A DNA stretch of 44,232 nucleotides, from positions 1 through 44,232 of the IMG/VR virus record IMGVR_UViG_3300015242_000009. One strand, 5' to 3'. This DNA comes from a virus. This document shows, in pieces, positions 1-44,232 of the stretch; the first letter of the stretch is position 1; every line of letters begins with the position of its first letter. Position numbers and translations under genes: made by a program. Below the pieces are notes generated by a model. It had not been told where the DNA came from. It was given only the letters and a program-made list of their open reading frames with translations, and ran no database searches.

Positions 1-77
1 ATCCTCCGGATCGTTGGTCGAAGGGTTGACTTCGTAGCCGGGAACGCGCTGGGTGGCGGCGGAGACCTTGGATTGGA
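1..77. repeat. Terminal direct repeat (copy 1), contig closure overlap
   Basis: Bases 1-77 are identical to 44156-44232. The repeat lies inside the portal reading frame, and the portal frame continues correctly through the join, so the molecule is circular or circularly permuted with a unique length of 44,155 bp. A 77-base overlap equals a common assembler k-mer size, so it is more likely an assembly overlap than a biological terminal repeat. Confidence 0.95.
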
Positions 78-372
78 CCATCGGACCGATCAGGTCGTGA
101 GAGCGCCTGACGCGGTGGTCGGCCTTTTTACCGCCGAGAAGCTGGGTGAGGGTGGCCAGGTGTTTGACCGACATCCCGTCTTCGGCCAAGAAACCGTAGT
201 GTTTACCGTCCGCGAACTCAACGGCGAGGCGGCGTTGTGGCTTCAGTTCTTCGAGGCGTGATTTGCCGCGCGTGATCCGTTCCTGCACGTCCTTCGGAAT
301 CGGCATGGCAGCAGGACGCAGGGCGTCTAGGGCCTGTTCTGCCTTCTGTTCGACGCGATCTAGAACAGCCAC
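1..372 (-). CDS. Portal protein, N-terminal part (continues at 44155 and down)
   Basis: This is the first part of the portal gene that ends at 42353; joined through the circle it makes 724 residues. The frame is closed upstream by a TAG at 375-373. The next codon (372-370) is GTG, preceded by GAAGGG about 8 bases upstream, so I take GTG 372 as the start. An ATG at 306 in the same frame is a possible later start. The N-terminal section is charged and helical, as expected for the wing/clip entry of a P22-size portal (about 725 residues). It begins VAVLDRVEQKAEQAL and contains KHYGFLAEDGMS. See 42353-44232 for the rest. Confidence 0.85.
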   Translation of the reverse strand, partial: MAVLDRVEQKAEQALDALRPAAMPIPKDVQERITRGKSRLEELKPQRRLAVEFADGKHYGFLAEDGMSVKHLATLTQLLGGKKADHRVRRSHDLIGPMVQSKVSAATQRVPGYEVNPSTNDPED

Positions 373-385
373 CTAGAACCCTTCG

Positions 386-402
386 TGGTAGAATGTGGAC
401 AT
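386..402 (+). promoter_or_regulatory. Extended -10 promoter, GTGGAC family
   Basis: TGGTAGAATGTGGACAT contains an extended -10 (TG-g-TAGAAT, -10 at 389-394). The same 17 bases occur at 4227-4243 upstream of the lipoprotein gene. It lies just upstream of the ATG at 404, so the 5' leader would be only a few bases long. No clear -35 box is seen. Confidence 0.6.
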
Positions 403-403
403 A

Positions 404-592
404 ATGAAACACCAAGGCCATCTCAAGCGAATCGAATATCTTCTCGGCAAGCGAAGGATATATAGCCACGTAAATGAGCTACGAGCGACGCTCCTAGACG
501 AGTTGCACGGCACGGCTCGCTACGGCCATGCGATAGATCAAGCGCGACTGATCGGTGCTATCGAACGCTACGACAGATCGCGTCAACGCTAG
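404..592 (+). CDS. Small basic hypothetical protein (62 aa), plus-strand insert
   Basis: A 62-residue basic protein, unrecognised (starts MKHQGHLKRIEYLLGKRR). It lies on the plus strand between the portal and the small membrane protein 589-837, both on the minus strand. It converges with the latter and overlaps it by four bases. The frame could also be read from GTG 395, but the promoter element at 386-402 covers that codon, so ATG 404 is preferred. There is no Shine-Dalgarno; transcription probably starts at about 401. The helical, Arg/Lys-rich sequence could bind nucleic acid, but no motif supports a function. Confidence 0.65.
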   Translation: MKHQGHLKRIEYLLGKRRIYSHVNELRATLLDELHGTARYGHAIDQARLIGAIERYDRSRQR

Positions 593-837
593 TCCGGTAC
601 CGCTCCTTCTCGCTCCAGCCGTAGCTTCTCGTAAGCCTGATCGTCGTCCAGGGCGATAGGAGCTACTGGCTGCACATCTTCCGCCAGCTTGCGCCCGTCT
701 AGGGCCACGGCCGTTTCGGGGCTCTGAATCCTTTGAACAAGTTCCTTGCGCTCCTGGGACCAGTTGTTGCGCTCCCAGGCGTGGAAGGCCAGCTCTACGA
801 CGCAGACGAGGAACAGGAAACCTAGGGCCAGCTCCAC
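589..837 (-). CDS. Small single-pass membrane protein (82 aa)
   Basis: An 82-residue protein starting at GTG 837, which overlaps the TAG stop of the beta-helix spike gene (TAGTG), so it is translationally coupled to that gene. Residues about 3-19 (LALGFLFLVCVVELAF) form one hydrophobic segment, followed by a charged helical stretch (ERNNWSQERKELVQRIQ) and an acidic C-terminus. The frame is open further upstream to 900, but that part overlaps the spike gene in another frame. The role is unknown. Its place after the spike and before the portal suggests a late gene; a holin/spanin-like or envelope role is possible but unproven. Confidence 0.7.
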   Translation of the reverse strand: MELALGFLFLVCVVELAFHAWERNNWSQERKELVQRIQSPETAVALDGRKLAEDVQPVAPIALDDDQAYEKLRLEREGAVPD

Positions 838-2891
838 TAGAGCACCGTATAGCTGGTCTTGAAAGCTTCGATCGTGCCTTCGACTTTTTTCCATTCCCAT
901 TTAATCCCAGCGCCGAGGACGAAGCAAAAGGACTGAGCCGTGATACCCGTATTGGCAGCGCTGATGACCGCTTCAGCGATGGTCGTTCCCCCGACGATGA
1001 TTTTCACCTTGGTCCGAGTCAAGGTTGCGCCTTCGAACATTCCGGTTACAATCGCCGCCTTATTGGCGTTCGCTTCAAATTCGGTCGCTTCCGCACGCGT
1101 AGTTAGGGCACCCGGTGCTTCAAGGGTCAACAACTTGCGCTGGACAGCGATTGCCAGCTTCGGTTCTGATACCGCTTCGGCTTTGATCTTTCCCGTCGAT
1201 ACCGCTTCGGTTTTCAGCTTGCCTTCTGCGACCGCTTCACCTTTGAGGTTGGCTTCTTCGATAACACCAGTGCCAACCGTCGGATTAGGATAGGTGCCGG
1301 TTAGCGAGCCCCCAGCCGCACCGGAGGGCTGAGAGATGCTCCAGCCACCGACTTGGACCCACTTACCCGTGATGGTCTTCCAGTAGAAGGTCCCGGTACT
1401 GCGTTCGCCGTTGCCGGGGGCACTGAAGGCCGGTCCCTGGAACTGGTTACCGAGGGTCACGGCTCCTAGAGTCCCGCCAGAGCCATTTTCGATTTCCAGT
1501 GTAACGCGGCGCCCGCTGAAAGATTGTTCAGGATTGGCAACCGTGAAAGCTTCAGTTGTGGTCGCTTTAACCTGATAGATCTCAGCCAACCAGCCTTCAA
1601 GTTTTACTTCTGCGCCGAAGGTTGCGGAGCGGACGAGACCGCCACCGTCGTCTTTGCCACCCCGTGGTCGCAGGAGAGCTGTCGTGCCACTTCCGACATT
1701 GAAATCGGCGGTCGTGTTGCCGCTGCAGGTGTTAGGGCCAACCTGGGCGTTGAGGACGGCGCCAGAGGCAGTTATCCCATATTCAGCGTTGGAATCGCAG
1801 ATGTTACCCGTGACCTGTGAATGTTCCCCCGCCGTGTAGAGCCTGATCCCGGAGCCACCATTGGAGATGCAGCTATTGCCGCTGAGGGTGCATTCGTTGC
1901 CGTTGACTTGAATCCCGTTTTTAGCAGCTCCGGTGGTATTGACGTTACAGCGATTGCCAGTCACGATACACCCAGCCTGCGTTATGGAAATGCCGCAGTT
2001 ATTCCCTTCACAGGTATTGCCGACTACCGTCGCGGCGGCATTGACCTCGATCCCATGGCCGCCTTCGAATTCTCCAACGTTGTTTCCCTTGGAAGTATTG
2101 CCAAGGATGGAAGTGCCAAGAACAGCAGTGTTGACGAAGATGCCATTCTCGTAGTTGCCTTGGCATCGGTTGCCGCAGATCAGGCCGCTTTCATTGCCCG
2201 AGGCCGAAGAGACGCTGATCCCCCGGCCAGAGATCGCATTGGGTTTCGCTTTTGCGCCGTTGCCAATGCAATGGTTACCAAAGATTTCAGGCCCTTCAGT
2301 TCCCGTAGAGGCATAGCGAATCCCATGCGTGCCATTTGCATTGCAGCGGTTGCGCATAATCCGGGCACGCTGGCCTTTTTCGATGTTGATTCCGGCCTGG
2401 GCAAACGCCGTACCGTCTCCATTTTCGGTGCACCAGTTGCGGTCGATAAAGACGTCGTCGGCGAGAGACTGAATTCCGGCGCCAGTCGCGCCCGACACCT
2501 TGCAACGAAAGACTTCTGCCGAAGAAGCAGCTTCTGCGATCAGGATGCCGCGTTTACCGGTGACCCGGGCACCCAATTGTTCGCACTTGGAGCTTTCCCC
2601 GGCCAGTTCAATGGCAGTTTCCTGGGCAGATTCGACAATCGAAGCATTTCTGCTCGCCCCAAACAATGTCACGCCGGCTGGAATCACCAGCTTTTTGGAG
2701 ACTTTGTAGGTACCGGGAGGAAGATAAACCGAAGCCTGGACAGGTTCGGCAGCAGCGAACGCTTCTTCAAAGGCTTTTACGTTGACGGCTTCTGTCGCTG
2801 AGGTTGCACCACCGAAGTAGCCCACATTGTAGGCGGCGACCATTTTTTCTTCGAGGCCTCCGATGCTGGGGGGATTCCGAAGGGTGCTCAT
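837..2891 (-). CDS. Tail spike/fibre with right-handed beta-helix (684 aa)
   Basis: Probable receptor-binding tail spike. Residues about 15-90 resemble the pectate-lyase superfamily entry (VYLPPGTYKVSKKLVIPAGV). Residues about 90-395 contain many imperfect GNxCxxNxxxGI coils (for example GNTCEGNNCGISI, GNSCISNGGSGIRL), typical of NosD/pectate-lyase right-handed beta-helices. Residues about 415-520 form a beta-rich domain (RRVTLEIENGSGGTLG). Then come a GGSLTGTYPNPTVGTG linker and short repeats ending in LKTEAV/IKAEAV before a compact C-terminal domain. ATG 2891 follows the upstream stop by two bases. Capsule or wall-polysaccharide binding or cleavage is an inference; I cannot assign catalytic residues. 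A 326-residue open frame on the opposite strand (1821-2801) is a shadow of this repetitive gene. Confidence 0.85.
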   Translation of the reverse strand: MSTLRNPPSIGGLEEKMVAAYNVGYFGGATSATEAVNVKAFEEAFAAAEPVQASVYLPPGTYKVSKKLVIPAGVTLFGASRNASIVESAQETAIELAGESSKCEQLGARVTGKRGILIAEAASSAEVFRCKVSGATGAGIQSLADDVFIDRNWCTENGDGTAFAQAGINIEKGQRARIMRNRCNANGTHGIRYASTGTEGPEIFGNHCIGNGAKAKPNAISGRGISVSSASGNESGLICGNRCQGNYENGIFVNTAVLGTSILGNTSKGNNVGEFEGGHGIEVNAAATVVGNTCEGNNCGISITQAGCIVTGNRCNVNTTGAAKNGIQVNGNECTLSGNSCISNGGSGIRLYTAGEHSQVTGNICDSNAEYGITASGAVLNAQVGPNTCSGNTTADFNVGSGTTALLRPRGGKDDGGGLVRSATFGAEVKLEGWLAEIYQVKATTTEAFTVANPEQSFSGRRVTLEIENGSGGTLGAVTLGNQFQGPAFSAPGNGERSTGTFYWKTITGKWVQVGGWSISQPSGAAGGSLTGTYPNPTVGTGVIEEANLKGEAVAEGKLKTEAVSTGKIKAEAVSEPKLAIAVQRKLLTLEAPGALTTRAEATEFEANANKAAIVTGMFEGATLTRTKVKIIVGGTTIAEAVISAANTGITAQSFCFVLGAGIKWEWKKVEGTIEAFKTSYTVL

Positions 2892-2893
2892 GC

Positions 2894-3187
2894 TCAGATC
2901 TCACCGTAAGTGACGTTGGATTCGCCTTCGGCGGTTATCACGTGGACCGGCCCCGTAAAGCTGCCGATGTTGAAGGAGCCGGTTTCGGCCTTCATGAAAG
3001 GCCCTTCTTTCGCCACGGCTTCTTTGCCACCAAAGGCAAGCCAGATATTTTTAGAGCCTTCATTCGTGATTACCAATTCAATCCGATCAAGATTTTCTTT
3101 CGCAAGTTCTTTCGATTCTGTTTTGGCTGTAATTTTGCCCTTCGGTGTCTTAGCAACCGAATCGGAACCGCTCTGCTGCTGTCTCAC
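2894..3187 (-). CDS. Hypothetical structural protein (97 aa)
   Basis: A 97-residue protein starting at GTG 3187, which overlaps the TAG stop of the preceding gene (TAGTG). Lys/Glu-rich N-terminal half, then a beta-rich half (IELVITNEGSKNIWLAFGG, GSFTGPVHVITAEG) resembling small phage surface or fibre-associated folds. It lies directly upstream of the beta-helix spike in the same operon, so a spike-associated or baseplate/hub accessory role is plausible. No family recognised. Confidence 0.7.
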   Translation of the reverse strand: MRQQQSGSDSVAKTPKGKITAKTESKELAKENLDRIELVITNEGSKNIWLAFGGKEAVAKEGPFMKAETGSFNIGSFTGPVHVITAEGESNVTYGEI

Positions 3188-3465
3188 TATTTCTTCGCCT
3201 TCTTCTTCGCAGATACCCCTGAGGCGCGCTTCGGAGACCCTAGGACGGCTGGAGCTTCAGTCGTGTAGAGAACCGTCACGTTGGCCCCATCGGGGCTGTA
3301 GAGCGCCAAGGAGGGCGTATCGCCAGCATCGTGAGTCTCGCCGGGACCAACGACCGTCGAGTTCTCCCCCTCGGTCACAATGATCGTCCCGGTCGAGACC
3401 TGGACCTCTCGCACAGGAGCCTCAAGGTTCTTGAAGTCCTGCGCTGGCATAAGAAAGCTAGGCAT
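3187..3465 (-). CDS. Hypothetical structural protein (92 aa)
   Basis: A 92-residue protein with a strong Shine-Dalgarno (AAGGAGG, 9 bases before ATG 3465). The start overlaps the end of the preceding gene (ATGCCTAG). The middle is beta-rich (VQVSTGTIIVTEGENSTVVG, DGANVTVLYTTEAPAV), followed by a basic C-terminal tail (SAKKKAKK). It belongs to the spike operon 3880-589. The fold looks like a small decoration or fibre-capping protein, but no family is recognised. Confidence 0.75.
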   Translation of the reverse strand: MPSFLMPAQDFKNLEAPVREVQVSTGTIIVTEGENSTVVGPGETHDAGDTPSLALYSPDGANVTVLYTTEAPAVLGSPKRASGVSAKKKAKK

Positions 3466-3880
3466 CTGAAGAATCCTCCTTCGTGATCCAATAAGTATCG
3501 GGCGTAGGCACTTCAGGGTCGGTCCGGATCATTGGCCCGGCTGGGCTGGCTGTTTCTGCTTGCACCCCGGCCGTGACGCCAGCTTCAAGCGATTGGCCGA
3601 AGCGCTCCTCGAAAGCCTTGATGACGTCGAGGTCGGCTGACAGCTCTCGAATCTTGTCCTCGTATCCTTCGACTCGAAGGCGCAGGGCATCTACCTCAGC
3701 GGTTGAGGTCATCCCACAGCAATCGCGAGCTGCCTCTTCCACGACCTCTTTGCGCAGGACAATTCGTGGGTCCATGCCGATGAAGTCGCGTTCGAAGTCG
3801 ATGAACTCCCCATCTGCCGATCCCGTTACGAGACAGGCGTGAGGAGAGAATGGCAGTGGGGGCTTAACAATACGAGGCAT
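3458..3880 (-). CDS. Hypothetical structural protein with coiled coil (140 aa)
   Basis: First gene of the minus-strand spike operon. ATG 3880 has AGGAGA upstream. Residues 1-50 are a compact domain with HACLVTGSADGEFIDF. Residues about 55-95 form a likely coiled coil (EVDALRLRVEGYEDKIREL). The C-terminus is proline-rich (PEVPTPDTYWITKED). It overlaps the next gene by eight bases. The start is divergent from the plus-strand gene at 3905, so 3881-3898 carries signals for both directions. Unrecognised; structural by context. Confidence 0.75.
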   Translation of the reverse strand: MPRIVKPPLPFSPHACLVTGSADGEFIDFERDFIGMDPRIVLRKEVVEEAARDCCGMTSTAEVDALRLRVEGYEDKIRELSADLDVIKAFEERFGQSLEAGVTAGVQAETASPAGPMIRTDPEVPTPDTYWITKEDSSDA

Positions 3881-3892
3881 GTGGTCTCCTAG

Positions 3893-3898
3893 TAAGAT
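3893..3898 (+). promoter_or_regulatory. Candidate -10 box (TAAGAT) for plus-strand CDS
   Basis: TAAGAT lies six bases before an in-frame ATC codon at 3905, the same geometry as the other leaderless-type promoters here (-10, N6, start codon). It has no TGn extension and no visible -35, so the call is weak. Confidence 0.35.
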
Positions 3899-3904
3899 GT
3901 ATCT

Positions 3905-4204
3905 ATCGGGATTAGAACCTTCAAGCGCGGACGAACCGAGATAAGCCCTAAGCGATGGTGGAGACCCTCGGTCCGCAGGGAAACCCGTGAAGTCCAAGAC
4001 TTTCTTGAAGATGTTGATTCGCTTAGCCCGCAGGATTGGGGGTTAATCGCGGTGCAAAGAGGTCTCGACGCAGACTTTGGTCCCTTTGCTGAATTGAAGT
4101 CTGCGCTCAAGGCCTGCGAAGAGAGCCCCGGCGAGACTGAGGCTGCTGAGGTTGCGCGGACGCTTGCACTTACTAAAGCAATGATCATCGAAGCACTGCT
4201 TTAG
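3905..4204 (+). CDS. Hypothetical protein with no ordinary start codon (up to 99 aa)
   Basis: The frame is open from 3899 (after an in-frame TAA at 3896) to TAG 4202-4204 and reads like a real protein (TREVQDFLEDVDSLSPQDWG, GPFAELKSALKACEE, ALTKAMIIEALL). No ATG or TTG occurs in it before the first GTG at 4052. That GTG has GGGGG upstream, but starting there would discard half of a coding-like sequence. A candidate -10 box (TAAGAT, 3893-3898) places the ATC at 3905 at the leaderless position. Possible explanations are an ATC/ATT start, a base error, or translation from GTG 4052 (50 aa). It precedes the lipoprotein gene on the same strand. Confidence 0.5.
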   Translation: MGIRTFKRGRTEISPKRWWRPSVRRETREVQDFLEDVDSLSPQDWGLIAVQRGLDADFGPFAELKSALKACEESPGETEAAEVARTLALTKAMIIEALL

Positions 4205-4226
4205 TCAAGCGAGGCATGTTGTCCTT

Positions 4227-4243
4227 TGGTAGAATGTGGACAT
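4227..4243 (+). promoter_or_regulatory. Extended -10 promoter, leaderless type, GTGGAC family
   Basis: TGGTAGAATGTGGACAT, identical to 386-402. TAGAAT (4230-4235) has a TGg extension and is followed by six bases (GTGGAC) and then the ATG at 4242. Initiation six or seven bases after the -10 would make the first base of ATG the transcript start. Confidence 0.65.
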
Positions 4244-4856
4244 GAACTCTAAGCGAGGAGGCCGGATGAGGATCAAGCCAGTCGTGTGGATCGCTGCTGT
4301 CATCGCTCTTGCAGCGTTGGTTACAGGTTGCGGTTCAGGCACCACCGAACACAAGCAGGCACGCAGGGAGGCAAGGGAAAACCAGGAACGCTTCGTGCCC
4401 TATATCCCCAAGAACGCCGTAGAGGCGGCTAACTACAACAAGGCTCAGGAACTCTACGACGATCCAGCAACGATCATCTGGTGCACGGCCTTCCCGCAGT
4501 CCAGCACGGAGCCGCTGATAACGGTGCCCGTCGCGGGGAAGCTGACAAGCTCAACCGTCTCTGCCTTCCGCAGCGAGGATGAAATAGACGGCGTAGCCCT
4601 AGAAGCCGAATCGGTCGATGGCCTCTACCACGGAACGCCGCCGCCATACCGCTACGGCTTCACGCCAGGCGGCCAATACGTCGATTTCTTCAACCTGCCG
4701 ACGCTCTGCACCACGCAGCCCTTGAAGTTCCAGCGCCAGTCGGTATCTGTCAGCGTCAATAGCGGCTTGAACAGGGCGACGGGAGAAGCTGAAGCAGCAC
4801 TCAAGAACGGGGACAAGAAGCAGGCGCAGGCTATCCTTGAGGGAGCGACAGGATGA
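4242..4856 (+). CDS. Phage-encoded lipoprotein (204 aa)
   Basis: Residues about 10-29 form a basic plus hydrophobic signal (RIKPVVWIAAVIALAALV) followed by the lipobox LVTGC, so signal peptidase II cleavage and lipid attachment to Cys are expected. The mature part is charged at first (HKQARREARENQERF), then mixed, with TIIWCTAFPQSS and LCTTQPLKF. A GTG at 4236 is in frame, but the promoter covers it, so ATG 4242 is chosen. It overlaps the following membrane-protein gene by ATGA. Phage lipoproteins made from their own promoter are often superinfection-exclusion factors or conversion genes. That role fits this lipoprotein but is an inference. Confidence 0.8.
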   Translation: MNSKRGGRMRIKPVVWIAAVIALAALVTGCGSGTTEHKQARREARENQERFVPYIPKNAVEAANYNKAQELYDDPATIIWCTAFPQSSTEPLITVPVAGKLTSSTVSAFRSEDEIDGVALEAESVDGLYHGTPPPYRYGFTPGGQYVDFFNLPTLCTTQPLKFQRQSVSVSVNSGLNRATGEAEAALKNGDKKQAQAILEGATG

Positions 4857-5302
4857 CGCGACCTAACGAGGACATCTGGCTCGACCGGGGAGAGAAGTGG
4901 GGTGGCCGCTTCACGCGGCATCCTGTTCTCTGGACGATAGCCATCGTTGTGGCTCTTTTCCTCGCTGCCAATTTCCTCGGCTTCTTCGGGAATTGGTTCA
5001 ACGCAGGCCGAGAAATCGTCTCTCCCGCCAACGTCAAGAGCCAATACCACGCGGTTATCACCGACTGGAATGCGATGGAGGTTGCCGCCGAAAACGCCTG
5101 CAACGCCTCAAACAGCGGAAACGGGGAGCAAGGGCCGACGCTTCTAGAAGACCCTGCATTTGCCTACAAAGCCCAGTACCGGCATATCACCGTCGATTAC
5201 AACGCGCGCCAGAACAACATCTTCGAGGCCGAACAAGTTGGGCCTTCAGGTTACCCGCGCGTTGCGCCAAGGCTGAGTCAAATGCAACGCCGAGTCTGCT
5301 AG
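4853..5302 (+). CDS. Single-pass membrane protein coupled to the lipoprotein (149 aa)
   Basis: The ATG overlaps the stop of the lipoprotein gene (ATGA), so the two are made together. Residues about 24-48 (HPVLWTIAIVVALFLAANFLGFFG) form one membrane segment. The N-terminus is charged and short; the C-terminal 100 residues are probably extracytoplasmic and include YHAVITDWNAMEVAAENAC. This C-terminal region resembles LemA-like or small exported actinobacterial helical domains only in character, not by a clear motif. It converges on terL, ending six bases before terL's stop. With 4242-4856 it is the best candidate for an envelope-acting exclusion module. Confidence 0.75.
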   Translation: MTRPNEDIWLDRGEKWGGRFTRHPVLWTIAIVVALFLAANFLGFFGNWFNAGREIVSPANVKSQYHAVITDWNAMEVAAENACNASNSGNGEQGPTLLEDPAFAYKAQYRHITVDYNARQNNIFEAEQVGPSGYPRVAPRLSQMQRRVC

Positions 5303-5307
5303 CTACG

Positions 5308-6900
5308 TCAACTGAACCGGCCCATCGGACCTACGGGTTCGGTGGGCGGTTTGGTGGACACTGGAGGCGCGACACCGGGGTTCCACTGTTCTGGTCTGCG
5401 CTGTGCTATGCTCAAAGCCTTAGGTCTACTCAACGGTCTGTGATTACACAGATATCTCAAACAATCCGGGCCGTGGTCTTCGCGCTTAACCACGTCGAAG
5501 GAGCCATCGTCTTTGGGTTTGAGCCGGTAGCGCCGTAGCTCGCGGAGGAAGCTTGAGCAGTTTTCCCCGATCAACAGCAGCGGGTCGGACTCCCCTTCCT
5601 TGTCTCGGTGCTCCAGGCGGCGCATGACCTCGAAGTCTCCGCCCTCTTTGTCGTTGTTCGCCTTGGCCGTGGGGATGCCGGCGCGGTAATAAGCCATTCT
5701 CACCGTGTCGGGGGTCATTTCATCGCTGTTCGGGTCCTTCCTTCCGGTCAACGAATGGTTGCGGGCAGAGGGGTCGATCAGCGTGCATACGGGGGTGGCG
5801 TAGCCCCAGGCGTTGCGCTTCTCCCGGATGTGCTGCGCGGCGTTCTCAGGGATCGTGGCTTTTTCAGTCAGGTACAGCTCGTCGTAGATCAAGAAGCGGT
5901 TTTCCGGATCGATGCCTGCAAAGAGAACCGCTGTCGTGTTGTAGCCAGGGTCGATGATCTCATGAAGCTCAAGGCGCTGCACGTGATCTTTGCCCGCGTC
6001 TGAGCGCAGCCACTCGGCGTTGACGCAATGCAAGTCCTTGTCGAACATCGGGTAGACAAGGCCCTCCATGTGGAGGAACTCCCCGTCTTCCATGGCCCGC
6101 CTGACGAGTTCCGGGAGGCCCGCCATTGCAAGATCGATCTCCTCGGGGGGAATTGCGGGATTATCCCGCACGGAGGCCCTGACAACGAGCATCTTCTCGT
6201 CCAGCCAGACATTCTTTTCGACTTCCGGCCCCTTCTGTTCTTCGAACTCATCGAAGGTCCAGCCAAGGCCCTTGAGCGGGGTGAAGGTGAAGATCTCATA
6301 GCCTCGCGACTCCATGAGCCGCATCTTGCACTCCTGGCGAATCGCCTGGCCCTTCTCGCCGTCTGGCTCCTCGTCGTAGTGGCAGAAGTCGCGCGTAACG
6401 CCGCCGAACTTGGAAACGTCCTGCTCGTAGGAGAGAATCTCCAAGAAGGAGCCGTTGCCGAAGCTCAACCGATGCTCGCGCTGGGACCACGCCGTTTCCC
6501 ACGAGCCGCCCTTGAATTCAAAGCTAGGGCACCAACGCAGCAAGGTCTCCACGATGGCTTGCAGGGGGAGGCCGAAGTCCGGGACTACGATGCGGCCGCG
6601 CACCGGAGGTTCCAGGCGCTTGAAGCGTTTCAGGTGATCCGGCACCGATTCTTTGTCGATGCATTGGATGATGTCGTCTATGCCGCCCCCCGCTGTCTTC
6701 CCTGAGCGGTTCCCGCCGAAGTAGCAGCGCAGCCGAGTCTTCGCTGCGTGGAAGGCATATTGCTTCGGATGCGGTTTGTAGCCCCAAAGCGGGTTGGCTT
6801 CAAGCGCCTGCGATATCTGAGCGATTTCCTGCTGGACGGCAGGATCGCTGAGAGCAGATGGATCGGTCGCTTCAATCCGTGGGGCTGTAGTCTGATTCAT
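5308..6900 (-). CDS. terL: Terminase large subunit (530 aa)
   Basis: Packaging ATPase/nuclease. Walker A GGNRSGKT at residues 62-69, Walker B-type CHYDEEP at about 173-179, and C-terminal RNase-H-like nuclease acidic positions around IIDPGYNTTAV (about 314) and LIDPSARN (about 373). The frame is open to 7074, but the upstream residues are not protein-like and overlap the plus-strand gene 6936-7103. The start is set at ATG 6900 (MNQTTAPR). There is no Shine-Dalgarno; the ATG sits next to a palindromic -10-like element at 6904-6917, so a very short leader is likely. Length is normal for TerL. The portal is separated from it by the spike operon and two plus-strand units. Confidence 0.95.
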   Translation of the reverse strand: MNQTTAPRIEATDPSALSDPAVQQEIAQISQALEANPLWGYKPHPKQYAFHAAKTRLRCYFGGNRSGKTAGGGIDDIIQCIDKESVPDHLKRFKRLEPPVRGRIVVPDFGLPLQAIVETLLRWCPSFEFKGGSWETAWSQREHRLSFGNGSFLEILSYEQDVSKFGGVTRDFCHYDEEPDGEKGQAIRQECKMRLMESRGYEIFTFTPLKGLGWTFDEFEEQKGPEVEKNVWLDEKMLVVRASVRDNPAIPPEEIDLAMAGLPELVRRAMEDGEFLHMEGLVYPMFDKDLHCVNAEWLRSDAGKDHVQRLELHEIIDPGYNTTAVLFAGIDPENRFLIYDELYLTEKATIPENAAQHIREKRNAWGYATPVCTLIDPSARNHSLTGRKDPNSDEMTPDTVRMAYYRAGIPTAKANNDKEGGDFEVMRRLEHRDKEGESDPLLLIGENCSSFLRELRRYRLKPKDDGSFDVVKREDHGPDCLRYLCNHRPLSRPKALSIAQRRPEQWNPGVAPPVSTKPPTEPVGPMGRFS

Positions 6901-6917
6901 GATATTATGTCCATAAT
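6900..6917. promoter_or_regulatory. Palindromic divergent promoter between terL and plus-strand operon
   Basis: ATTATG-TC-CATAAT at 6904-6917 is a perfect 6-2-6 inverted repeat. On the plus strand TGATATTAT gives an extended -10 (TATTAT 6903-6908) for the operon from 6936. On the minus strand the mirror CATAAT lies three bases before terL's ATG. The symmetric arrangement could also be an operator. Confidence 0.45.
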
Positions 6918-6935
6918 TCAACGAAGGGAGAGAAC

Positions 6936-7103
6936 GTGGATCAAGAGTTGAAGGAGAAGATCCTTCGTCTCGTAGGTGAAGCTGAGGATCAACTAGACAA
7001 CATTCGGGGAGAACTACAAGTTGAAGATCTAGATCAAGCGGGCATGGCCGCTGATTACGCTGCTCAATACGCAAGCGAAGCTGCCGCCCTCATCCCCTCA
7101 TGA
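6936..7103 (+). CDS. Small acidic helical protein (55 aa)
   Basis: GTG 6936 has a good Shine-Dalgarno (GAAGGGAGAG). The protein is acidic and almost wholly helical (LKEKILRLVGEAEDQLDNIR, AADYAAQYASEAAAL). Its TGA overlaps the ATG of the next gene (ATGA), making a three-gene plus-strand operon to 7524. The function is not recognised. Its small acidic, coiled-coil-like character would suit a protein-binding inhibitor, but nothing in the sequence proves this. Confidence 0.7.
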   Translation: MDQELKEKILRLVGEAEDQLDNIRGELQVEDLDQAGMAADYAAQYASEAAALIPS

Positions 7104-7339
7104 GACGCCTTCTCAACGTTGAAGTGATCTTGGGCCTGTTCTGCGTCGTGGCCCTCTGGATCGCAGTGGCAGATCCCTTCGGCTGGGCTACCTCGGAACC
7201 GGAAAAGCCCAATTGGCACAGCGCCAGTTGCTACAAGATCCCTGAGCGCTACCACGGCGGTCTCTACTGCTCAGACGAAGAGGTCGGAGGGAATCACGGC
7301 TATGTCAACCCAGGATCGATGGAATGGGAAGTGGAATGA
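7100..7339 (+). CDS. Small signal-anchored or secreted protein (79 aa)
   Basis: A 79-residue protein whose N-terminus is a membrane/signal segment (residues about 7-24, VEVILGLFCVVALWIAVA), followed by a short polar domain with two cysteines (SASCYKIPERYHGGLYCSDE). These could form a disulfide outside the membrane. Starts and ends in ATGA overlaps with its neighbours, so it is the middle gene of the 6936-7524 operon. Unrecognised; an envelope location is likely. Confidence 0.75.
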   Translation: MRRLLNVEVILGLFCVVALWIAVADPFGWATSEPEKPNWHSASCYKIPERYHGGLYCSDEEVGGNHGYVNPGSMEWEVE

Positions 7340-7524
7340 ACCACAATGGAATGTCCCAAGACATACGGACAAGAGCCGAAAACGAAAAGGCTGGAGAGCC
7401 TCTCTGCGCCCGCTGCGGAGGAACCGGGAACGAAATCTATTCGATGTATCGGAAATGCCGAGCTTGCAGCGGAACCGGCATTTCTAAACAGCCGCTTTCC
7501 CATAGGTCCGTTCCAAAGATTTGA
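7336..7524 (+). CDS. DnaJ-type zinc-finger mini-protein (62 aa)
   Basis: Two CxxCxGxG motifs, CARCGGTG and CRACSGTG, are spaced as in one zinc centre of the DnaJ central domain. No J domain or C-terminal DnaJ domain is present. ATG 7336 overlaps the TGA of the previous gene. A longer frame from 7324 is not needed. The last 41 bases overlap the 3' end of the convergent hydrolase gene 7484-9265. DnaJ zinc centres bind unfolded protein or DnaK, so the peptide might modulate host chaperones or serve as a small zinc-binding scaffold. That is an inference. Confidence 0.75.
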   Translation: MNHNGMSQDIRTRAENEKAGEPLCARCGGTGNEIYSMYRKCRACSGTGISKQPLSHRSVPKI

Positions 7525-9265
7525 GAATCGCGCCCTTATCCTCCGTCACGGCTTGCTTGTCAACGTTGATCCCGGCACCTAGCTGAGCCAGCTTTTTCAG
7601 AGTCCGATGGGCTTTCTGATTCGGCGTCAGCTTGATCGGGGATTTGGAGAAACCCGGCTTGTCTCTCGTCGCGGTTGCACTCGGATTCACGGTAGCTGTC
7701 GTGCCACTCGCCGAGAGGGTCATGCCGGGGAAAGATTCTGAGGTGGCGGAGGAGAAGCCGAGCTGGAGAGCTTGCTTCTTACCGAGACCCGGAACATGGC
7801 CGACGTTGTATTGGGCCAGATAGCTGGCTGAAGGAGCATCGTGCGGACCAAGGCCCCCTTTGCCCGAATCGCCCACGCTCGTGCCCCAGTATTCGTTGCC
7901 GATCTTCATGAAGGTGTGGCCGGCGTTGTAGAAAACCGTCACGGCTCCAGGACCGGGCTTCAGAACCTCTCCCATCGACCCTGACGTGAGCGGAGTCTTG
8001 AGGATGCCCGCTTTGCTCAGGACCCAAGAGACGGCACCGGAGCAGTCAAGGCCGGATGGAGCCGATTCGATAGAACCATGACCGCCGCCCCAAACGTAAG
8101 GGACGTGGCGCTTACTAAGCGCGCCAGCAGCAGCCTTGATCGCCTTGAAGCGGGTTACGACCTTCTTCGGCGCTATCCCAACGTTCGCTTGCTTACCAAC
8201 CGCCAACCCAAGGTTAAGGGCTTTTCGCTTAGTAACGGCTAGCTTGCGCTGTTGCGCTGCCTTCAGCCCTCCGTGCTCGAAGGCCCTGACGATTGCATTG
8301 GCTTCCGGCTTCACTCCATCGTAGCGGCCCCGGTACTGTTCGGCGGGACGCTGCACATTAGCCGCCAGTTCCCCGGCCGTAGCTCCGCTCTGCGCTTTAG
8401 TCTCCGAGAAAAAGCGATCCGCTCCAGCCTTGACATTGCGAGGATTCGGATAGATCGAAGCGCGTTCCTGGCGCCAACCTTGCGAGTCGGATGTCCCTCC
8501 CGACAGGTTTTCGAAGTGACTCTCGACCAACCCAGTCTCAGCGGAGGCCAAAAGCTCCTTCGGTGTTGCGTGGGCCTTCTCCCCCCGGCGCAGCACCGTC
8601 CGCGCATTACGACTAGCGGCAGACGTCAGGCCCGGGAGTGGGCCGTTCGAGCGTCGTGCCTTCGATTCAAGTCGTTTGAGAGTCCCCGTGGTCTTCCGAA
8701 CAGCCGGGGTCGTCACGAAGCCCTTACGATTCGTAAGTAGTTTCCCGCTACTCGAAGCTACTCGCAGTTCCTTCAAGCTCGGCGTTCCAGCCGTCTTGGC
8801 TCCCTGGAACTTCGGAGGTTTGTAGCTCGGAGGTCTCGGCGGGGCCAGTCCTGCTTGCACCTCTGCGCTCCGACCTCCGGCTTTGGACGATATCACCGTC
8901 TTCGTCGTCATCGGGGCGTTGCGTTTGCTCAAGGACGCGATAGAAGGCTGTGGGGTCGTCTGTGTAGCCCGTTGCTGGCTTCTACGGTGGAAGGCTAGGG
9001 CCGAGGCCTGCTCGGCCTCTACGCGGCTTACACGGCGTCTGGCAGCCTGTGAGCGCTGCTTGGCTTGAACTGCGGCACGTGGAGAGGGAAACCCTGAAGT
9101 CGTAACTTTCCCCGTGGGGCTGGTCGTGACCACACGGGGGGTGGGAGCCTTGATTCGCTTTGTGCCGGCCGGAGCGCGTTTCGCGGTCGAAGTCTTTGCG
9201 CCCTTGCGTCCAACCGTGGTCGTGCCGGAAGACGTTGAATAACTGTGCTTGGTACGGAAGGGCAT
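7484..9265 (-). CDS. Virion-associated NlpC/P60-type peptidoglycan hydrolase (593 aa)
   Basis: The first about 380 residues are very basic, low in complexity and probably extended. Residues about 395-500 look like an NlpC/P60 cysteine peptidase: GLDCSGAVSW carries the nucleophile Cys (about 406) and NAGHTFMKIG the His (about 447). A short Thr/Ser-rich C-terminal part follows. The first residues, MPFRTKHSYS, match the N-terminus of the 1,524-residue internal protein at 30839 (MPFRTKDTYS), so both may use a shared virion-entry tag. ATG 9265 follows the previous stop closely. Likely injected with DNA, or tail-borne, to open the cell wall. It lies next to terL, away from the lysis cassette. Confidence 0.8.
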   Translation of the reverse strand: MPFRTKHSYSTSSGTTTVGRKGAKTSTAKRAPAGTKRIKAPTPRVVTTSPTGKVTTSGFPSPRAAVQAKQRSQAARRRVSRVEAEQASALAFHRRSQQRATQTTPQPSIASLSKRNAPMTTKTVISSKAGGRSAEVQAGLAPPRPPSYKPPKFQGAKTAGTPSLKELRVASSSGKLLTNRKGFVTTPAVRKTTGTLKRLESKARRSNGPLPGLTSAASRNARTVLRRGEKAHATPKELLASAETGLVESHFENLSGGTSDSQGWRQERASIYPNPRNVKAGADRFFSETKAQSGATAGELAANVQRPAEQYRGRYDGVKPEANAIVRAFEHGGLKAAQQRKLAVTKRKALNLGLAVGKQANVGIAPKKVVTRFKAIKAAAGALSKRHVPYVWGGGHGSIESAPSGLDCSGAVSWVLSKAGILKTPLTSGSMGEVLKPGPGAVTVFYNAGHTFMKIGNEYWGTSVGDSGKGGLGPHDAPSASYLAQYNVGHVPGLGKKQALQLGFSSATSESFPGMTLSASGTTATVNPSATATRDKPGFSKSPIKLTPNQKAHRTLKKLAQLGAGINVDKQAVTEDKGAILKSLERTYGKAAV

Positions 9266-9268
9266 CGA

Positions 9269-9478
9269 CTAACGCCTAAGGGCAACGAGCGCCCAGAAAC
9301 CCTCGTCAGTCAGCGCCGAGCGATAGCACGAGTCCCAGGTCCAAAAGCCAGCTTCATAGAGTTTCTTGCTCAGCGTGGAATCAAGCAACGCGTCGGCTTC
9401 GCTATTGGGCCGAGACCGCATCGCCCGCTCTAGCGTAACGCGCACCATCCCCTTCTCACGTTCGCCGTCCCTAACCAT
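9269..9478 (-). CDS. Small hypothetical protein (69 aa)
   Basis: Starts at ATG 9478, overlapping the stop of 9471-9635 (ATGGTTAG). Two parts are visible: a charged helix (VRDGEREKGMVRVTLERAMR) and a C-terminal part ending in FWALVALRR. The region GFWTWDSCYRSALTDEGFWA is aromatic-rich. Last small gene before the virion hydrolase, three bases from its start. Unrecognised. Confidence 0.65.
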   Translation of the reverse strand: MVRDGEREKGMVRVTLERAMRSRPNSEADALLDSTLSKKLYEAGFWTWDSCYRSALTDEGFWALVALRR

Positions 9479-9635
9479 GCTTGAGCTTCTTCCTGCGTCG
9501 CTTGACCTTGCGAACGTGCTGGACATGGGGGATCTTTGTCCCGGCCTCGTCAGCGATCCAGCGCTGCGCCCAAGCAGCTCCTTCAGCCGCTTTGGCTCGA
9601 ACCAGTCTGTCTTGAGCTAGGGATCTGCTTGGCAT
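9471..9635 (-). CDS. Small basic protein (54 aa)
   Basis: ATG 9635 has AGGAGA upstream. The sequence is rich in Arg/Lys, ending HVRKVKRRRKKLKHG, so nucleic-acid binding or virion packaging is possible. Its first 53 bases overlap the end of the previous gene (9583-9813) in another frame, and its end overlaps the next gene. Part of the operon 11036-9269. Unrecognised. Confidence 0.65.
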   Translation of the reverse strand: MPSRSLAQDRLVRAKAAEGAAWAQRWIADEAGTKIPHVQHVRKVKRRRKKLKHG

Positions 9636-9813
9636 TGGAGTCTCCTGCAAGGATTGCCGCAGCTACATGGGAGCGCGTATCGTAGTCTTGGAACAGAACG
9701 GCGAGGAGATCCTCTCGGTCGATCCTATAGCGGTCGCGTTCTTCTTCTGCAACCGTGCACTGCCTAGAGGATTCCGTCCAATGCTTACGAGCTGCCAGGT
9801 CTTCAGCATTCAT
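9583..9813 (-). CDS. Small charged protein (76 aa)
   Basis: ATG 9813 overlaps the stop of 9810-10151 (ATGA). Residues 1-55 are charged and helical (VAEEERDRYRIDREDLLAVL). The last 17 residues, which overlap the next gene, are Ser/Gln-rich and probably disordered. Unrecognised; maintained in a tight minus-strand operon of small genes. Confidence 0.6.
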   Translation of the reverse strand: MNAEDLAARKHWTESSRQCTVAEEERDRYRIDREDLLAVLFQDYDTRSHVAAAILAGDSNAKQIPSSRQTGSSQSG

Positions 9814-10151
9814 CTCTGAGCCTCGACTAGTCTGCGCTTCGCCTCACGGCGAGCTTCGGCCATCGTTGGCTGCGGGGTCCCTTTCAGAAGAGAGAAATCC
9901 CCACCGCGTCCCTCGTAGAGCTGCCGCGCCAGTTCCTCCACGTCCACGGCGTTCTCAGGGTCGCCTTCGGGGTTCTCCAGCTCTTCGCGGGCTTTCGTGT
10001 TCCGAATCTTCCTAGCCTTGGTCAAACCAAGCTTCACGCGAATGTAGTCGGAGGTATTGAGATTGGCTTCCTTGGCCTTGCGGTCGATCCGCTTCTTCTC
10101 GTAGACGACCACGGGGACCTTGAGAAGCTCGTTTCGAAGTGGCTTGGCCAT
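9810..10151 (-). CDS. Charged hypothetical protein with possible RHH-like segment (113 aa)
   Basis: The frame is open to 10244, but ATG 10151 (MAKPLRNELLKVPVV) overlaps the stop of the preceding mini-gene (TGATG), so this is taken as the start. The early part VVVYEKKRIDRKAKEANLNT followed by SDYIRVKLGL resembles the strand-helix-helix pattern of ribbon-helix-helix proteins (EANLNTSDYIR like the helix-2 region). The C-terminal half is acidic then basic. DNA binding is plausible but unproven. It is in one operon with the other RHH-like gene at 11036. Confidence 0.65.
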   Translation of the reverse strand: MAKPLRNELLKVPVVVYEKKRIDRKAKEANLNTSDYIRVKLGLTKARKIRNTKAREELENPEGDPENAVDVEELARQLYEGRGGDFSLLKGTPQPTMAEARREAKRRLVEAQR

Positions 10152-10261
10152 CAGTCTCTCCAGCCACCCTTGTCGAGCATCCAGCGCAAAGGACGGTCGA
10201 AGAGGAACTTCAGAGGCCGTTCCAAGAACGTCACGTAGATCCAAAAGAGGGTTTCTCGCAT
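10151..10261 (-). CDS. Mini-protein (36 aa)
   Basis: A 36-residue aromatic and basic peptide (begins MRETLFWIYVTFLERPLKFL). The N-terminal half is amphipathic or membrane-interacting. Its TGA overlaps the next ATG (TGATG), and it starts nine bases after the previous stop, which supports translation as part of the operon. There is no good Shine-Dalgarno. Function unknown. Confidence 0.55.
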   Translation of the reverse strand: MRETLFWIYVTFLERPLKFLFDRPLRWMLDKGGWRD

Positions 10262-10270
10262 GCGGGGAGT

Positions 10271-10438
10271 CTAGCGCAACGTGTCCACAATTACGACCAG
10301 CTCCCAGAGACCGTCATCACGCTCACGCCACTCCCCGACGTTGCGAGACTTCCCGTTCTCATCCTCGGTCTCAATGAAACGGCCTCTCTTCGTTCCTGGG
10401 CCGGGTGGGTCGGAGCAGACAATGCGAAGCTCTTTCAC
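10271..10438 (-). CDS. Small hypothetical protein (55 aa)
   Basis: GTG 10438 overlaps the TGA of the previous gene (GTGA). The sequence begins VKELRIVCSDPPGPGTKRGR and is beta-rich and acidic towards the end (DDGLWELVVIVDTLR). It resembles small beta-sheet host-modifying proteins only in general look. Operon member, unrecognised. Confidence 0.6.
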   Translation of the reverse strand: MKELRIVCSDPPGPGTKRGRFIETEDENGKSRNVGEWRERDDGLWELVVIVDTLR

Positions 10439-10587
10439 TGGAGCTTCTCTTGCAGGTAGCGGCGTATGGCTCGTGCCTTGAGGATGGCGATGCGCTTTTC
10501 CTCTTCGCTCTGCCCCTTGCGGTTCTTGTTACGCCCCAGGGCTTCTTCTTGAATAAGCGCTTCTTCTAGAAGCTCTCTGGAGTTCAC
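10435..10587 (-). CDS. Small charged helical protein (50 aa)
   Basis: GTG 10587 overlaps the stop of the RHH-like gene (GTGA). The protein is helical and charged (SRELLEEALIQEEALG, EEEKRIAILKARAIRRYLQ). Its stop overlaps the next GTG. Second gene of the operon from 11036. Unrecognised. Confidence 0.6.
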   Translation of the reverse strand: MNSRELLEEALIQEEALGRNKNRKGQSEEEKRIAILKARAIRRYLQEKLQ

Positions 10588-11036
10588 GTCGTTCGGTAGG
10601 TCGTCGGATTGACGATCAAGGCGTTCTCAATCTCCCGTGGCTCGATCTTCTCAAGTGGCTTGCCTTCGCGCACGAGCTTCCAATCCTCTCCTGACTTACG
10701 TCTTGCCTTAATCCCAGACCAGCGTTTCTGCTTGTCGCGATGCAGTTCCGTGTTGCGCTCATAGAGAAAGCGAAGGAAGGTCTCGCGGGATTCCGGATCT
10801 ACTGCCGGTGGCTCAGCCTCTCCAGCGATCTCCGCCTCGATCTGTTTGTGCAGAGTCGCTGCCTCCTCCGGGGTGGGTACCACGTCCTCAGGTACCTCCG
10901 GGTCCGGTACCAATTCCAGGGCCGCTCGCTCCAGGTATTCGCCGAAAGCCAACCCTTGGTCCTTCGCGAAAGCTTCGATCCTTGCCTTGTTGGTACCAGT
11001 CGTCCTGAACTTGACCTGCTTCTCTTGGTTATCCAT
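10584..11036 (-). CDS. Ribbon-helix-helix-like putative regulator (150 aa)
   Basis: The first about 45 residues fit an RHH/Arc-MetJ-type DNA-binding unit: a strand (KQVKFRTTGTNKARIEAFAK), then two helices ending EYLERAALELV. The rest is an acidic linker with VPDPEVPEDVVPTPEE and a charged C-terminal domain (RWSGIKARRKSGEDWKLV). ATG 11036 is chosen. The open frame runs to 11141, but the region between contains clustered GGTACC palindromes that look like operators. It heads the operon down to 9269 and diverges from the plus-strand gene 11095-11232, so it may regulate both. Confidence 0.65.
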   Translation of the reverse strand: MDNQEKQVKFRTTGTNKARIEAFAKDQGLAFGEYLERAALELVPDPEVPEDVVPTPEEAATLHKQIEAEIAGEAEPPAVDPESRETFLRFLYERNTELHRDKQKRWSGIKARRKSGEDWKLVREGKPLEKIEPREIENALIVNPTTYRTT

Positions 11037-11072
11037 GGTACCAGCGTACCAGGTACCAGGTCTGTTGGTACC
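10876..11072. promoter_or_regulatory. Cluster of seven GGTACC palindromes
   Basis: GGTACC occurs at 10876, 10891, 10906, 10992, 11037, 11052 and 11067, with a variant CGTACC near 11045. The last three are 15 bases apart and straddle the start of the RHH-like gene; the first three are also 15 apart. Regular 15-base spacing of a six-base palindrome is what an array of operator half-sites would show. Those inside the gene encode Val-Pro repeats, so protein constraint may explain part of it. Confidence 0.5.
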
Positions 11073-11094
11073 ACCCGTTATTGGTTCTGGGCTT

Positions 11095-11232
11095 GTGCAA
11101 CCGGGGCTAAAGGTGCGGGAGAACGAACCCGCCAAAGACAAAGCCTACGACTGCAAGCGTGTTGTAGAGCCAAAAAGGAAGTGTAAACATTGTGGACAGA
11201 TTATAGCCTATTGCATCCCAGCTTGTGCATGA
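11095..11232 (+). CDS. Small zinc-binding protein (45 aa)
   Basis: GTG 11095 to TGA 11232. Basic, with CKHCGQIIAYC near the end (CxxC plus further Cys), a likely zinc knuckle, and a first part LKVRENEPAKDKAYDC. Divergent from the RHH-like gene, with the GGTACC cluster between them. A longer frame from 10846 is a shadow of that gene. No clear Shine-Dalgarno. Unrecognised. Confidence 0.5.
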   Translation: MQPGLKVRENEPAKDKAYDCKRVVEPKRKCKHCGQIIAYCIPACA

Positions 11233-11260
11233 CCGGCCTATAAAAGTAATAGCCACAGCG

Positions 11261-11289
11261 CCCACGGCCCCCACTCCCCCGCCCCCCCC
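11261..11289 (-). other. G-quadruplex-forming motif on the minus strand
   Basis: On the minus strand four G runs follow each other: G8, C, G5, AGT, G5, CCGT, G3. This meets the usual G3+N1-7 pattern for a quadruplex with very short loops. It lies in the 81-base gap between two convergent gene ends (11232 plus, 11314 minus), so a transcription stop or replication mark is possible. Confidence 0.6.
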
Positions 11290-11313
11290 TATGGCTTGCT
11301 AGAGCGGTTTGAG

Positions 11314-11430
11314 CTATCCGCGCCAGATCTTCGGGCGCTCCATGCGGCCACAGCGTGAGCAAGTCGCGTATGGCATGCGATCAAGGCGCAAGCTTATGCG
11401 TGCCACGTATCGGTGCTTACAGCGCTTCAC
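11314..11430 (-). CDS. Zinc-binding mini-protein (38 aa)
   Basis: GTG 11430 overlaps the TGA of the preceding membrane peptide (GTGA). Contains KRCKH near the start and CSRCGRM towards the end, giving a C/H-x-CxxC zinc site in a very basic peptide. Last gene of the three-gene operon from 11725. Unrecognised. Confidence 0.55.
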   Translation of the reverse strand: MKRCKHRYVARISLRLDRMPYATCSRCGRMERPKIWRG

Positions 11431-11531
11431 AGGTACAGGATAGCCAGGTACGCAAGCGCTGTACCCAGGGCCGTAAGGACCGCGACTAGCGCAGCACAGG
11501 CGCATGGTTCAGCTACTGGACCCAGTCTCAT
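11427..11531 (-). CDS. Membrane mini-protein (34 aa)
   Basis: ATG 11531 overlaps the previous TGA (ATGA) and its stop overlaps the next GTG (GTGA), which strongly supports translation. Residues about 12-34 (AALVAVLTALGTALAYLAIL) form one transmembrane helix, with two cysteines (PCAC) just before. Sits between two zinc-binding peptides. Function unknown. Confidence 0.6.
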   Translation of the reverse strand: MRLGPVAEPCACAALVAVLTALGTALAYLAILYL

Positions 11532-11725
11532 CTGGCTCTGTAATGCGGGTTAGGGCTGGCTATGGCGCTCCTGGCACGTAGGAGGCGGGCTTCTGTCAAT
11601 GGCTCTGTGACTACGTTTGCGCCGCACGTTGGGCACGGGAGTTTGGCGACCAGCAAGGGTTTGAGGCTGGCCACGACTGGATACCAGCTCCTCCCTTTGC
11701 ACCAGCTACAGCTCTCTTTGCTCAT
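11528..11725 (-). CDS. Zinc-ribbon-like protein (65 aa)
   Basis: ATG 11725 with GAGAGG about 9 bases upstream. Two CxxC pairs (CSWCKG at residues 6-11 and CPTCGAN at about 31-37) form a zinc ribbon. The rest is basic (EARLLRARSAIASPN). First certain gene of the 11725-11314 operon, coupled by ATGA to a membrane peptide. Unrecognised. Confidence 0.65.
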   Translation of the reverse strand: MSKESCSWCKGRSWYPVVASLKPLLVAKLPCPTCGANVVTEPLTEARLLRARSAIASPNPHYRAR

Positions 11726-11727
11726 GC

Positions 11728-11799
11728 CTAGATACCTCTCAGACGCTCTGTAAGACGTTCTAACGGCAATCGAGGTACCAGGGGTAGGAAGCTATTCAT
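11728..11799 (-). CDS. Possible mini-peptide (23 aa)
   Basis: ATG 11799 to TAG 11728, encoding MNSFLPLVPRLPLERLTERL and three more residues. It ends just before the zinc-ribbon gene start. Weak Shine-Dalgarno and very short, so it may be a leader peptide or not a gene. The 71 bases between 11800 and 11870 hold nothing I can identify. Confidence 0.25.
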   Translation of the reverse strand: MNSFLPLVPRLPLERLTERLRGI

Positions 11800-11870
11800 T
11801 TGGCTCTAGGAGTGGGTTAGAGAGGATTTAGATACACGAGACAGAGGATATGTGACCGAATAGCAACTCT

Positions 11871-12041
11871 TTAATGCTGCTCTCGCCTTCTACGTAGCTC
11901 TTGCACTATCAAGTTATCTACGGCCTTTGCCTCTGACTTCCCTTGATGCTTAGGAAGGATGAAGACTTTCTTACTTAGCTTGTGAGAGTGCGCGAGGAAG
12001 TTCTTCTGCGCGTCTGTCGGCTCGAAGTCGTTGAGATCCAT
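11871..12041 (-). CDS. Small basic protein (56 aa)
   Basis: ATG 12041 follows the previous stop by two bases. The sequence is polar and basic (begins MDLNDFEPTDAQKNFLAHSH, then KLSKKVFILPKHQGKSEAKA, ends LRRRREQH). The second gene of the leaderless operon from 12196. Unrecognised. Confidence 0.65.
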   Translation of the reverse strand: MDLNDFEPTDAQKNFLAHSHKLSKKVFILPKHQGKSEAKAVDNLIVQELRRRREQH

Positions 12042-12043
12042 GC

Positions 12044-12196
12044 TCAAAGCGCTTCAGAAAGGCGTTTGAGAAGAGGCCACGCGATTCTGGTAGCCCGGAC
12101 TTGCGCTCGGTTGACCTCAATCAGCCTATTCCGCTCCCAGCGCAAGGAACGGCATTCGCGCAGTAGCTTCGCGCGTCTTTCTCTCTCCTCACTCAT
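12044..12196 (-). CDS. Small Arg-rich helical protein (50 aa)
   Basis: ATG 12196 lies seven bases after a TAGGAT -10 box (12209-12204) with a TGg extension, so the transcript is probably leaderless. The protein is Arg/Glu-rich and helical (EERERRAKLLRECRSLRWER, then NRLIEVNRAQVRATRIAW). Divergent from the plus-strand operon starting at 12291. Unrecognised. Confidence 0.65.
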   Translation of the reverse strand: MSEERERRAKLLRECRSLRWERNRLIEVNRAQVRATRIAWPLLKRLSEAL

Positions 12197-12203
12197 AGCC
12201 TCA

Positions 12204-12209
12204 ATCCTA
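12204..12209 (-). promoter_or_regulatory. Leaderless-type -10 box (TGgTAGGAT)
   Basis: Minus-strand TGGTAGGAT, then seven bases, then ATG 12196. Same design as the promoters at 14917, 14737, 22652 and 24205. Confidence 0.6.
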
Positions 12210-12228
12210 CCAGCAAACCGCTCTGTGT

Positions 12229-12257
12229 TTGCTTTTCCTTGGTCTAGGGTCTACAGT
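12229..12257 (+). promoter_or_regulatory. Sigma70-type promoter for plus-strand operon
   Basis: TTGCTT (12229-12234), 17-base spacer, TACAGT (12252-12257). It is followed by a leader with GGAGG before ATG 12291. Confidence 0.5.
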
Positions 12258-12290
12258 GTGTAGAAGACGATAACTAGCGAGGAGGACAAA

Positions 12291-12455
12291 ATGCGCTATC
12301 AAGTTGAACTAGGCCCACTAGGCTTCGTCGTGCGCGACACAAAGACTGGAAAGCCCATGCTTGCGCCTCAAAGCGCGCTAGGCGCACGAAGCGACGGCTT
12401 GTTCTCAGGCCGTCCGCAAGCTCGTCTCTACGCGGAATCCCTCAACCATGCTTGA
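12291..12455 (+). CDS. Small hypothetical protein (54 aa)
   Basis: ATG 12291 preceded by GCGAGGAGGACAAA, a strong Shine-Dalgarno. First gene of a long plus-strand operon (12291-13852). The sequence starts MRYQVELGPLGFVVRDTKTG and ends with a helical part (RLYAESLNHA). Overlaps the next gene by eight bases. Unrecognised. Confidence 0.7.
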   Translation: MRYQVELGPLGFVVRDTKTGKPMLAPQSALGARSDGLFSGRPQARLYAESLNHA

Positions 12456-12645
12456 CCAACGCTCGCTGGCCGAGAAGAGCGCCGACCTGGAGCTTGAGAT
12501 CGTTCGTGAAGAACTGCGGATCGACGGAGAAGAGCTTGAAAAGGAAGACCTTTCAGAGGTTGAAATCCTCGGAGCCTTCTGCGAACAGCTCGAAGAACGG
12601 CTCGCTCATCTGTACCGCGAGCTTTACGAGATCGGAGAAGACTAA
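12448..12645 (+). CDS. Acidic coiled-coil protein (65 aa)
   Basis: Strongly acidic and helical along its whole length (LELEIVREELRIDGEELEKE, CEQLEERLAHLYRELYEI), so a coiled-coil dimer is likely. The start overlaps the previous gene (ATGCTTGA) and the stop overlaps the next ATG (TAATG). Small acidic phage proteins are often inhibitors or DNA mimics; that is only a possibility here. Confidence 0.7.
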   Translation: MLDQRSLAEKSADLELEIVREELRIDGEELEKEDLSEVEILGAFCEQLEERLAHLYRELYEIGED

Positions 12646-12815
12646 TGCTCAAGGTCAAAAACCACATGCAAGCTGACGCGCTACGAGACATTCTCAAGCA
12701 CGAGTCAGCGCCGATGGAGATCGCCACGAAGAGTTTGGATGGGACAATCGTTGTCTCGCTCCCGAAAGCCAATCGCGTGATGTTTATCGGCTCAGACGGA
12801 AACGTCAGTGGCTAG
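12645..12815 (+). CDS. Small hypothetical protein (56 aa)
   Basis: ATG 12645 overlaps the previous stop (TAATG). The sequence has a helical first half (QADALRDILKHESAPMEI) and a beta-rich second half (SLDGTIVVSLPKANRVMFIG). Unrecognised; translation is supported by the coupled start. Confidence 0.65.
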   Translation: MLKVKNHMQADALRDILKHESAPMEIATKSLDGTIVVSLPKANRVMFIGSDGNVSG

Positions 12816-12875
12816 ACACCAACGTTTCTCGCAAAGCCTCTACAGAGCGTTCTAAGACCAAGAAAGGACAAGACA

Positions 12876-13226
12876 GTGCCTGACACTCAGAAGACAACAA
12901 AAGGCGTTAGGGAGGCTCCTACGGCTTCTCAAGCACATCTCCACGTGTGGGGACCCGTTAAGCATGTGAAGGCTGGGGATTCGAGCAAGAGCTTCGGCGT
13001 GCGCGCTTGTGAGTGCGGAGCGCTCGCCAACGTCAGCGGGGCCACCGCTTACGTGCCGGCCACCACAGAGCCTCGTTACACCGTCGAGCTGACGACTGAG
13101 GGGTGGCAGATCCGAGACAACAGCGCGGGCTTTAAGCGGGGAGGCGTTACGGGGCAAGCTCTGCTCATCCACGTCTTTGGCTCGAAGAAAGGCGCTGAAG
13201 ACGAAGCGCGCCACATGAACCGATGA
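12876..13226 (+). CDS. Hypothetical protein (116 aa)
   Basis: GTG 12876 with AAAGGAC about 8 bases upstream. The N-terminus is polar; the middle has RACECGALANVSGAT (C-x-C). The end is VTGQALLIHVFGSKKGAEDE, a sheet-helix pattern. It overlaps the next tiny gene (ATGA). Could be a small DUF2188-like or DNA/RNA-handling domain; not recognised with confidence. Confidence 0.65.
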   Translation: MPDTQKTTKGVREAPTASQAHLHVWGPVKHVKAGDSSKSFGVRACECGALANVSGATAYVPATTEPRYTVELTTEGWQIRDNSAGFKRGGVTGQALLIHVFGSKKGAEDEARHMNR

Positions 13227-13294
13227 CTCGCTCGGATGCTCTAGGCATCCTTCTCGGAGTCTGCGTGATCTTCGTCCTGGTTCATTGGATATGA
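13223..13294 (+). CDS. Membrane mini-peptide (23 aa)
   Basis: ATGA overlaps at both ends (13223 and 13291) support this very short frame. Residues about 6-21 (ALGILLGVCVIFVLVHW) are one hydrophobic helix. Probably a single-pass membrane peptide. Function unknown. Confidence 0.5.
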   Translation: MTRSDALGILLGVCVIFVLVHWI

Positions 13295-13455
13295 AGACAT
13301 GGCGAAACTGGTTCCTAGGGGCGTGGGGCTACGGAAACGTCGTAGCCATCCTCGCCGGGACCGGAGTGCACTTGACTGCCCTGTTGCTAGTTGGCCTTTG
13401 GTCAAGCGCGATGCTGATTCAACTCTGCGTCACCTTGAAGGAAGAAGATTCATGA
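13291..13455 (+). CDS. Membrane protein (54 aa)
   Basis: ATG 13291 overlaps the TGA of the 23-residue peptide, and its own stop overlaps ATG 13452. Hydrophobic stretch (VVAILAGTGVHLTALLLVGL and on to SSAMLIQLCV) long enough for one or two membrane helices. Trp-rich basic N-terminus, acidic end (KEEDS). Together with 13223-13294 it forms a tiny membrane pair inside a cytoplasmic gene operon. Unrecognised. Confidence 0.6.
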   Translation: MKTWRNWFLGAWGYGNVVAILAGTGVHLTALLLVGLWSSAMLIQLCVTLKEEDS

Positions 13456-13673
13456 GCGAGGAGCCCACCGCTGAGAAGATCAGGGCCGAACTGAGCCGTA
13501 TCGGCTACGAGAAGGTCAAGGCTCGCGGTGCGAAGAACAAGAACGCTGTTGAACTCAGGCAATGGCTGCTTGAGGCTCGGCACAACCCAGAGGTATCGAT
13601 GAACGAAGCGATCAAGCTGGCTGGGACGTATTGGTCCGTTGCCAAACACCTAGGGCTACTGGAGGAGAAATGA
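13452..13673 (+). CDS. Putative small DNA-binding protein (73 aa)
   Basis: ATG 13452 overlaps the previous stop (ATGA). The open frame extends to 13299, but that part is the shadow of the membrane gene. Helical, with VELRQWLLEARHNPEVSMNE followed by AIKLAGTYWSVAKHLG, which could be a helix-turn-helix. Unrecognised otherwise. Confidence 0.6.
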   Translation: MSEEPTAEKIRAELSRIGYEKVKARGAKNKNAVELRQWLLEARHNPEVSMNEAIKLAGTYWSVAKHLGLLEEK

Positions 13674-13852
13674 CGTTTGAGCCAAAGCGCAAAATCGCCT
13701 ACAACATCGCTGGAGAGCCTTGGGGCGAGTCATGGCTACTAACGACTGAGGAAGCGCGGATTGCGCTCTACGCTCTTGGCGCTATGTCCTACTACGACGA
13801 GGATGCGGCAGCGCTCTGGGCAGCCCTCCTCGATGGAGTGTTAGCCGGCTGA
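13670..13852 (+). CDS. Small hypothetical protein (60 aa)
   Basis: ATG 13670 overlaps the previous TGA (ATGA). Mixed sequence ending in a helix (TTEEARIALYALGAMSYYDE, then DAAALWAALLDGVLAG). Last gene of the plus-strand operon, overlapping the end of the convergent gene 13841-14059 by 12 bases. Unrecognised. Confidence 0.65.
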   Translation: MTFEPKRKIAYNIAGEPWGESWLLTTEEARIALYALGAMSYYDEDAAALWAALLDGVLAG

Positions 13853-14059
13853 GTCCTCAATCTCCTCGGCGTCGTCTCCAAAGAAACGCGTCTCGGCTCC
13901 GTAGTAAGGCGGTTCACCTACGTTGATCGAACCGTCTGGGTACTTCCGCGTCAGCTTGTCGAAGCCACCTTCAAGAGCGCAGAGACACAGATGGGGACCA
14001 TCGTGGCCACGCTCTAGCTCACAGCCGTGGGAGTTCCAATAGACGCGGCAGGGCTTCAC
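13841..14059 (-). CDS. Cys/His-rich small protein (72 aa)
   Basis: ATG 14059 overlaps the stop of the putative TerS gene (ATGA). N-terminal part has CRVYWNSHGCELERGHDGPH followed by LCLC, which looks like a small zinc-binding or disulfide-rich fold. Acidic C-terminus. Last gene of the operon from 14910. Unrecognised. Confidence 0.65.
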   Translation of the reverse strand: MKPCRVYWNSHGCELERGHDGPHLCLCALEGGFDKLTRKYPDGSINVGEPPYYGAETRFFGDDAEEIEDSAG

Positions 14060-14577
14060 TCCGCGATCTCCTCGGCTTCGCCCTCAAGCTCTTCTCCAGG
14101 CCAAACCACGCGGATGCCCTTGTTGGCCAGGTTGGCGATGTTCTGCGTGATGTTGACCTGAACCGTAGGCGTCTGCTCTCCATCGAGCTGCTGGCCCTTG
14201 TCGGTATGGATCGCTGAGCCTAGGCCGGCTTTGCCCTTCAGAGTCAGTTCAGCCTCAGGCTTAAGCTCTCCGGCCTCAAGTTTGGCTTGTAGGCGGGTGG
14301 TGACCTGTTCCTCAAGCTCCAGGTCCCTGATGGCCGCTGCGTGGTGTTTGTCAGCGAGGAATTCTTTAACGTCCTGAGCCCGCTTGACGCGGGCTGCGCG
14401 GTACTTGTCGGGGTGCTCGATACGTGCCCAGCGTTTGAGGCGCGCCACGGTGGCCGGGAAGCCTTCCAGCTTGAGCTGACGTTCAGTAGCAGCGAGGTTA
14501 CCTGCGTTAAGGGCCAAGGACTCCATTGCATGATCGACCTCGGGGCCAGTGAAGTTGCGCTGCATGGTCGTGTTCAT
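14056..14577 (-). CDS. Putative terminase small subunit (173 aa)
   Basis: Start set at ATG 14577, overlapping the TGA of the previous gene (ATGA). Residues about 15-60 have a helix-turn-helix pattern of the type found in actinophage TerS (ALNAGNLAATERQLKLEGFP, then ATVARLKRWARIEHPDKY). Next come a charged coiled-coil oligomerisation part (AIRDLELEEQVTTRLQAKLE), the AGLGSAIHTDKGQQL element that recurs in such proteins, and an acidic end. TerS would recognise the packaging site and load TerL (5308-6900). The genes are 7 kb apart, which is unusual. It could instead be another HTH regulator. Confidence 0.55.
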   Translation of the reverse strand: MNTTMQRNFTGPEVDHAMESLALNAGNLAATERQLKLEGFPATVARLKRWARIEHPDKYRAARVKRAQDVKEFLADKHHAAAIRDLELEEQVTTRLQAKLEAGELKPEAELTLKGKAGLGSAIHTDKGQQLDGEQTPTVQVNITQNIANLANKGIRVVWPGEELEGEAEEIAE

Positions 14578-14729
14578 GCGTCCACTGCCAATTGCAATGC
14601 GAGGAGGTACGTCCCCCACGCACCGTCCAACTCATCGCCTATAGCTGAGTGGAACACAGGCCACTCCCAACTGGCGTCAACGAGCCAGCGCTTACGTTCT
14701 ACCCAAGGTGGAACCGATAGATCTCTCAT
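14574..14729 (-). CDS. Small hypothetical protein (51 aa)
   Basis: ATG 14729 lies seven bases after a TAGGAT -10 box (14742-14737), so translation is probably from a leaderless transcript. Trp-rich sequence (VPPWVERKRWLVDASWEW, then PVFHSAIGDELDGAWGTYL). Stop overlaps the ATG of the putative TerS gene. Unrecognised. Confidence 0.65.
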   Translation of the reverse strand: MRDLSVPPWVERKRWLVDASWEWPVFHSAIGDELDGAWGTYLLALQLAVDA

Positions 14730-14736
14730 GGCCACG

Positions 14737-14742
14737 ATCCTA
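14737..14742 (-). promoter_or_regulatory. Leaderless-type -10 box (TAGGAT)
   Basis: TAGGAT, CGTGGCC, ATG. Its first three bases are the TAG stop codon of the upstream gene 14740-14910. Confidence 0.6.
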
Positions 14743-14910
14743 TCTCAAACTTTCCCTTTCCCAAACTTTCCTCGACATGATTAGTAAAAGCAACTCGATA
14801 TGCTCAGCCTCGGTTAGTTTACGGACCCTGGGAGTTGCAGATTTCAGCCTTAGCGGGGGGATGGCTGCCGCTCGGGCAAGGTCGCCAATGATGGACCATG
14901 AGGTTTTCAT
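14740..14910 (-). CDS. Small hypothetical protein (56 aa)
   Basis: ATG 14910 lies six bases after TAGGAT (14922-14917), leaderless type. Basic middle (PPLRLKSATPRVRKLTEAEH) and helical end (IELLLLIMSRKVWERESLR). The stop codon TAG doubles as the start of the next gene's -10 box. Divergent from the plus-strand pair 14932-15371. Unrecognised. Confidence 0.6.
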   Translation of the reverse strand: MKTSWSIIGDLARAAAIPPLRLKSATPRVRKLTEAEHIELLLLIMSRKVWERESLR

Positions 14911-14916
14911 ACCACG

Positions 14917-14922
14917 ATCCTA
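14917..14922 (-). promoter_or_regulatory. Leaderless-type -10 box (TAGGAT) with possible -35
   Basis: TAGGAT, CGTGGT, ATG. A TTGCCT lies 18 bases upstream on the minus strand and could be a -35. The same TTGCCT-18 pattern is seen for the promoter at 22686. Confidence 0.6.
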
Positions 14923-14931
14923 TCGCAGGAC

Positions 14932-15138
14932 GTGGACACAAGGCAAGAGAAACGGAATCCCCACCGAAACCGTTGGGCCAAGACGCCTCTTTGGTTGCCC
15001 AGGCGTGTCCTAGCTCCCACTCACTCAGGAACGCGCCCGAGAGTCGGACCATTGTATCGAAAACTCCACCGCTCGCGGATCAACGGCGAGGAGGCTCTAC
15101 GAGCGGTGGCATTGCGGGAGAGAACCGCAAACATATGA
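14932..15138 (+). CDS. Basic hypothetical protein (68 aa)
   Basis: GTG 14932 to TGA 15138. Very basic first half (DTRQEKRNPHRNRWAKTPLW) and a helical second half (RINGEEALRAVALRERTAN). Divergent from 14740-14910 with only 21 bases between starts, so any transcript would have almost no leader. The stop overlaps the next ATG (ATGA), which supports translation. Possibly nucleic-acid binding; unrecognised. Confidence 0.5.
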   Translation: MDTRQEKRNPHRNRWAKTPLWLPRRVLAPTHSGTRPRVGPLYRKLHRSRINGEEALRAVALRERTANI

Positions 15139-15371
15139 GTCGGGGAAGAACGGACGACTCATCAAGACGGACGTTGTGGCGCTTCCGTTTGGACCTACGC
15201 GCGATAGCGGTCGAGAGCTTCCCTGCGACAACGCCAAGGCAGATTCTACTGGAAATTGAGGCAATGCACCCAACTGCCGGGTGCCCCCAGCTTCCAAGAG
15301 CCCTGAACAAGCAACTCCCCCTCGCTATTGGTTATTCACGAGGATGCGCGATCTTATGGCGCTCCAGCTAG
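15135..15371 (+). CDS. Basic hypothetical protein (78 aa)
   Basis: ATG 15135 overlaps the previous TGA (ATGA). A longer frame from 14898 exists, but its first part overlaps the previous gene. Arg-rich N-terminus (MSRGRTDDSSRRTLWRFRLD), then PRQILLEIEAMHPTAG and LNKQLPLAIGYSRGCAILW. Ends 21 bases before the convergent gene 15393-15692. Unrecognised. Confidence 0.5.
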   Translation: MSRGRTDDSSRRTLWRFRLDLRAIAVESFPATTPRQILLEIEAMHPTAGCPQLPRALNKQLPLAIGYSRGCAILWRSS

Positions 15372-15392
15372 TGCAGAAACATAGCAGTTCGG

Positions 15393-15692
15393 TCAAGCCG
15401 AGGGGACTAGAAGTGCTAGCAACTGGTCGCGAACCTTGATCGCATCTTGCAGGTGGCGCTCCGTAGCGGCACTGGGAGGCAGTATGTCTGCGCCCTCCGC
15501 AATCAAGCCTTTGAATACGTCGCCGGGAAGCGTCAACGTAGGGGGTATAGAAGCAGCGGCTTCCTCCAGCTTCTCCCATTCCCAGATGTCTCCTGCCTTC
15601 ATCCGAAGCAGCACAGCGCCATTAAACGTCTCTTGGCGAATCCAAACATCGATCAGATCCGTGCCTGGACGCCATTGCGTTACGACCTTCAT
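15393..15692 (-). CDS. Hypothetical protein (99 aa)
   Basis: Last gene of the long minus-strand operon 19266-15393. ATG 15692 overlaps the previous stop. First half beta-rich (TDLIDVWIRQETFNGAVLLR), second half helical (ATERHLQDAIKVRDQLLALL). Unrecognised. Confidence 0.7.
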   Translation of the reverse strand: MKVVTQWRPGTDLIDVWIRQETFNGAVLLRMKAGDIWEWEKLEEAAASIPPTLTLPGDVFKGLIAEGADILPPSAATERHLQDAIKVRDQLLALLVPSA

Positions 15693-16042
15693 CCGTTTGG
15701 CCCTAGCGGGGAATCGGGCTGTATCGCACCCAGGAGACTCATCTGGTCTTTCTTACGACGCTTCGCTCCCGCTGCCGGATGAGCTATCAGCTTAATCCGT
15801 TCGTCTTCCTGACCATCGCGGTAGACATCGACCTCGTAACCTCTGGCTCGCAGGTCCATTGCTATTGCTGGCAAACTTGCCCAGCCGTTTTCATGGAAGA
15901 CCTCGGCTAGAACGCCGTCTGCTTTGCTCTCGGCCGTATTCAGGAGTTTCACGACCCCTGAAACGTTGGTTAGCTCTTTCGTCAGAGCCTGCGGGACCCA
16001 GCCGCCTGCTCCATCGTCCTTGTAGGGCTTATGGAGCGGCAT
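15689..16042 (-). CDS. Hypothetical protein (117 aa)
   Basis: ATG 16042 lies inside the end of 16029-16187 in another frame. Middle has SGVVKLLNTAESKADGVLAE and DLRARGYEVDVYRDGQEDER, a helix-strand pattern. Basic linker GAKRRKKDQ near the end. Unrecognised; a small nuclease- or RNA-binding-like fold is possible. Confidence 0.7.
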   Translation of the reverse strand: MPLHKPYKDDGAGGWVPQALTKELTNVSGVVKLLNTAESKADGVLAEVFHENGWASLPAIAMDLRARGYEVDVYRDGQEDERIKLIAHPAAGAKRRKKDQMSLLGAIQPDSPLGPNG

Positions 16043-16187
16043 CTACGAATTCGACCTCGTCTATCGTCCAGCTCAAACGCTTCTCTAGGTATGGAAGATC
16101 CACGTCCTTATCCATCGCATCCATATCGCCCAGCGCGTTCAGCACCGCTACGGCAGCCTCAACGAGATCCTTAACCTCTCGGGTCAT
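16029..16187 (-). CDS. Small acidic protein (52 aa)
   Basis: ATG 16187 overlaps the stop of the previous gene. Acidic and helical (REVKDLVEAAVAVLNALGDM, then DKDVDLPYLEKRLSWTIDEV). The 14-base overlap with the next gene and its place in a fully packed operon support it as a gene. Unrecognised. Confidence 0.65.
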   Translation of the reverse strand: MTREVKDLVEAAVAVLNALGDMDAMDKDVDLPYLEKRLSWTIDEVEFVDAAP

Positions 16188-16591
16188 ACTCCATCACCGA
16201 ACTCCTTACGGAGGCTCTGACAGGCGGAAATCGAAGACTTCAGGTTGCTCATCCAGAGCTTAAGCGCGTCTATGCGAGCCTTCTTAGACTGATACTCGCC
16301 CCAGCGGAGCGGATCTTTGGCTCTGACGCGCCTCTCTGCCATCGCCTCACGGATATCGGCGGGTGGTGGCTTGCGCTCGTGTTCTATCGCGTCATCCCAA
16401 ATCGAGAGCTTCTCTTCGTCCACAGCGATCTTGTAGACAATCCCGATCCCTTTGTCTCCGTAGAACTCGTTAGCCAATTGGCTCAGCTCGAAGGCCGCTG
16501 CGTGCATGCCCCTACCCGCCTGGTCTAGATCTTCGATGACTTTCTGGCCAGAACGAGGTTCATACGGCTTCTCATCGGAATTTGCATTCAC
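16184..16591 (-). CDS. Hypothetical protein (135 aa)
   Basis: Start set at GTG 16591, which overlaps the TGA of the previous gene (GTGA); a TTG at 16609 is in frame but lies inside that gene. Helical (VIEDLDQAGRGMHAAAFELS, then KKARIDALKLWMSNLKSS). Contains a basic middle (AERRVRAKDPLRWGEY). The pattern is that of a helical-bundle protein. Unrecognised. Confidence 0.7.
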   Translation of the reverse strand: MNANSDEKPYEPRSGQKVIEDLDQAGRGMHAAAFELSQLANEFYGDKGIGIVYKIAVDEEKLSIWDDAIEHERKPPPADIREAMAERRVRAKDPLRWGEYQSKKARIDALKLWMSNLKSSISACQSLRKEFGDGV

Positions 16592-16824
16592 TCTCCACCA
16601 ATTTCCCAAGGCCAGAAGTCCTTGGCCTCAATAGCCTCCCCTTGGCGGAAGAACGCGACAGAATCCCATACAGGCTTCTCTTTGTCAGAAATCGTGATCT
16701 GCTCAACCCGACACTTGCCAATCCAACGGGACACCATCCTCGCCACTTCCTCGGCTTGTTCCCGGTGCGCGAATTGAGGACATTCGGAAGATCCCTTAGG
16801 CGGCGCTATCAGATAAACCTTCAT
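16588..16824 (-). CDS. Hypothetical protein (78 aa)
   Basis: ATG 16824 overlaps the previous stop (ATGA). Begins with a strand and a loop (MKVYLIAPPKGSSECPQFAH), followed by a helix (QAEEVARMVSRWIGKCR), then a strand and an acidic end. This could be a small alpha/beta enzyme-like or ligand-binding domain. Unrecognised. Confidence 0.7.
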   Translation of the reverse strand: MKVYLIAPPKGSSECPQFAHREQAEEVARMVSRWIGKCRVEQITISDKEKPVWDSVAFFRQGEAIEAKDFWPWEIGGE

Positions 16825-17075
16825 CGAAACAGCCGTTCGTTCTGATCGGTCCACGCGGCGTAGTCGTCCAGCGGCCTTTCGTGGCGCGCTTCTTCTTCTA
16901 CGCGGCGCTGTGAGCGCTCGTCTGCGAAGAGATAGGGGAGCATAAGAACGTTGGAGAACCCCGAGCCAGCTTTCTTCTGAGCCTCCGCCCAAGCCACGTC
17001 CTCTCGCGCTACTCGTTCCTCTTCGGCCTGATCTGCTGCTTCTTGCTCAGCTTGGTCCTTCTCCCAAGAACTCAC
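16821..17075 (-). CDS. Acidic helical protein (84 aa)
   Basis: ATG 17075 overlaps the previous stop (ATGA). The N-terminal 35 residues are a charged helix (EKDQAEQEAADQAEEERVAR), probably coiled coil; the rest is mixed. Unrecognised. Confidence 0.7.
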   Translation of the reverse strand: MSSWEKDQAEQEAADQAEEERVAREDVAWAEAQKKAGSGFSNVLMLPYLFADERSQRRVEEEARHERPLDDYAAWTDQNERLFR

Positions 17076-17263
17076 TCGGAAGCCCCCGACAACTTCGTCA
17101 AGGCGTCCTCAACAACATCGCGAACGATGGCCTTGCGCATATCGAAGGTAGCGCCCTCTGTCAAAGGGGCAGTCGTGCTAGCCCAAAGCGCGCCGGATTC
17201 AGGGTCTTCCACGTTGGCTCTCAACCAACCATCAGCCTTAAAAACCTCAACCGTGAGCTTCAT
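17072..17263 (-). CDS. Small beta-rich protein (63 aa)
   Basis: ATG 17263 overlaps the previous stop (ATGA). Strand-rich N-terminal half (MKLTVEVFKADGWLRANVED), C-terminal helix (RKAIVRDVVEDALTKLSG). Unrecognised. Confidence 0.7.
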   Translation of the reverse strand: MKLTVEVFKADGWLRANVEDPESGALWASTTAPLTEGATFDMRKAIVRDVVEDALTKLSGASE

Positions 17264-17838
17264 GCCGCTCTCCTCGCCGTCTCGTTGATCCTCGATTCCA
17301 GCTTGCTCAAGACCTTCTCGATCTTTCTCTCGGCAAACCGAAGTTCCGATCCAAAGGTACCACGGCCATGTAGGAGCGGGTTGTCCCGGATGCGGTCCAA
17401 GGCTCCTTTGACCTCTGCGCGGTGGCTTCTGAGCAGTTGAAGCGCGGGATCAGTGCTCTGTTTCTTGAAACGTTCCTGGTCGGCCCTTGAGACTTCCTCC
17501 CCAGGGCCTCTAAGGGCCGCTCCGGGACTGTGGGTATACCCAGACGCCTCAGAGGCTTTGACAAGCTCAGCGCCCACGAGATCGTCTCTCAGGCCCTCCT
17601 CGTACCCTGCGCTGCGAGTCCTGGCGCGTAGGAGCCTTGGTCGGTCGTCTTTCGTGACGTAGAGGAGAACTTTTTCCTCTGGGTCGGTCTCGTCCACTCC
17701 AACTAGCGTGATCCCGACTTTGGTCGAGAGCTTAAAGAAGGTCCCCACTGGCTCATACCAGTCTTTGAGGACCGTGATCCTTGGATGTTCCCCCGCAAAC
17801 AGAGCTTTGCGCTGCGCCCCCGTCAAGGGCAGGCTCAT
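17260..17838 (-). CDS. Hypothetical protein (192 aa)
   Basis: ATG 17838 overlaps the previous stop (ATGA). Residues about 1-65 look like a small beta-barrel (RITVLKDWYEPVGTFFKLST, then KVLLYVTKDDRPRLL), possibly PUA/ASCH-like. A charged linker and a C-terminal helical segment follow (RFAERKIEKVLSKLESRI). One of the two largest genes of this operon. Unrecognised; RNA or modified-nucleotide binding is a guess. Confidence 0.7.
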   Translation of the reverse strand: MSLPLTGAQRKALFAGEHPRITVLKDWYEPVGTFFKLSTKVGITLVGVDETDPEEKVLLYVTKDDRPRLLRARTRSAGYEEGLRDDLVGAELVKASEASGYTHSPGAALRGPGEEVSRADQERFKKQSTDPALQLLRSHRAEVKGALDRIRDNPLLHGRGTFGSELRFAERKIEKVLSKLESRINETARRAA

Positions 17839-18116
17839 GGGCGAAGCTCAGTGGGGAACTCGGACCAGGGAATAGGTTCTCCGTTTTCCCTGGTCGGTTG
17901 CCACGGCTTGCCTTTCAGACCCTCCCAAAAAGCAAGGAATTCTTGATGCCGCATAGACGTAGTCCCCAGCAATTCTCCGGTCTTCTCTGGTCCACTAAAC
18001 CAGCGGATAGCCCAAAGAAAGTCTTCGTTCAAAGGAACAGCTTCAATCGACTGAGCCTCGTCCGGAATGGCTGGAACCAGTTCCTCAAGTTGCTGGCGGG
18101 TTGAGGAGGGGGTCAA
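17835..18116 (-). CDS. Hypothetical protein (93 aa)
   Basis: ATG 18116 overlaps the previous stop (ATGA). Acidic N-terminal part (RQQLEELVPAIPDEAQSIEA), then aromatic-rich DFLWAIRWFSGPEKTGELLG. The end is proline-rich. Unrecognised. Confidence 0.7.
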   Translation of the reverse strand: MTPSSTRQQLEELVPAIPDEAQSIEAVPLNEDFLWAIRWFSGPEKTGELLGTTSMRHQEFLAFWEGLKGKPWQPTRENGEPIPWSEFPTELRP

Positions 18117-18319
18117 GCGCCTTCCTCGGCGAATCGCAAGAAGGCGTTCAGTCGTTCCAGGGTTTCCACTGACCCAGATGCAGCGCCGCAGCCGAAGGAA
18201 TTCCCATTGCCTGAAGCCTGAGAGTCGCGCTTGGCATTGCGTTCTCGGCGAAGTTCGTCCTCAATCCAATCTTCTATCTCAGGTTGTCTTCGATACGCCC
18301 TACTAGCCACTTTCGCCAT
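18113..18319 (-). CDS. Small hypothetical protein (68 aa)
   Basis: The ATG at 18319 overlaps the end of 18274-18783 by 46 bases; a GTG at 18310 is an alternative. Charged helix (PEIEDWIEDELRRERNAKRD), then a Gly/Ser linker with one Cys, then a short helix (ETLERLNAFLRFAEEGA). Unrecognised. Confidence 0.6.
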   Translation of the reverse strand: MAKVASRAYRRQPEIEDWIEDELRRERNAKRDSQASGNGNSFGCGAASGSVETLERLNAFLRFAEEGA

Positions 18320-18783
18320 AAGACTTGATCATCCTCCTCGCCTGGAACTCTCTCGGCAAACGATTCCATCTTGGCCTTGTCTCTGAAGATAAGCTCGAAG
18401 TCGTCATAGCGCTTTAAGCGACCGTTCTTGAGTTCCTTCGTGCCTGGATCATAGGTCGCACCGCAGATGGCTTGCAAGCAGCCTACAGGACCAACGCGCT
18501 TCAAGTGCGGCTTGAGCAAATGAAACTCCTCAGCGTCGAAGCGCTGGCCTTCGTGATTACAGGCGAGCGCATACCACTGGAAAACGCCTTCTCCCTCGTC
18601 CCAAAGCAGGTCCTTACGCGCATCTACCTCGATATTGCGCTCTAGCTTCGTGATCTTGGCCTTGTGAAGGCGGTTCTCCTTCTCTAGCTGAACGATCACA
18701 TCCTCCCGCGTTTGACAGGCGGGGCATGTAAGGACCTCGCCAGTCTCGGGATGGACGACGCCGAGGAGGGGCCGGCGGCTCAC
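18274..18783 (-). CDS. Hypothetical protein with CPAC zinc-like motif (169 aa)
   Basis: ATG 18783 overlaps the previous stop. Near the N-terminus are TCPACQTRED (CxxC), then a coiled-coil helix (QLEKENRLHKAKITKLERN), and a later Cys/His pair (ALACNHEG). The C-terminal part is charged (GRLKRYDDFELIFRDKAKME). A zinc-stabilised scaffold or nucleic-acid-binding protein is possible. Unrecognised. Confidence 0.7.
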   Translation of the reverse strand: MSRRPLLGVVHPETGEVLTCPACQTREDVIVQLEKENRLHKAKITKLERNIEVDARKDLLWDEGEGVFQWYALACNHEGQRFDAEEFHLLKPHLKRVGPVGCLQAICGATYDPGTKELKNGRLKRYDDFELIFRDKAKMESFAERVPGEEDDQVLWRKWLVGRIEDNLR

Positions 18784-18959
18784 GCCTTGCGCCAGTCATC
18801 CAGAACGACCCGTAGTTCCTTGAATTGCCGCTCGCATTCCCACTTATCGCGGAAGTAGTCGCTCGCGTAGTCCCAACCCTCTTCGGCTAGATCTAGCGCC
18901 TCTTCGAGCATCTTCTGGTGCATGACATCCAAAGCTTCTGAGAGCTTGCGCTCGCTCAC
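18780..18959 (-). CDS. Small acidic helical protein (59 aa)
   Basis: Start set at GTG 18959, overlapping the TGA of the previous gene (GTGA); the longer open frame to 19043 is not used. Acidic helices (SERKLSEALDVMHQKMLEEA, then WECERQFKELRVVLDDWRK). Unrecognised. Confidence 0.65.
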   Translation of the reverse strand: MSERKLSEALDVMHQKMLEEALDLAEEGWDYASDYFRDKWECERQFKELRVVLDDWRKA

Positions 18960-19123
18960 GACCACTTCGCTTCGGTTTTGTGCTGATGACGCAACGCAGC
19001 GAATAGCCGAGGATCTGCGCCTAGACGATCGAGCAGAGGCCAAAGACCGCGCAAGCTCTCAGCTTCCCGATGCACCTTCACAACCTTCATTTCCCAGTGT
19101 TGCAGTTGCTCTCTCGCGCTCAT
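18956..19123 (-). CDS. Small basic protein (55 aa)
   Basis: Start set at ATG 19123, overlapping the stop of the previous gene (ATGA). Helical and basic (SAREQLQHWEMKVVKVHREA, then LRGLWPLLDRLGADPRLFAA). Unrecognised. Confidence 0.65.
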   Translation of the reverse strand: MSAREQLQHWEMKVVKVHREAESLRGLWPLLDRLGADPRLFAALRHQHKTEAKWS

Positions 19124-19266
19124 GCTTTGCAGAACTTCTCTCCATCCCAGCGCCATTCGGGCCAATAGGGATGAAGGTCACCGGGTTGTAGATTCTTCTT
19201 CGGCCTTAACTCCTCCACCGGAGTCTCGTTTGCTTCGCCGTCGAACCGTAGCTGCGTCTCCTCCAC
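19120..19266 (-). CDS. Small protein (48 aa), first gene of a 14-gene operon
   Basis: GTG 19266, with AAAGGGAAGG upstream, to TGA 19120. Too short to be obvious, but the frame is supported by its ATGA overlap with 18956-19123. Acidic N-terminus (VEETQLRFDGEANETPVEEL), then PGDLHPYWPEWRWDGEKFC, rich in Trp/Tyr. It heads the operon that runs to 15393. Unrecognised. Confidence 0.6.
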   Translation of the reverse strand: MEETQLRFDGEANETPVEELRPKKNLQPGDLHPYWPEWRWDGEKFCKA

Positions 19267-19537
19267 CGGCCTTCCCTTTCTCCATAGGTTGACCTATTCC
19301 CTGGCGTCCCACCCCGGCGCCGCGAACAGGGAATAGCTAAGCAATAGCTATAGAAGCTCTTGACTGGATTAGAAGTGCAATCCCCGGCAACGTGGGAAAT
19401 CCCCGAGAGAGCCAGGGGCGCCAGTCACCAAACCTCACGGCCGCGCTATGCCTCCTCTCTCGGTTCTGCCTCGCCATTGGCACGTCAGGTCTTATTGCCC
19501 GCCACCACTCGCAGAGCCTTGTGTGCTAGCGTTCTCC
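19267..19537. promoter_or_regulatory. 270-base intergenic region with inverted repeat
   Basis: No gene is visible here. CTATTCCCTG (19294-19303) and CAGGGAATAG (19327-19336) are perfect 10-base inverted arms separated by 23 bases, 30-70 bases upstream of the operon start at 19266. They could be an operator pair or a stem-loop leader. An AGCTATAG-rich stretch (about 19335-19352) may hold a minus-strand -10. The remainder (19380-19537) shows no clear signal. Confidence 0.45.
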
Positions 19538-19729
19538 CTAGAAGTCTCCGTTCTCGGTAGCACGGTACGGACTCTTTGAGAGGGCGTCCTTCGGGGCGCC
19601 TTTCTCATGAGGTGCAAGCTGCTTCTTGTGAGCGGCCTGAGCCAAGCCTTTCCAGGTCTTGGGGTCGTCGCCGGGCCACTCCCGACCCTCCTCAAGCCGC
19701 CAACGGGCCATCTGCGCAGTCTCAGGCAT
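19538..19729 (-). CDS. Small hypothetical protein (63 aa)
   Basis: ATG 19729 overlaps the end of the previous gene (ATGCCTGA). Rich in charged and polar residues (QMARWRLEEGREWPGDDPKT, then KKQLAPHEKGAPKDALSK). Probably the last gene of its operon, with the 270-base control region after it. Unrecognised. Confidence 0.65.
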   Translation of the reverse strand: MPETAQMARWRLEEGREWPGDDPKTWKGLAQAAHKKQLAPHEKGAPKDALSKSPYRATENGDF

Positions 19730-19946
19730 CTGCCTTGTCCTTCGACTCTTCCGCCGCAGGCTCCTCGACCTTAGCCCGGCTCTTGACGAACAACTCAGGA
19801 ATCATTCGAGCTTTCGAATGCGAGTTCCTGATCCCGCCGGTGCAGTAGCCACGCATGACCTTGCGTCCTGCCAAAGGCACTTTCCCGATCTGCTTGCACT
19901 CGGGGCAAACGAGAAGGAAGGTATGAAGGGCGTGAACGCGAGCCAC
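19722..19946 (-). CDS. Putative zinc-binding protein (74 aa)
   Basis: The frame has no ATG near its start. GTG 19946 lies seven bases after a TGtTAGGCT element, the leaderless geometry seen elsewhere, so it is preferred over GTG 19976. LLVCPECKQIGKVPLAG gives CxxC, followed by RGYCTGG, a likely three- or four-ligand zinc site. C-terminal acidic tail (EEPAAEESKDKADA). Unrecognised. Confidence 0.55.
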   Translation of the reverse strand: MARVHALHTFLLVCPECKQIGKVPLAGRKVMRGYCTGGIRNSHSKARMIPELFVKSRAKVEEPAAEESKDKADA

Positions 19947-20055
19947 TCGTGAGAGCCTAACAAATCGGCCCGCCACCCTCAACTTCGAGAGCAACGGGCC
20001 AGTCCCATCGTCGTCAGCGGGGCGTAGATAGCGCTTAGACGTCTCTCCGTAGCTC

Positions 20056-20229
20056 CTAAGCGGCGTTCTCGTCTTTTGAAGGGGTAGGTGGCGGGTCGGA
20101 GTTAGCGGGGCTTAGATCGCTCTTTTGCGAGTCCATCCGTTCTTGAAGCTGCGCTAGCTTCTGATGCGCTCGCTCAGATAGACGACCCCCAGGGAAGGCA
20201 TCTGCTAACGCAGCTTCGCGGCCGTTCAT
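20056..20229 (-). CDS. Small hypothetical protein (57 aa)
   Basis: ATG 20229 overlaps the previous stop (TGATG). First half helical (REAALADAFPGGRLSERAHQ, then KLAQLQERMDSQ), second half Pro/Ser-rich and probably disordered. The 109 bases between its stop and 19946 hold only the candidate promoter for the next gene. Unrecognised. Confidence 0.65.
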   Translation of the reverse strand: MNGREAALADAFPGGRLSERAHQKLAQLQERMDSQKSDLSPANSDPPPTPSKDENAA

Positions 20230-20435
20230 CAATCAACCTCCGGTCTCTGGGGCCTCGTAGAGCCTCCTACGACTCGCTCTGCGTAGTCGGCCGCAGCAGC
20301 CTCCCGTCCATCCCCTAGCACGGTGCCTCTGATGGAAGCCGAGTAACCTCGCAGCCATGCGGTTTCGAGTTCTTCTCGAAGCATTGGAACGCCTTCTTCA
20401 AGTAGCTGATCTTCGATCTCTTTTTCAGTTTTCAT
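20229..20435 (-). CDS. Small hypothetical protein (68 aa)
   Basis: ATG 20435 overlaps the end of the previous gene by 11 bases. Acidic helix at the start (KTEKEIEDQLLEEGVPMLRE) and a basic end (RVVGGSTRPQRPEVD). Unrecognised. Confidence 0.7.
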   Translation of the reverse strand: MKTEKEIEDQLLEEGVPMLREELETAWLRGYSASIRGTVLGDGREAAAADYAERVVGGSTRPQRPEVD

Positions 20436-21024
20436 GAGAAGCCACCCACTTTTCGATTCGGGCCAGGAGGATCGCTCCGGTGCCTAGCTCAGTCTGAGCG
20501 TTGGCTATGGCTTGACGGAGGCGTCCGTCCTCTTCGACCTCACAGCGTGGGCCGCTGCCGCTCAACGCGGCCTGCCGGGCCTCCAACGCTTCCTCGGCGT
20601 TCGTAAGAGCCTCGCTGTCCTCTCGCTGCCACTCCTCCAACCAGGGCCTTAGCTGGGCTACCGGGAAGAGTTCTCCGAGAAACCCCCCACCCCACTCTCC
20701 TTTGTCCTCTCGCTGCCAGCCGATATCGCCTAGGAGATTAGAGAGGGCTGCGACCTTGCGAGCACAAGTCGATGCCTCGGACGGGCGAGGATCGTCTATA
20801 GCGCCGCCGTTGGCCAAAAGGCTGAGCTTATCCGCGTCGCCTTCTATCGAATCCAAGGCGTGGCCCGCGACGTGGTCCCTCTCCTCACGACTGAGGCGGA
20901 AGGCTTCTCCTCGTAGATTCTCTGGCCGCATAGCCTCTCCCAGGGTCTCGATATTCAAGATACTCGGCTTGAGAGCCATGCGGCCCTCCTGCCTTCTCAT
21001 CTCGTGATGTTCTTTCCAATTCAT
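20425..21024 (-). CDS. Hypothetical protein (199 aa)
   Basis: ATG 21024 begins two bases after the stop of the regulator gene. Helical throughout (FRLSREERDHVAGHALDSIE, then EDSEALTNAEEALEARQAAL). The sequence is acidic and lacks recognisable motifs. Located in the early operon after the regulator. Unrecognised. Confidence 0.7.
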   Translation of the reverse strand: MNWKEHHEMRRQEGRMALKPSILNIETLGEAMRPENLRGEAFRLSREERDHVAGHALDSIEGDADKLSLLANGGAIDDPRPSEASTCARKVAALSNLLGDIGWQREDKGEWGGGFLGELFPVAQLRPWLEEWQREDSEALTNAEEALEARQAALSGSGPRCEVEEDGRLRQAIANAQTELGTGAILLARIEKWVASHEN

Positions 21025-21026
21025 GC

Positions 21027-21437
21027 TCAGGCCTCCACGGGGCGGCCGGTGGCTCGCACGGTTTGCTTCAGCGAGTCAATTTGACCGACGCTCAGGCCAA
21101 AGCCGGCCTCCCCGTCAATCAATTCCGCGATCTGGTCAAGAGCCACGGTATCGGTCATCGTGGCCCGGAAAGCGTCCGAGGGTTCATAGTGCTTTTGCCA
21201 AGCTCCACGTTTCTGTTCACCGCCAATGACTTCAAGGGCGCCAGCTTTCGCCAGTTCCACGACGTGGTAGCTGATTGAGCTGAGCGACCGTCCTAGTTGG
21301 TCAGAAGCCGCCTTGGCGGTCAGGGCGTCCCCGTCTTCCTTTGCGGCTAGTTCCTCAGCCAGAATCATGATCTGGCGGCGTAGTGGAGTACGACAAGCGT
21401 CTACGAGAGCCATTGCGTTCTTCTCGGACCTAGGCAT
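21027..21437 (-). CDS. ArsR-like winged-helix transcription regulator (136 aa)
   Basis: Residues about 10-85 fit an ArsR/HTH_20 winged helix: LVDACRTPLRRQIMILAEEL, then the recognition region RSLSSISYHVVELAKAGALE, and a wing (VIGGEQKRGAWQKHYEPS). The C-terminal part is a helical tail, perhaps for dimerisation (DQIAELIDGEAGFGLSVGQI). There is no metal-binding CVC motif, so it may sense another signal or none. The start overlaps the previous gene (ATGCCTAG). It is the second gene after the strong promoter at 21677-21650 and is the best candidate for a phage switch regulator. Confidence 0.8.
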   Translation of the reverse strand: MPRSEKNAMALVDACRTPLRRQIMILAEELAAKEDGDALTAKAASDQLGRSLSSISYHVVELAKAGALEVIGGEQKRGAWQKHYEPSDAFRATMTDTVALDQIAELIDGEAGFGLSVGQIDSLKQTVRATGRPVEA

Positions 21438-21612
21438 TGCGCTTCACCTGATCTTGTTGGCGATTAACTTCTCGCCACGCCAAGGCGTGTTTGATGATCT
21501 TGACTTTGGCATGAGCGATTCGCTCAGCCTGTTCCGCCTCATGCTGACGGTCGATCAATTCCACTCCGTTCAGGTTAGGCAGCTCCGTAAAGACCCTTGT
21601 AAGTTCGTCCAT
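21430..21612 (-). CDS. Small charged protein, first early gene (60 aa)
   Basis: ATG 21612 with GGGAGAGA upstream and a consensus-like promoter further up. Helical and charged (ELIDRQHEAEQAERIAHAKV, then KIIKHALAWREVNRQQDQVK). Overlaps the regulator gene. Unrecognised. Confidence 0.7.
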   Translation of the reverse strand: MDELTRVFTELPNLNGVELIDRQHEAEQAERIAHAKVKIIKHALAWREVNRQQDQVKRNA

Positions 21613-21649
21613 TGGTTCTCTCCCAACGTTGTTGGTCAGTGCTTCTCAG

Positions 21650-21677
21650 ACCATACAGATTGAGGAGGAACTGTCAA
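21650..21677 (-). promoter_or_regulatory. Strong sigma70-type promoter
   Basis: Minus-strand TTGACA (21677-21672), 16-base spacer, TATGGT (21655-21650). It is the best consensus promoter in the window, placed just after the SSB-operon terminator, and drives the regulator operon from 21612. Confidence 0.7.
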
Positions 21678-21689
21678 GAGCTACAGAAC

Positions 21690-21720
21690 AAAAAAAGAAC
21701 CGCCCCCGAAGGAGCGGTTC
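21690..21720 (-). terminator. Rho-independent terminator with UUCG loop
   Basis: Minus strand: GAACCGCTCC, TTCG, GGGGCGGTTC (21720-21697), then seven T (21696-21690). A 10-bp stem with one G-U pair and a UUCG tetraloop, followed by a U tract, 30 bases after the stop of 21753-22277. Confidence 0.9.
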
Positions 21721-21752
21721 TGAGAAGCGAGTGCCTGTCTGTATTCAGGCTA

Positions 21753-22277
21753 TCAAAACGGGAGTTGATCGTCCTCTTTAGGTTTCGTTTCTCCCTTGGC
21801 CGCATCGCTGATCGCAGCGGTCTTTTCGTCTAGAACGCAGGCGAAAGCCTCTAGGTCATCTATCCGCGTCTGAACATCTACGGAGTTCTTGGCTTCAGTC
21901 GGCCCTAGCGGCGTGAAGCTATGAGCCGCTACGAGGAGATTGTGAGCGTGTCTCGCTCCCGCGATTTCAGAAGCAGGGCGAGGCTTGAAAGTGTCGCCGC
22001 CCTTGGCTCCAACGCGTTCAGAGCCCGCGTAACCGGCTATATCCTTCTTGAACCTCGGAGGGAAGTCCGGGTTCCTGTTTGGCGTGATGTCCCCTGAGAG
22101 CGTTTCTCCGGGCTGTGGCGGCGCTGTCGTAGGCTTCTGGTTCATCTCCACGTTGTGGACAATTCCAGAGCCAGGGGGAGCCTCTTCCAGTTCCAGGGAA
22201 TAGGTCTTCATCGGGCCGTACTGCCCCGACCAATCTTCCTTGAAGTCCGCTCGTACTACCGAATAATCTTTAGGCAT
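21753..22277 (-). CDS. SSB-like single-stranded DNA-binding protein (174 aa)
   Basis: The N-terminal half looks like an OB-fold (MKTYSLELEEAPPGSGIVHN, VEMNQKPTTAPPQPGETLSG, then FPPRFKKDIAGY). The C-terminus is a helical, acidic linker ending EDDQLPF, which matches the SSB acidic tip (DD-x-PF) that recruits replication and repair partners. Length is close to SSB (about 175 residues). ATG 22277 overlaps the previous stop. It ends the operon 22645-21753, which the hairpin at 21697-21720 terminates. Single-strand binding is inferred from the tail plus OB-like pattern; no direct homology was tested. Confidence 0.65.
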   Translation of the reverse strand: MPKDYSVVRADFKEDWSGQYGPMKTYSLELEEAPPGSGIVHNVEMNQKPTTAPPQPGETLSGDITPNRNPDFPPRFKKDIAGYAGSERVGAKGGDTFKPRPASEIAGARHAHNLLVAAHSFTPLGPTEAKNSVDVQTRIDDLEAFACVLDEKTAAISDAAKGETKPKEDDQLPF

Positions 22278-22428
22278 TCTCAGGCTCCGTTCGGATACAG
22301 ACGATGGAGGTTGGAGGCGCGTAGAGATCGCCCTCCTTCCCTTTCGGGGTATCCCAGCGGCCCTTCACGTCGACCCAGCCGTCCTCCTCCCAATTGAGCT
22401 GCTTGGCATAGAACTGCCATCCGTTCAT
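22270..22428 (-). CDS. Small hypothetical protein (52 aa)
   Basis: Start set at ATG 22428, with AAGAGAA upstream; the open frame to 22491 overlaps the previous gene. Beta-rich (NGWQFYAKQLNWEEDGWVDV, then GDLYAPPTSIVCIRTEPE). Overlaps the SSB gene start. Unrecognised. Confidence 0.6.
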   Translation of the reverse strand: MNGWQFYAKQLNWEEDGWVDVKGRWDTPKGKEGDLYAPPTSIVCIRTEPENA

Positions 22429-22441
22429 CAATACGATTCTC

Positions 22442-22645
22442 TTAAGCAACGGTCTCTCCCTCTCTAATCTCGCCTCTTTCGAGGTTCTCATTGGCTCTGT
22501 CGCATGCGAGCAGGAAGCACTCCTGCGCGGTTACGAGGAGGCTCTCTAGTCGCTTGTCGTCTCGGCTCAGACGCGTGAGGTACTTGCTTTCCTTGGCAAG
22601 TGTCTCGGAATGCCGCGAGAGCCTTTCCATTCTCAGTCGATTCAT
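22442..22645 (-). CDS. Small charged helical protein (67 aa)
   Basis: ATG 22645 lies six bases after TAGGTT (22657-22652), with a TGc extension, so the transcript is probably leaderless. Helical and charged (RMERLSRHSETLAKESKYLT, then RANENLERGEIREGETVA), with two Cys in ECFLLACDRA. First gene of the SSB operon. Divergent from 22699-23370. Unrecognised. Confidence 0.65.
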   Translation of the reverse strand: MNRLRMERLSRHSETLAKESKYLTRLSRDDKRLESLLVTAQECFLLACDRANENLERGEIREGETVA

Positions 22646-22651
22646 GGACAC

Positions 22652-22657
22652 AACCTA
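22652..22657 (-). promoter_or_regulatory. Leaderless-type -10 box (TGcTAGGTT)
   Basis: TAGGTT, GTGTCC, ATG 22645. Part of a divergent pair with the plus-strand box at 22686-22691. Confidence 0.55.
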
Positions 22658-22685
22658 GCAGTTGCCTGCGGATGGAAGTTTCGTA

Positions 22686-22691
22686 TAGGGT
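22686..22691 (+). promoter_or_regulatory. Leaderless-type -10 box (TAGGGT) with possible -35
   Basis: TAGGGT, CGAGGAC (seven bases), ATG 22699. A TTGCCT lies 18 bases upstream, the same arrangement as at 14917-14922. Confidence 0.55.
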
Positions 22692-22698
22692 CGAGGAC

Positions 22699-23370
22699 AT
22701 GGCGTGTAAGGGAGAGCGTTTAAGCAAAGCGCAGCGCAAGAAGCTGAGCCGCTTGGCGATTGAGCGATACAAGCGCGTCAGGGGCGAAGAAGCGCAGGGA
22801 GAGCCCACCCATAAGCGCTGCAACAAGTGCGGAGAGCTAAAGACGCTTGAAGACTTTTATTGGTTCAAGCGCAAGCTAGCCTCTGGGGAAGTTACGCGCT
22901 ACCCCCAGTCCCGTTGCAAGGAATGCGATGTTGAAGTTCGCAAACGCAATTGGGAGCGGCTTCGTGCCGAAGGAGTAGACCTAGCGGCCTTAAAGCGACG
23001 CTACGAAGCCAACGAAGACCAAAGCAGGCGGCGCCAGCGTTGGCGGGAAAACCAGGCGATTCTGCGGCGCAAGCAGGGGAGAAGGGCAAAGGAGAGGCCT
23101 GCGGCTCTCCCGAGGAGAGGGGAAACTCTCCCACTAAAGCCCATAGTCGAATTGCTTGAATCAAAGCTGGATCTAGACGTTGAAAACGCTAATCAGTTCG
23201 CCAGCAAGGGACTCGCTGCTTTGGGAGAACAAAGCGGCATTTCCCAGCGTCGCATCTGGGGGATCTTGCACGGAGAGTACAAACGCGTATCTCTCTCGAC
23301 GGTGGATAAACTCTTGCATGGGCTCGGCCTCCAGCACATGCTGCCGATTCTCTATCCAGAAGAAGTCTAG
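22699..23370 (+). CDS. Zinc-finger plus helix-turn-helix protein (223 aa)
   Basis: Start set at ATG 22699 by the -10 box; the open frame from 22600 overlaps the divergent gene. Residues about 35-75 have the CNKCG...CKEC treble-clef pattern (RCNKCGELKTLEDFYWFKRK, then RCKECDVEVRKRNWERLR) common beside phage HNH proteins. A basic linker follows, then a C-terminal HTH-like domain (GLAALGEQSGISQRRIWGIL, then SLSTVDKLLHGLGL) ending in ILYPEEV, seen in actinophage DNA-binding proteins. No HNH catalytic set is visible. Likely a DNA-binding regulator or nuclease-associated protein. Confidence 0.7.
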   Translation: MACKGERLSKAQRKKLSRLAIERYKRVRGEEAQGEPTHKRCNKCGELKTLEDFYWFKRKLASGEVTRYPQSRCKECDVEVRKRNWERLRAEGVDLAALKRRYEANEDQSRRRQRWRENQAILRRKQGRRAKERPAALPRRGETLPLKPIVELLESKLDLDVENANQFASKGLAALGEQSGISQRRIWGILHGEYKRVSLSTVDKLLHGLGLQHMLPILYPEEV

Positions 23371-23493
23371 AACGAAGAAACCGCCCCGCCCTTTCGAGCG
23401 AAGCGGTTAATCATTCGAGCAAATGAGCTGGTCTCAACCGTAACCCGCGAGAGGCGACTCAGCCGGAAGAACTTACCAGATTGTGGTCATATG

Positions 23494-23799
23494 TCAAGGC
23501 CACTCTGAAGGTTCCAGCCAACGCAGCTTCCCTCTTGGGGGCCACCACGCAAGAATGGGCTCCCAGCCCGCTTTTTCCGCCAAAGAGAGCAACGCTTCGC
23601 GCTTCTTTGGACCGAAGTTGTTAAAGGGACCGAACTTCTCATCGTCAGCTTTGACCTCTATCGCAAGGGTCGTTCCTGCCATGCCGGCGACGAGGTCGAT
23701 ACAGCCCAGCGATCCCGCTGCACGGACCACAGCCCAGCCTTCACCCTCAAGCTCTTCTCGAACTTGACGCTCTCGCTTTATCCCGAGCGCTTGGCTCAC
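23494..23799 (-). CDS. Hjc-like Holliday-junction resolvase/PD-(D/E)xK nuclease (101 aa)
   Basis: Start set at GTG 23799, which overlaps the TGA of the 20-residue peptide (GTGA). The core fits Hjc-type nucleases: REELEGEGWAVVRAAGS (E and the RxxGS segment), IDLVAGMAGTTLAIEVKADD (D, then ExK), then a helix and KLRWL. Length suits the family. Likely resolves branched DNA before packaging. Last gene of the operon from 24198, with a holin-like protein and a membrane peptide, an unusual setting. The 123 bases between it and 23370 include a GC-rich imperfect hairpin (about 23381-23408). Confidence 0.75.
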   Translation of the reverse strand: MSQALGIKRERQVREELEGEGWAVVRAAGSLGCIDLVAGMAGTTLAIEVKADDEKFGPFNNFGPKKREALLSLAEKAGWEPILAWWPPRGKLRWLEPSEWP

Positions 23800-23858
23800 C
23801 GCACAAGCAAGACTACGATCACGACGATGAGCAGGATGACAAGCAACGTCGTTATCAC
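23796..23858 (-). CDS. Membrane micro-peptide (20 aa)
   Basis: GTG 23858 to TGA 23796, encoding 20 residues, nearly all Val/Leu/Ile (ITTLLVILLIVVIVVLLVR): one transmembrane helix. GTGA overlaps with both neighbours support translation. Possible holin accessory or antiholin, or only a coupling frame. Confidence 0.5.
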   Translation of the reverse strand: MITTLLVILLIVVIVVLLVR

Positions 23859-24055
23859 TTGCGAAGACCCCTACCAGCCTGGTTTCTGGCCACGCCGATC
23901 CCGCCACCACCCGCACTCGTAATGCCCCAGGCAGCTAGAGCCTGGAAGATCGTGATATCGCCATTCAAGTAGCCGATCAGGGCGAGGATGCCACCGCCGA
24001 GAGCCGTAACCGTCCCGACGGGAAGATCGTCAAGCAGTTTCGTCAGTTGATTCAT
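23855..24055 (-). CDS. Holin-like small membrane protein (66 aa)
   Basis: ATG 24055 overlaps the previous stop (TGATG). Two hydrophobic segments (TVTALGGGILALIGYLNG and IFQALAAWGITSAGGGGIGV) with a short polar loop, then a basic end (ARNQAGRGLRK). This matches small actinophage holin-like proteins in size and layout. It is the second gene of a leaderless operon directly downstream of the endolysin gene. Its start is coupled to 24055-24198. Confidence 0.6.
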   Translation of the reverse strand: MNQLTKLLDDLPVGTVTALGGGILALIGYLNGDITIFQALAAWGITSAGGGGIGVARNQAGRGLRK

Positions 24056-24198
24056 CAGTCCCCCGTCCTATCCTTGTGAAGTTTGTAGCCGGCGACAAGA
24101 GCTTGAAGCTCCAAGGCCATCCGCATGGTCCGAAGCGGATTAGAAGCGCCTTCCAACCAGCTCCGATCAGCGTTGAGTTCCTGCATGTTTGTGTTCAT
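24055..24198 (-). CDS. Small hypothetical protein (47 aa)
   Basis: ATG 24198 lies six bases after TAGGAT (24210-24205). Helical, polar (MQELNADRSWLEGASNPLRT, then MALELQALVAGYKLHKDR). The stop overlaps the holin-like ATG (TGATG). Unrecognised. Confidence 0.65.
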   Translation of the reverse strand: MNTNMQELNADRSWLEGASNPLRTMRMALELQALVAGYKLHKDRTGD

Positions 24199-24204
24199 AG
24201 CCGC

Positions 24205-24210
24205 ATCCTA
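24205..24210 (-). promoter_or_regulatory. Leaderless-type -10 box (TAGGAT)
   Basis: TAGGAT, GCGGCT, ATG 24198. The first three bases are the TAG stop codon of the endolysin gene 24208-25056, as at 14740. Confidence 0.6.
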
Positions 24211-25056
24211 TCCGTAGAAGACATAGCAGCGGTAATCCGAATCCCCAAAAAGATCGATTATCCCGTAGTCCACCGGAGCTGAGCCATGTCCGGCGGTGCG
24301 CTCACCAGGGCCTATGTAGGCCTCTACGTGGTGGCCCGTGCCTTCGCCGTAAACCACATAGCCCCAGCCCTTCTTCTTCATCTTGGCCTCGGAGTCCAAC
24401 TTCCAGCCGTCGTGCTGGCCAGTCAGGGTCCCAGTGTAACCGCCGGTCCAGTTGGCTCCGTTGGGGTCAGGCAGACCAGCCGACCAGGCCATTCCGGTCA
24501 CGTACTGAGAGCAGTCAGAGCGCTCGCCGTAGGAGGGGCCTGGATGGATCTCGTGGTTAATGTCCCAACTACCCGATTGTGAGTAGAAGTTTCTTCTAAT
24601 GCTCGAAGAGCAGTTGACAACCGAAGTGAGGCAGGCGGTGCGCCACCGCTGTGCGGCTGTACCACCCGCGACCTTGTTACCAACGATGGTGACACCATGC
24701 TCTCGCTGGTATTTGGCAAGCTCAGCTTCGATCTTGTCTTTGCGAGTCTCAAGGCCCTCGATCTTCTGAACGGTGGTCTTGATTTTCCCCCGCCAGTAGA
24801 TCGCCCTGTCGTGCTCTCGATTCCCCTTGCGCCTGAGCTTCGCGGCTTCTAGGTCGAGAATCCCGGCGCCCGTGGCATTGAAGCCGCCTTCTGCTCGCGC
24901 CTTGTCAGCCGCTGTTTCCGCCCTACGCGCTCGCGCCTTGGCTTTGTCTTCGCGCTTTCTCGCCGCCTTGTAGCGCTTACGTGCCTTGGTGAGCTGCGCT
25001 TGGTTGCTCGTAAGCTTCTCGGCGATGCGTGCGAGTCTGGCCTTGAATCGAGCCAT
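24208..25056 (-). CDS. Endolysin-like NlpC/P60 or CHAP-type hydrolase (282 aa)
   Basis: The first about 120 residues are a long basic coiled coil (RFKARLARIAEKLTSNQAQL, then KIEGLETRKDKIEAELAKY). The C-terminal part (about 130-282) carries a cysteine-hydrolase pattern: GERSDCSQYVTGMAW (Cys about 180), GHHVEAYIGPG (His about 241) and TAGHGSAP. ATG 25056 overlaps the previous stop. It is the enzymatic end of the lysis cassette 26264-24208, after small membrane proteins. The long N-terminal coiled coil is unusual for an endolysin and may reflect virion or membrane association. A tape-measure-linked or tail lysin is the alternative. Confidence 0.75.
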   Translation of the reverse strand: MARFKARLARIAEKLTSNQAQLTKARKRYKAARKREDKAKARARRAETAADKARAEGGFNATGAGILDLEAAKLRRKGNREHDRAIYWRGKIKTTVQKIEGLETRKDKIEAELAKYQREHGVTIVGNKVAGGTAAQRWRTACLTSVVNCSSSIRRNFYSQSGSWDINHEIHPGPSYGERSDCSQYVTGMAWSAGLPDPNGANWTGGYTGTLTGQHDGWKLDSEAKMKKKGWGYVVYGEGTGHHVEAYIGPGERTAGHGSAPVDYGIIDLFGDSDYRCYVFYG

Positions 25057-25820
25057 CAGGGGATCTCCAATTCGATTTTGACTTCGGGGGGATCTAGCTT
25101 TGCTTCCACGGTTGCCGGCGCGGAGGAACTCGGACGTTCCGGTTCTGCTTCTTGAACCACGTTGGTCCCTGGTGCGCCTCCATCGGATTCCTGCGGCATC
25201 GGTTCTACCGGAATGGCCTCAGGTTCTTTGGTTTGATGTTCAGCCCCTCCCTGAGGCGCTGCGGGGGCGCTGGGAACCAATTCAGGCTTCAGTTGATGGG
25301 GAACCCCGGATTCGTCTATGCCGGCGTGAGGGGGCCGAGAGACGCCTGGCAAGAAACTTCCTTGTTTATCCTTCGGAGTATTATACCCAGGGGTATGAGA
25401 GACGGGCTCTCTCAACTTCGGAGCGAAGTGCTGAAGGATTTCGTGGATCTGCCTGAGCGCTCTGCGGACCTGGAGACCGACCGGTGGAAAGCCGGGAGCG
25501 CTTTTGCATTCGGAGCCTCGCGCTAGACGTAGCGTCTGCTGCTGAGCTTGCATTCTCGTGAGGAAGTGGCGAATGGGCTCAACCTGGCCGCTCGGGGTCA
25601 AGCTGCGAAACCTGTAGCTGTTGGCGGTGTTCTGGACTTGAGCGCAAATGATCGCGTGCTGGCTCATGACCGCCTTTTCGATCTCTATCTGCGCATGTTG
25701 AATCCGCGCCTCGTTGCTTTTCTGAGTCGGGTTGACTGAGAAGAGGATCAGGCCGACCGCTACGAGGAGAGCGAGGATCGTGATCGCTGCCATGCCTAGG
25801 ACTACGGGAGGGCGTCTCAT
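25056..25820 (-). CDS. Membrane-anchored proline-rich protein (254 aa)
   Basis: Residues about 7-29 (VLGMAAITILALLVAVGLIL) are a transmembrane/signal-anchor helix. A helical domain with two Cys (IICAQVQN, GSECKSAP) follows, and the C-terminal half is Pro/Glu-rich (PEAIPVEPMPQESDGGAPG), probably extended across the cell wall. This type I-like layout recalls phage envelope proteins acting in lysis. ATG 25820 overlaps the previous stop (ATGA); its own stop overlaps the hydrolase ATG. Exact role unknown. Confidence 0.75.
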   Translation of the reverse strand: MRRPPVVLGMAAITILALLVAVGLILFSVNPTQKSNEARIQHAQIEIEKAVMSQHAIICAQVQNTANSYRFRSLTPSGQVEPIRHFLTRMQAQQQTLRLARGSECKSAPGFPPVGLQVRRALRQIHEILQHFAPKLREPVSHTPGYNTPKDKQGSFLPGVSRPPHAGIDESGVPHQLKPELVPSAPAAPQGGAEHQTKEPEAIPVEPMPQESDGGAPGTNVVQEAEPERPSSSAPATVEAKLDPPEVKIELEIP

Positions 25821-25936
25821 TTCCTGCGTCTTCCCTCATACCATTGAGGCTTGGGTAGTCCTATGCCTTCAGCCAGCTTGCGAACGGATAAGGGGACAAC
25901 CTCCTCGTAGGTCGGCCTTCGTCGTTTGAGGATCAT
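25817..25936 (-). CDS. Small basic protein (39 aa)
   Basis: ATG 25936 and TGA 25817 are in ATGA overlaps with both neighbours. Very basic (MILKRRRPTYEEVVPLSVRK, ending EGRRRK). Coupled membrane genes surround it. Unrecognised. Confidence 0.55.
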   Translation of the reverse strand: MILKRRRPTYEEVVPLSVRKLAEGIGLPKPQWYEGRRRK

Positions 25937-26073
25937 CGGGTGGCCCCTACGACTATCGCTCCTACGAGTAGCACCGCCAGACAGGAAAGTATGAGCAATA
26001 CGATGGGCGGCGTCTTCAAGAGTTCCTCGTAGATGAGATTGGCTTCTCGCTTAAGACGGCCGCGATAGTTCAT
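25933..26073 (-). CDS. Holin-like membrane protein (46 aa)
   Basis: Start set at ATG 26073 (MNYRGRLKREANLIYEELLK), overlapping the previous stop (ATGA). Residues about 22-44 (PPIVLLILSCLAVLLVGAIV) form one membrane helix preceded by a basic cytoplasmic segment. Likely lysis-cassette membrane component or antiholin. Confidence 0.65.
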   Translation of the reverse strand: MNYRGRLKREANLIYEELLKTPPIVLLILSCLAVLLVGAIVVGATR

Positions 26074-26264
26074 TTCTGAATCGCCCTGGCTCCCACGATA
26101 CCGCCAAGCGCTACGCACAGCGAGCCGATGGCTCCCACTAGGACCTCCGGTTTCGCTCCAATCAGCACGGCGACTGGAAGGAAAAGTGCTAGGTACAGAA
26201 TTGCGAGGGTCAAGAGGATGGGGACCCAGTCTCGGCCCGGTTGTTTGTTTGGCTGTTGGCTCAC
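26070..26264 (-). CDS. Holin-like membrane protein (64 aa)
   Basis: GTG 26264 directly follows the stop of the 1,524-residue gene. Two hydrophobic segments (VPILLTLAILYLALFLPVAV and VLVGAIGSLCVALGGIVGA) with a short loop, basic polar ends. Typical small class II-like holin layout; first gene of the lysis cassette. Confidence 0.65.
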   Translation of the reverse strand: MSQQPNKQPGRDWVPILLTLAILYLALFLPVAVLIGAKPEVLVGAIGSLCVALGGIVGARAIQK

Positions 26265-29200
26265 TCATGGTCCGCCTATCGATACCCCGTTAGGACCACC
26301 GATACCGATACCACCGGATGAGCCACCGATCCCGGTTCCGCCCCCACCGATTCCGATTCCAGTTCTCCCGCCTCCGACGCCTGCCCCGCGCTTGATCTTG
26401 CGGGGTTTGACCGATGGCCCTGTCTTCCAGGCGTCCTCTACGGCCTGAAGCAGCTTGGACTGGAGTTTCGTGAAGCCTCCTGAACCTCCGCCTGGGTAGA
26501 AGGGCGACTCAGCTTCTTTGACTTTGGCCGATCCCTTTTCAGAAGCGTGGATAGCAGCTAGAACTTTGGGCAAAAGCTCAGGCTTTGGTTTCCCGTTGTT
26601 TCCGTAGAGCAGTTCCTGAACGAGCTTGTTGTCGAAGGGACCGGGGATCTTCCCTTTGCCGTACTTCAGATCGAAACTCTTGGAGAGGGCTTCTGTGGCT
26701 CCGAACTCACGGCCCGTCTGCGGGAGCAGAGGCATTATCCCCGAACGAACGTTCTTGTTCTTATCAAGTTTTTCGTAGGCCTGGGAGGCCACTGAGCGCC
26801 CCGGTCCTCCCAGTGCCTCCAGAGCCCTTTCGCCAAGGCCCTCGCCACCCAGCCCCGGGAGCTTGGCACGTAGTGGATAGGGCAGGCCAGTGATCTGTTC
26901 CAAGGCAGCCCATCCCTTCGGGTTCGAGGTCTTCTCTCCAGTGAAGGCTTCGACCCCGGTCAGCCCCGTGATGGCTGCGCTGATCGCAGGATTGGCGGAG
27001 CTTAGGATCGCGGCAGGGTTACCGGAACTGAGAGCCTGTGTGACCGAGGACTGGCCGGGCGAGATTCGAGAGCCTCCCGGAAGGACCGATTGCTTTCCTC
27101 CCGCTCCCTCGTAAACCGGGAGAGCGTAGGCAAGGGGATTCGCGGACTTCGCTGGGGCGTCGGTCTTTTGGAGTCCTGCTTCATGGAGTCCTTCTCCCGT
27201 CAGCTTGTCTATCTGATTGGCGTTGGCTTGAGCCAGCATGTAGGCGGCCGTCGCCATGACCGGATGGTCTCGCGGAAAAGCCCATGCAGCCCAACGCAGC
27301 GAGTAGCGCAGGAAGCCGTAGAAGATTGCAAGTGGAGCGAAGGCACGCTCGTAGCGAGTAAAGGCTGTCCAGTTGCCCATCGAAGAATCCATGTGATCTT
27401 CGAATTTGGCTTTCCAGCGCTTCCCCTCCGGGTCCTTCTCAAGCCAGTCCCAAAGTTTCTCCCGTGGCTGATGGCGAAAGCGCTGGGATAGCTCGGCTTG
27501 CATATCGAACATCCCGGTCACGCCTTTGTGCCAAGCGCGGAACTGTTTGTCAGCCTTCATCGCGTAGACGACCTGGCGCAGCTCTCCCTCAAACTTAGCG
27601 TTCCATTTGCCAAGCATTTCCAGCTTCGCGAAAGAGAGGGCCATGCGCGCTGGTTTACCACGCGTCAGCGCCTTGGCCCCTCGTGCCCACTCGACCGGCG
27701 TTAGTGCCTCCTGCATATCGAGCGGCGTGCGCAGGGCAGCGCTAGAGATCGATTGCGCTCCGGCCGCCCCCTCCATTGCCAGCGCAGCCTCTGGGTTGTT
27801 CCTGCGCTGTTTGAGGATGTCCTTGTAGATCGACCCTACGTGAATGGGATTGAGCAGTTTTGGGTTGGTTAGGATCGCCGGGATCGCCACAGCGGGTAGC
27901 TGGGCGATGAACCAGGCCGGATTGGTGCCGAGAAGGGTCCGGACTGCGCCACGATTGACGGCGTTGGCAACTTCCGTGAACTCGTGGTGCTTCGGAGAAG
28001 TCTGCGCCCTGGCCTCAACGATTACCTCTCGGGGCACAAGCAGGGAGGGTTCGTGCCCCTTAACCTTACCTTCAGCCGCTTCATCAAGAATGCGCTTGAT
28101 GGTCGAAGTCCGCTCGGCCTCGCTCATGAAAGGATCCTTGAGCGCGGAGTTGAACTCACGCAGTGCCAGCCGTCCGTAGCGTTTCGGATCAACCTGGCCG
28201 CCGTCGGGGTTCTCTTTGGTTTTGCGAGTCGTGATTGCTTTCCAGTCTTTGGAATCACGAATGATGTAGCGCTCTTTCCCGTCAAGCTGGAAGGGCGTCT
28301 TGAACTCCTCTGGAATAGCGCGCATGAACTGACGTGCTGCCTCACGTTGCCGGGGTAGATGGGCCACGCCCCGAACGAGACCCTCAAACGAGCGGTCCAG
28401 ATTGTCTTCCAGGGCTAGGTGACCCTGGCGCATATGCTCGACCGAGGCAGCACGTTGTCCCGGCGCACCCTCCAGCCCTGACCCACGTTGCTCCAGCGGA
28501 GCGTGATGGGTGTAGATGGCTGGGGCATAGCCCTTCTCCCGGCGGGAGCCTTCGACAAGCTCTTTATAGCGACCAAGCATCTCATCGTTATAGGGCGCAA
28601 GTTTGCTCTGGTCGATGTTGCGCTCAGGGTGGGTAAGGTTCTTGATCTCGTCGTAGAGCGCCTGATTTCGCTTCTCAAGAGTTCGGGCTGCCGCAAAACT
28701 CCCAGCCGCAGCTTCCTTCATCCCCTTTGAGCGAGCGTTCCGCTTCCCGCGTAGCTCCGCATAAAGCCCGCGAACGTTGGCTTCTGCGTGAAGGAGTGCC
28801 TGACGCTCTCGTTGCATCTGAAGCATTGGGTCAAGTCGCGGCTGCCCGCTCTTTGGCCCTCGGACGAATACACCAGCTTTGCGCTGCCTCAGACGTTCTC
28901 TGCGCTCGCGAAACCCAAGACGCTCCCTCAGCTTCGCGGCCTCTAGCTGTTGGCTTCGCAGAGAGCGGGTTAGATCGGCAAGCTCTTTGGGATTCTTCTT
29001 AGCTTGGCGCTGGATGCGCCGCCCTTCGTCACGAAGCTCTTTGACACGCTTGTGATCCGCCGCCAGTTTGTCCCAAGCGCCCTGTCGCGTCGTCTCCCCG
29101 CTCAACTTCTCAGCCTTGGGCGTAACCATATGCTCGGGCCGCGTAATGCCGAAGAGATCGCCTTGTGGCAGCAGGCGCGCTCTCTCCCCCTTGCCAACCA

Positions 29201-30839
29201 CTGCGGCAGGCGCAGACTCGGCCGCGCGTTGCGTTGCTGCCAATACTCCCTGCGTAGCTTTGTGCTGCCAAGCCTCCGGATGCTTTTCGAGGAAGTCGAG
29301 AGCCTCGTGAAGCTGTTTGTCGCCTGGGCCTAGGTGGCGCAGATCGGAGATATGACGCGGGTCCCTCGCCCCGTACTCGGCCAGAACCTGCATCGCCTTG
29401 TGCGCCTCGTCAGGGAGATGCGCTGCCGCGTAAGCCATGCTTGCCTCATGGTGCTCCCTGGCAATCCGATGGGGATTGTCGATCCGCTGCTTGATAAGTG
29501 CCGTCTTCTTGCGTTGTGCGTGCCGTTCCGCGTGACCTGAAACGTGAGGCTCTGTCCCCTCAGGGGAATGGCGAACCCGCTTATTTAGGGTGTCGCCACG
29601 AGAAGCAATTTTACGCCGTGCCTCATTAGCTGTCTTGCGGACAACCCCGCGAGCCTCCTTGTAATACCGGGTGCGGGTTAGAGCAGGAAGGGGAGTAGCG
29701 AGCGCCAGGGAACCTTCCTTGCGCGCTGCTTCTTCAGCCTTCTTTGTATCTCCCGAGAACGCTTGGCCGACGATGTGGCCTACGCCCTTGATCTGTTCCT
29801 CTGCCGTATTGACGAGAGGTTCAGGCGTGCCGTGCTTTACCGAGGAGGCGGTTGCTACGAGAAGGGCGGCGGGACCAGTGATCGCTCCGGCCAGTGAGCG
29901 ACCGGTGGTCTCAAGCGTTTCTCCCGGATGTGAGACAAGTGCCTTTGCGCTTCCTTCTGCAAACGCTCGCGCTCTCTTCGTCGCGTCCCCGGGTAGAGCG
30001 CCTTCTGGAAGAACGACTGCAGCGCCATAAACAGAACGTACAGGATGGCGCCGGGCGGAACGTGCCGTTTGCTGAGCAGCCGCCCGACGACCTTCCTTAG
30101 TAGCTACTGCACGTCTTGCGCGCTTCGGTGCGTTGCGAAGCCTAGCAGGAGCCGCCTTGACTTTGGCTGCCTTCCTGGCTGGGTAGGAGCGGAGAGCGTG
30201 TGCCTCAGACTTGGCCTTGGAAGTCGCGACTTTCCCCGCCCGTGTTGCGGCGCTCTCCGCCGCGCTCGCGCCCTTTGAAGCGATGGTCTTCAAGCCGACC
30301 TCCTCGATTCCCTTCGCTGCTCCCTTGACGATTGCGCCAGCGCCTCCCGCGAGAGAGGCGATTTCAATCGCGTGGGTTATGTCTTCCGGTTCGCCTAGGT
30401 TTTCTTTCTGGCTGAGTTTGGCCAGAGCAATCTCGCCAGAGCGTTTGTAGGCGCGGGGGTGGGTTGTAGCCGCGACCTTCGGAGGGAAGGTTCCGTGCTC
30501 GGTGGCCTGCCGGGTGATTGTGTGAGGCTCGCCTTCAGCTCGATGCTGTGTCCGGGTCTCACGTTCCAGGGTGTCCAGGGCGCGTAGGCGCCTGATCTTA
30601 CGCTGCGTTTCCTTGTGAAGCTGGCGCTTCTTCGTCTTGATGGCCTTTGGCAGCGAAGGAACGGCGAAAGGCTCTTGACTGCGAGCTTTCGACGGCGAGG
30701 GAGCAGCGTTCGGATTACGAATACTTGGTGTCGAAGACTCGGAGCGGTTCGGCCCAGCTACTTCCTTAGGTTTCGGCCGCTTGATCTTGCGGGTCCCGAT
30801 CTCCGGAGCGCTATAGGTATCTTTGGTCCTGAAGGGCAC
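26265..30839 (-). CDS. Large internal/ejection virion protein (1,524 aa)
   Basis: The largest gene. GTG 30839 has GAGAGGA upstream. The N-terminus MPFRTKDTYS is shared with the virion hydrolase at 9265. Residues 1-300 are basic and Ala-rich; long charged helices follow. At about 960-1000 there is a hydrophobic segment (TNPAWFIAQLPAVAIPAILT), and at about 1163 YERAFAPLAIFYGFLRY. Both resemble the large polyvalent/internal proteins of podoviruses that are ejected into the envelope. The C-terminal 40 residues are Gly/Ile-rich repeats (GIGIGGGGTGIGGSSGG). No tape-measure repeat or lysozyme motif is evident. Probably injected to form the trans-envelope channel. Confidence 0.75.
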   Translation of the reverse strand: MPFRTKDTYSAPEIGTRKIKRPKPKEVAGPNRSESSTPSIRNPNAAPSPSKARSQEPFAVPSLPKAIKTKKRQLHKETQRKIRRLRALDTLERETRTQHRAEGEPHTITRQATEHGTFPPKVAATTHPRAYKRSGEIALAKLSQKENLGEPEDITHAIEIASLAGGAGAIVKGAAKGIEEVGLKTIASKGASAAESAATRAGKVATSKAKSEAHALRSYPARKAAKVKAAPARLRNAPKRARRAVATKEGRRAAAQQTARSARRHPVRSVYGAAVVLPEGALPGDATKRARAFAEGSAKALVSHPGETLETTGRSLAGAITGPAALLVATASSVKHGTPEPLVNTAEEQIKGVGHIVGQAFSGDTKKAEEAARKEGSLALATPLPALTRTRYYKEARGVVRKTANEARRKIASRGDTLNKRVRHSPEGTEPHVSGHAERHAQRKKTALIKQRIDNPHRIAREHHEASMAYAAAHLPDEAHKAMQVLAEYGARDPRHISDLRHLGPGDKQLHEALDFLEKHPEAWQHKATQGVLAATQRAAESAPAAVVGKGERARLLPQGDLFGITRPEHMVTPKAEKLSGETTRQGAWDKLAADHKRVKELRDEGRRIQRQAKKNPKELADLTRSLRSQQLEAAKLRERLGFRERRERLRQRKAGVFVRGPKSGQPRLDPMLQMQRERQALLHAEANVRGLYAELRGKRNARSKGMKEAAAGSFAAARTLEKRNQALYDEIKNLTHPERNIDQSKLAPYNDEMLGRYKELVEGSRREKGYAPAIYTHHAPLEQRGSGLEGAPGQRAASVEHMRQGHLALEDNLDRSFEGLVRGVAHLPRQREAARQFMRAIPEEFKTPFQLDGKERYIIRDSKDWKAITTRKTKENPDGGQVDPKRYGRLALREFNSALKDPFMSEAERTSTIKRILDEAAEGKVKGHEPSLLVPREVIVEARAQTSPKHHEFTEVANAVNRGAVRTLLGTNPAWFIAQLPAVAIPAILTNPKLLNPIHVGSIYKDILKQRRNNPEAALAMEGAAGAQSISSAALRTPLDMQEALTPVEWARGAKALTRGKPARMALSFAKLEMLGKWNAKFEGELRQVVYAMKADKQFRAWHKGVTGMFDMQAELSQRFRHQPREKLWDWLEKDPEGKRWKAKFEDHMDSSMGNWTAFTRYERAFAPLAIFYGFLRYSLRWAAWAFPRDHPVMATAAYMLAQANANQIDKLTGEGLHEAGLQKTDAPAKSANPLAYALPVYEGAGGKQSVLPGGSRISPGQSSVTQALSSGNPAAILSSANPAISAAITGLTGVEAFTGEKTSNPKGWAALEQITGLPYPLRAKLPGLGGEGLGERALEALGGPGRSVASQAYEKLDKNKNVRSGIMPLLPQTGREFGATEALSKSFDLKYGKGKIPGPFDNKLVQELLYGNNGKPKPELLPKVLAAIHASEKGSAKVKEAESPFYPGGGSGGFTKLQSKLLQAVEDAWKTGPSVKPRKIKRGAGVGGGRTGIGIGGGGTGIGGSSGGIGIGGPNGVSIGGP

Positions 30840-30851
30840 TAGATCCTCTCG

Positions 30852-30866
30852 CTATACAAAGTATAG
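30852..30866. promoter_or_regulatory. CTATAC-AAA-GTATAG palindrome upstream of the 1,524-aa gene
   Basis: A perfect 6-3-6 inverted repeat in the 131-base gap 30840-30970. On the minus strand it contains TATACT, a good -10 sequence, about 20 bases before GTG 30839. The -35 (TATCAA, 18 bases upstream) is weak. An AGCCAAAAGGCT hairpin lies next to it. Confidence 0.4.
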
Positions 30867-30970
30867 TTTTGGAGCCTTTTGGCTTGATAGAGCCACCGCT
30901 TGACAGATGCTGTATTCGTTTCGGATTGTGGCCAAGGGTTCGGAGCGCTTTGAACAACAGGCAGGTAGGG

Positions 30971-32095
30971 TCAGCGATGTGGGTAGTCTCTGCGCAGTTG
31001 TTCTTTACGTTGTTTCGTTTTCTTGCCTTCAACGCGTTGCTTGATCCGGTTGACGGCAGCTCTCGCTTCAGCCGGCGTGACTTCGCTTTCCTTCGCCACG
31101 GCAGTAGCTAGTTCTCCCCAGGAGTTCCAGCCGACGTGGTTGCCTTCACCGTCTTTGGTCCCCGCTTCGTACTGATTGCGCGCAGCGGCTATGGCCTTGC
31201 GATTGACGCCGCCCTTCTTGACCTTTGGCTTTGCATTCGACCTGATTGAAGCGCGTTCATCTTGCGCGTTGCTACGGACGTTGTTCTGCGCTGTTCGGCG
31301 GGAAGCGCGTTCATCTTGGGTCTGTTCACGAAGATCCTGCGTTTCGCGCTGTCGGCGGTTCAGCGCCCCTTCTCTAGCTTTCAGGCCAAGTTCTTTGCCT
31401 TTCTGGCCGAACGCCTGTTTCTGGACTGCATAGTCCCTGGCACCTTCCCGCAGCTTCTCCAGATTCGCCACGACCGCCTGCCCACGCTCCTTCTTACCTG
31501 CCCGAAGGTCTTCCTTGATTTTGCGCCTACGTGAGGTCTCAGCCTTACGAGCCTCTATGCCGCGTTCTGAGGCGGAGATACCGCGCTGGGCTAGGTAGCC
31601 TTGGTTAGAAGCTCTTTCGGCGGTGAGGGGCGACGTGAGGGCTACACGCTGCTGCGCTACGGCCGTGTTCCCCGCTGCCGCTTCTGCGAGACCACGACTG
31701 TTCGTCGGTCCACCCAGGAGTTTGGCCGTTGCTTCATTTTGTGAAGCGAGGTCTTTCAGGTTGGCGGAGTCGGAGGCGCTAGCATTGGCGAGCCGCTGCG
31801 TTAGCGCCGACTCGGCAGCTTGGGAGGTCGCAGCGGCACTTTGCTGCGCTGCCTGGTTCTGAGTCGTCAGCCCTCCGTACCAGTCTTTCAATTCCCCTTC
31901 GCGCTTGTTGGATCCAGCCACTTCGCTGCGTAGACCGCGCAGGACTGGCTTGTATTCCTTGTTGGCCTCTGCCCCCGCGATGTGTCGAGCTTTCTTGACC
32001 GTCGGGGATTCAACGAATCGAGCTTGCGATTTGCGTTCCCTCGTTTCGCGCTTGAGCTGCCTGGAAATCTGATTGCGTCTGCGCTGCTTGGGCAT
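30971..32095 (-). CDS. Basic coiled-coil protein, probable ejection protein (374 aa)
   Basis: Very rich in Arg, Lys, Glu, Gln and Ala with long helical stretches (QSAAATSQAAESALTQRLAN, then RNAQDERASIR-like repeats near 270-290, where the pattern DERASxR occurs twice). ATG 32095 directly follows the previous stop. Located between the 248-residue and the 1,524-residue proteins, so most likely one of the internal proteins delivered with DNA. No enzymatic motif. Function inferred from context. Confidence 0.7.
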   Translation of the reverse strand: MPKQRRRNQISRQLKRETRERKSQARFVESPTVKKARHIAGAEANKEYKPVLRGLRSEVAGSNKREGELKDWYGGLTTQNQAAQQSAAATSQAAESALTQRLANASASDSANLKDLASQNEATAKLLGGPTNSRGLAEAAAGNTAVAQQRVALTSPLTAERASNQGYLAQRGISASERGIEARKAETSRRRKIKEDLRAGKKERGQAVVANLEKLREGARDYAVQKQAFGQKGKELGLKAREGALNRRQRETQDLREQTQDERASRRTAQNNVRSNAQDERASIRSNAKPKVKKGGVNRKAIAAARNQYEAGTKDGEGNHVGWNSWGELATAVAKESEVTPAEARAAVNRIKQRVEGKKTKQRKEQLRRDYPHR

Positions 32096-32842
32096 CTAGC
32101 CTCGTATTCCTTTCCCACGTTTGAAGCCTCCGCCGCCTTTGCCTTTGGCTTTTTTACTTGGGCCTCCACCGCTACCGCCCGAAGGTGCCGATTCTCCAAC
32201 GGGCGCGGGTTCCGGCGCTTCTTCCCTCGCTCGTTCGATAGCGGCCAACTGAGCTTCTTCTTGCTGCTGCTGGATTTCGTGCTGGGTCGCCTGTTCTTCT
32301 CGTTCGACCCGAGCGCGTCTCGCCTCGTAGTCTTCCTGGAGATGAGCGCGTCCTTCTGAGTAGCCGTGTTCAGTCTGACCTAGGTGATTGATCGTGGCAC
32401 CTGAGTAGAGTTGGCCGGGACGCTGGTTGATCCCCCGTGTACCGATTTCCCTCTGGCGCTGAAGCAGCGAAGCCTGGGAGTAGGGGTTGTTTTCGTAGCC
32501 CTGTCCAAGTCCGATAGAGCGCTGTTCTGCGTCCCAGTTTCCTCGCAACCCCGCGAGTTTGTCTTGCGCGTTGCGATAGCCCCCCGCTGTTTCGAGCGTT
32601 GCCTGAGAATCCCAGGGCATAGCCGTAGAGCCCTGCGGGAGGCCGCTGGAGCCCACGGCACCCGCTCCTTGACCCTGACCACCCCCACCCTGTCTCAAGC
32701 CCGCAGAAGGCCTCGCGGGACGCCCACGAGAAACTCCGATGTTTCCACTGGCTTTTCGATTGGGAGAAACCGAGAGCCGAGGTTGCGCAGGGCGGTTCTG
32801 AGCTACGGCTGCGCGTATGACCGCTCTGCGGGGGCGAGCCAT
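32096..32842 (-). CDS. Putative internal/ejection virion protein (248 aa)
   Basis: ATG 32842 has AAAGGAAG upstream. The N-terminal 80 residues are basic and Gly-rich (RQGGGGQGQGAGAVGSSGLP). The middle (SLLQRQREIGTRGINQRPGQ, then LYSGATINHLGQTEHGYSEG) has the RGIxxRPGxLYSGAT pattern seen in phage proteins beside ejection or minor tail components. Then an acidic/glutamine helix and a Gly/Lys-rich tail (GKGGGGFKRGKGIRG). Probably internal virion; not assigned further. Confidence 0.7.
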   Translation of the reverse strand: MARPRRAVIRAAVAQNRPAQPRLSVSPNRKASGNIGVSRGRPARPSAGLRQGGGGQGQGAGAVGSSGLPQGSTAMPWDSQATLETAGGYRNAQDKLAGLRGNWDAEQRSIGLGQGYENNPYSQASLLQRQREIGTRGINQRPGQLYSGATINHLGQTEHGYSEGRAHLQEDYEARRARVEREEQATQHEIQQQQEEAQLAAIERAREEAPEPAPVGESAPSGGSGGGPSKKAKGKGGGGFKRGKGIRG

Positions 32843-32859
32843 CTACTTCCTTTCAAGAT

Positions 32860-32876
32860 GATAATGTGGACATATG
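32860..32876 (+). promoter_or_regulatory. Extended -10 promoter, GTGGAC family
   Basis: GATAATGTGGACATATG, identical over 17 bases to 39608-39624. TGATAAT is an extended -10; GTGGAC follows it. The final ATG is the start codon at 32874. Confidence 0.6.
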
Positions 32877-33059
32877 ACAGAGACCAAGAAGCTTTACGTG
32901 GAATTGAGTGCCGGCCAAACCTATTCGGCGATAGGCCGTGTCACCGATCTCCGAGACATGATTCGTACTGCTAAACACGAGGGTGACTTCGTTTTGTTCG
33001 CTGGCGTATGGCTCAACCCGGCGCATATCACGAAGATCCAAGCCGTTACGCCTCAGTAG
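32874..33059 (+). CDS. Small hypothetical protein (61 aa), plus-strand insert
   Basis: ATG 32874 with the -10 box eight bases upstream and no Shine-Dalgarno. Beta-rich (KKLYVELSAGQTYSAIGRVT) and a middle part FVLFAGVWLNPAHITKI, the pattern of a small barrel. Overlaps the end of the convergent gene 33053-33514 by seven bases. Inserted among ejection-protein genes. Unrecognised. Confidence 0.7.
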   Translation: MTETKKLYVELSAGQTYSAIGRVTDLRDMIRTAKHEGDFVLFAGVWLNPAHITKIQAVTPQ

Positions 33060-33514
33060 AGCTTCCGTTTAGCGCGCTGCAGGCCTTGAGCGCGCTTGGC
33101 AGCGACCTGGCGTTGGGCGAACGGACCGGAGATCCCCTTCGCTCCGCCCTGGCCGAAGACCTGTTTGCGCCAGTCGGTTCCGAAGGCTTTCTGGAGCATC
33201 TGGCGCTGACGAGCCACCGTCTGCGCCTGGGTTCCTCCGATGGCTCCGCTCTGGACTCGGCCCTGCAGTTGTTTGCCAAGAGCAACAGGAGGGTTCAGGC
33301 TTTCTCCTTGACGAGGTGCTTGTGGTCCTACGCTCGGGAAGCGTTTGGGGGCGATCTGTCCACCAGTGCGAAAGCTGGGAAGCTCTGAGCGGCCGCCAGG
33401 ACCAGTGGGCTGTCCTCTCCCTAGCGCTTCCCTAATCTGCTTCCGACGGCCGTTAGGAGCGCTGGTACCACCGCTCACGCCCATGCCTTCACGGATACGT
33501 TGTCTGCGAGTCAA
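33053..33514 (-). CDS. Basic internal virion protein (153 aa)
   Basis: The open frame extends to 33583 inside the upstream gene. TTG 33514 has AGGAG five bases before it and is taken as the start (ATG 33484 is an alternative). Highly basic, rich in Gln, Gly and Arg (RRQRIREGMGVSGGTSAPNG, then QTVARQRQMLQKAFGTDWRK). Resembles small internal or DNA-associated proteins. Grouped by context with the ejection set. Unrecognised. Confidence 0.6.
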   Translation of the reverse strand: MTRRQRIREGMGVSGGTSAPNGRRKQIREALGRGQPTGPGGRSELPSFRTGGQIAPKRFPSVGPQAPRQGESLNPPVALGKQLQGRVQSGAIGGTQAQTVARQRQMLQKAFGTDWRKQVFGQGGAKGISGPFAQRQVAAKRAQGLQRAKRKLY

Positions 33515-33522
33515 GGTAACTC

Positions 33523-33912
33523 CTAGCCCACGGCCTCCCAGAGGACCGTGAAGGTTGTGTTTCGTTTGCCGTCGCAACGGCACCTGAATTTGAAGACGGT
33601 GCTCGTGCGTTCGGTGATGACGAAGGTGAAGAGGCCTTCGTCTGAAGCTGATTCAAGCGTAAGTTTGACCGCCGTTGGTTTCGTCCCCAAGCTGTGGCTG
33701 ACTTCTTTGATGCCTGAGACCAAAGTTTCGGAGAAGGTCATCGTGGTTTCGCCGAAGTTGGTCTTGACGGTGCCGGGTTTAGCGAGCTGGGGAAAGCGGG
33801 TGAGGTAGCTCGTAACGGTAGCCGCGAGTTCTCCCCCGCGCTTGACGATTCCACGGAGGTTGCGGTCGACCGGGACGATCTTGGTCTGCCCACCCTCAAG
33901 CGGCCAGGTCAT
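33523..33912 (-). CDS. Virion surface protein with repeated C-terminal domain (129 aa)
   Basis: ATG 33912 with AAAGGA upstream. Residues about 52-129 are clearly related to the C-terminus of 34016-34855: FGETTMTF, then EVSHSLGTKPTAVKLTLES, DEGLF and RCDGKRN, ending FTVLWEAVG. The N-terminal 50 residues differ and may be a short anchor. It looks like a small fibre/decoration protein derived by duplication of the neighbouring gene's end. Confidence 0.75.
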   Translation of the reverse strand: MTWPLEGGQTKIVPVDRNLRGIVKRGGELAATVTSYLTRFPQLAKPGTVKTNFGETTMTFSETLVSGIKEVSHSLGTKPTAVKLTLESASDEGLFTFVITERTSTVFKFRCRCDGKRNTTFTVLWEAVG

Positions 33913-33933
33913 GGCTTCCTTTCGAAGTTAGTG

Positions 33934-34010
33934 GCCCCGGCAGCGCCAGGCCAAGGAGGGGCGCGCCGGGGCGAGCGCAGGGCCGAGGGAAGAGAGGAAA
34001 GGCCCTGCGC
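33934..34010. other. Two GC-rich hairpins between structural genes
   Basis: GCCCCGGC (33934-33941) pairs with GCCGGGGC (33965-33972), and GCGCAGGGCC (33975-33984) pairs with GGCCCTGCGC (34001-34010). The second is a perfect 10-bp stem just after the stop of 34016-34855. There is no T tract, so it could attenuate or protect the transcript, not act as a plain terminator. Confidence 0.6.
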
Positions 34011-34015
34011 AGTGC

Positions 34016-34855
34016 TTAGCCTAGAGCTTCCCAGAGAACCGTGAAGCTGCCGTTGCGTTCTCCGTCGCAGCGATAGGCAAACTTGAAGCTGGTCGGCGTT
34101 CTCGCCCAGACACGCGGCGAGAAGATCCCTTCGTCGGCTTCGGATTCGATCGTCAGTTTGACTGAGGTCGGTTTGACGCCGAGACCGTGGCTGACTTCGA
34201 CCGTGTTCGAGACCAGTTTTTTGGCGAAGGTCATCGTGGTTTCGCCGAAGGCCAGCTTGCTCACAGCCGCCGTAGCCAATTGCGGAGAGAGCTGCTTGGC
34301 TGAGGTCGATAGGGCGGTGGGACCTACGGCTTCGGGGACGATCTGTCCCGCGTTGACCACGTTTTCAGCCAGGCTTGGTTTCGAATACGTGCCTTTGAGG
34401 TCTCCTCCAGCGGTTCCTCTCGATCCCGCGAGTAGGGCTTCGAACGTCTGAGAGGTAACGCCAACTTCAATCGGATCGGGGGTTCTCTGTATCCAGGATG
34501 TTTTCCGGTTGAGTTCCCCGTCTTCGATTGGAACGAGCATTCCGTTGGTCACGTCAGCGCCTGAGTCCGCGTCTTCGGGGCGTTCGAGCGCCCAGGTTTC
34601 CCCAACGCCGACTTTCCCAGTGCCGCCTACGGTTCCGTCCCCGCCTACGCATTCATTGCGAATGACGGCCCAGAGACCGTTCTGAGAGGTGGTCGCCTGA
34701 TCCTTGAGGAGGAGACGAGTCGTAGGAGGGAGACCCCCACCCCCATCTACGATGAGGGGGCCTTTACCTTCGAGCAATTTCGCTTCGGCTTTCGTGGGCG
34801 TTACGGCTTTTGTAGAAGCCTGCCACGCGGGGAGCTTCGCGTCTAGAACGGCCAT
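34016..34855 (-). CDS. Virion surface/fibre protein (279 aa)
   Basis: ATG 34855 overlaps the previous stop (TGATG), so the frame start at 34879 is rejected. The N-terminal half resembles fibre proteins (LDAKLPAWQASTKAVTPTK, then TRLLLKDQATTSQNGLWAVI). The linker GGDLKGTYSKPSLAE echoes GGSLTGTYPNPTVG in the beta-helix spike. The last about 80 residues match 33523-33912 (FGETTMTF ... FTVLWEALG). Likely a head or tail fibre whose C-terminal domain binds ligand or host. Confidence 0.8.
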   Translation of the reverse strand: MAVLDAKLPAWQASTKAVTPTKAEAKLLEGKGPLIVDGGGGLPPTTRLLLKDQATTSQNGLWAVIRNECVGGDGTVGGTGKVGVGETWALERPEDADSGADVTNGMLVPIEDGELNRKTSWIQRTPDPIEVGVTSQTFEALLAGSRGTAGGDLKGTYSKPSLAENVVNAGQIVPEAVGPTALSTSAKQLSPQLATAAVSKLAFGETTMTFAKKLVSNTVEVSHGLGVKPTSVKLTIESEADEGIFSPRVWARTPTSFKFAYRCDGERNGSFTVLWEALG

Positions 34856-35442
34856 CAGACGCCCATTACTCCGACCCAAAGTTTGCGTTCTTTGGCGGTG
34901 ATCGAACCTGAGGTGGCTCGATACTGGATAGATATGTTGTAAGTGCCAGCAGCCGCGAAGATGTACGCCCCCGCTCCTCCGATCGTTTGCCCCGTTGTCA
35001 CAAAACTAGTCCCCTGAAGGGTATTGTTTAGACCGCTGGAAGAAGCTGAGAACGTTGTGAACCCAGTACCGGCGGTTGCCTCTTCAGCAACTTCAGGGGT
35101 AGTTGTGGCAGTTTTTTTCAACTGATTCGCGCCTAGGAAGACCGCTGCTCTCCCGGCAGCAGCCACCGAGGATTTAATAAGGGCGGCGAACTGCAAGAAA
35201 ATGATCCCACTCGTCGGCAACACAACTGATTTAATTTCATCAGCAGTCGTGAGCGTTCCAAACGCTACGTTTTCACGGGTCTCTTCAGTAGCAACCACCG
35301 ACGCTGTCTGCCAGCGAATCGTATTACCAAGTTTATTTTCAGCATTCAGGAGTTCGTTCATCCCAAGGAACTGCGCTACCCACTTCGGCCCCGCGCTGGC
35401 GTTGGTATCGCCAACTTTCGCCTGTTCATAAGTACCGGCCAT
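34855..35442 (-). CDS. Virion surface protein, paralog of 35590-36063 (195 aa)
   Basis: ATG 35442 with GAGAAGA upstream. The C-terminal part (about residues 55-195) is related to the next upstream gene: both have REx-x-(F/Y)GT near a short LIK/EIK strand, AAVFLGANQLK / AAIFLNANQLK, TGFxxxSxxxSGL, and an end of GTY-x-SIQYRATSGSITAKER. The N-terminal 50 residues (AQFLGMNELLNAENKLGNTI) are extra. Likely a capsid decoration or collar-fibre protein duplicated in tandem. Confidence 0.75.
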   Translation of the reverse strand: MAGTYEQAKVGDTNASAGPKWVAQFLGMNELLNAENKLGNTIRWQTASVVATEETRENVAFGTLTTADEIKSVVLPTSGIIFLQFAALIKSSVAAAGRAAVFLGANQLKKTATTTPEVAEEATAGTGFTTFSASSSGLNNTLQGTSFVTTGQTIGGAGAYIFAAAGTYNISIQYRATSGSITAKERKLWVGVMGV

Positions 35443-35589
35443 GTATTTCTATCTTCTCGTTTCTTATCTAGTCGTCAGCGCGCTCAAACGAGCGCATCTG
35501 TGGCAAGTCTCGGGTCGTCCGGTCCCTGCCGCGCGGGCAGTCTAGCTATTCCCGGTATGATAAGAAGTCTAGATCGTGTTTCTGAAAAA
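35443..35589. other. 147-base intergenic gap with small hairpins
   Basis: Gap between two tandem paralogs. It holds GCGCTC-AAAC-GAGCGC and CTGCC-GCGCG-GGCAG hairpins (about 35478-35530) and a TATCAT on the minus strand that might be a -10. No T tract, so no terminator call is made. Confidence 0.35.
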
Positions 35590-36063
35590 CTAAGGTGTCT
35601 CAGTCCAAAGATGCCGTTCCTTCGCAGTTATGGCCCCTGAGCTGGCCTTGAACTTGACGGAAACTTCGTAGGTCCCAGGGGTCAGCCAAAGTTCAGCGAG
35701 GCCGCCAGAAGCGCTGACGGCGATCAGCAGACCTGTCGTGGTATCCCCTTCCGTAGCTTCCCCCGCCGTTGAGGTCGCTAGGCCGGTTCCGGTCGAAGAG
35801 AGGTGGCGAAAGCCTGTGCTAACGGTTGAGGCACCCTGGACGTTCGGGACCGTCGTATAGATTTTGAGCTGGTTGGCGTTGAGGAAGATCGCGGCCGCTC
35901 CCGCGCTTGCAGCACTGGATTTGAAGCGAGCGGAGTAGCCGACCTTGAGCAACCCGCTTTCTCCGACTTTGACTTCTTTGATCAGGTCAGGCGTCGGCAT
36001 CGTGCCGTAGGAGGTGCCTTCCCGTGACTCTTCTTTCGCGATTGCTAGAAACTGAACGGCCAT
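35590..36063 (-). CDS. Virion surface protein (157 aa)
   Basis: Start set at ATG 36063 (MAVQFLAIAKEESREGTSYG), with AAGGAAGG upstream; the open frame to 36291 is a shadow of the plus-strand gene. Beta-rich (AAIFLNANQLKIYTTVPNV, then PGTYEVSVKFKASSGAITAK). The paralog 34855-35442 follows on the same strand. Probable decoration or head-fibre protein. Confidence 0.75.
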   Translation of the reverse strand: MAVQFLAIAKEESREGTSYGTMPTPDLIKEVKVGESGLLKVGYSARFKSSAASAGAAAIFLNANQLKIYTTVPNVQGASTVSTGFRHLSSTGTGLATSTAGEATEGDTTTGLLIAVSASGGLAELWLTPGTYEVSVKFKASSGAITAKERHLWTETP

Positions 36064-36070
36064 CGGGCCT

Positions 36071-36090
36071 TCCTTGGTAGTGTGGGCATG
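36071..36090 (+). promoter_or_regulatory. Degenerate GTGGAC-family promoter
   Basis: TTGGTAGTGTGGGCATG ends in the start codon at 36088. It is the motif TTTGGTAGAATGTGGACATG with two bases missing and one change (GGGC for GGAC). Confidence 0.45.
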
Positions 36091-36555
36091 GTGATCGGGC
36101 GGGTGGTCTTCTTCTGCGTATCTCTCTGCCTGTTTCTGGGGATGCTTCTCCTCTTCGCAGGACCGGGAGAGACAAGCTGCCGCCTGCGCTGTCTCAATCA
36201 GAAGTTCGCCCTGCTGCGCGCCTCGCACCTGAACGAACGCCTGGAAGCCGTAGAACGGCGCCTGAGCGCGCGTGACGCGCTGATCGCTCAACTGGAAGCA
36301 CGTACGCGGAGAGAGGAAGAAGCGCTAGCGAACTTCCGAAGCTGCTTTGGGGAAGTGCCGATCACGCGCTATGGGGAAGACTTCGGACCGTCTGGCTATG
36401 TCTTCAACTTGCAGAGGGCAGAAGGACCTGAAACATTCTTCACGACGGCGCTTGACGCAAGCTACCCGAAAGACCCGGTAGGAGTATGGCTCTGGGTCAA
36501 TAGCTGCAATGCGGAACGGATCACGCCGAAAAGCTCGCTCTTGCCTACGCCGTAA
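36088..36555 (+). CDS. Signal-anchored protein (155 aa), plus-strand insert
   Basis: ATG 36088 at the leaderless position; an in-frame ATG at 36082 lies in the promoter. Residues about 5-27 (RVVFFCVSLCLFLGMLLLFA) are a membrane/signal segment. Then a coiled coil (HLNERLEAVERRLSARDALI, then AQLEARTRREEEALANF) and a C-terminal globular part with FGEVPITRYGEDFGPSGY and two Cys. Probably envelope-anchored, with an external domain. It lies among structural genes but on the opposite strand and ends within the 3' end of 36545-38131. Host conversion or exclusion is a possible role. Confidence 0.75.
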   Translation: MVIGRVVFFCVSLCLFLGMLLLFAGPGETSCRLRCLNQKFALLRASHLNERLEAVERRLSARDALIAQLEARTRREEEALANFRSCFGEVPITRYGEDFGPSGYVFNLQRAEGPETFFTTALDASYPKDPVGVWLWVNSCNAERITPKSSLLPTP

Positions 36556-38131
36556 TCCTAGAAGGTTCATCGATATTAGGTACAAGCAACTCATTTCGAT
36601 GAACGGAGAACTCGGTGTTGAGGACTTCGTTTGTGAAGAGGACGGAGAAGGTCGTCCCGCGTTGGGCTATGCGTCGCTCTTTCCCGACTAGACCGCTTGA
36701 GATATCTCCAACGAAGCCTTCTCCTCCGACGAAGCCTTCTCCTCCCACGACCGAACCACTCGTTCCGCTGAGATCCATTTCTTCGGGTTCCCCCGTGTTT
36801 TCTGAGAAGTCTTTGTCGATCTCGACCGTGACTTTTCCCGTTCCCCAGATCTTGGCTGCCCGGACCTTCTTGATATCGGCCGAGCCAAGGTCAAACCAGC
36901 CGGAGCGCCAGCGCTCTTTGATCGCTACGCCATCGTCGTTCGTGTAGCTCGTTTTGTGTCGCCCGACGTACTTGGCTCCTGAGGAATAGCCAAAGACCAG
37001 CTCTGTCGCGTTTTCAACCCGGAAGGTCGCGAGACAGGAGGCAGGGAGGTTGGAGAGCGACCACCATTTGTATTCGGGGCTGTAGACCAACTGGCGGTTG
37101 TTGGCTTCGCTCGTAGGGAAGCTGAGATAGATCTTTTCATCCCAGGTTTCCATCGCGCAGTTGGTGATCGAGCTGAAGGCCAGGGTGCCCTGTTTATAGA
37201 AGAGGCTCGCGTCCCCAGACCAGATCGGTTCAACCAGGTTGGAGACCTGTTCGGGCTCCTGGCCCGTGGTCCTGTAAACGCCCTCACGGCTCATGAAGTA
37301 GACGCCTGATTGATGGATGCAGACAGCGCGTGGGGAAGCCAGGCCTACGCCGGTTTCAATCGTTTGAAAGATGAATTCCGGTTTGTTTTCAGAGTCACGG
37401 GCCTGATCGGTGATTACGAAGAACTTGGTTTCCTTGAAGACAAAGATGAATTCTCGCCAGGTCACGATGGCTTTGATTTTCTCCCCATCGCCGGGCGTGA
37501 ACTGAAGATAGGCCGTGGTTTCGAAGCTCTCTGGATTACCTTCTTCTGAGAAGTAAACATGGCTGGGTGAGGACGATGCCGCTGCTCCCCCCGGCCCTCC
37601 GGTGGTAGTCGAGAAGGCTCCGCAGACGAGGCGGTTCCAAGCGGGGAAGACGCAGAGCGAAGCTGCCTTAGGCATCGTTTTGGCGGCCACTCCGTCCACC
37701 GTCGCGGTCGGAGCCGTCCATTCTTCGCCGTTCCACTTGCGCAACGTGTCGGTGCCATTTCCCGCATAGGCCACCTCTTCGTTGGGTTTCCCGAAGCGGA
37801 CGAAGTCCCAGACGGCTTTGGTCAGCCCTGTCGCGCTGGCCACGACGGCCCCGCCTGTGCTCAGAGTCTCTAGGCGGGTTCCGCATCCTGCGAGCAACTG
37901 CTTCACGCCCGACGACGTGTAGTAAGGGCTCAAGCTTTCTACGCGGTTGGTCAGTTCCGAGCTAGTCAGGTTGTTGTATCCCGGCCTGGATTCAATGGCG
38001 CCGCGTTGGCTGAAGAGCACATTCAATGCATCGACAGCCTCCGCTGGATCTACGGCATCGGGCTTGGCGACCAAGTTAAGACCTTTTCCGAAGCCTTCAA
38101 GCGGCAACGACTGGTAAGAGCGCGCCGCCAT
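36545..38131 (-). CDS. Tail-nozzle/stabilisation-type protein (528 aa)
   Basis: ATG 38131 directly follows the previous stop. Beta-rich with recurring blade-like segments (GAIESRPGYNNL, PSHVYFSEEGNPESFETTAY, REFIFVFKETKFFVITDQAR, ASPRAVCIHQSGVYFMSREG), the pattern of the beta-propeller proteins that sit after the adaptor in podoviral tails (P22 gp10-like or nozzle). Position right after the gp4-like gene supports this. Near the C-terminus a GGEGFVG unit occurs twice in tandem. Assignment is from pattern and position. Confidence 0.75.
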   Translation of the reverse strand: MAARSYQSLPLEGFGKGLNLVAKPDAVDPAEAVDALNVLFSQRGAIESRPGYNNLTSSELTNRVESLSPYYTSSGVKQLLAGCGTRLETLSTGGAVVASATGLTKAVWDFVRFGKPNEEVAYAGNGTDTLRKWNGEEWTAPTATVDGVAAKTMPKAASLCVFPAWNRLVCGAFSTTTGGPGGAAASSSPSHVYFSEEGNPESFETTAYLQFTPGDGEKIKAIVTWREFIFVFKETKFFVITDQARDSENKPEFIFQTIETGVGLASPRAVCIHQSGVYFMSREGVYRTTGQEPEQVSNLVEPIWSGDASLFYKQGTLAFSSITNCAMETWDEKIYLSFPTSEANNRQLVYSPEYKWWSLSNLPASCLATFRVENATELVFGYSSGAKYVGRHKTSYTNDDGVAIKERWRSGWFDLGSADIKKVRAAKIWGTGKVTVEIDKDFSENTGEPEEMDLSGTSGSVVGGEGFVGGEGFVGDISSGLVGKERRIAQRGTTFSVLFTNEVLNTEFSVHRNELLVPNIDEPSRITA

Positions 38132-38731
38132 CTAGAGGTAGCTTCCAGGCCAACCCGTGCGGACCGTCAGGCGTGGGGACTGCAGATCGCGTTGGAGTTC
38201 GGCGGCGACCATTTCCCCGAAGTCCGTCTGCGTGGCTTCTTTCAGTTCACGGGCTACGTCTATTTCATCGTTCTCTTTCAAGCAATCGACCACAGCTAAA
38301 TCCACGATCAAGCCATGCCATTCGGAGGGCATCGCTGGTTCCAGTTTGGCCGTCAGGACTTCTGGTTTTTTGGCATAGCGAACCTGGATGTTTTCGCTCG
38401 TGCTTACGGGGAAAGTCCGCAGCGTTAGGTTGTCCAGCCACCACCACAACGGTTCTCCCGTTTCTTCAAGGTTGGGGAAGCGTTCGACCAGCCATTGCCT
38501 CGTCTGCCCGTAAAGAGGGCGTTCCGTCGTCGTATCGACAACCGAGAGAACATCGCGAAGATCTTTGATTTCGAAGGGAGCGGTGCCTTCTTTCGTCCCT
38601 TCTCGCCAAGGCCATACGTACTTCGCTTCAAGCTTCTGGTAAGCGCGCTGGACGAAGGTTTCGATCCGGCTCGCAGCCAGATATTGATACCCCCGTTCAT
38701 TGACCTCTTGGACAAGCTGTTCGAAATTCAC
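38132..38731 (-). CDS. Head-tail adaptor, gp4-like (199 aa)
   Basis: GTG 38731 (weak Shine-Dalgarno) and end adjoining the next gene. Starts with helices (FEQLVQEVNERGYQYLAASR). Then KYVWPWREGTKEGTAPF, LWWWLDNLTLRTFPVSTSEN and IQVRYAKKPEVLTAKL, followed by helices (VVDCLKENDEIDVARELKEA). WPWR...TLRTFPxST...IxVRY is characteristic of the phage adaptor family (P22 gp4-like/DUF6682-like). Connects portal to tail nozzle. Confidence 0.8.
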   Translation of the reverse strand: MNFEQLVQEVNERGYQYLAASRIETFVQRAYQKLEAKYVWPWREGTKEGTAPFEIKDLRDVLSVVDTTTERPLYGQTRQWLVERFPNLEETGEPLWWWLDNLTLRTFPVSTSENIQVRYAKKPEVLTAKLEPAMPSEWHGLIVDLAVVDCLKENDEIDVARELKEATQTDFGEMVAAELQRDLQSPRLTVRTGWPGSYL

Positions 38732-38739
38732 GATAAACC

Positions 38740-39270
38740 CTAGGGTTTCTTGGGAGCGTATTTCCGGGGTCCTGAGGACCTGGAAACGTGGCCCTTCAGA
38801 TCCGTCCGTTTCTCGAAGCCTTCGGGGCCACGAAGCCTCTTGGCGGCTCTCACAGCTAGTTCCGCTTCATCGAGCCTTTGCTCTTTCTCGGTCTCGTAGG
38901 CCCGCTCTTTGGAGATCTGGATTCTGCGCTTGATCTCTTCGCGTTCGTGCCGCCTGCGGTCGTTCCACATGTCCGCGCCTTGCAGCATCTCCAGCATCCA
39001 GGAACCCGGTTCCCGGTATTGGCCGTCAGGTCCCTGAAGGACGATGTACTCGTCCACGGAGCCAGGGACCCGTTTCTTGATCGCCCAATGGCTGGGACGG
39101 ACCTCGAAGCCCTCGGCGTCGTCACGACCCAGGACCAGTGATAGCCCAGGGTCGATCTTCCTCAGCTCCGTGTTCCAGTGATCCGCTACCGCGATCTGCT
39201 CATCGACCTGTTCGGCGATTTCACGATTGATCTGCTCTGCTTCTGAGCGTTCGGAGAGGAGGATGGACAT
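38740..39270 (-). CDS. Hypothetical virion protein (176 aa)
   Basis: Start set at ATG 39270 (MSILLSERSEAEQINREIAE), next to the previous stop. N-terminal helix, then DHWNTELRKIDPGLSLVLGR and a conserved-looking RPSHWAIKKRVPGSVDEYIV. The C-terminal 80 residues are a charged helix (ERAYETEKEQRLDEAELAVR) and a basic end (RSSGPRKYAPKKP). Found between the capsid-associated protein and the adaptor, it may be a connector or capsid completion protein; not recognised. Confidence 0.7.
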   Translation of the reverse strand: MSILLSERSEAEQINREIAEQVDEQIAVADHWNTELRKIDPGLSLVLGRDDAEGFEVRPSHWAIKKRVPGSVDEYIVLQGPDGQYREPGSWMLEMLQGADMWNDRRRHEREEIKRRIQISKERAYETEKEQRLDEAELAVRAAKRLRGPEGFEKRTDLKGHVSRSSGPRKYAPKKP

Positions 39271-39271
39271 A

Positions 39272-39592
39272 TCAATAGCCGTAGGCAACTACCTGGACTT
39301 TGACTTTTTCCACATTTTTGGTCGAACCAATTTCTTTCTGCGTTTTGTAGTTAAAGAGTTTGAGTAGTTCTTTTTCGGTGTTGTAAACGGCCCAACCAAG
39401 TTCAACTGTTTCCGATTCAGAGCCCTGGAGGATCGCGCAATGCGCCCACTCCACTCGGCTCAAACCCAGTTCTTTAGCCGTCAGGGACTCCCCACCTTCA
39501 AGGTAGGAGCTGTCGAACTGGACTTCTGCAACTACTTGCCTGCGCGCACCGGGCACGCGAGGCTTATCGAGGATCGTGGTTGTAAGTGCCAA
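39272..39592 (-). CDS. Capsid-associated/decoration-type protein (106 aa)
   Basis: The open frame begins in non-coding bases at 39649; TTG 39592 has GGAAGGA upstream and is taken as the start. Sequence VVAEVQFDSSYLEGGESLTA, KELGLSRVEWAH and an end KVKVQVVAYGY match the small beta-sandwich proteins often found just after the major capsid gene (the FDSSYxxGGExLTxxxLGL pattern). Probably capsid decoration or cement. Divergent from the plus-strand gene at 39622. Confidence 0.75.
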   Translation of the reverse strand: MALTTTILDKPRVPGARRQVVAEVQFDSSYLEGGESLTAKELGLSRVEWAHCAILQGSESETVELGWAVYNTEKELLKLFNYKTQKEIGSTKNVEKVKVQVVAYGY

Positions 39593-39607
39593 GAGAGTTC
39601 CTTCCGT

Positions 39608-39624
39608 GATAATGTGGACATATG
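39608..39624 (+). promoter_or_regulatory. Extended -10 promoter, GTGGAC family
   Basis: GATAATGTGGACATATG, identical to 32860-32876 (TGATAAT extended -10). It ends with the start codon at 39622. Confidence 0.6.
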
Positions 39625-39816
39625 GAGAGCACAACGGCCCTTGAAGCATTGCGTTGCCAGTTGATCGGGATGCTGCTCGAAATGGCAGGGCAGACGCGGG
39701 ACAACGGAGTTCTTCACGGACGCATCGAAGTCTTGATGAACGACCCCTACGGCCGCCAAGAAGTCAGAGATGCGTGCCACGATCTCCTGGCCGAGCTAGC
39801 CCGCCCCCAGCGTTAG
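39622..39816 (+). CDS. Small helical protein (64 aa), plus-strand insert
   Basis: ATG 39622 directly after the promoter; no Shine-Dalgarno. Helical (ESTTALEALRCQLIGMLLEM, then DPYGRQEVRDACHDLLAELA). Sits between the capsid-associated and capsid genes, convergent with the capsid gene. Unrecognised. Confidence 0.7.
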   Translation: MESTTALEALRCQLIGMLLEMAGQTRDNGVLHGRIEVLMNDPYGRQEVRDACHDLLAELARPQR

Positions 39817-39834
39817 CCAGAGGCGGGCGAATAG

Positions 39835-41067
39835 CTACGGGGTTGTGAGTTCGGTGAGCCGACCTATCGAATTGCGCCGGTTGGTCGCAAATTGCAAGTA
39901 GCCCTCGATCGCGCCTACGACATACGTAGAGCCGATTTTGTACATGAGGAGCCCCTTGCCACCATACTTCTCGGTGGCCCAGTAGGGAGCGCTGTCACGG
40001 AGGATGAACACGTGGTTCTTGACGGACATATAGAAATCTTTGTCCGGACAGTCGTTGTGGCCCTGAACCTTCAGTGAGCCGACCATGATCGACTCTCCGT
40101 CCCCGGTGTTCTGAGCCTGCGTGTCGGGGAAGCGGACCTGGGTGTAGCTTTCGTTTTCCAGAGCCTGGATCTGCGCCAGCGCCGTGAAGCACCAATCCGG
40201 ATTTTCCCCGATCTGGCGGAGTTTACGGCGCAGTTTGATCACCTTCTGACGGGTAATCGGCGTGGATTTGGCTTCTTCCACGACCCCGGCCCAACGTGGC
40301 ACCGTTTCCGGTTTCAGGCCGCCCAGTTCGGTTGTTTCCGAGGAGAGGTTGCCCCAGCCGTTGTTCTCGTAGCTGGTTTCCCCTGAACGCGAGTTGGCGA
40401 GAGAAACGTAGTCGGTTTCCGCCGTTTTGATTTTGGTCGCGATTTCCAGCGTCGGCGTTCCTTCCGATTCTTTGAAGGCGAGGATTTCTTTATCCGCAGC
40501 CTTCAGCGCCTCTTCTGTTTTGGAACCGATATCGATTACCTGACCGACAGGCAGGTAGCCGTTGCGAATCGCCTGGTAGCCGAATCCTGTTTTGAGCAGG
40601 TTGATCGTTTTCGATTCGGTTTCTTCTTTGGCGCACTGGGCGATCAGCGCGGTGCCGTCCCCGAACAGGGTGCGGGTGAGCTGCTTGCGCATGTCGCTGA
40701 GCTTGCCTTCGACTTCCATGTCGAGCCAGCGCATGATCGACTTGGCCGCGTCTTTGGTGCGCTCGATCGCGGCCGTATCCATTTCGATCTGGCCCCACTG
40801 ACGCTTGTATTCCCATTTGGCCCGCGTGACCTGTTGCGGGGCAGCGGCGTTCAGAGCTGCCGAGCCCGTTTTGGGCACCCAGGTGATACCGCCGCCGCGT
40901 CCGGTCTGGACGGGGGTTAGGGCTTCAAGACCGATCTGGATTTCTGGTTTTAGCTTTAAGACATCTTCCAGCATCGGGTCTTTTGAATAGAACTGCTTCT
41001 CGAAGTTCTCTTGAGTCCAGACCTGCTTCGCTCCGGATTCCGCGACTTCGAATGTCGAGACTGACAT
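39835..41067 (-). CDS. Major capsid protein (410 aa)
   Basis: ATG 41067 with a strong AGAAGGAGCC Shine-Dalgarno. Starts with helical SGAKQVWTQENFEKQFYSKD; LEALTPVQTGRGGGITWVPK and WGQIEMDTAAIERTKDAAKS fit the P-domain and N-arm region of the podoviral N4/P22-type HK97-fold capsid proteins. The C-terminal part contains a C-x-G-like receptor of beta strands (VFILRDSAPYWATEKYGGKG, GSTYVVGAIEGYLQFATNRR). Position (portal, scaffold, MCP) is diagnostic. No proteolysis motif seen. Confidence 0.9.
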   Translation of the reverse strand: MSVSTFEVAESGAKQVWTQENFEKQFYSKDPMLEDVLKLKPEIQIGLEALTPVQTGRGGGITWVPKTGSAALNAAAPQQVTRAKWEYKRQWGQIEMDTAAIERTKDAAKSIMRWLDMEVEGKLSDMRKQLTRTLFGDGTALIAQCAKEETESKTINLLKTGFGYQAIRNGYLPVGQVIDIGSKTEEALKAADKEILAFKESEGTPTLEIATKIKTAETDYVSLANSRSGETSYENNGWGNLSSETTELGGLKPETVPRWAGVVEEAKSTPITRQKVIKLRRKLRQIGENPDWCFTALAQIQALENESYTQVRFPDTQAQNTGDGESIMVGSLKVQGHNDCPDKDFYMSVKNHVFILRDSAPYWATEKYGGKGLLMYKIGSTYVVGAIEGYLQFATNRRNSIGRLTELTTP

Positions 41068-41094
41068 TACAAAGGCTCCTTCTGGATTCGGGAG

Positions 41095-41838
41095 CTATTC
41101 AAGCGACGGAGCCGCTTCCTCAGCGATTTCGTCATAGAGCTTGAATCGCTCCTCTTGGTTCGTAGGATCAATCGCTTTCCGCGCAGGTGAGCCTTGACTT
41201 ATCCGCCTCGGACCGCCTTTTTTGCTGGCAATCCATTCGTCAACGAAACCCTTAAAGGTCTCGCCGATCTCTGGAATCGCCTGCGGCCCATGCACTTCCG
41301 CGTAGGAGGAGATTGCTTTGAGGGTCTTGCCCTCAAACTCGAATCCGTTGCCGAAAGACTTCTCAAGCGCTTCAATGCCCTCGGCGATTTCATCTGTCGC
41401 CTGAGCGCTTTGCTGCGCCTGGACCTCTTCCTGCTGCTGGTGAGTCAGAGCGCCTTCGACATTCTCAAGGCGAGCACGTAGCTCATCCTCAGGGTCTAGG
41501 AACTCTTCTGGCTCGCCTTCGTCGAATTCGTAGCCGAACTCCTGTTGGAGCCAAGCGTCTCGTGCGGCGGGGTCATTCTGAATCGCCGTAATGAACTCAC
41601 GGTATTCCTGCGCTTCTTGGCGCTCCTGCGCGAGACCTTGAGTCTTCTGGGTGAAGCCGGATCGAAGCTCGTTGTACTTCTGCTCGAACCAGTCTTTCCC
41701 AGCGTCCTCCGGGATATCTTTTGCAGGATCGAAGTCCGTAAAGGACTCCTGAGCCTCTGTCGCTTGTCCGGTATCCGGGGCGTCGTCGGTTTCGGCGGCT
41801 TGTCCTAGATCAGGGGCCTCTGTTGCTTCGTCTGACAT
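41095..41838 (-). CDS. Scaffold protein (247 aa)
   Basis: ATG 41838 with AAAGG upstream. Acidic, helical and low in aromatic content (DFDPAKDIPEDAGKDWFEQK, QKTQGLAQERQEAQEYREFI, ENVEGALTHQQQEEVQAQQS), typical of phage assembly scaffolds. The C-terminus has a basic patch (KKGGPRRISQGSPARKAID) that could bind the capsid protein, followed by an acidic end. Located between portal and MCP on the same strand, as expected. Confidence 0.85.
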   Translation of the reverse strand: MSDEATEAPDLGQAAETDDAPDTGQATEAQESFTDFDPAKDIPEDAGKDWFEQKYNELRSGFTQKTQGLAQERQEAQEYREFITAIQNDPAARDAWLQQEFGYEFDEGEPEEFLDPEDELRARLENVEGALTHQQQEEVQAQQSAQATDEIAEGIEALEKSFGNGFEFEGKTLKAISSYAEVHGPQAIPEIGETFKGFVDEWIASKKGGPRRISQGSPARKAIDPTNQEERFKLYDEIAEEAAPSLE

Positions 41839-41913
41839 TTACTGCCTTTCATGGAGCGGGGGCCATAGCCTTGTCCGCGTATTGAACGGGGCTTCCGAAG
41901 AAGCTTGTCCGCT

Positions 41914-41936
41914 GATAAGATTGCGTCCACGTGGAC
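41914..41936 (+). promoter_or_regulatory. Extended -10 with GTCCACGTGGAC palindrome
   Basis: TGATAAGAT (-10 TAAGAT, 41916-41921) is followed by the perfect 12-base palindrome GTCCACGTGGAC (41925-41936), which contains the GTG start codon at 41931. The GTGGAC element is shared with the other plus-strand promoters. Confidence 0.55.
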
Positions 41937-42323
41937 CAGTACGAGATCCTCATTTGCCCCGTTTGTCTCACGCAGATAGAGCGCGACTGGGAGACTGGCG
42001 CTGACTGTTATCACCGAGAACTCGGAGGAAACGTCGAGGCCGTAACCGTTCCTGCCTCGGTCCTAGCCAAAGATCTCTCAGACGCCGTAGCGGCTGCTCA
42101 ACCCAAGCTCAAAGAGGAGAAGGAGAAAGAGGCCAAGCGTCGAAAAGAGCGTGAGGCTTGGGAAGCACTTCCCGCTGAGGAGCGGGAGCGCATCAAAGCC
42201 GAAGAATGGGCCAAGATGAGTCCAATGGAGAAAGCCCTGCGGCAGCAATTCCAAGACCTATCGAGATCGACCAACCGTCAGCTATTCGGCTCCTTCGCCA
42301 CGATCCCAGTCAAAGAAACATAG
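41931..42323 (+). CDS. Zinc-finger N-terminal protein with charged C-terminus (130 aa)
   Basis: GTG 41931. N-terminal LICPVCLTQIERDWETGADC followed by YH gives CxxC...C..H, a likely zinc site. Residues about 55-85 are a very charged helix (KLKEEKEKEAKRRKEREAWE). The C-terminal part is mixed and ends IPVKET. Plus-strand insert between scaffold and portal. Unrecognised; nucleic-acid or protein binding is plausible. Confidence 0.75.
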   Translation: MDQYEILICPVCLTQIERDWETGADCYHRELGGNVEAVTVPASVLAKDLSDAVAAAQPKLKEEKEKEAKRRKEREAWEALPAEERERIKAEEWAKMSPMEKALRQQFQDLSRSTNRQLFGSFATIPVKET

Positions 42324-42352
42324 CGGTTTCTCGCGAGGCTGTAGCGCGCGTT

Positions 42353-44232
42353 CTAAGCCCCGCTTGGCAGTTCCTTGGGTCCTTCTTCGGAAGATCCATT
42401 CACGGCTGCGAGAGAGGGAGCCTGCTTCGTCTGAGGGGCTGCTGCGTTATTCATCCCCTGCTGTTCCGCGATGGAGTTCTGAAGTTCAGCTTTCTGCTGC
42501 GCTTCTTTGCGTTCGATATCGCGCAGCGCTGAGAAGATCATCATCGTCGCCTTCTGGGCTTCTTCGTCCATGTTGGCGAATTCATCGCTCTTGGCCCAGT
42601 TGGCGAGGACTGATTTCCAGACCGCGATGTTGTCGATGTCGGGGCGAGGCATCCAAGACGGGACCTCCGTCTCCATCACCGGCCTGCCGGGGTTGCCGCT
42701 GCCGGGGATTTCTTCGCCTGTTTCTGGATCGACTTCTCCCTGCTGCGGTTCTTCAATCCATTCCGGTTCTTCGGTTTCAAGGTTGAGCTTCGGGCTTTCC
42801 TCTCCGGGCCACGCTGGACGCATCGGCATCGACCAGAAGGCCCCGGAGCGGATCTGGGTGATGATGTAGTTGATTCGGCCCACGTCCTCTTCGTAGCCTT
42901 CGAGCAGCCCTTCCGCGTTCCCATTGTTCATCGCGCTGAGGAGAACCTCCGGTGGGAAGTAGCCGGGGAACATCTGGGCGATGTTCTGGATTCGCTGCTC
43001 TATTGCCTGACGTGTGAAGGGGGTCAGGGAACCAGGCTGGACTCGTACATCCGTCTGGTCGCGCAGGTCCGCGCCCTTGAAGTCTTCGATTGGCATCCAG
43101 CCGGTGCGACCCCGGAACTTCAGCATCCGGTCCTCGGTGTAGTGGCGCTGAACGAGGGTGAGGCTGTCTCGCATGATCCGGCTGTGGACTTCGGCCAGGT
43201 TGGCAATCAAGTCCTCCCAAGCGATTTCGTCCTTCTGGAGGATGCTCTGGACGGCCTGATTGGCCGAGACCTGGGACGGCACTTCGTTGTCGTGCGCCTC
43301 GAAGCGCATCTCTGAGAGCGCTTCTTCTTTGAGTTTGAACAACTCGGCAGGAATCCCCTGCGTAGGCGCGAATTCGATTTTCCCGCCCATCAGGACAGTC
43401 GGGTCGTATTCTTCTCGCGCTCCGGGTTCATCCGTCGCCGGAGACTTGAAAGCACCGATGGGCGCGAGGGTCTTCGGCACCAGCCCCTCCTGCGCGAACT
43501 CAGCGATCTTGTTCTGGGCGAAGTCGTAGGTCCGCATCGAGTCGATCAAGGATCGAACGAGGCCCTTATCGCGATCTGAAGCCGGGTTGACCGTGTAGCC
43601 AAGACGGTGGATACAGGGCTCATCCACGACCTGGCCTTTTGCATCGGTCAGCGGATAACCCTCTTCAGGGAAGATCTGTTTACCGGCGGCCGCGAAGACC
43701 CGGCGTCCCTGTGGGTGCTTGGCAGAGGGCCGTTCCAGGAACTCGGTGATCATGCAGAGATTTGAGGATTCCGCTTTTTTCAGCTTGCCTTCCAGTTCTG
43801 CGTTGGCGGGCAGTTTGCCGCCCAGGAAGCCTGGTTCTGCTTCAACGGCGTCTATCGGCCGAGCGTGTTCTATCGCCCACCAGCGGCTCTCCTCAAAGTC
43901 CACGCCTGGCTCCCACATCACTTCCAGACCATTCCAGACGCCGATCCGCACGTCCCCTATGCCTACGTGCTCAGGCTCTCCTTCTGGGTCCATCTGCACG
44001 TCTACGTAGGGACCTATCGAGGAATCCCAGTAGGCCATGATGAAGCCCTCTTCGGTGACCAGAGCGTTCCAGACAAGCTTCTGCGTAGCCCGCTTGATCC
44101 GCCAGAGTTCGTAACCGGCGTAGGCGATCTTTTTGGCGATCTGGGCCGCCGTGTAATCCTCCGGATCGTTGGTCGAAGGGTTGACTTCGTAGCCGGGAAC
44201 GCGCTGGGTGGCGGCGGAGACCTTGGATTGGA
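42353..44232 (-). CDS. Portal protein, main part (continues at 372-1)
   Basis: Main part of a 724-residue portal. The frame is open across the window end and joins 1-372. Within it are EFLERPSAKHPQGRRVFAAA, YTVNPASDRDKGLVRSLIDS, LAEVHSRIMRDSLTLVQRHY and PEVLLSAMNNGNAEGLLEGY, typical of P22/N4-group portals. C-terminal 100 residues are acidic, then helical/Gln-rich (SALRDIERKEAQQKAELQNS), consistent with the barrel region. It follows the spike block and 589-837; scaffold and capsid genes follow. Confidence 0.9.
   Translation of the reverse strand, partial: QSKVSAATQRVPGYEVNPSTNDPEDYTAAQIAKKIAYAGYELWRIKRATQKLVWNALVTEEGFIMAYWDSSIGPYVDVQMDPEGEPEHVGIGDVRIGVWNGLEVMWEPGVDFEESRWWAIEHARPIDAVEAEPGFLGGKLPANAELEGKLKKAESSNLCMITEFLERPSAKHPQGRRVFAAAGKQIFPEEGYPLTDAKGQVVDEPCIHRLGYTVNPASDRDKGLVRSLIDSMRTYDFAQNKIAEFAQEGLVPKTLAPIGAFKSPATDEPGAREEYDPTVLMGGKIEFAPTQGIPAELFKLKEEALSEMRFEAHDNEVPSQVSANQAVQSILQKDEIAWEDLIANLAEVHSRIMRDSLTLVQRHYTEDRMLKFRGRTGWMPIEDFKGADLRDQTDVRVQPGSLTPFTRQAIEQRIQNIAQMFPGYFPPEVLLSAMNNGNAEGLLEGYEEDVGRINYIITQIRSGAFWSMPMRPAWPGEESPKLNLETEEPEWIEEPQQGEVDPETGEEIPGSGNPGRPVMETEVPSWMPRPDIDNIAVWKSVLANWAKSDEFANMDEEAQKATMMIFSALRDIERKEAQQKAELQNSIAEQQGMNNAAAPQTKQAPSLAAVNGSSEEGPKELPSGA
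44156..44232. repeat. Terminal direct repeat (copy 2), contig closure overlap
   Basis: Identical to 1-77. See 1-77. Confidence 0.95.

Follow-up and report, generated by a model that had tools for sequence, protein, structure and literature searches.

A dispersed 14-bp dyad on extended -10 promoters as a putative operator of interchangeable accessory genes in a phage genus

Comparison of a phage record of 44,232 bp (IMGVR_UViG_3300015242_000009, the whole of which is termed the window here) with its close relatives, all of one genus of soil phages, revealed that the hexamer GTGGAC forms the centre of a palindromic 14-bp dyad, ATTRTGGACAYAAT. The dyad covers the -10/+1 region in promoters that have an extended -10 and lack a -35. 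In the seven phages compared, the promoter and the adjoining core gene are fixed while the gene behind them changes, and we consider that the dyads are probably the operators of a putative regulator, itself probably encoded by the phages, of interchangeable accessory genes. An initial annotation of the window had described one class of leaderless-type promoters with a GTGGAC spacer and had raised a regulator site at GTGGAC as another possibility. The eleven promoter sites that it listed are real, all reading as described to within 1-2 bases, and its suggestion of a regulator site fits best of its readings. The single promoter class did not stand, since the dyad that contains GTGGAC is also found on promoters of genes with a Shine-Dalgarno sequence and is missing from many leaderless ones.

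The window has an exact terminal repeat of 77 bp, and the record is therefore probably complete. No near-identical DNA was found among annotated phages for its first 25 kb, and the relatives of its terminase among annotated phages are distant only, the largest numbers coming from Pseudomonas and Arthrobacter phages. The close set comprised six relatives of 35-45 kb each, which together with the window make up the seven phages, as well as fragments of the genus. Dyads were counted in 383 kb of the genus and in two outgroups of more distant phages (198 and 439 kb, ~636 kb in total) defined by terminase identities of about 40-48% and 29-40%, respectively. Genes were called from codon usage alone, with promoter information left unused. 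A host search of 84,980 species genomes with the terminase and an ArsR-like protein found no relative; tRNA genes, sought as a host clue, are absent from the window, and none could be assigned with confidence in its six close relatives.

A total of 20 copies of the dyad matching at all 12 arm positions and seven matching at 11 were identified in the genus set, counts that lean upward since the consensus was refined on the same genomes. Such copies were absent from shuffled genus sequences and from both outgroups, and searches with other centres gave no copy at 12 of 12. Similarly, TANNNTGTGGACAT had 14 matches in the genus (0 expected) versus none in the 636 kb of outgroup sequence. The window has exactly four copies of the string AATGTGGACAT (0.0 expected), each at one of the gene starts at 389, 4230, 32861 and 39609, and these four sites had been noticed before the consensus was refined. 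Conservation stops sharply at the edges of the dyad. The dyad is a dispersed, lineage-specific and non-random palindrome, some of whose right-arm bases are accounted for by the constraint of an ATG. Exact-motif scans of IMG/VR returned 42 stretches, 11 of which are on contigs of the genus and nearly all already in our set; the other 31 were rejected as family members, as they share no protein with the genus and look like chance matches. The GA/TC centre occurs in both orientations and copies with unlike arms, in which A faces C, are common, which together argue for recognition as DNA by a dimeric protein over RNA pairing. An RNA hairpin was ruled out by the frequency of those A-facing-C combinations.

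The sequence TGnTANNNT is in register at 20 of 31 distinct dyad sites, compared to 0.9% expected with random flanks, and the dyad sites lack a -35, so that the TGn extension and the scarcity of -35 elements reported initially hold for these sites. The -10 box occupies two registers 2 bp apart relative to the dyad (TGGTAGAATGTGGAC and TGATAATGTGGAC), and the distance of the dyad from the start codon also varies, contrary to the proposal that GTGGAC is a spacer element. Leadered promoters preserve the right arm of the dyad, as seen at 6904 (before the gene at 6936) in the window and at 38212, 39299 and 34774 in the relatives G004, G007 and G002, respectively, each of which is followed by a purine-rich ribosome site. 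Some dyad genes are leaderless and others have a leader and a Shine-Dalgarno. The dyad and the leaderless start are, as judged from sequence, separable features because leadered genes carry the dyad and several leaderless promoters (22686, 12209, 14922 and 24210) lack it. These observations bear on the alternative that GTGGAC serves host RNA polymerase as an optimal discriminator and start region and that no regulator is involved. That the dyad and the -10 are nearly always together, and that similar spacers (GTGGCC, CGTGGCC) occur in other leaderless promoters, speak for it; however, the conservation reaches +5 and then stops, the element is a palindrome whose core is found in either orientation, the position of the -10 relative to it shifts by 2 bp, and many leaderless promoters of the same phages do without it, and we therefore regard this alternative as unlikely.

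The leaderless-type promoters themselves are a broader feature of the genus. TANNNT with a spacer of 6-8 bases was found at 35 of 229 operon-first starts in the seven phages versus 5.6 expected (p~1e-16, the expected rate being taken from spacers of 12-53), at 28 of 192 after similar upstream regions were dropped, and in the window alone at 4 of 33 operon-first genes versus 0.57 expected (p=0.003). Internal in-frame ATG and GTG codons had it in only 7 of 1555 cases (0.45%), in support of such promoters at gene starts. Genes within operons mainly have a purine-rich Shine-Dalgarno. Leaderless or near-leaderless starts at operon heads are thus well supported at the sequence level. The TANNNT signal is that known from actinobacterial leaderless promoters (PMC3160421), in which the first T lies about 12 bases before the start codon and the -35 is dispensable (PMC3160421, PMC3898074). 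The phage promoters resemble these in box position, in needing no -35 and in their location at operon heads, and differ in that the actinobacterial promoters have no conserved palindrome over +1, which here is on a subset of promoters, including those of leadered genes (PMC3160421, PMC3898074).

On the minus strand of the window, leaderless-type promoters without the dyad are TAGGAT-TGAGGCT-ATG 12196 (12194-12209), TAGGAT-CGTGGT-ATG 14910 (14908-14922) and TAGGAT-GCGGCT-ATG 24198 (24196-24210), the last before a gene found in six of the seven phages, and TAGGAT-CGTGGCC-ATG 14729 (14727-14742) has a TGGCCA core only. Minus-strand spacers are thus CGTGGCC, CGTGGT, GCGGCT, TGAGGCT or, at 22657, GTGTCC, and the plus-strand promoter at 22686 has CGAGGAC; the GTGGAC spacer is confined to the plus-strand accessory set. 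Two side observations concern these sites. An inverted repeat, AGCAAAC(8)GTTTGCT, lies directly upstream of the 12209 promoter (12212-12233, minus strand); it also occurs in G002, is decayed in G009, and is possibly a second operator. The sequence TAGGATCGTGGCCATG at 14727-14742 (minus strand) is kept in G002, G007, G008 and G009 before proteins with differing starts, and three of the five proteins in this set have a WEWP motif in common.

The dyad sites of the window illustrate the variety of starts. At 386-405 (plus strand), TGG and the -10 box TAGAAT (389-394) are combined with the dyad AATGTGGACATAAT (392-405, 11 of 12) before an accessory gene of 62 residues (404-592) that has no homologue in the six relatives and a predicted leader of 3 bases. 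The plus-strand site at 4227-4246 shares TGGTAGAATGTGGACAT (17 bases) with it, having TGG, TAGAAT (4230-4235) and the dyad AATGTGGACATGAA (4233-4246, 9 of 12), and precedes a lipoprotein-like accessory gene of 196 residues with a good lipoprotein signal (4266-4856, plus strand). That gene likely starts at ATG 4266 and would be leadered, with a transcript from near 4242, because this ATG sits just behind AGGAGG. The claim that these sites have no Shine-Dalgarno is correct for 404, 32874 and 39622 and probably incorrect for the 4230 site; a Shine-Dalgarno is also present at 6936. Between terL (5308-6900, minus strand) and an accessory gene of 55 residues (6936-7103, plus strand), the site at 6900-6917 (plus strand) has TGA, the -10 box TATTAT (6903-6908) and a perfect dyad, ATTATGTCCATAAT (6904-6917). 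Two further plus-strand sites share TGATAATGTGGACATATG (18 bases) and the dyad AATGTGGACATATG (9 of 12): 32859-32876, with TGA, TAATGT (32862-32867) and ATG 32874 of a 61-residue accessory gene, and 39607-39624, with TGA, TAATGT (39610-39615) and ATG 39622 of a 64-residue accessory gene. Their -10 had been read as GATAAT; TAATGT with its TGA, 6 bases from the ATG, is the better box.

The plus-strand site TAGTGT-GGGC-ATG 36088 (36078-36090) is degenerate on our reading as on the first; the product of its accessory gene (36088-36555) resembles an accessory protein of G002 when the two sequences are compared by reading. At 41913-41936 (plus strand), TGA, TAAGAT (41916-41921) and TGCGTCCAC precede GTG 41931 with a decayed dyad (8 of 12), and G002 has a dyad of 10 of 12 at the matching place. 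On the minus strand, a reversed-core dyad, GTTGTGTCCATGAA (9 of 12), accompanies the -10 box TAGGTT (22657-22652) and ATG 22645 (22641-22657), and this promoter is divergent from the gene at 22699, which has its own leaderless-type promoter TAGGGT-CGAGGAC-ATG 22699 (22686-23370 with the gene, plus strand). A partial dyad, ATTGTGGACACGTT (10278-10291, 10 of 12), lies 4 bp upstream of the -10 box TAGACT (10273-10268) and ATG 10261 (site 10268-10291, minus strand), at the head of the operon of a ribbon-helix-helix gene (9810-10151); it falls within the final codons of the preceding gene, and protein constraint may partly explain it. As a separate observation, the TAG stop of the gene at 10271-10438 (minus strand) forms the start of the TAGACT box for the next leaderless-type gene, an arrangement conserved in relatives.

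Late genes of these phages are on one strand with short genes inserted antisense between them, and the dyad promoters mostly head these inserts. Among the antisense insert heads of the late cluster in the seven phages, 17 of 28 lie within 60 bases of a dyad scoring 9 or more (about 21 of 28 by eye, allowing for start errors and weaker copies), compared to 11 of 46 early heads (p=0.003). Dyads are also scored at 13 of 34 late-strand heads, as divergent genes share these regions. The 29 dyad-headed proteins include one homologous pair and hence represent 28 families. At the terL slot, a dyad scoring 12 is present in all seven phages, with seven different genes behind it. In the c5|c6 slot, which lies between c5 and terL, the 40 bases upstream are 94% identical and the 70 bases downstream 22% identical, with the collapse falling exactly at the dyad. 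Such a collapse could suggest that the dyad is a site of recombination or insertion at which cargo genes are captured. However, a score of 9 was reached at only 2 of 25 cargo 3' ends versus 23 of 25 at 5' ends, and the promoter register is preserved; the lack of a 3' copy led us to reject this explanation, which we consider extremely unlikely. The location of most dyads between divergent genes, 10-30 bp from a late-gene start, together with the position of terL 10 nt from the dyad centre and its lack of an evident Shine-Dalgarno, could likewise point to a symmetric bidirectional promoter, each arm being part of a -10, that restarts late transcription past the antisense insert. Only 3 of 61 dyad sites have a usable -10 (A-11 and T-7) on each strand, so that two facing promoters do not account for the palindrome, and an opposite-strand TANNNT was found at none of 31 distinct sites. 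This rules the explanation out for most sites, and overall we judge it very unlikely.

In the preferred reading of the dyads as operators, the phage uses promoters with an extended -10 and no -35, from which transcription would begin at the start codon or only a few bases away, the usual situation in actinobacteria, so that many operon heads would be leaderless or nearly so. A subset of these promoters carries ATTRTGGACAYAAT, the proposed operator, at about -9 to +5, a fitting place for a repressor that excludes polymerase, and a dimeric regulator, probably encoded by the phage, would bind it and block RNA polymerase; we infer repression as the direction of control from this placement. Phages exchange the gene behind the switch and keep the switch and its core neighbour, which would leave newcomers under the same control. 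More tentatively, the sites could be genus-wide slots, about six to eight per genome with an identical promoter-operator, in which unrelated small genes, possibly directed against host defence, would come under one switch of a single phage regulator once swapped in. If this is true, phages could swap accessory genes without losing control of them, the switch persisting rather than the gene, and the dyad would offer a way to search for small accessory genes that lack recognisable homologues, possibly with roles in host takeover or anti-defence.

Three candidates for the regulator are core genes present in all seven phages. The product of 22699-23370 (plus strand), whose gene is divergent from a dyad promoter, has a zinc-ribbon/endonuclease-like N-terminus and an XRE-like helix-turn-helix C-terminus; the predicted structure of the latter part resembles XRE repressors (E 0.1, probability 1.00), a likeness that is suggestive only. 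The second, at 9810-10151, is a NikA-like ribbon-helix-helix protein; a partial dyad is present in its operon in most genomes, and its low-confidence predicted structure gave CopG/NikA-like matches at E about 1-2. The third, at 21027-21437, is the ArsR-like protein. None of the phage genes is linked to the dyad, which might instead be the operator of a host regulator exploited by the phage; we consider this quite unlikely, since the motif is limited to one phage genus among those tested.

Dispersed sites of several kinds are known in other phages. Cluster A mycobacteriophages have many dispersed, lineage-specific operators and stoperators, some of them in promoters; stoperators, however, are asymmetric, oriented with transcription, mostly off promoters and block elongation, whereas the dyads are palindromic and on promoters (PMC6550527, PMC9283540). 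The SAS and ESAS of cluster K are likewise short repeats at gene starts in one cluster, beside genes of different families, but the SAS is an asymmetric 13-bp sequence, GGGATAGGAGCCC, that contains a Shine-Dalgarno (AGGAG), lies 3-7 bp from the start and serves the non-structural half of the genome, whereas the dyad has another sequence without AGGAG, covers -10/+1 and is largely in the late cluster (PMC3203893, PMC12699233). Anti-CRISPR operons controlled by Aca are also small phage genes under a repressor acting on their own promoter; there the regulator gene is inside the operon, whereas a single motif would act at many separate slots in these phages (PMC9410906, PMC9410881).

In the actinobacterial phage phiC31, conserved inverted repeats dispersed at promoters are bound by the c repressor. 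The dyads resemble these, with the difference that the phiC31 repressor is proven and serves early genes, whereas here there are candidates only and the genes are mostly swapped accessory ones. Set against these systems, the promoters appear to be ordinary leaderless promoters of actinobacterial type and the dyad appears to work like a dispersed phage operator; the new part is the arrangement of the dyad over swapped genes in the late cluster.

Several other features of the window were observed. A perfect palindrome, GTCCACGTGGAC (41925-41936), lies across the GTG start at 41931. The portal gene spans the record ends (42353-44232 plus 1-380), with 561 residues seen compared to about 706 in relatives. 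This bacteriophage also encodes, at 23494-23916 (minus strand), a protein that matches Hjc, an archaeal family of Holliday junction resolvases (Pfam E 8e-14). Upstream of a further ribbon-helix-helix gene (10584-11036, minus strand) are clustered GGTACC repeats (11035-11076), and different repeats are upstream of its homologue in G007 and G008, as if each phage had its own fast-evolving autoregulation.
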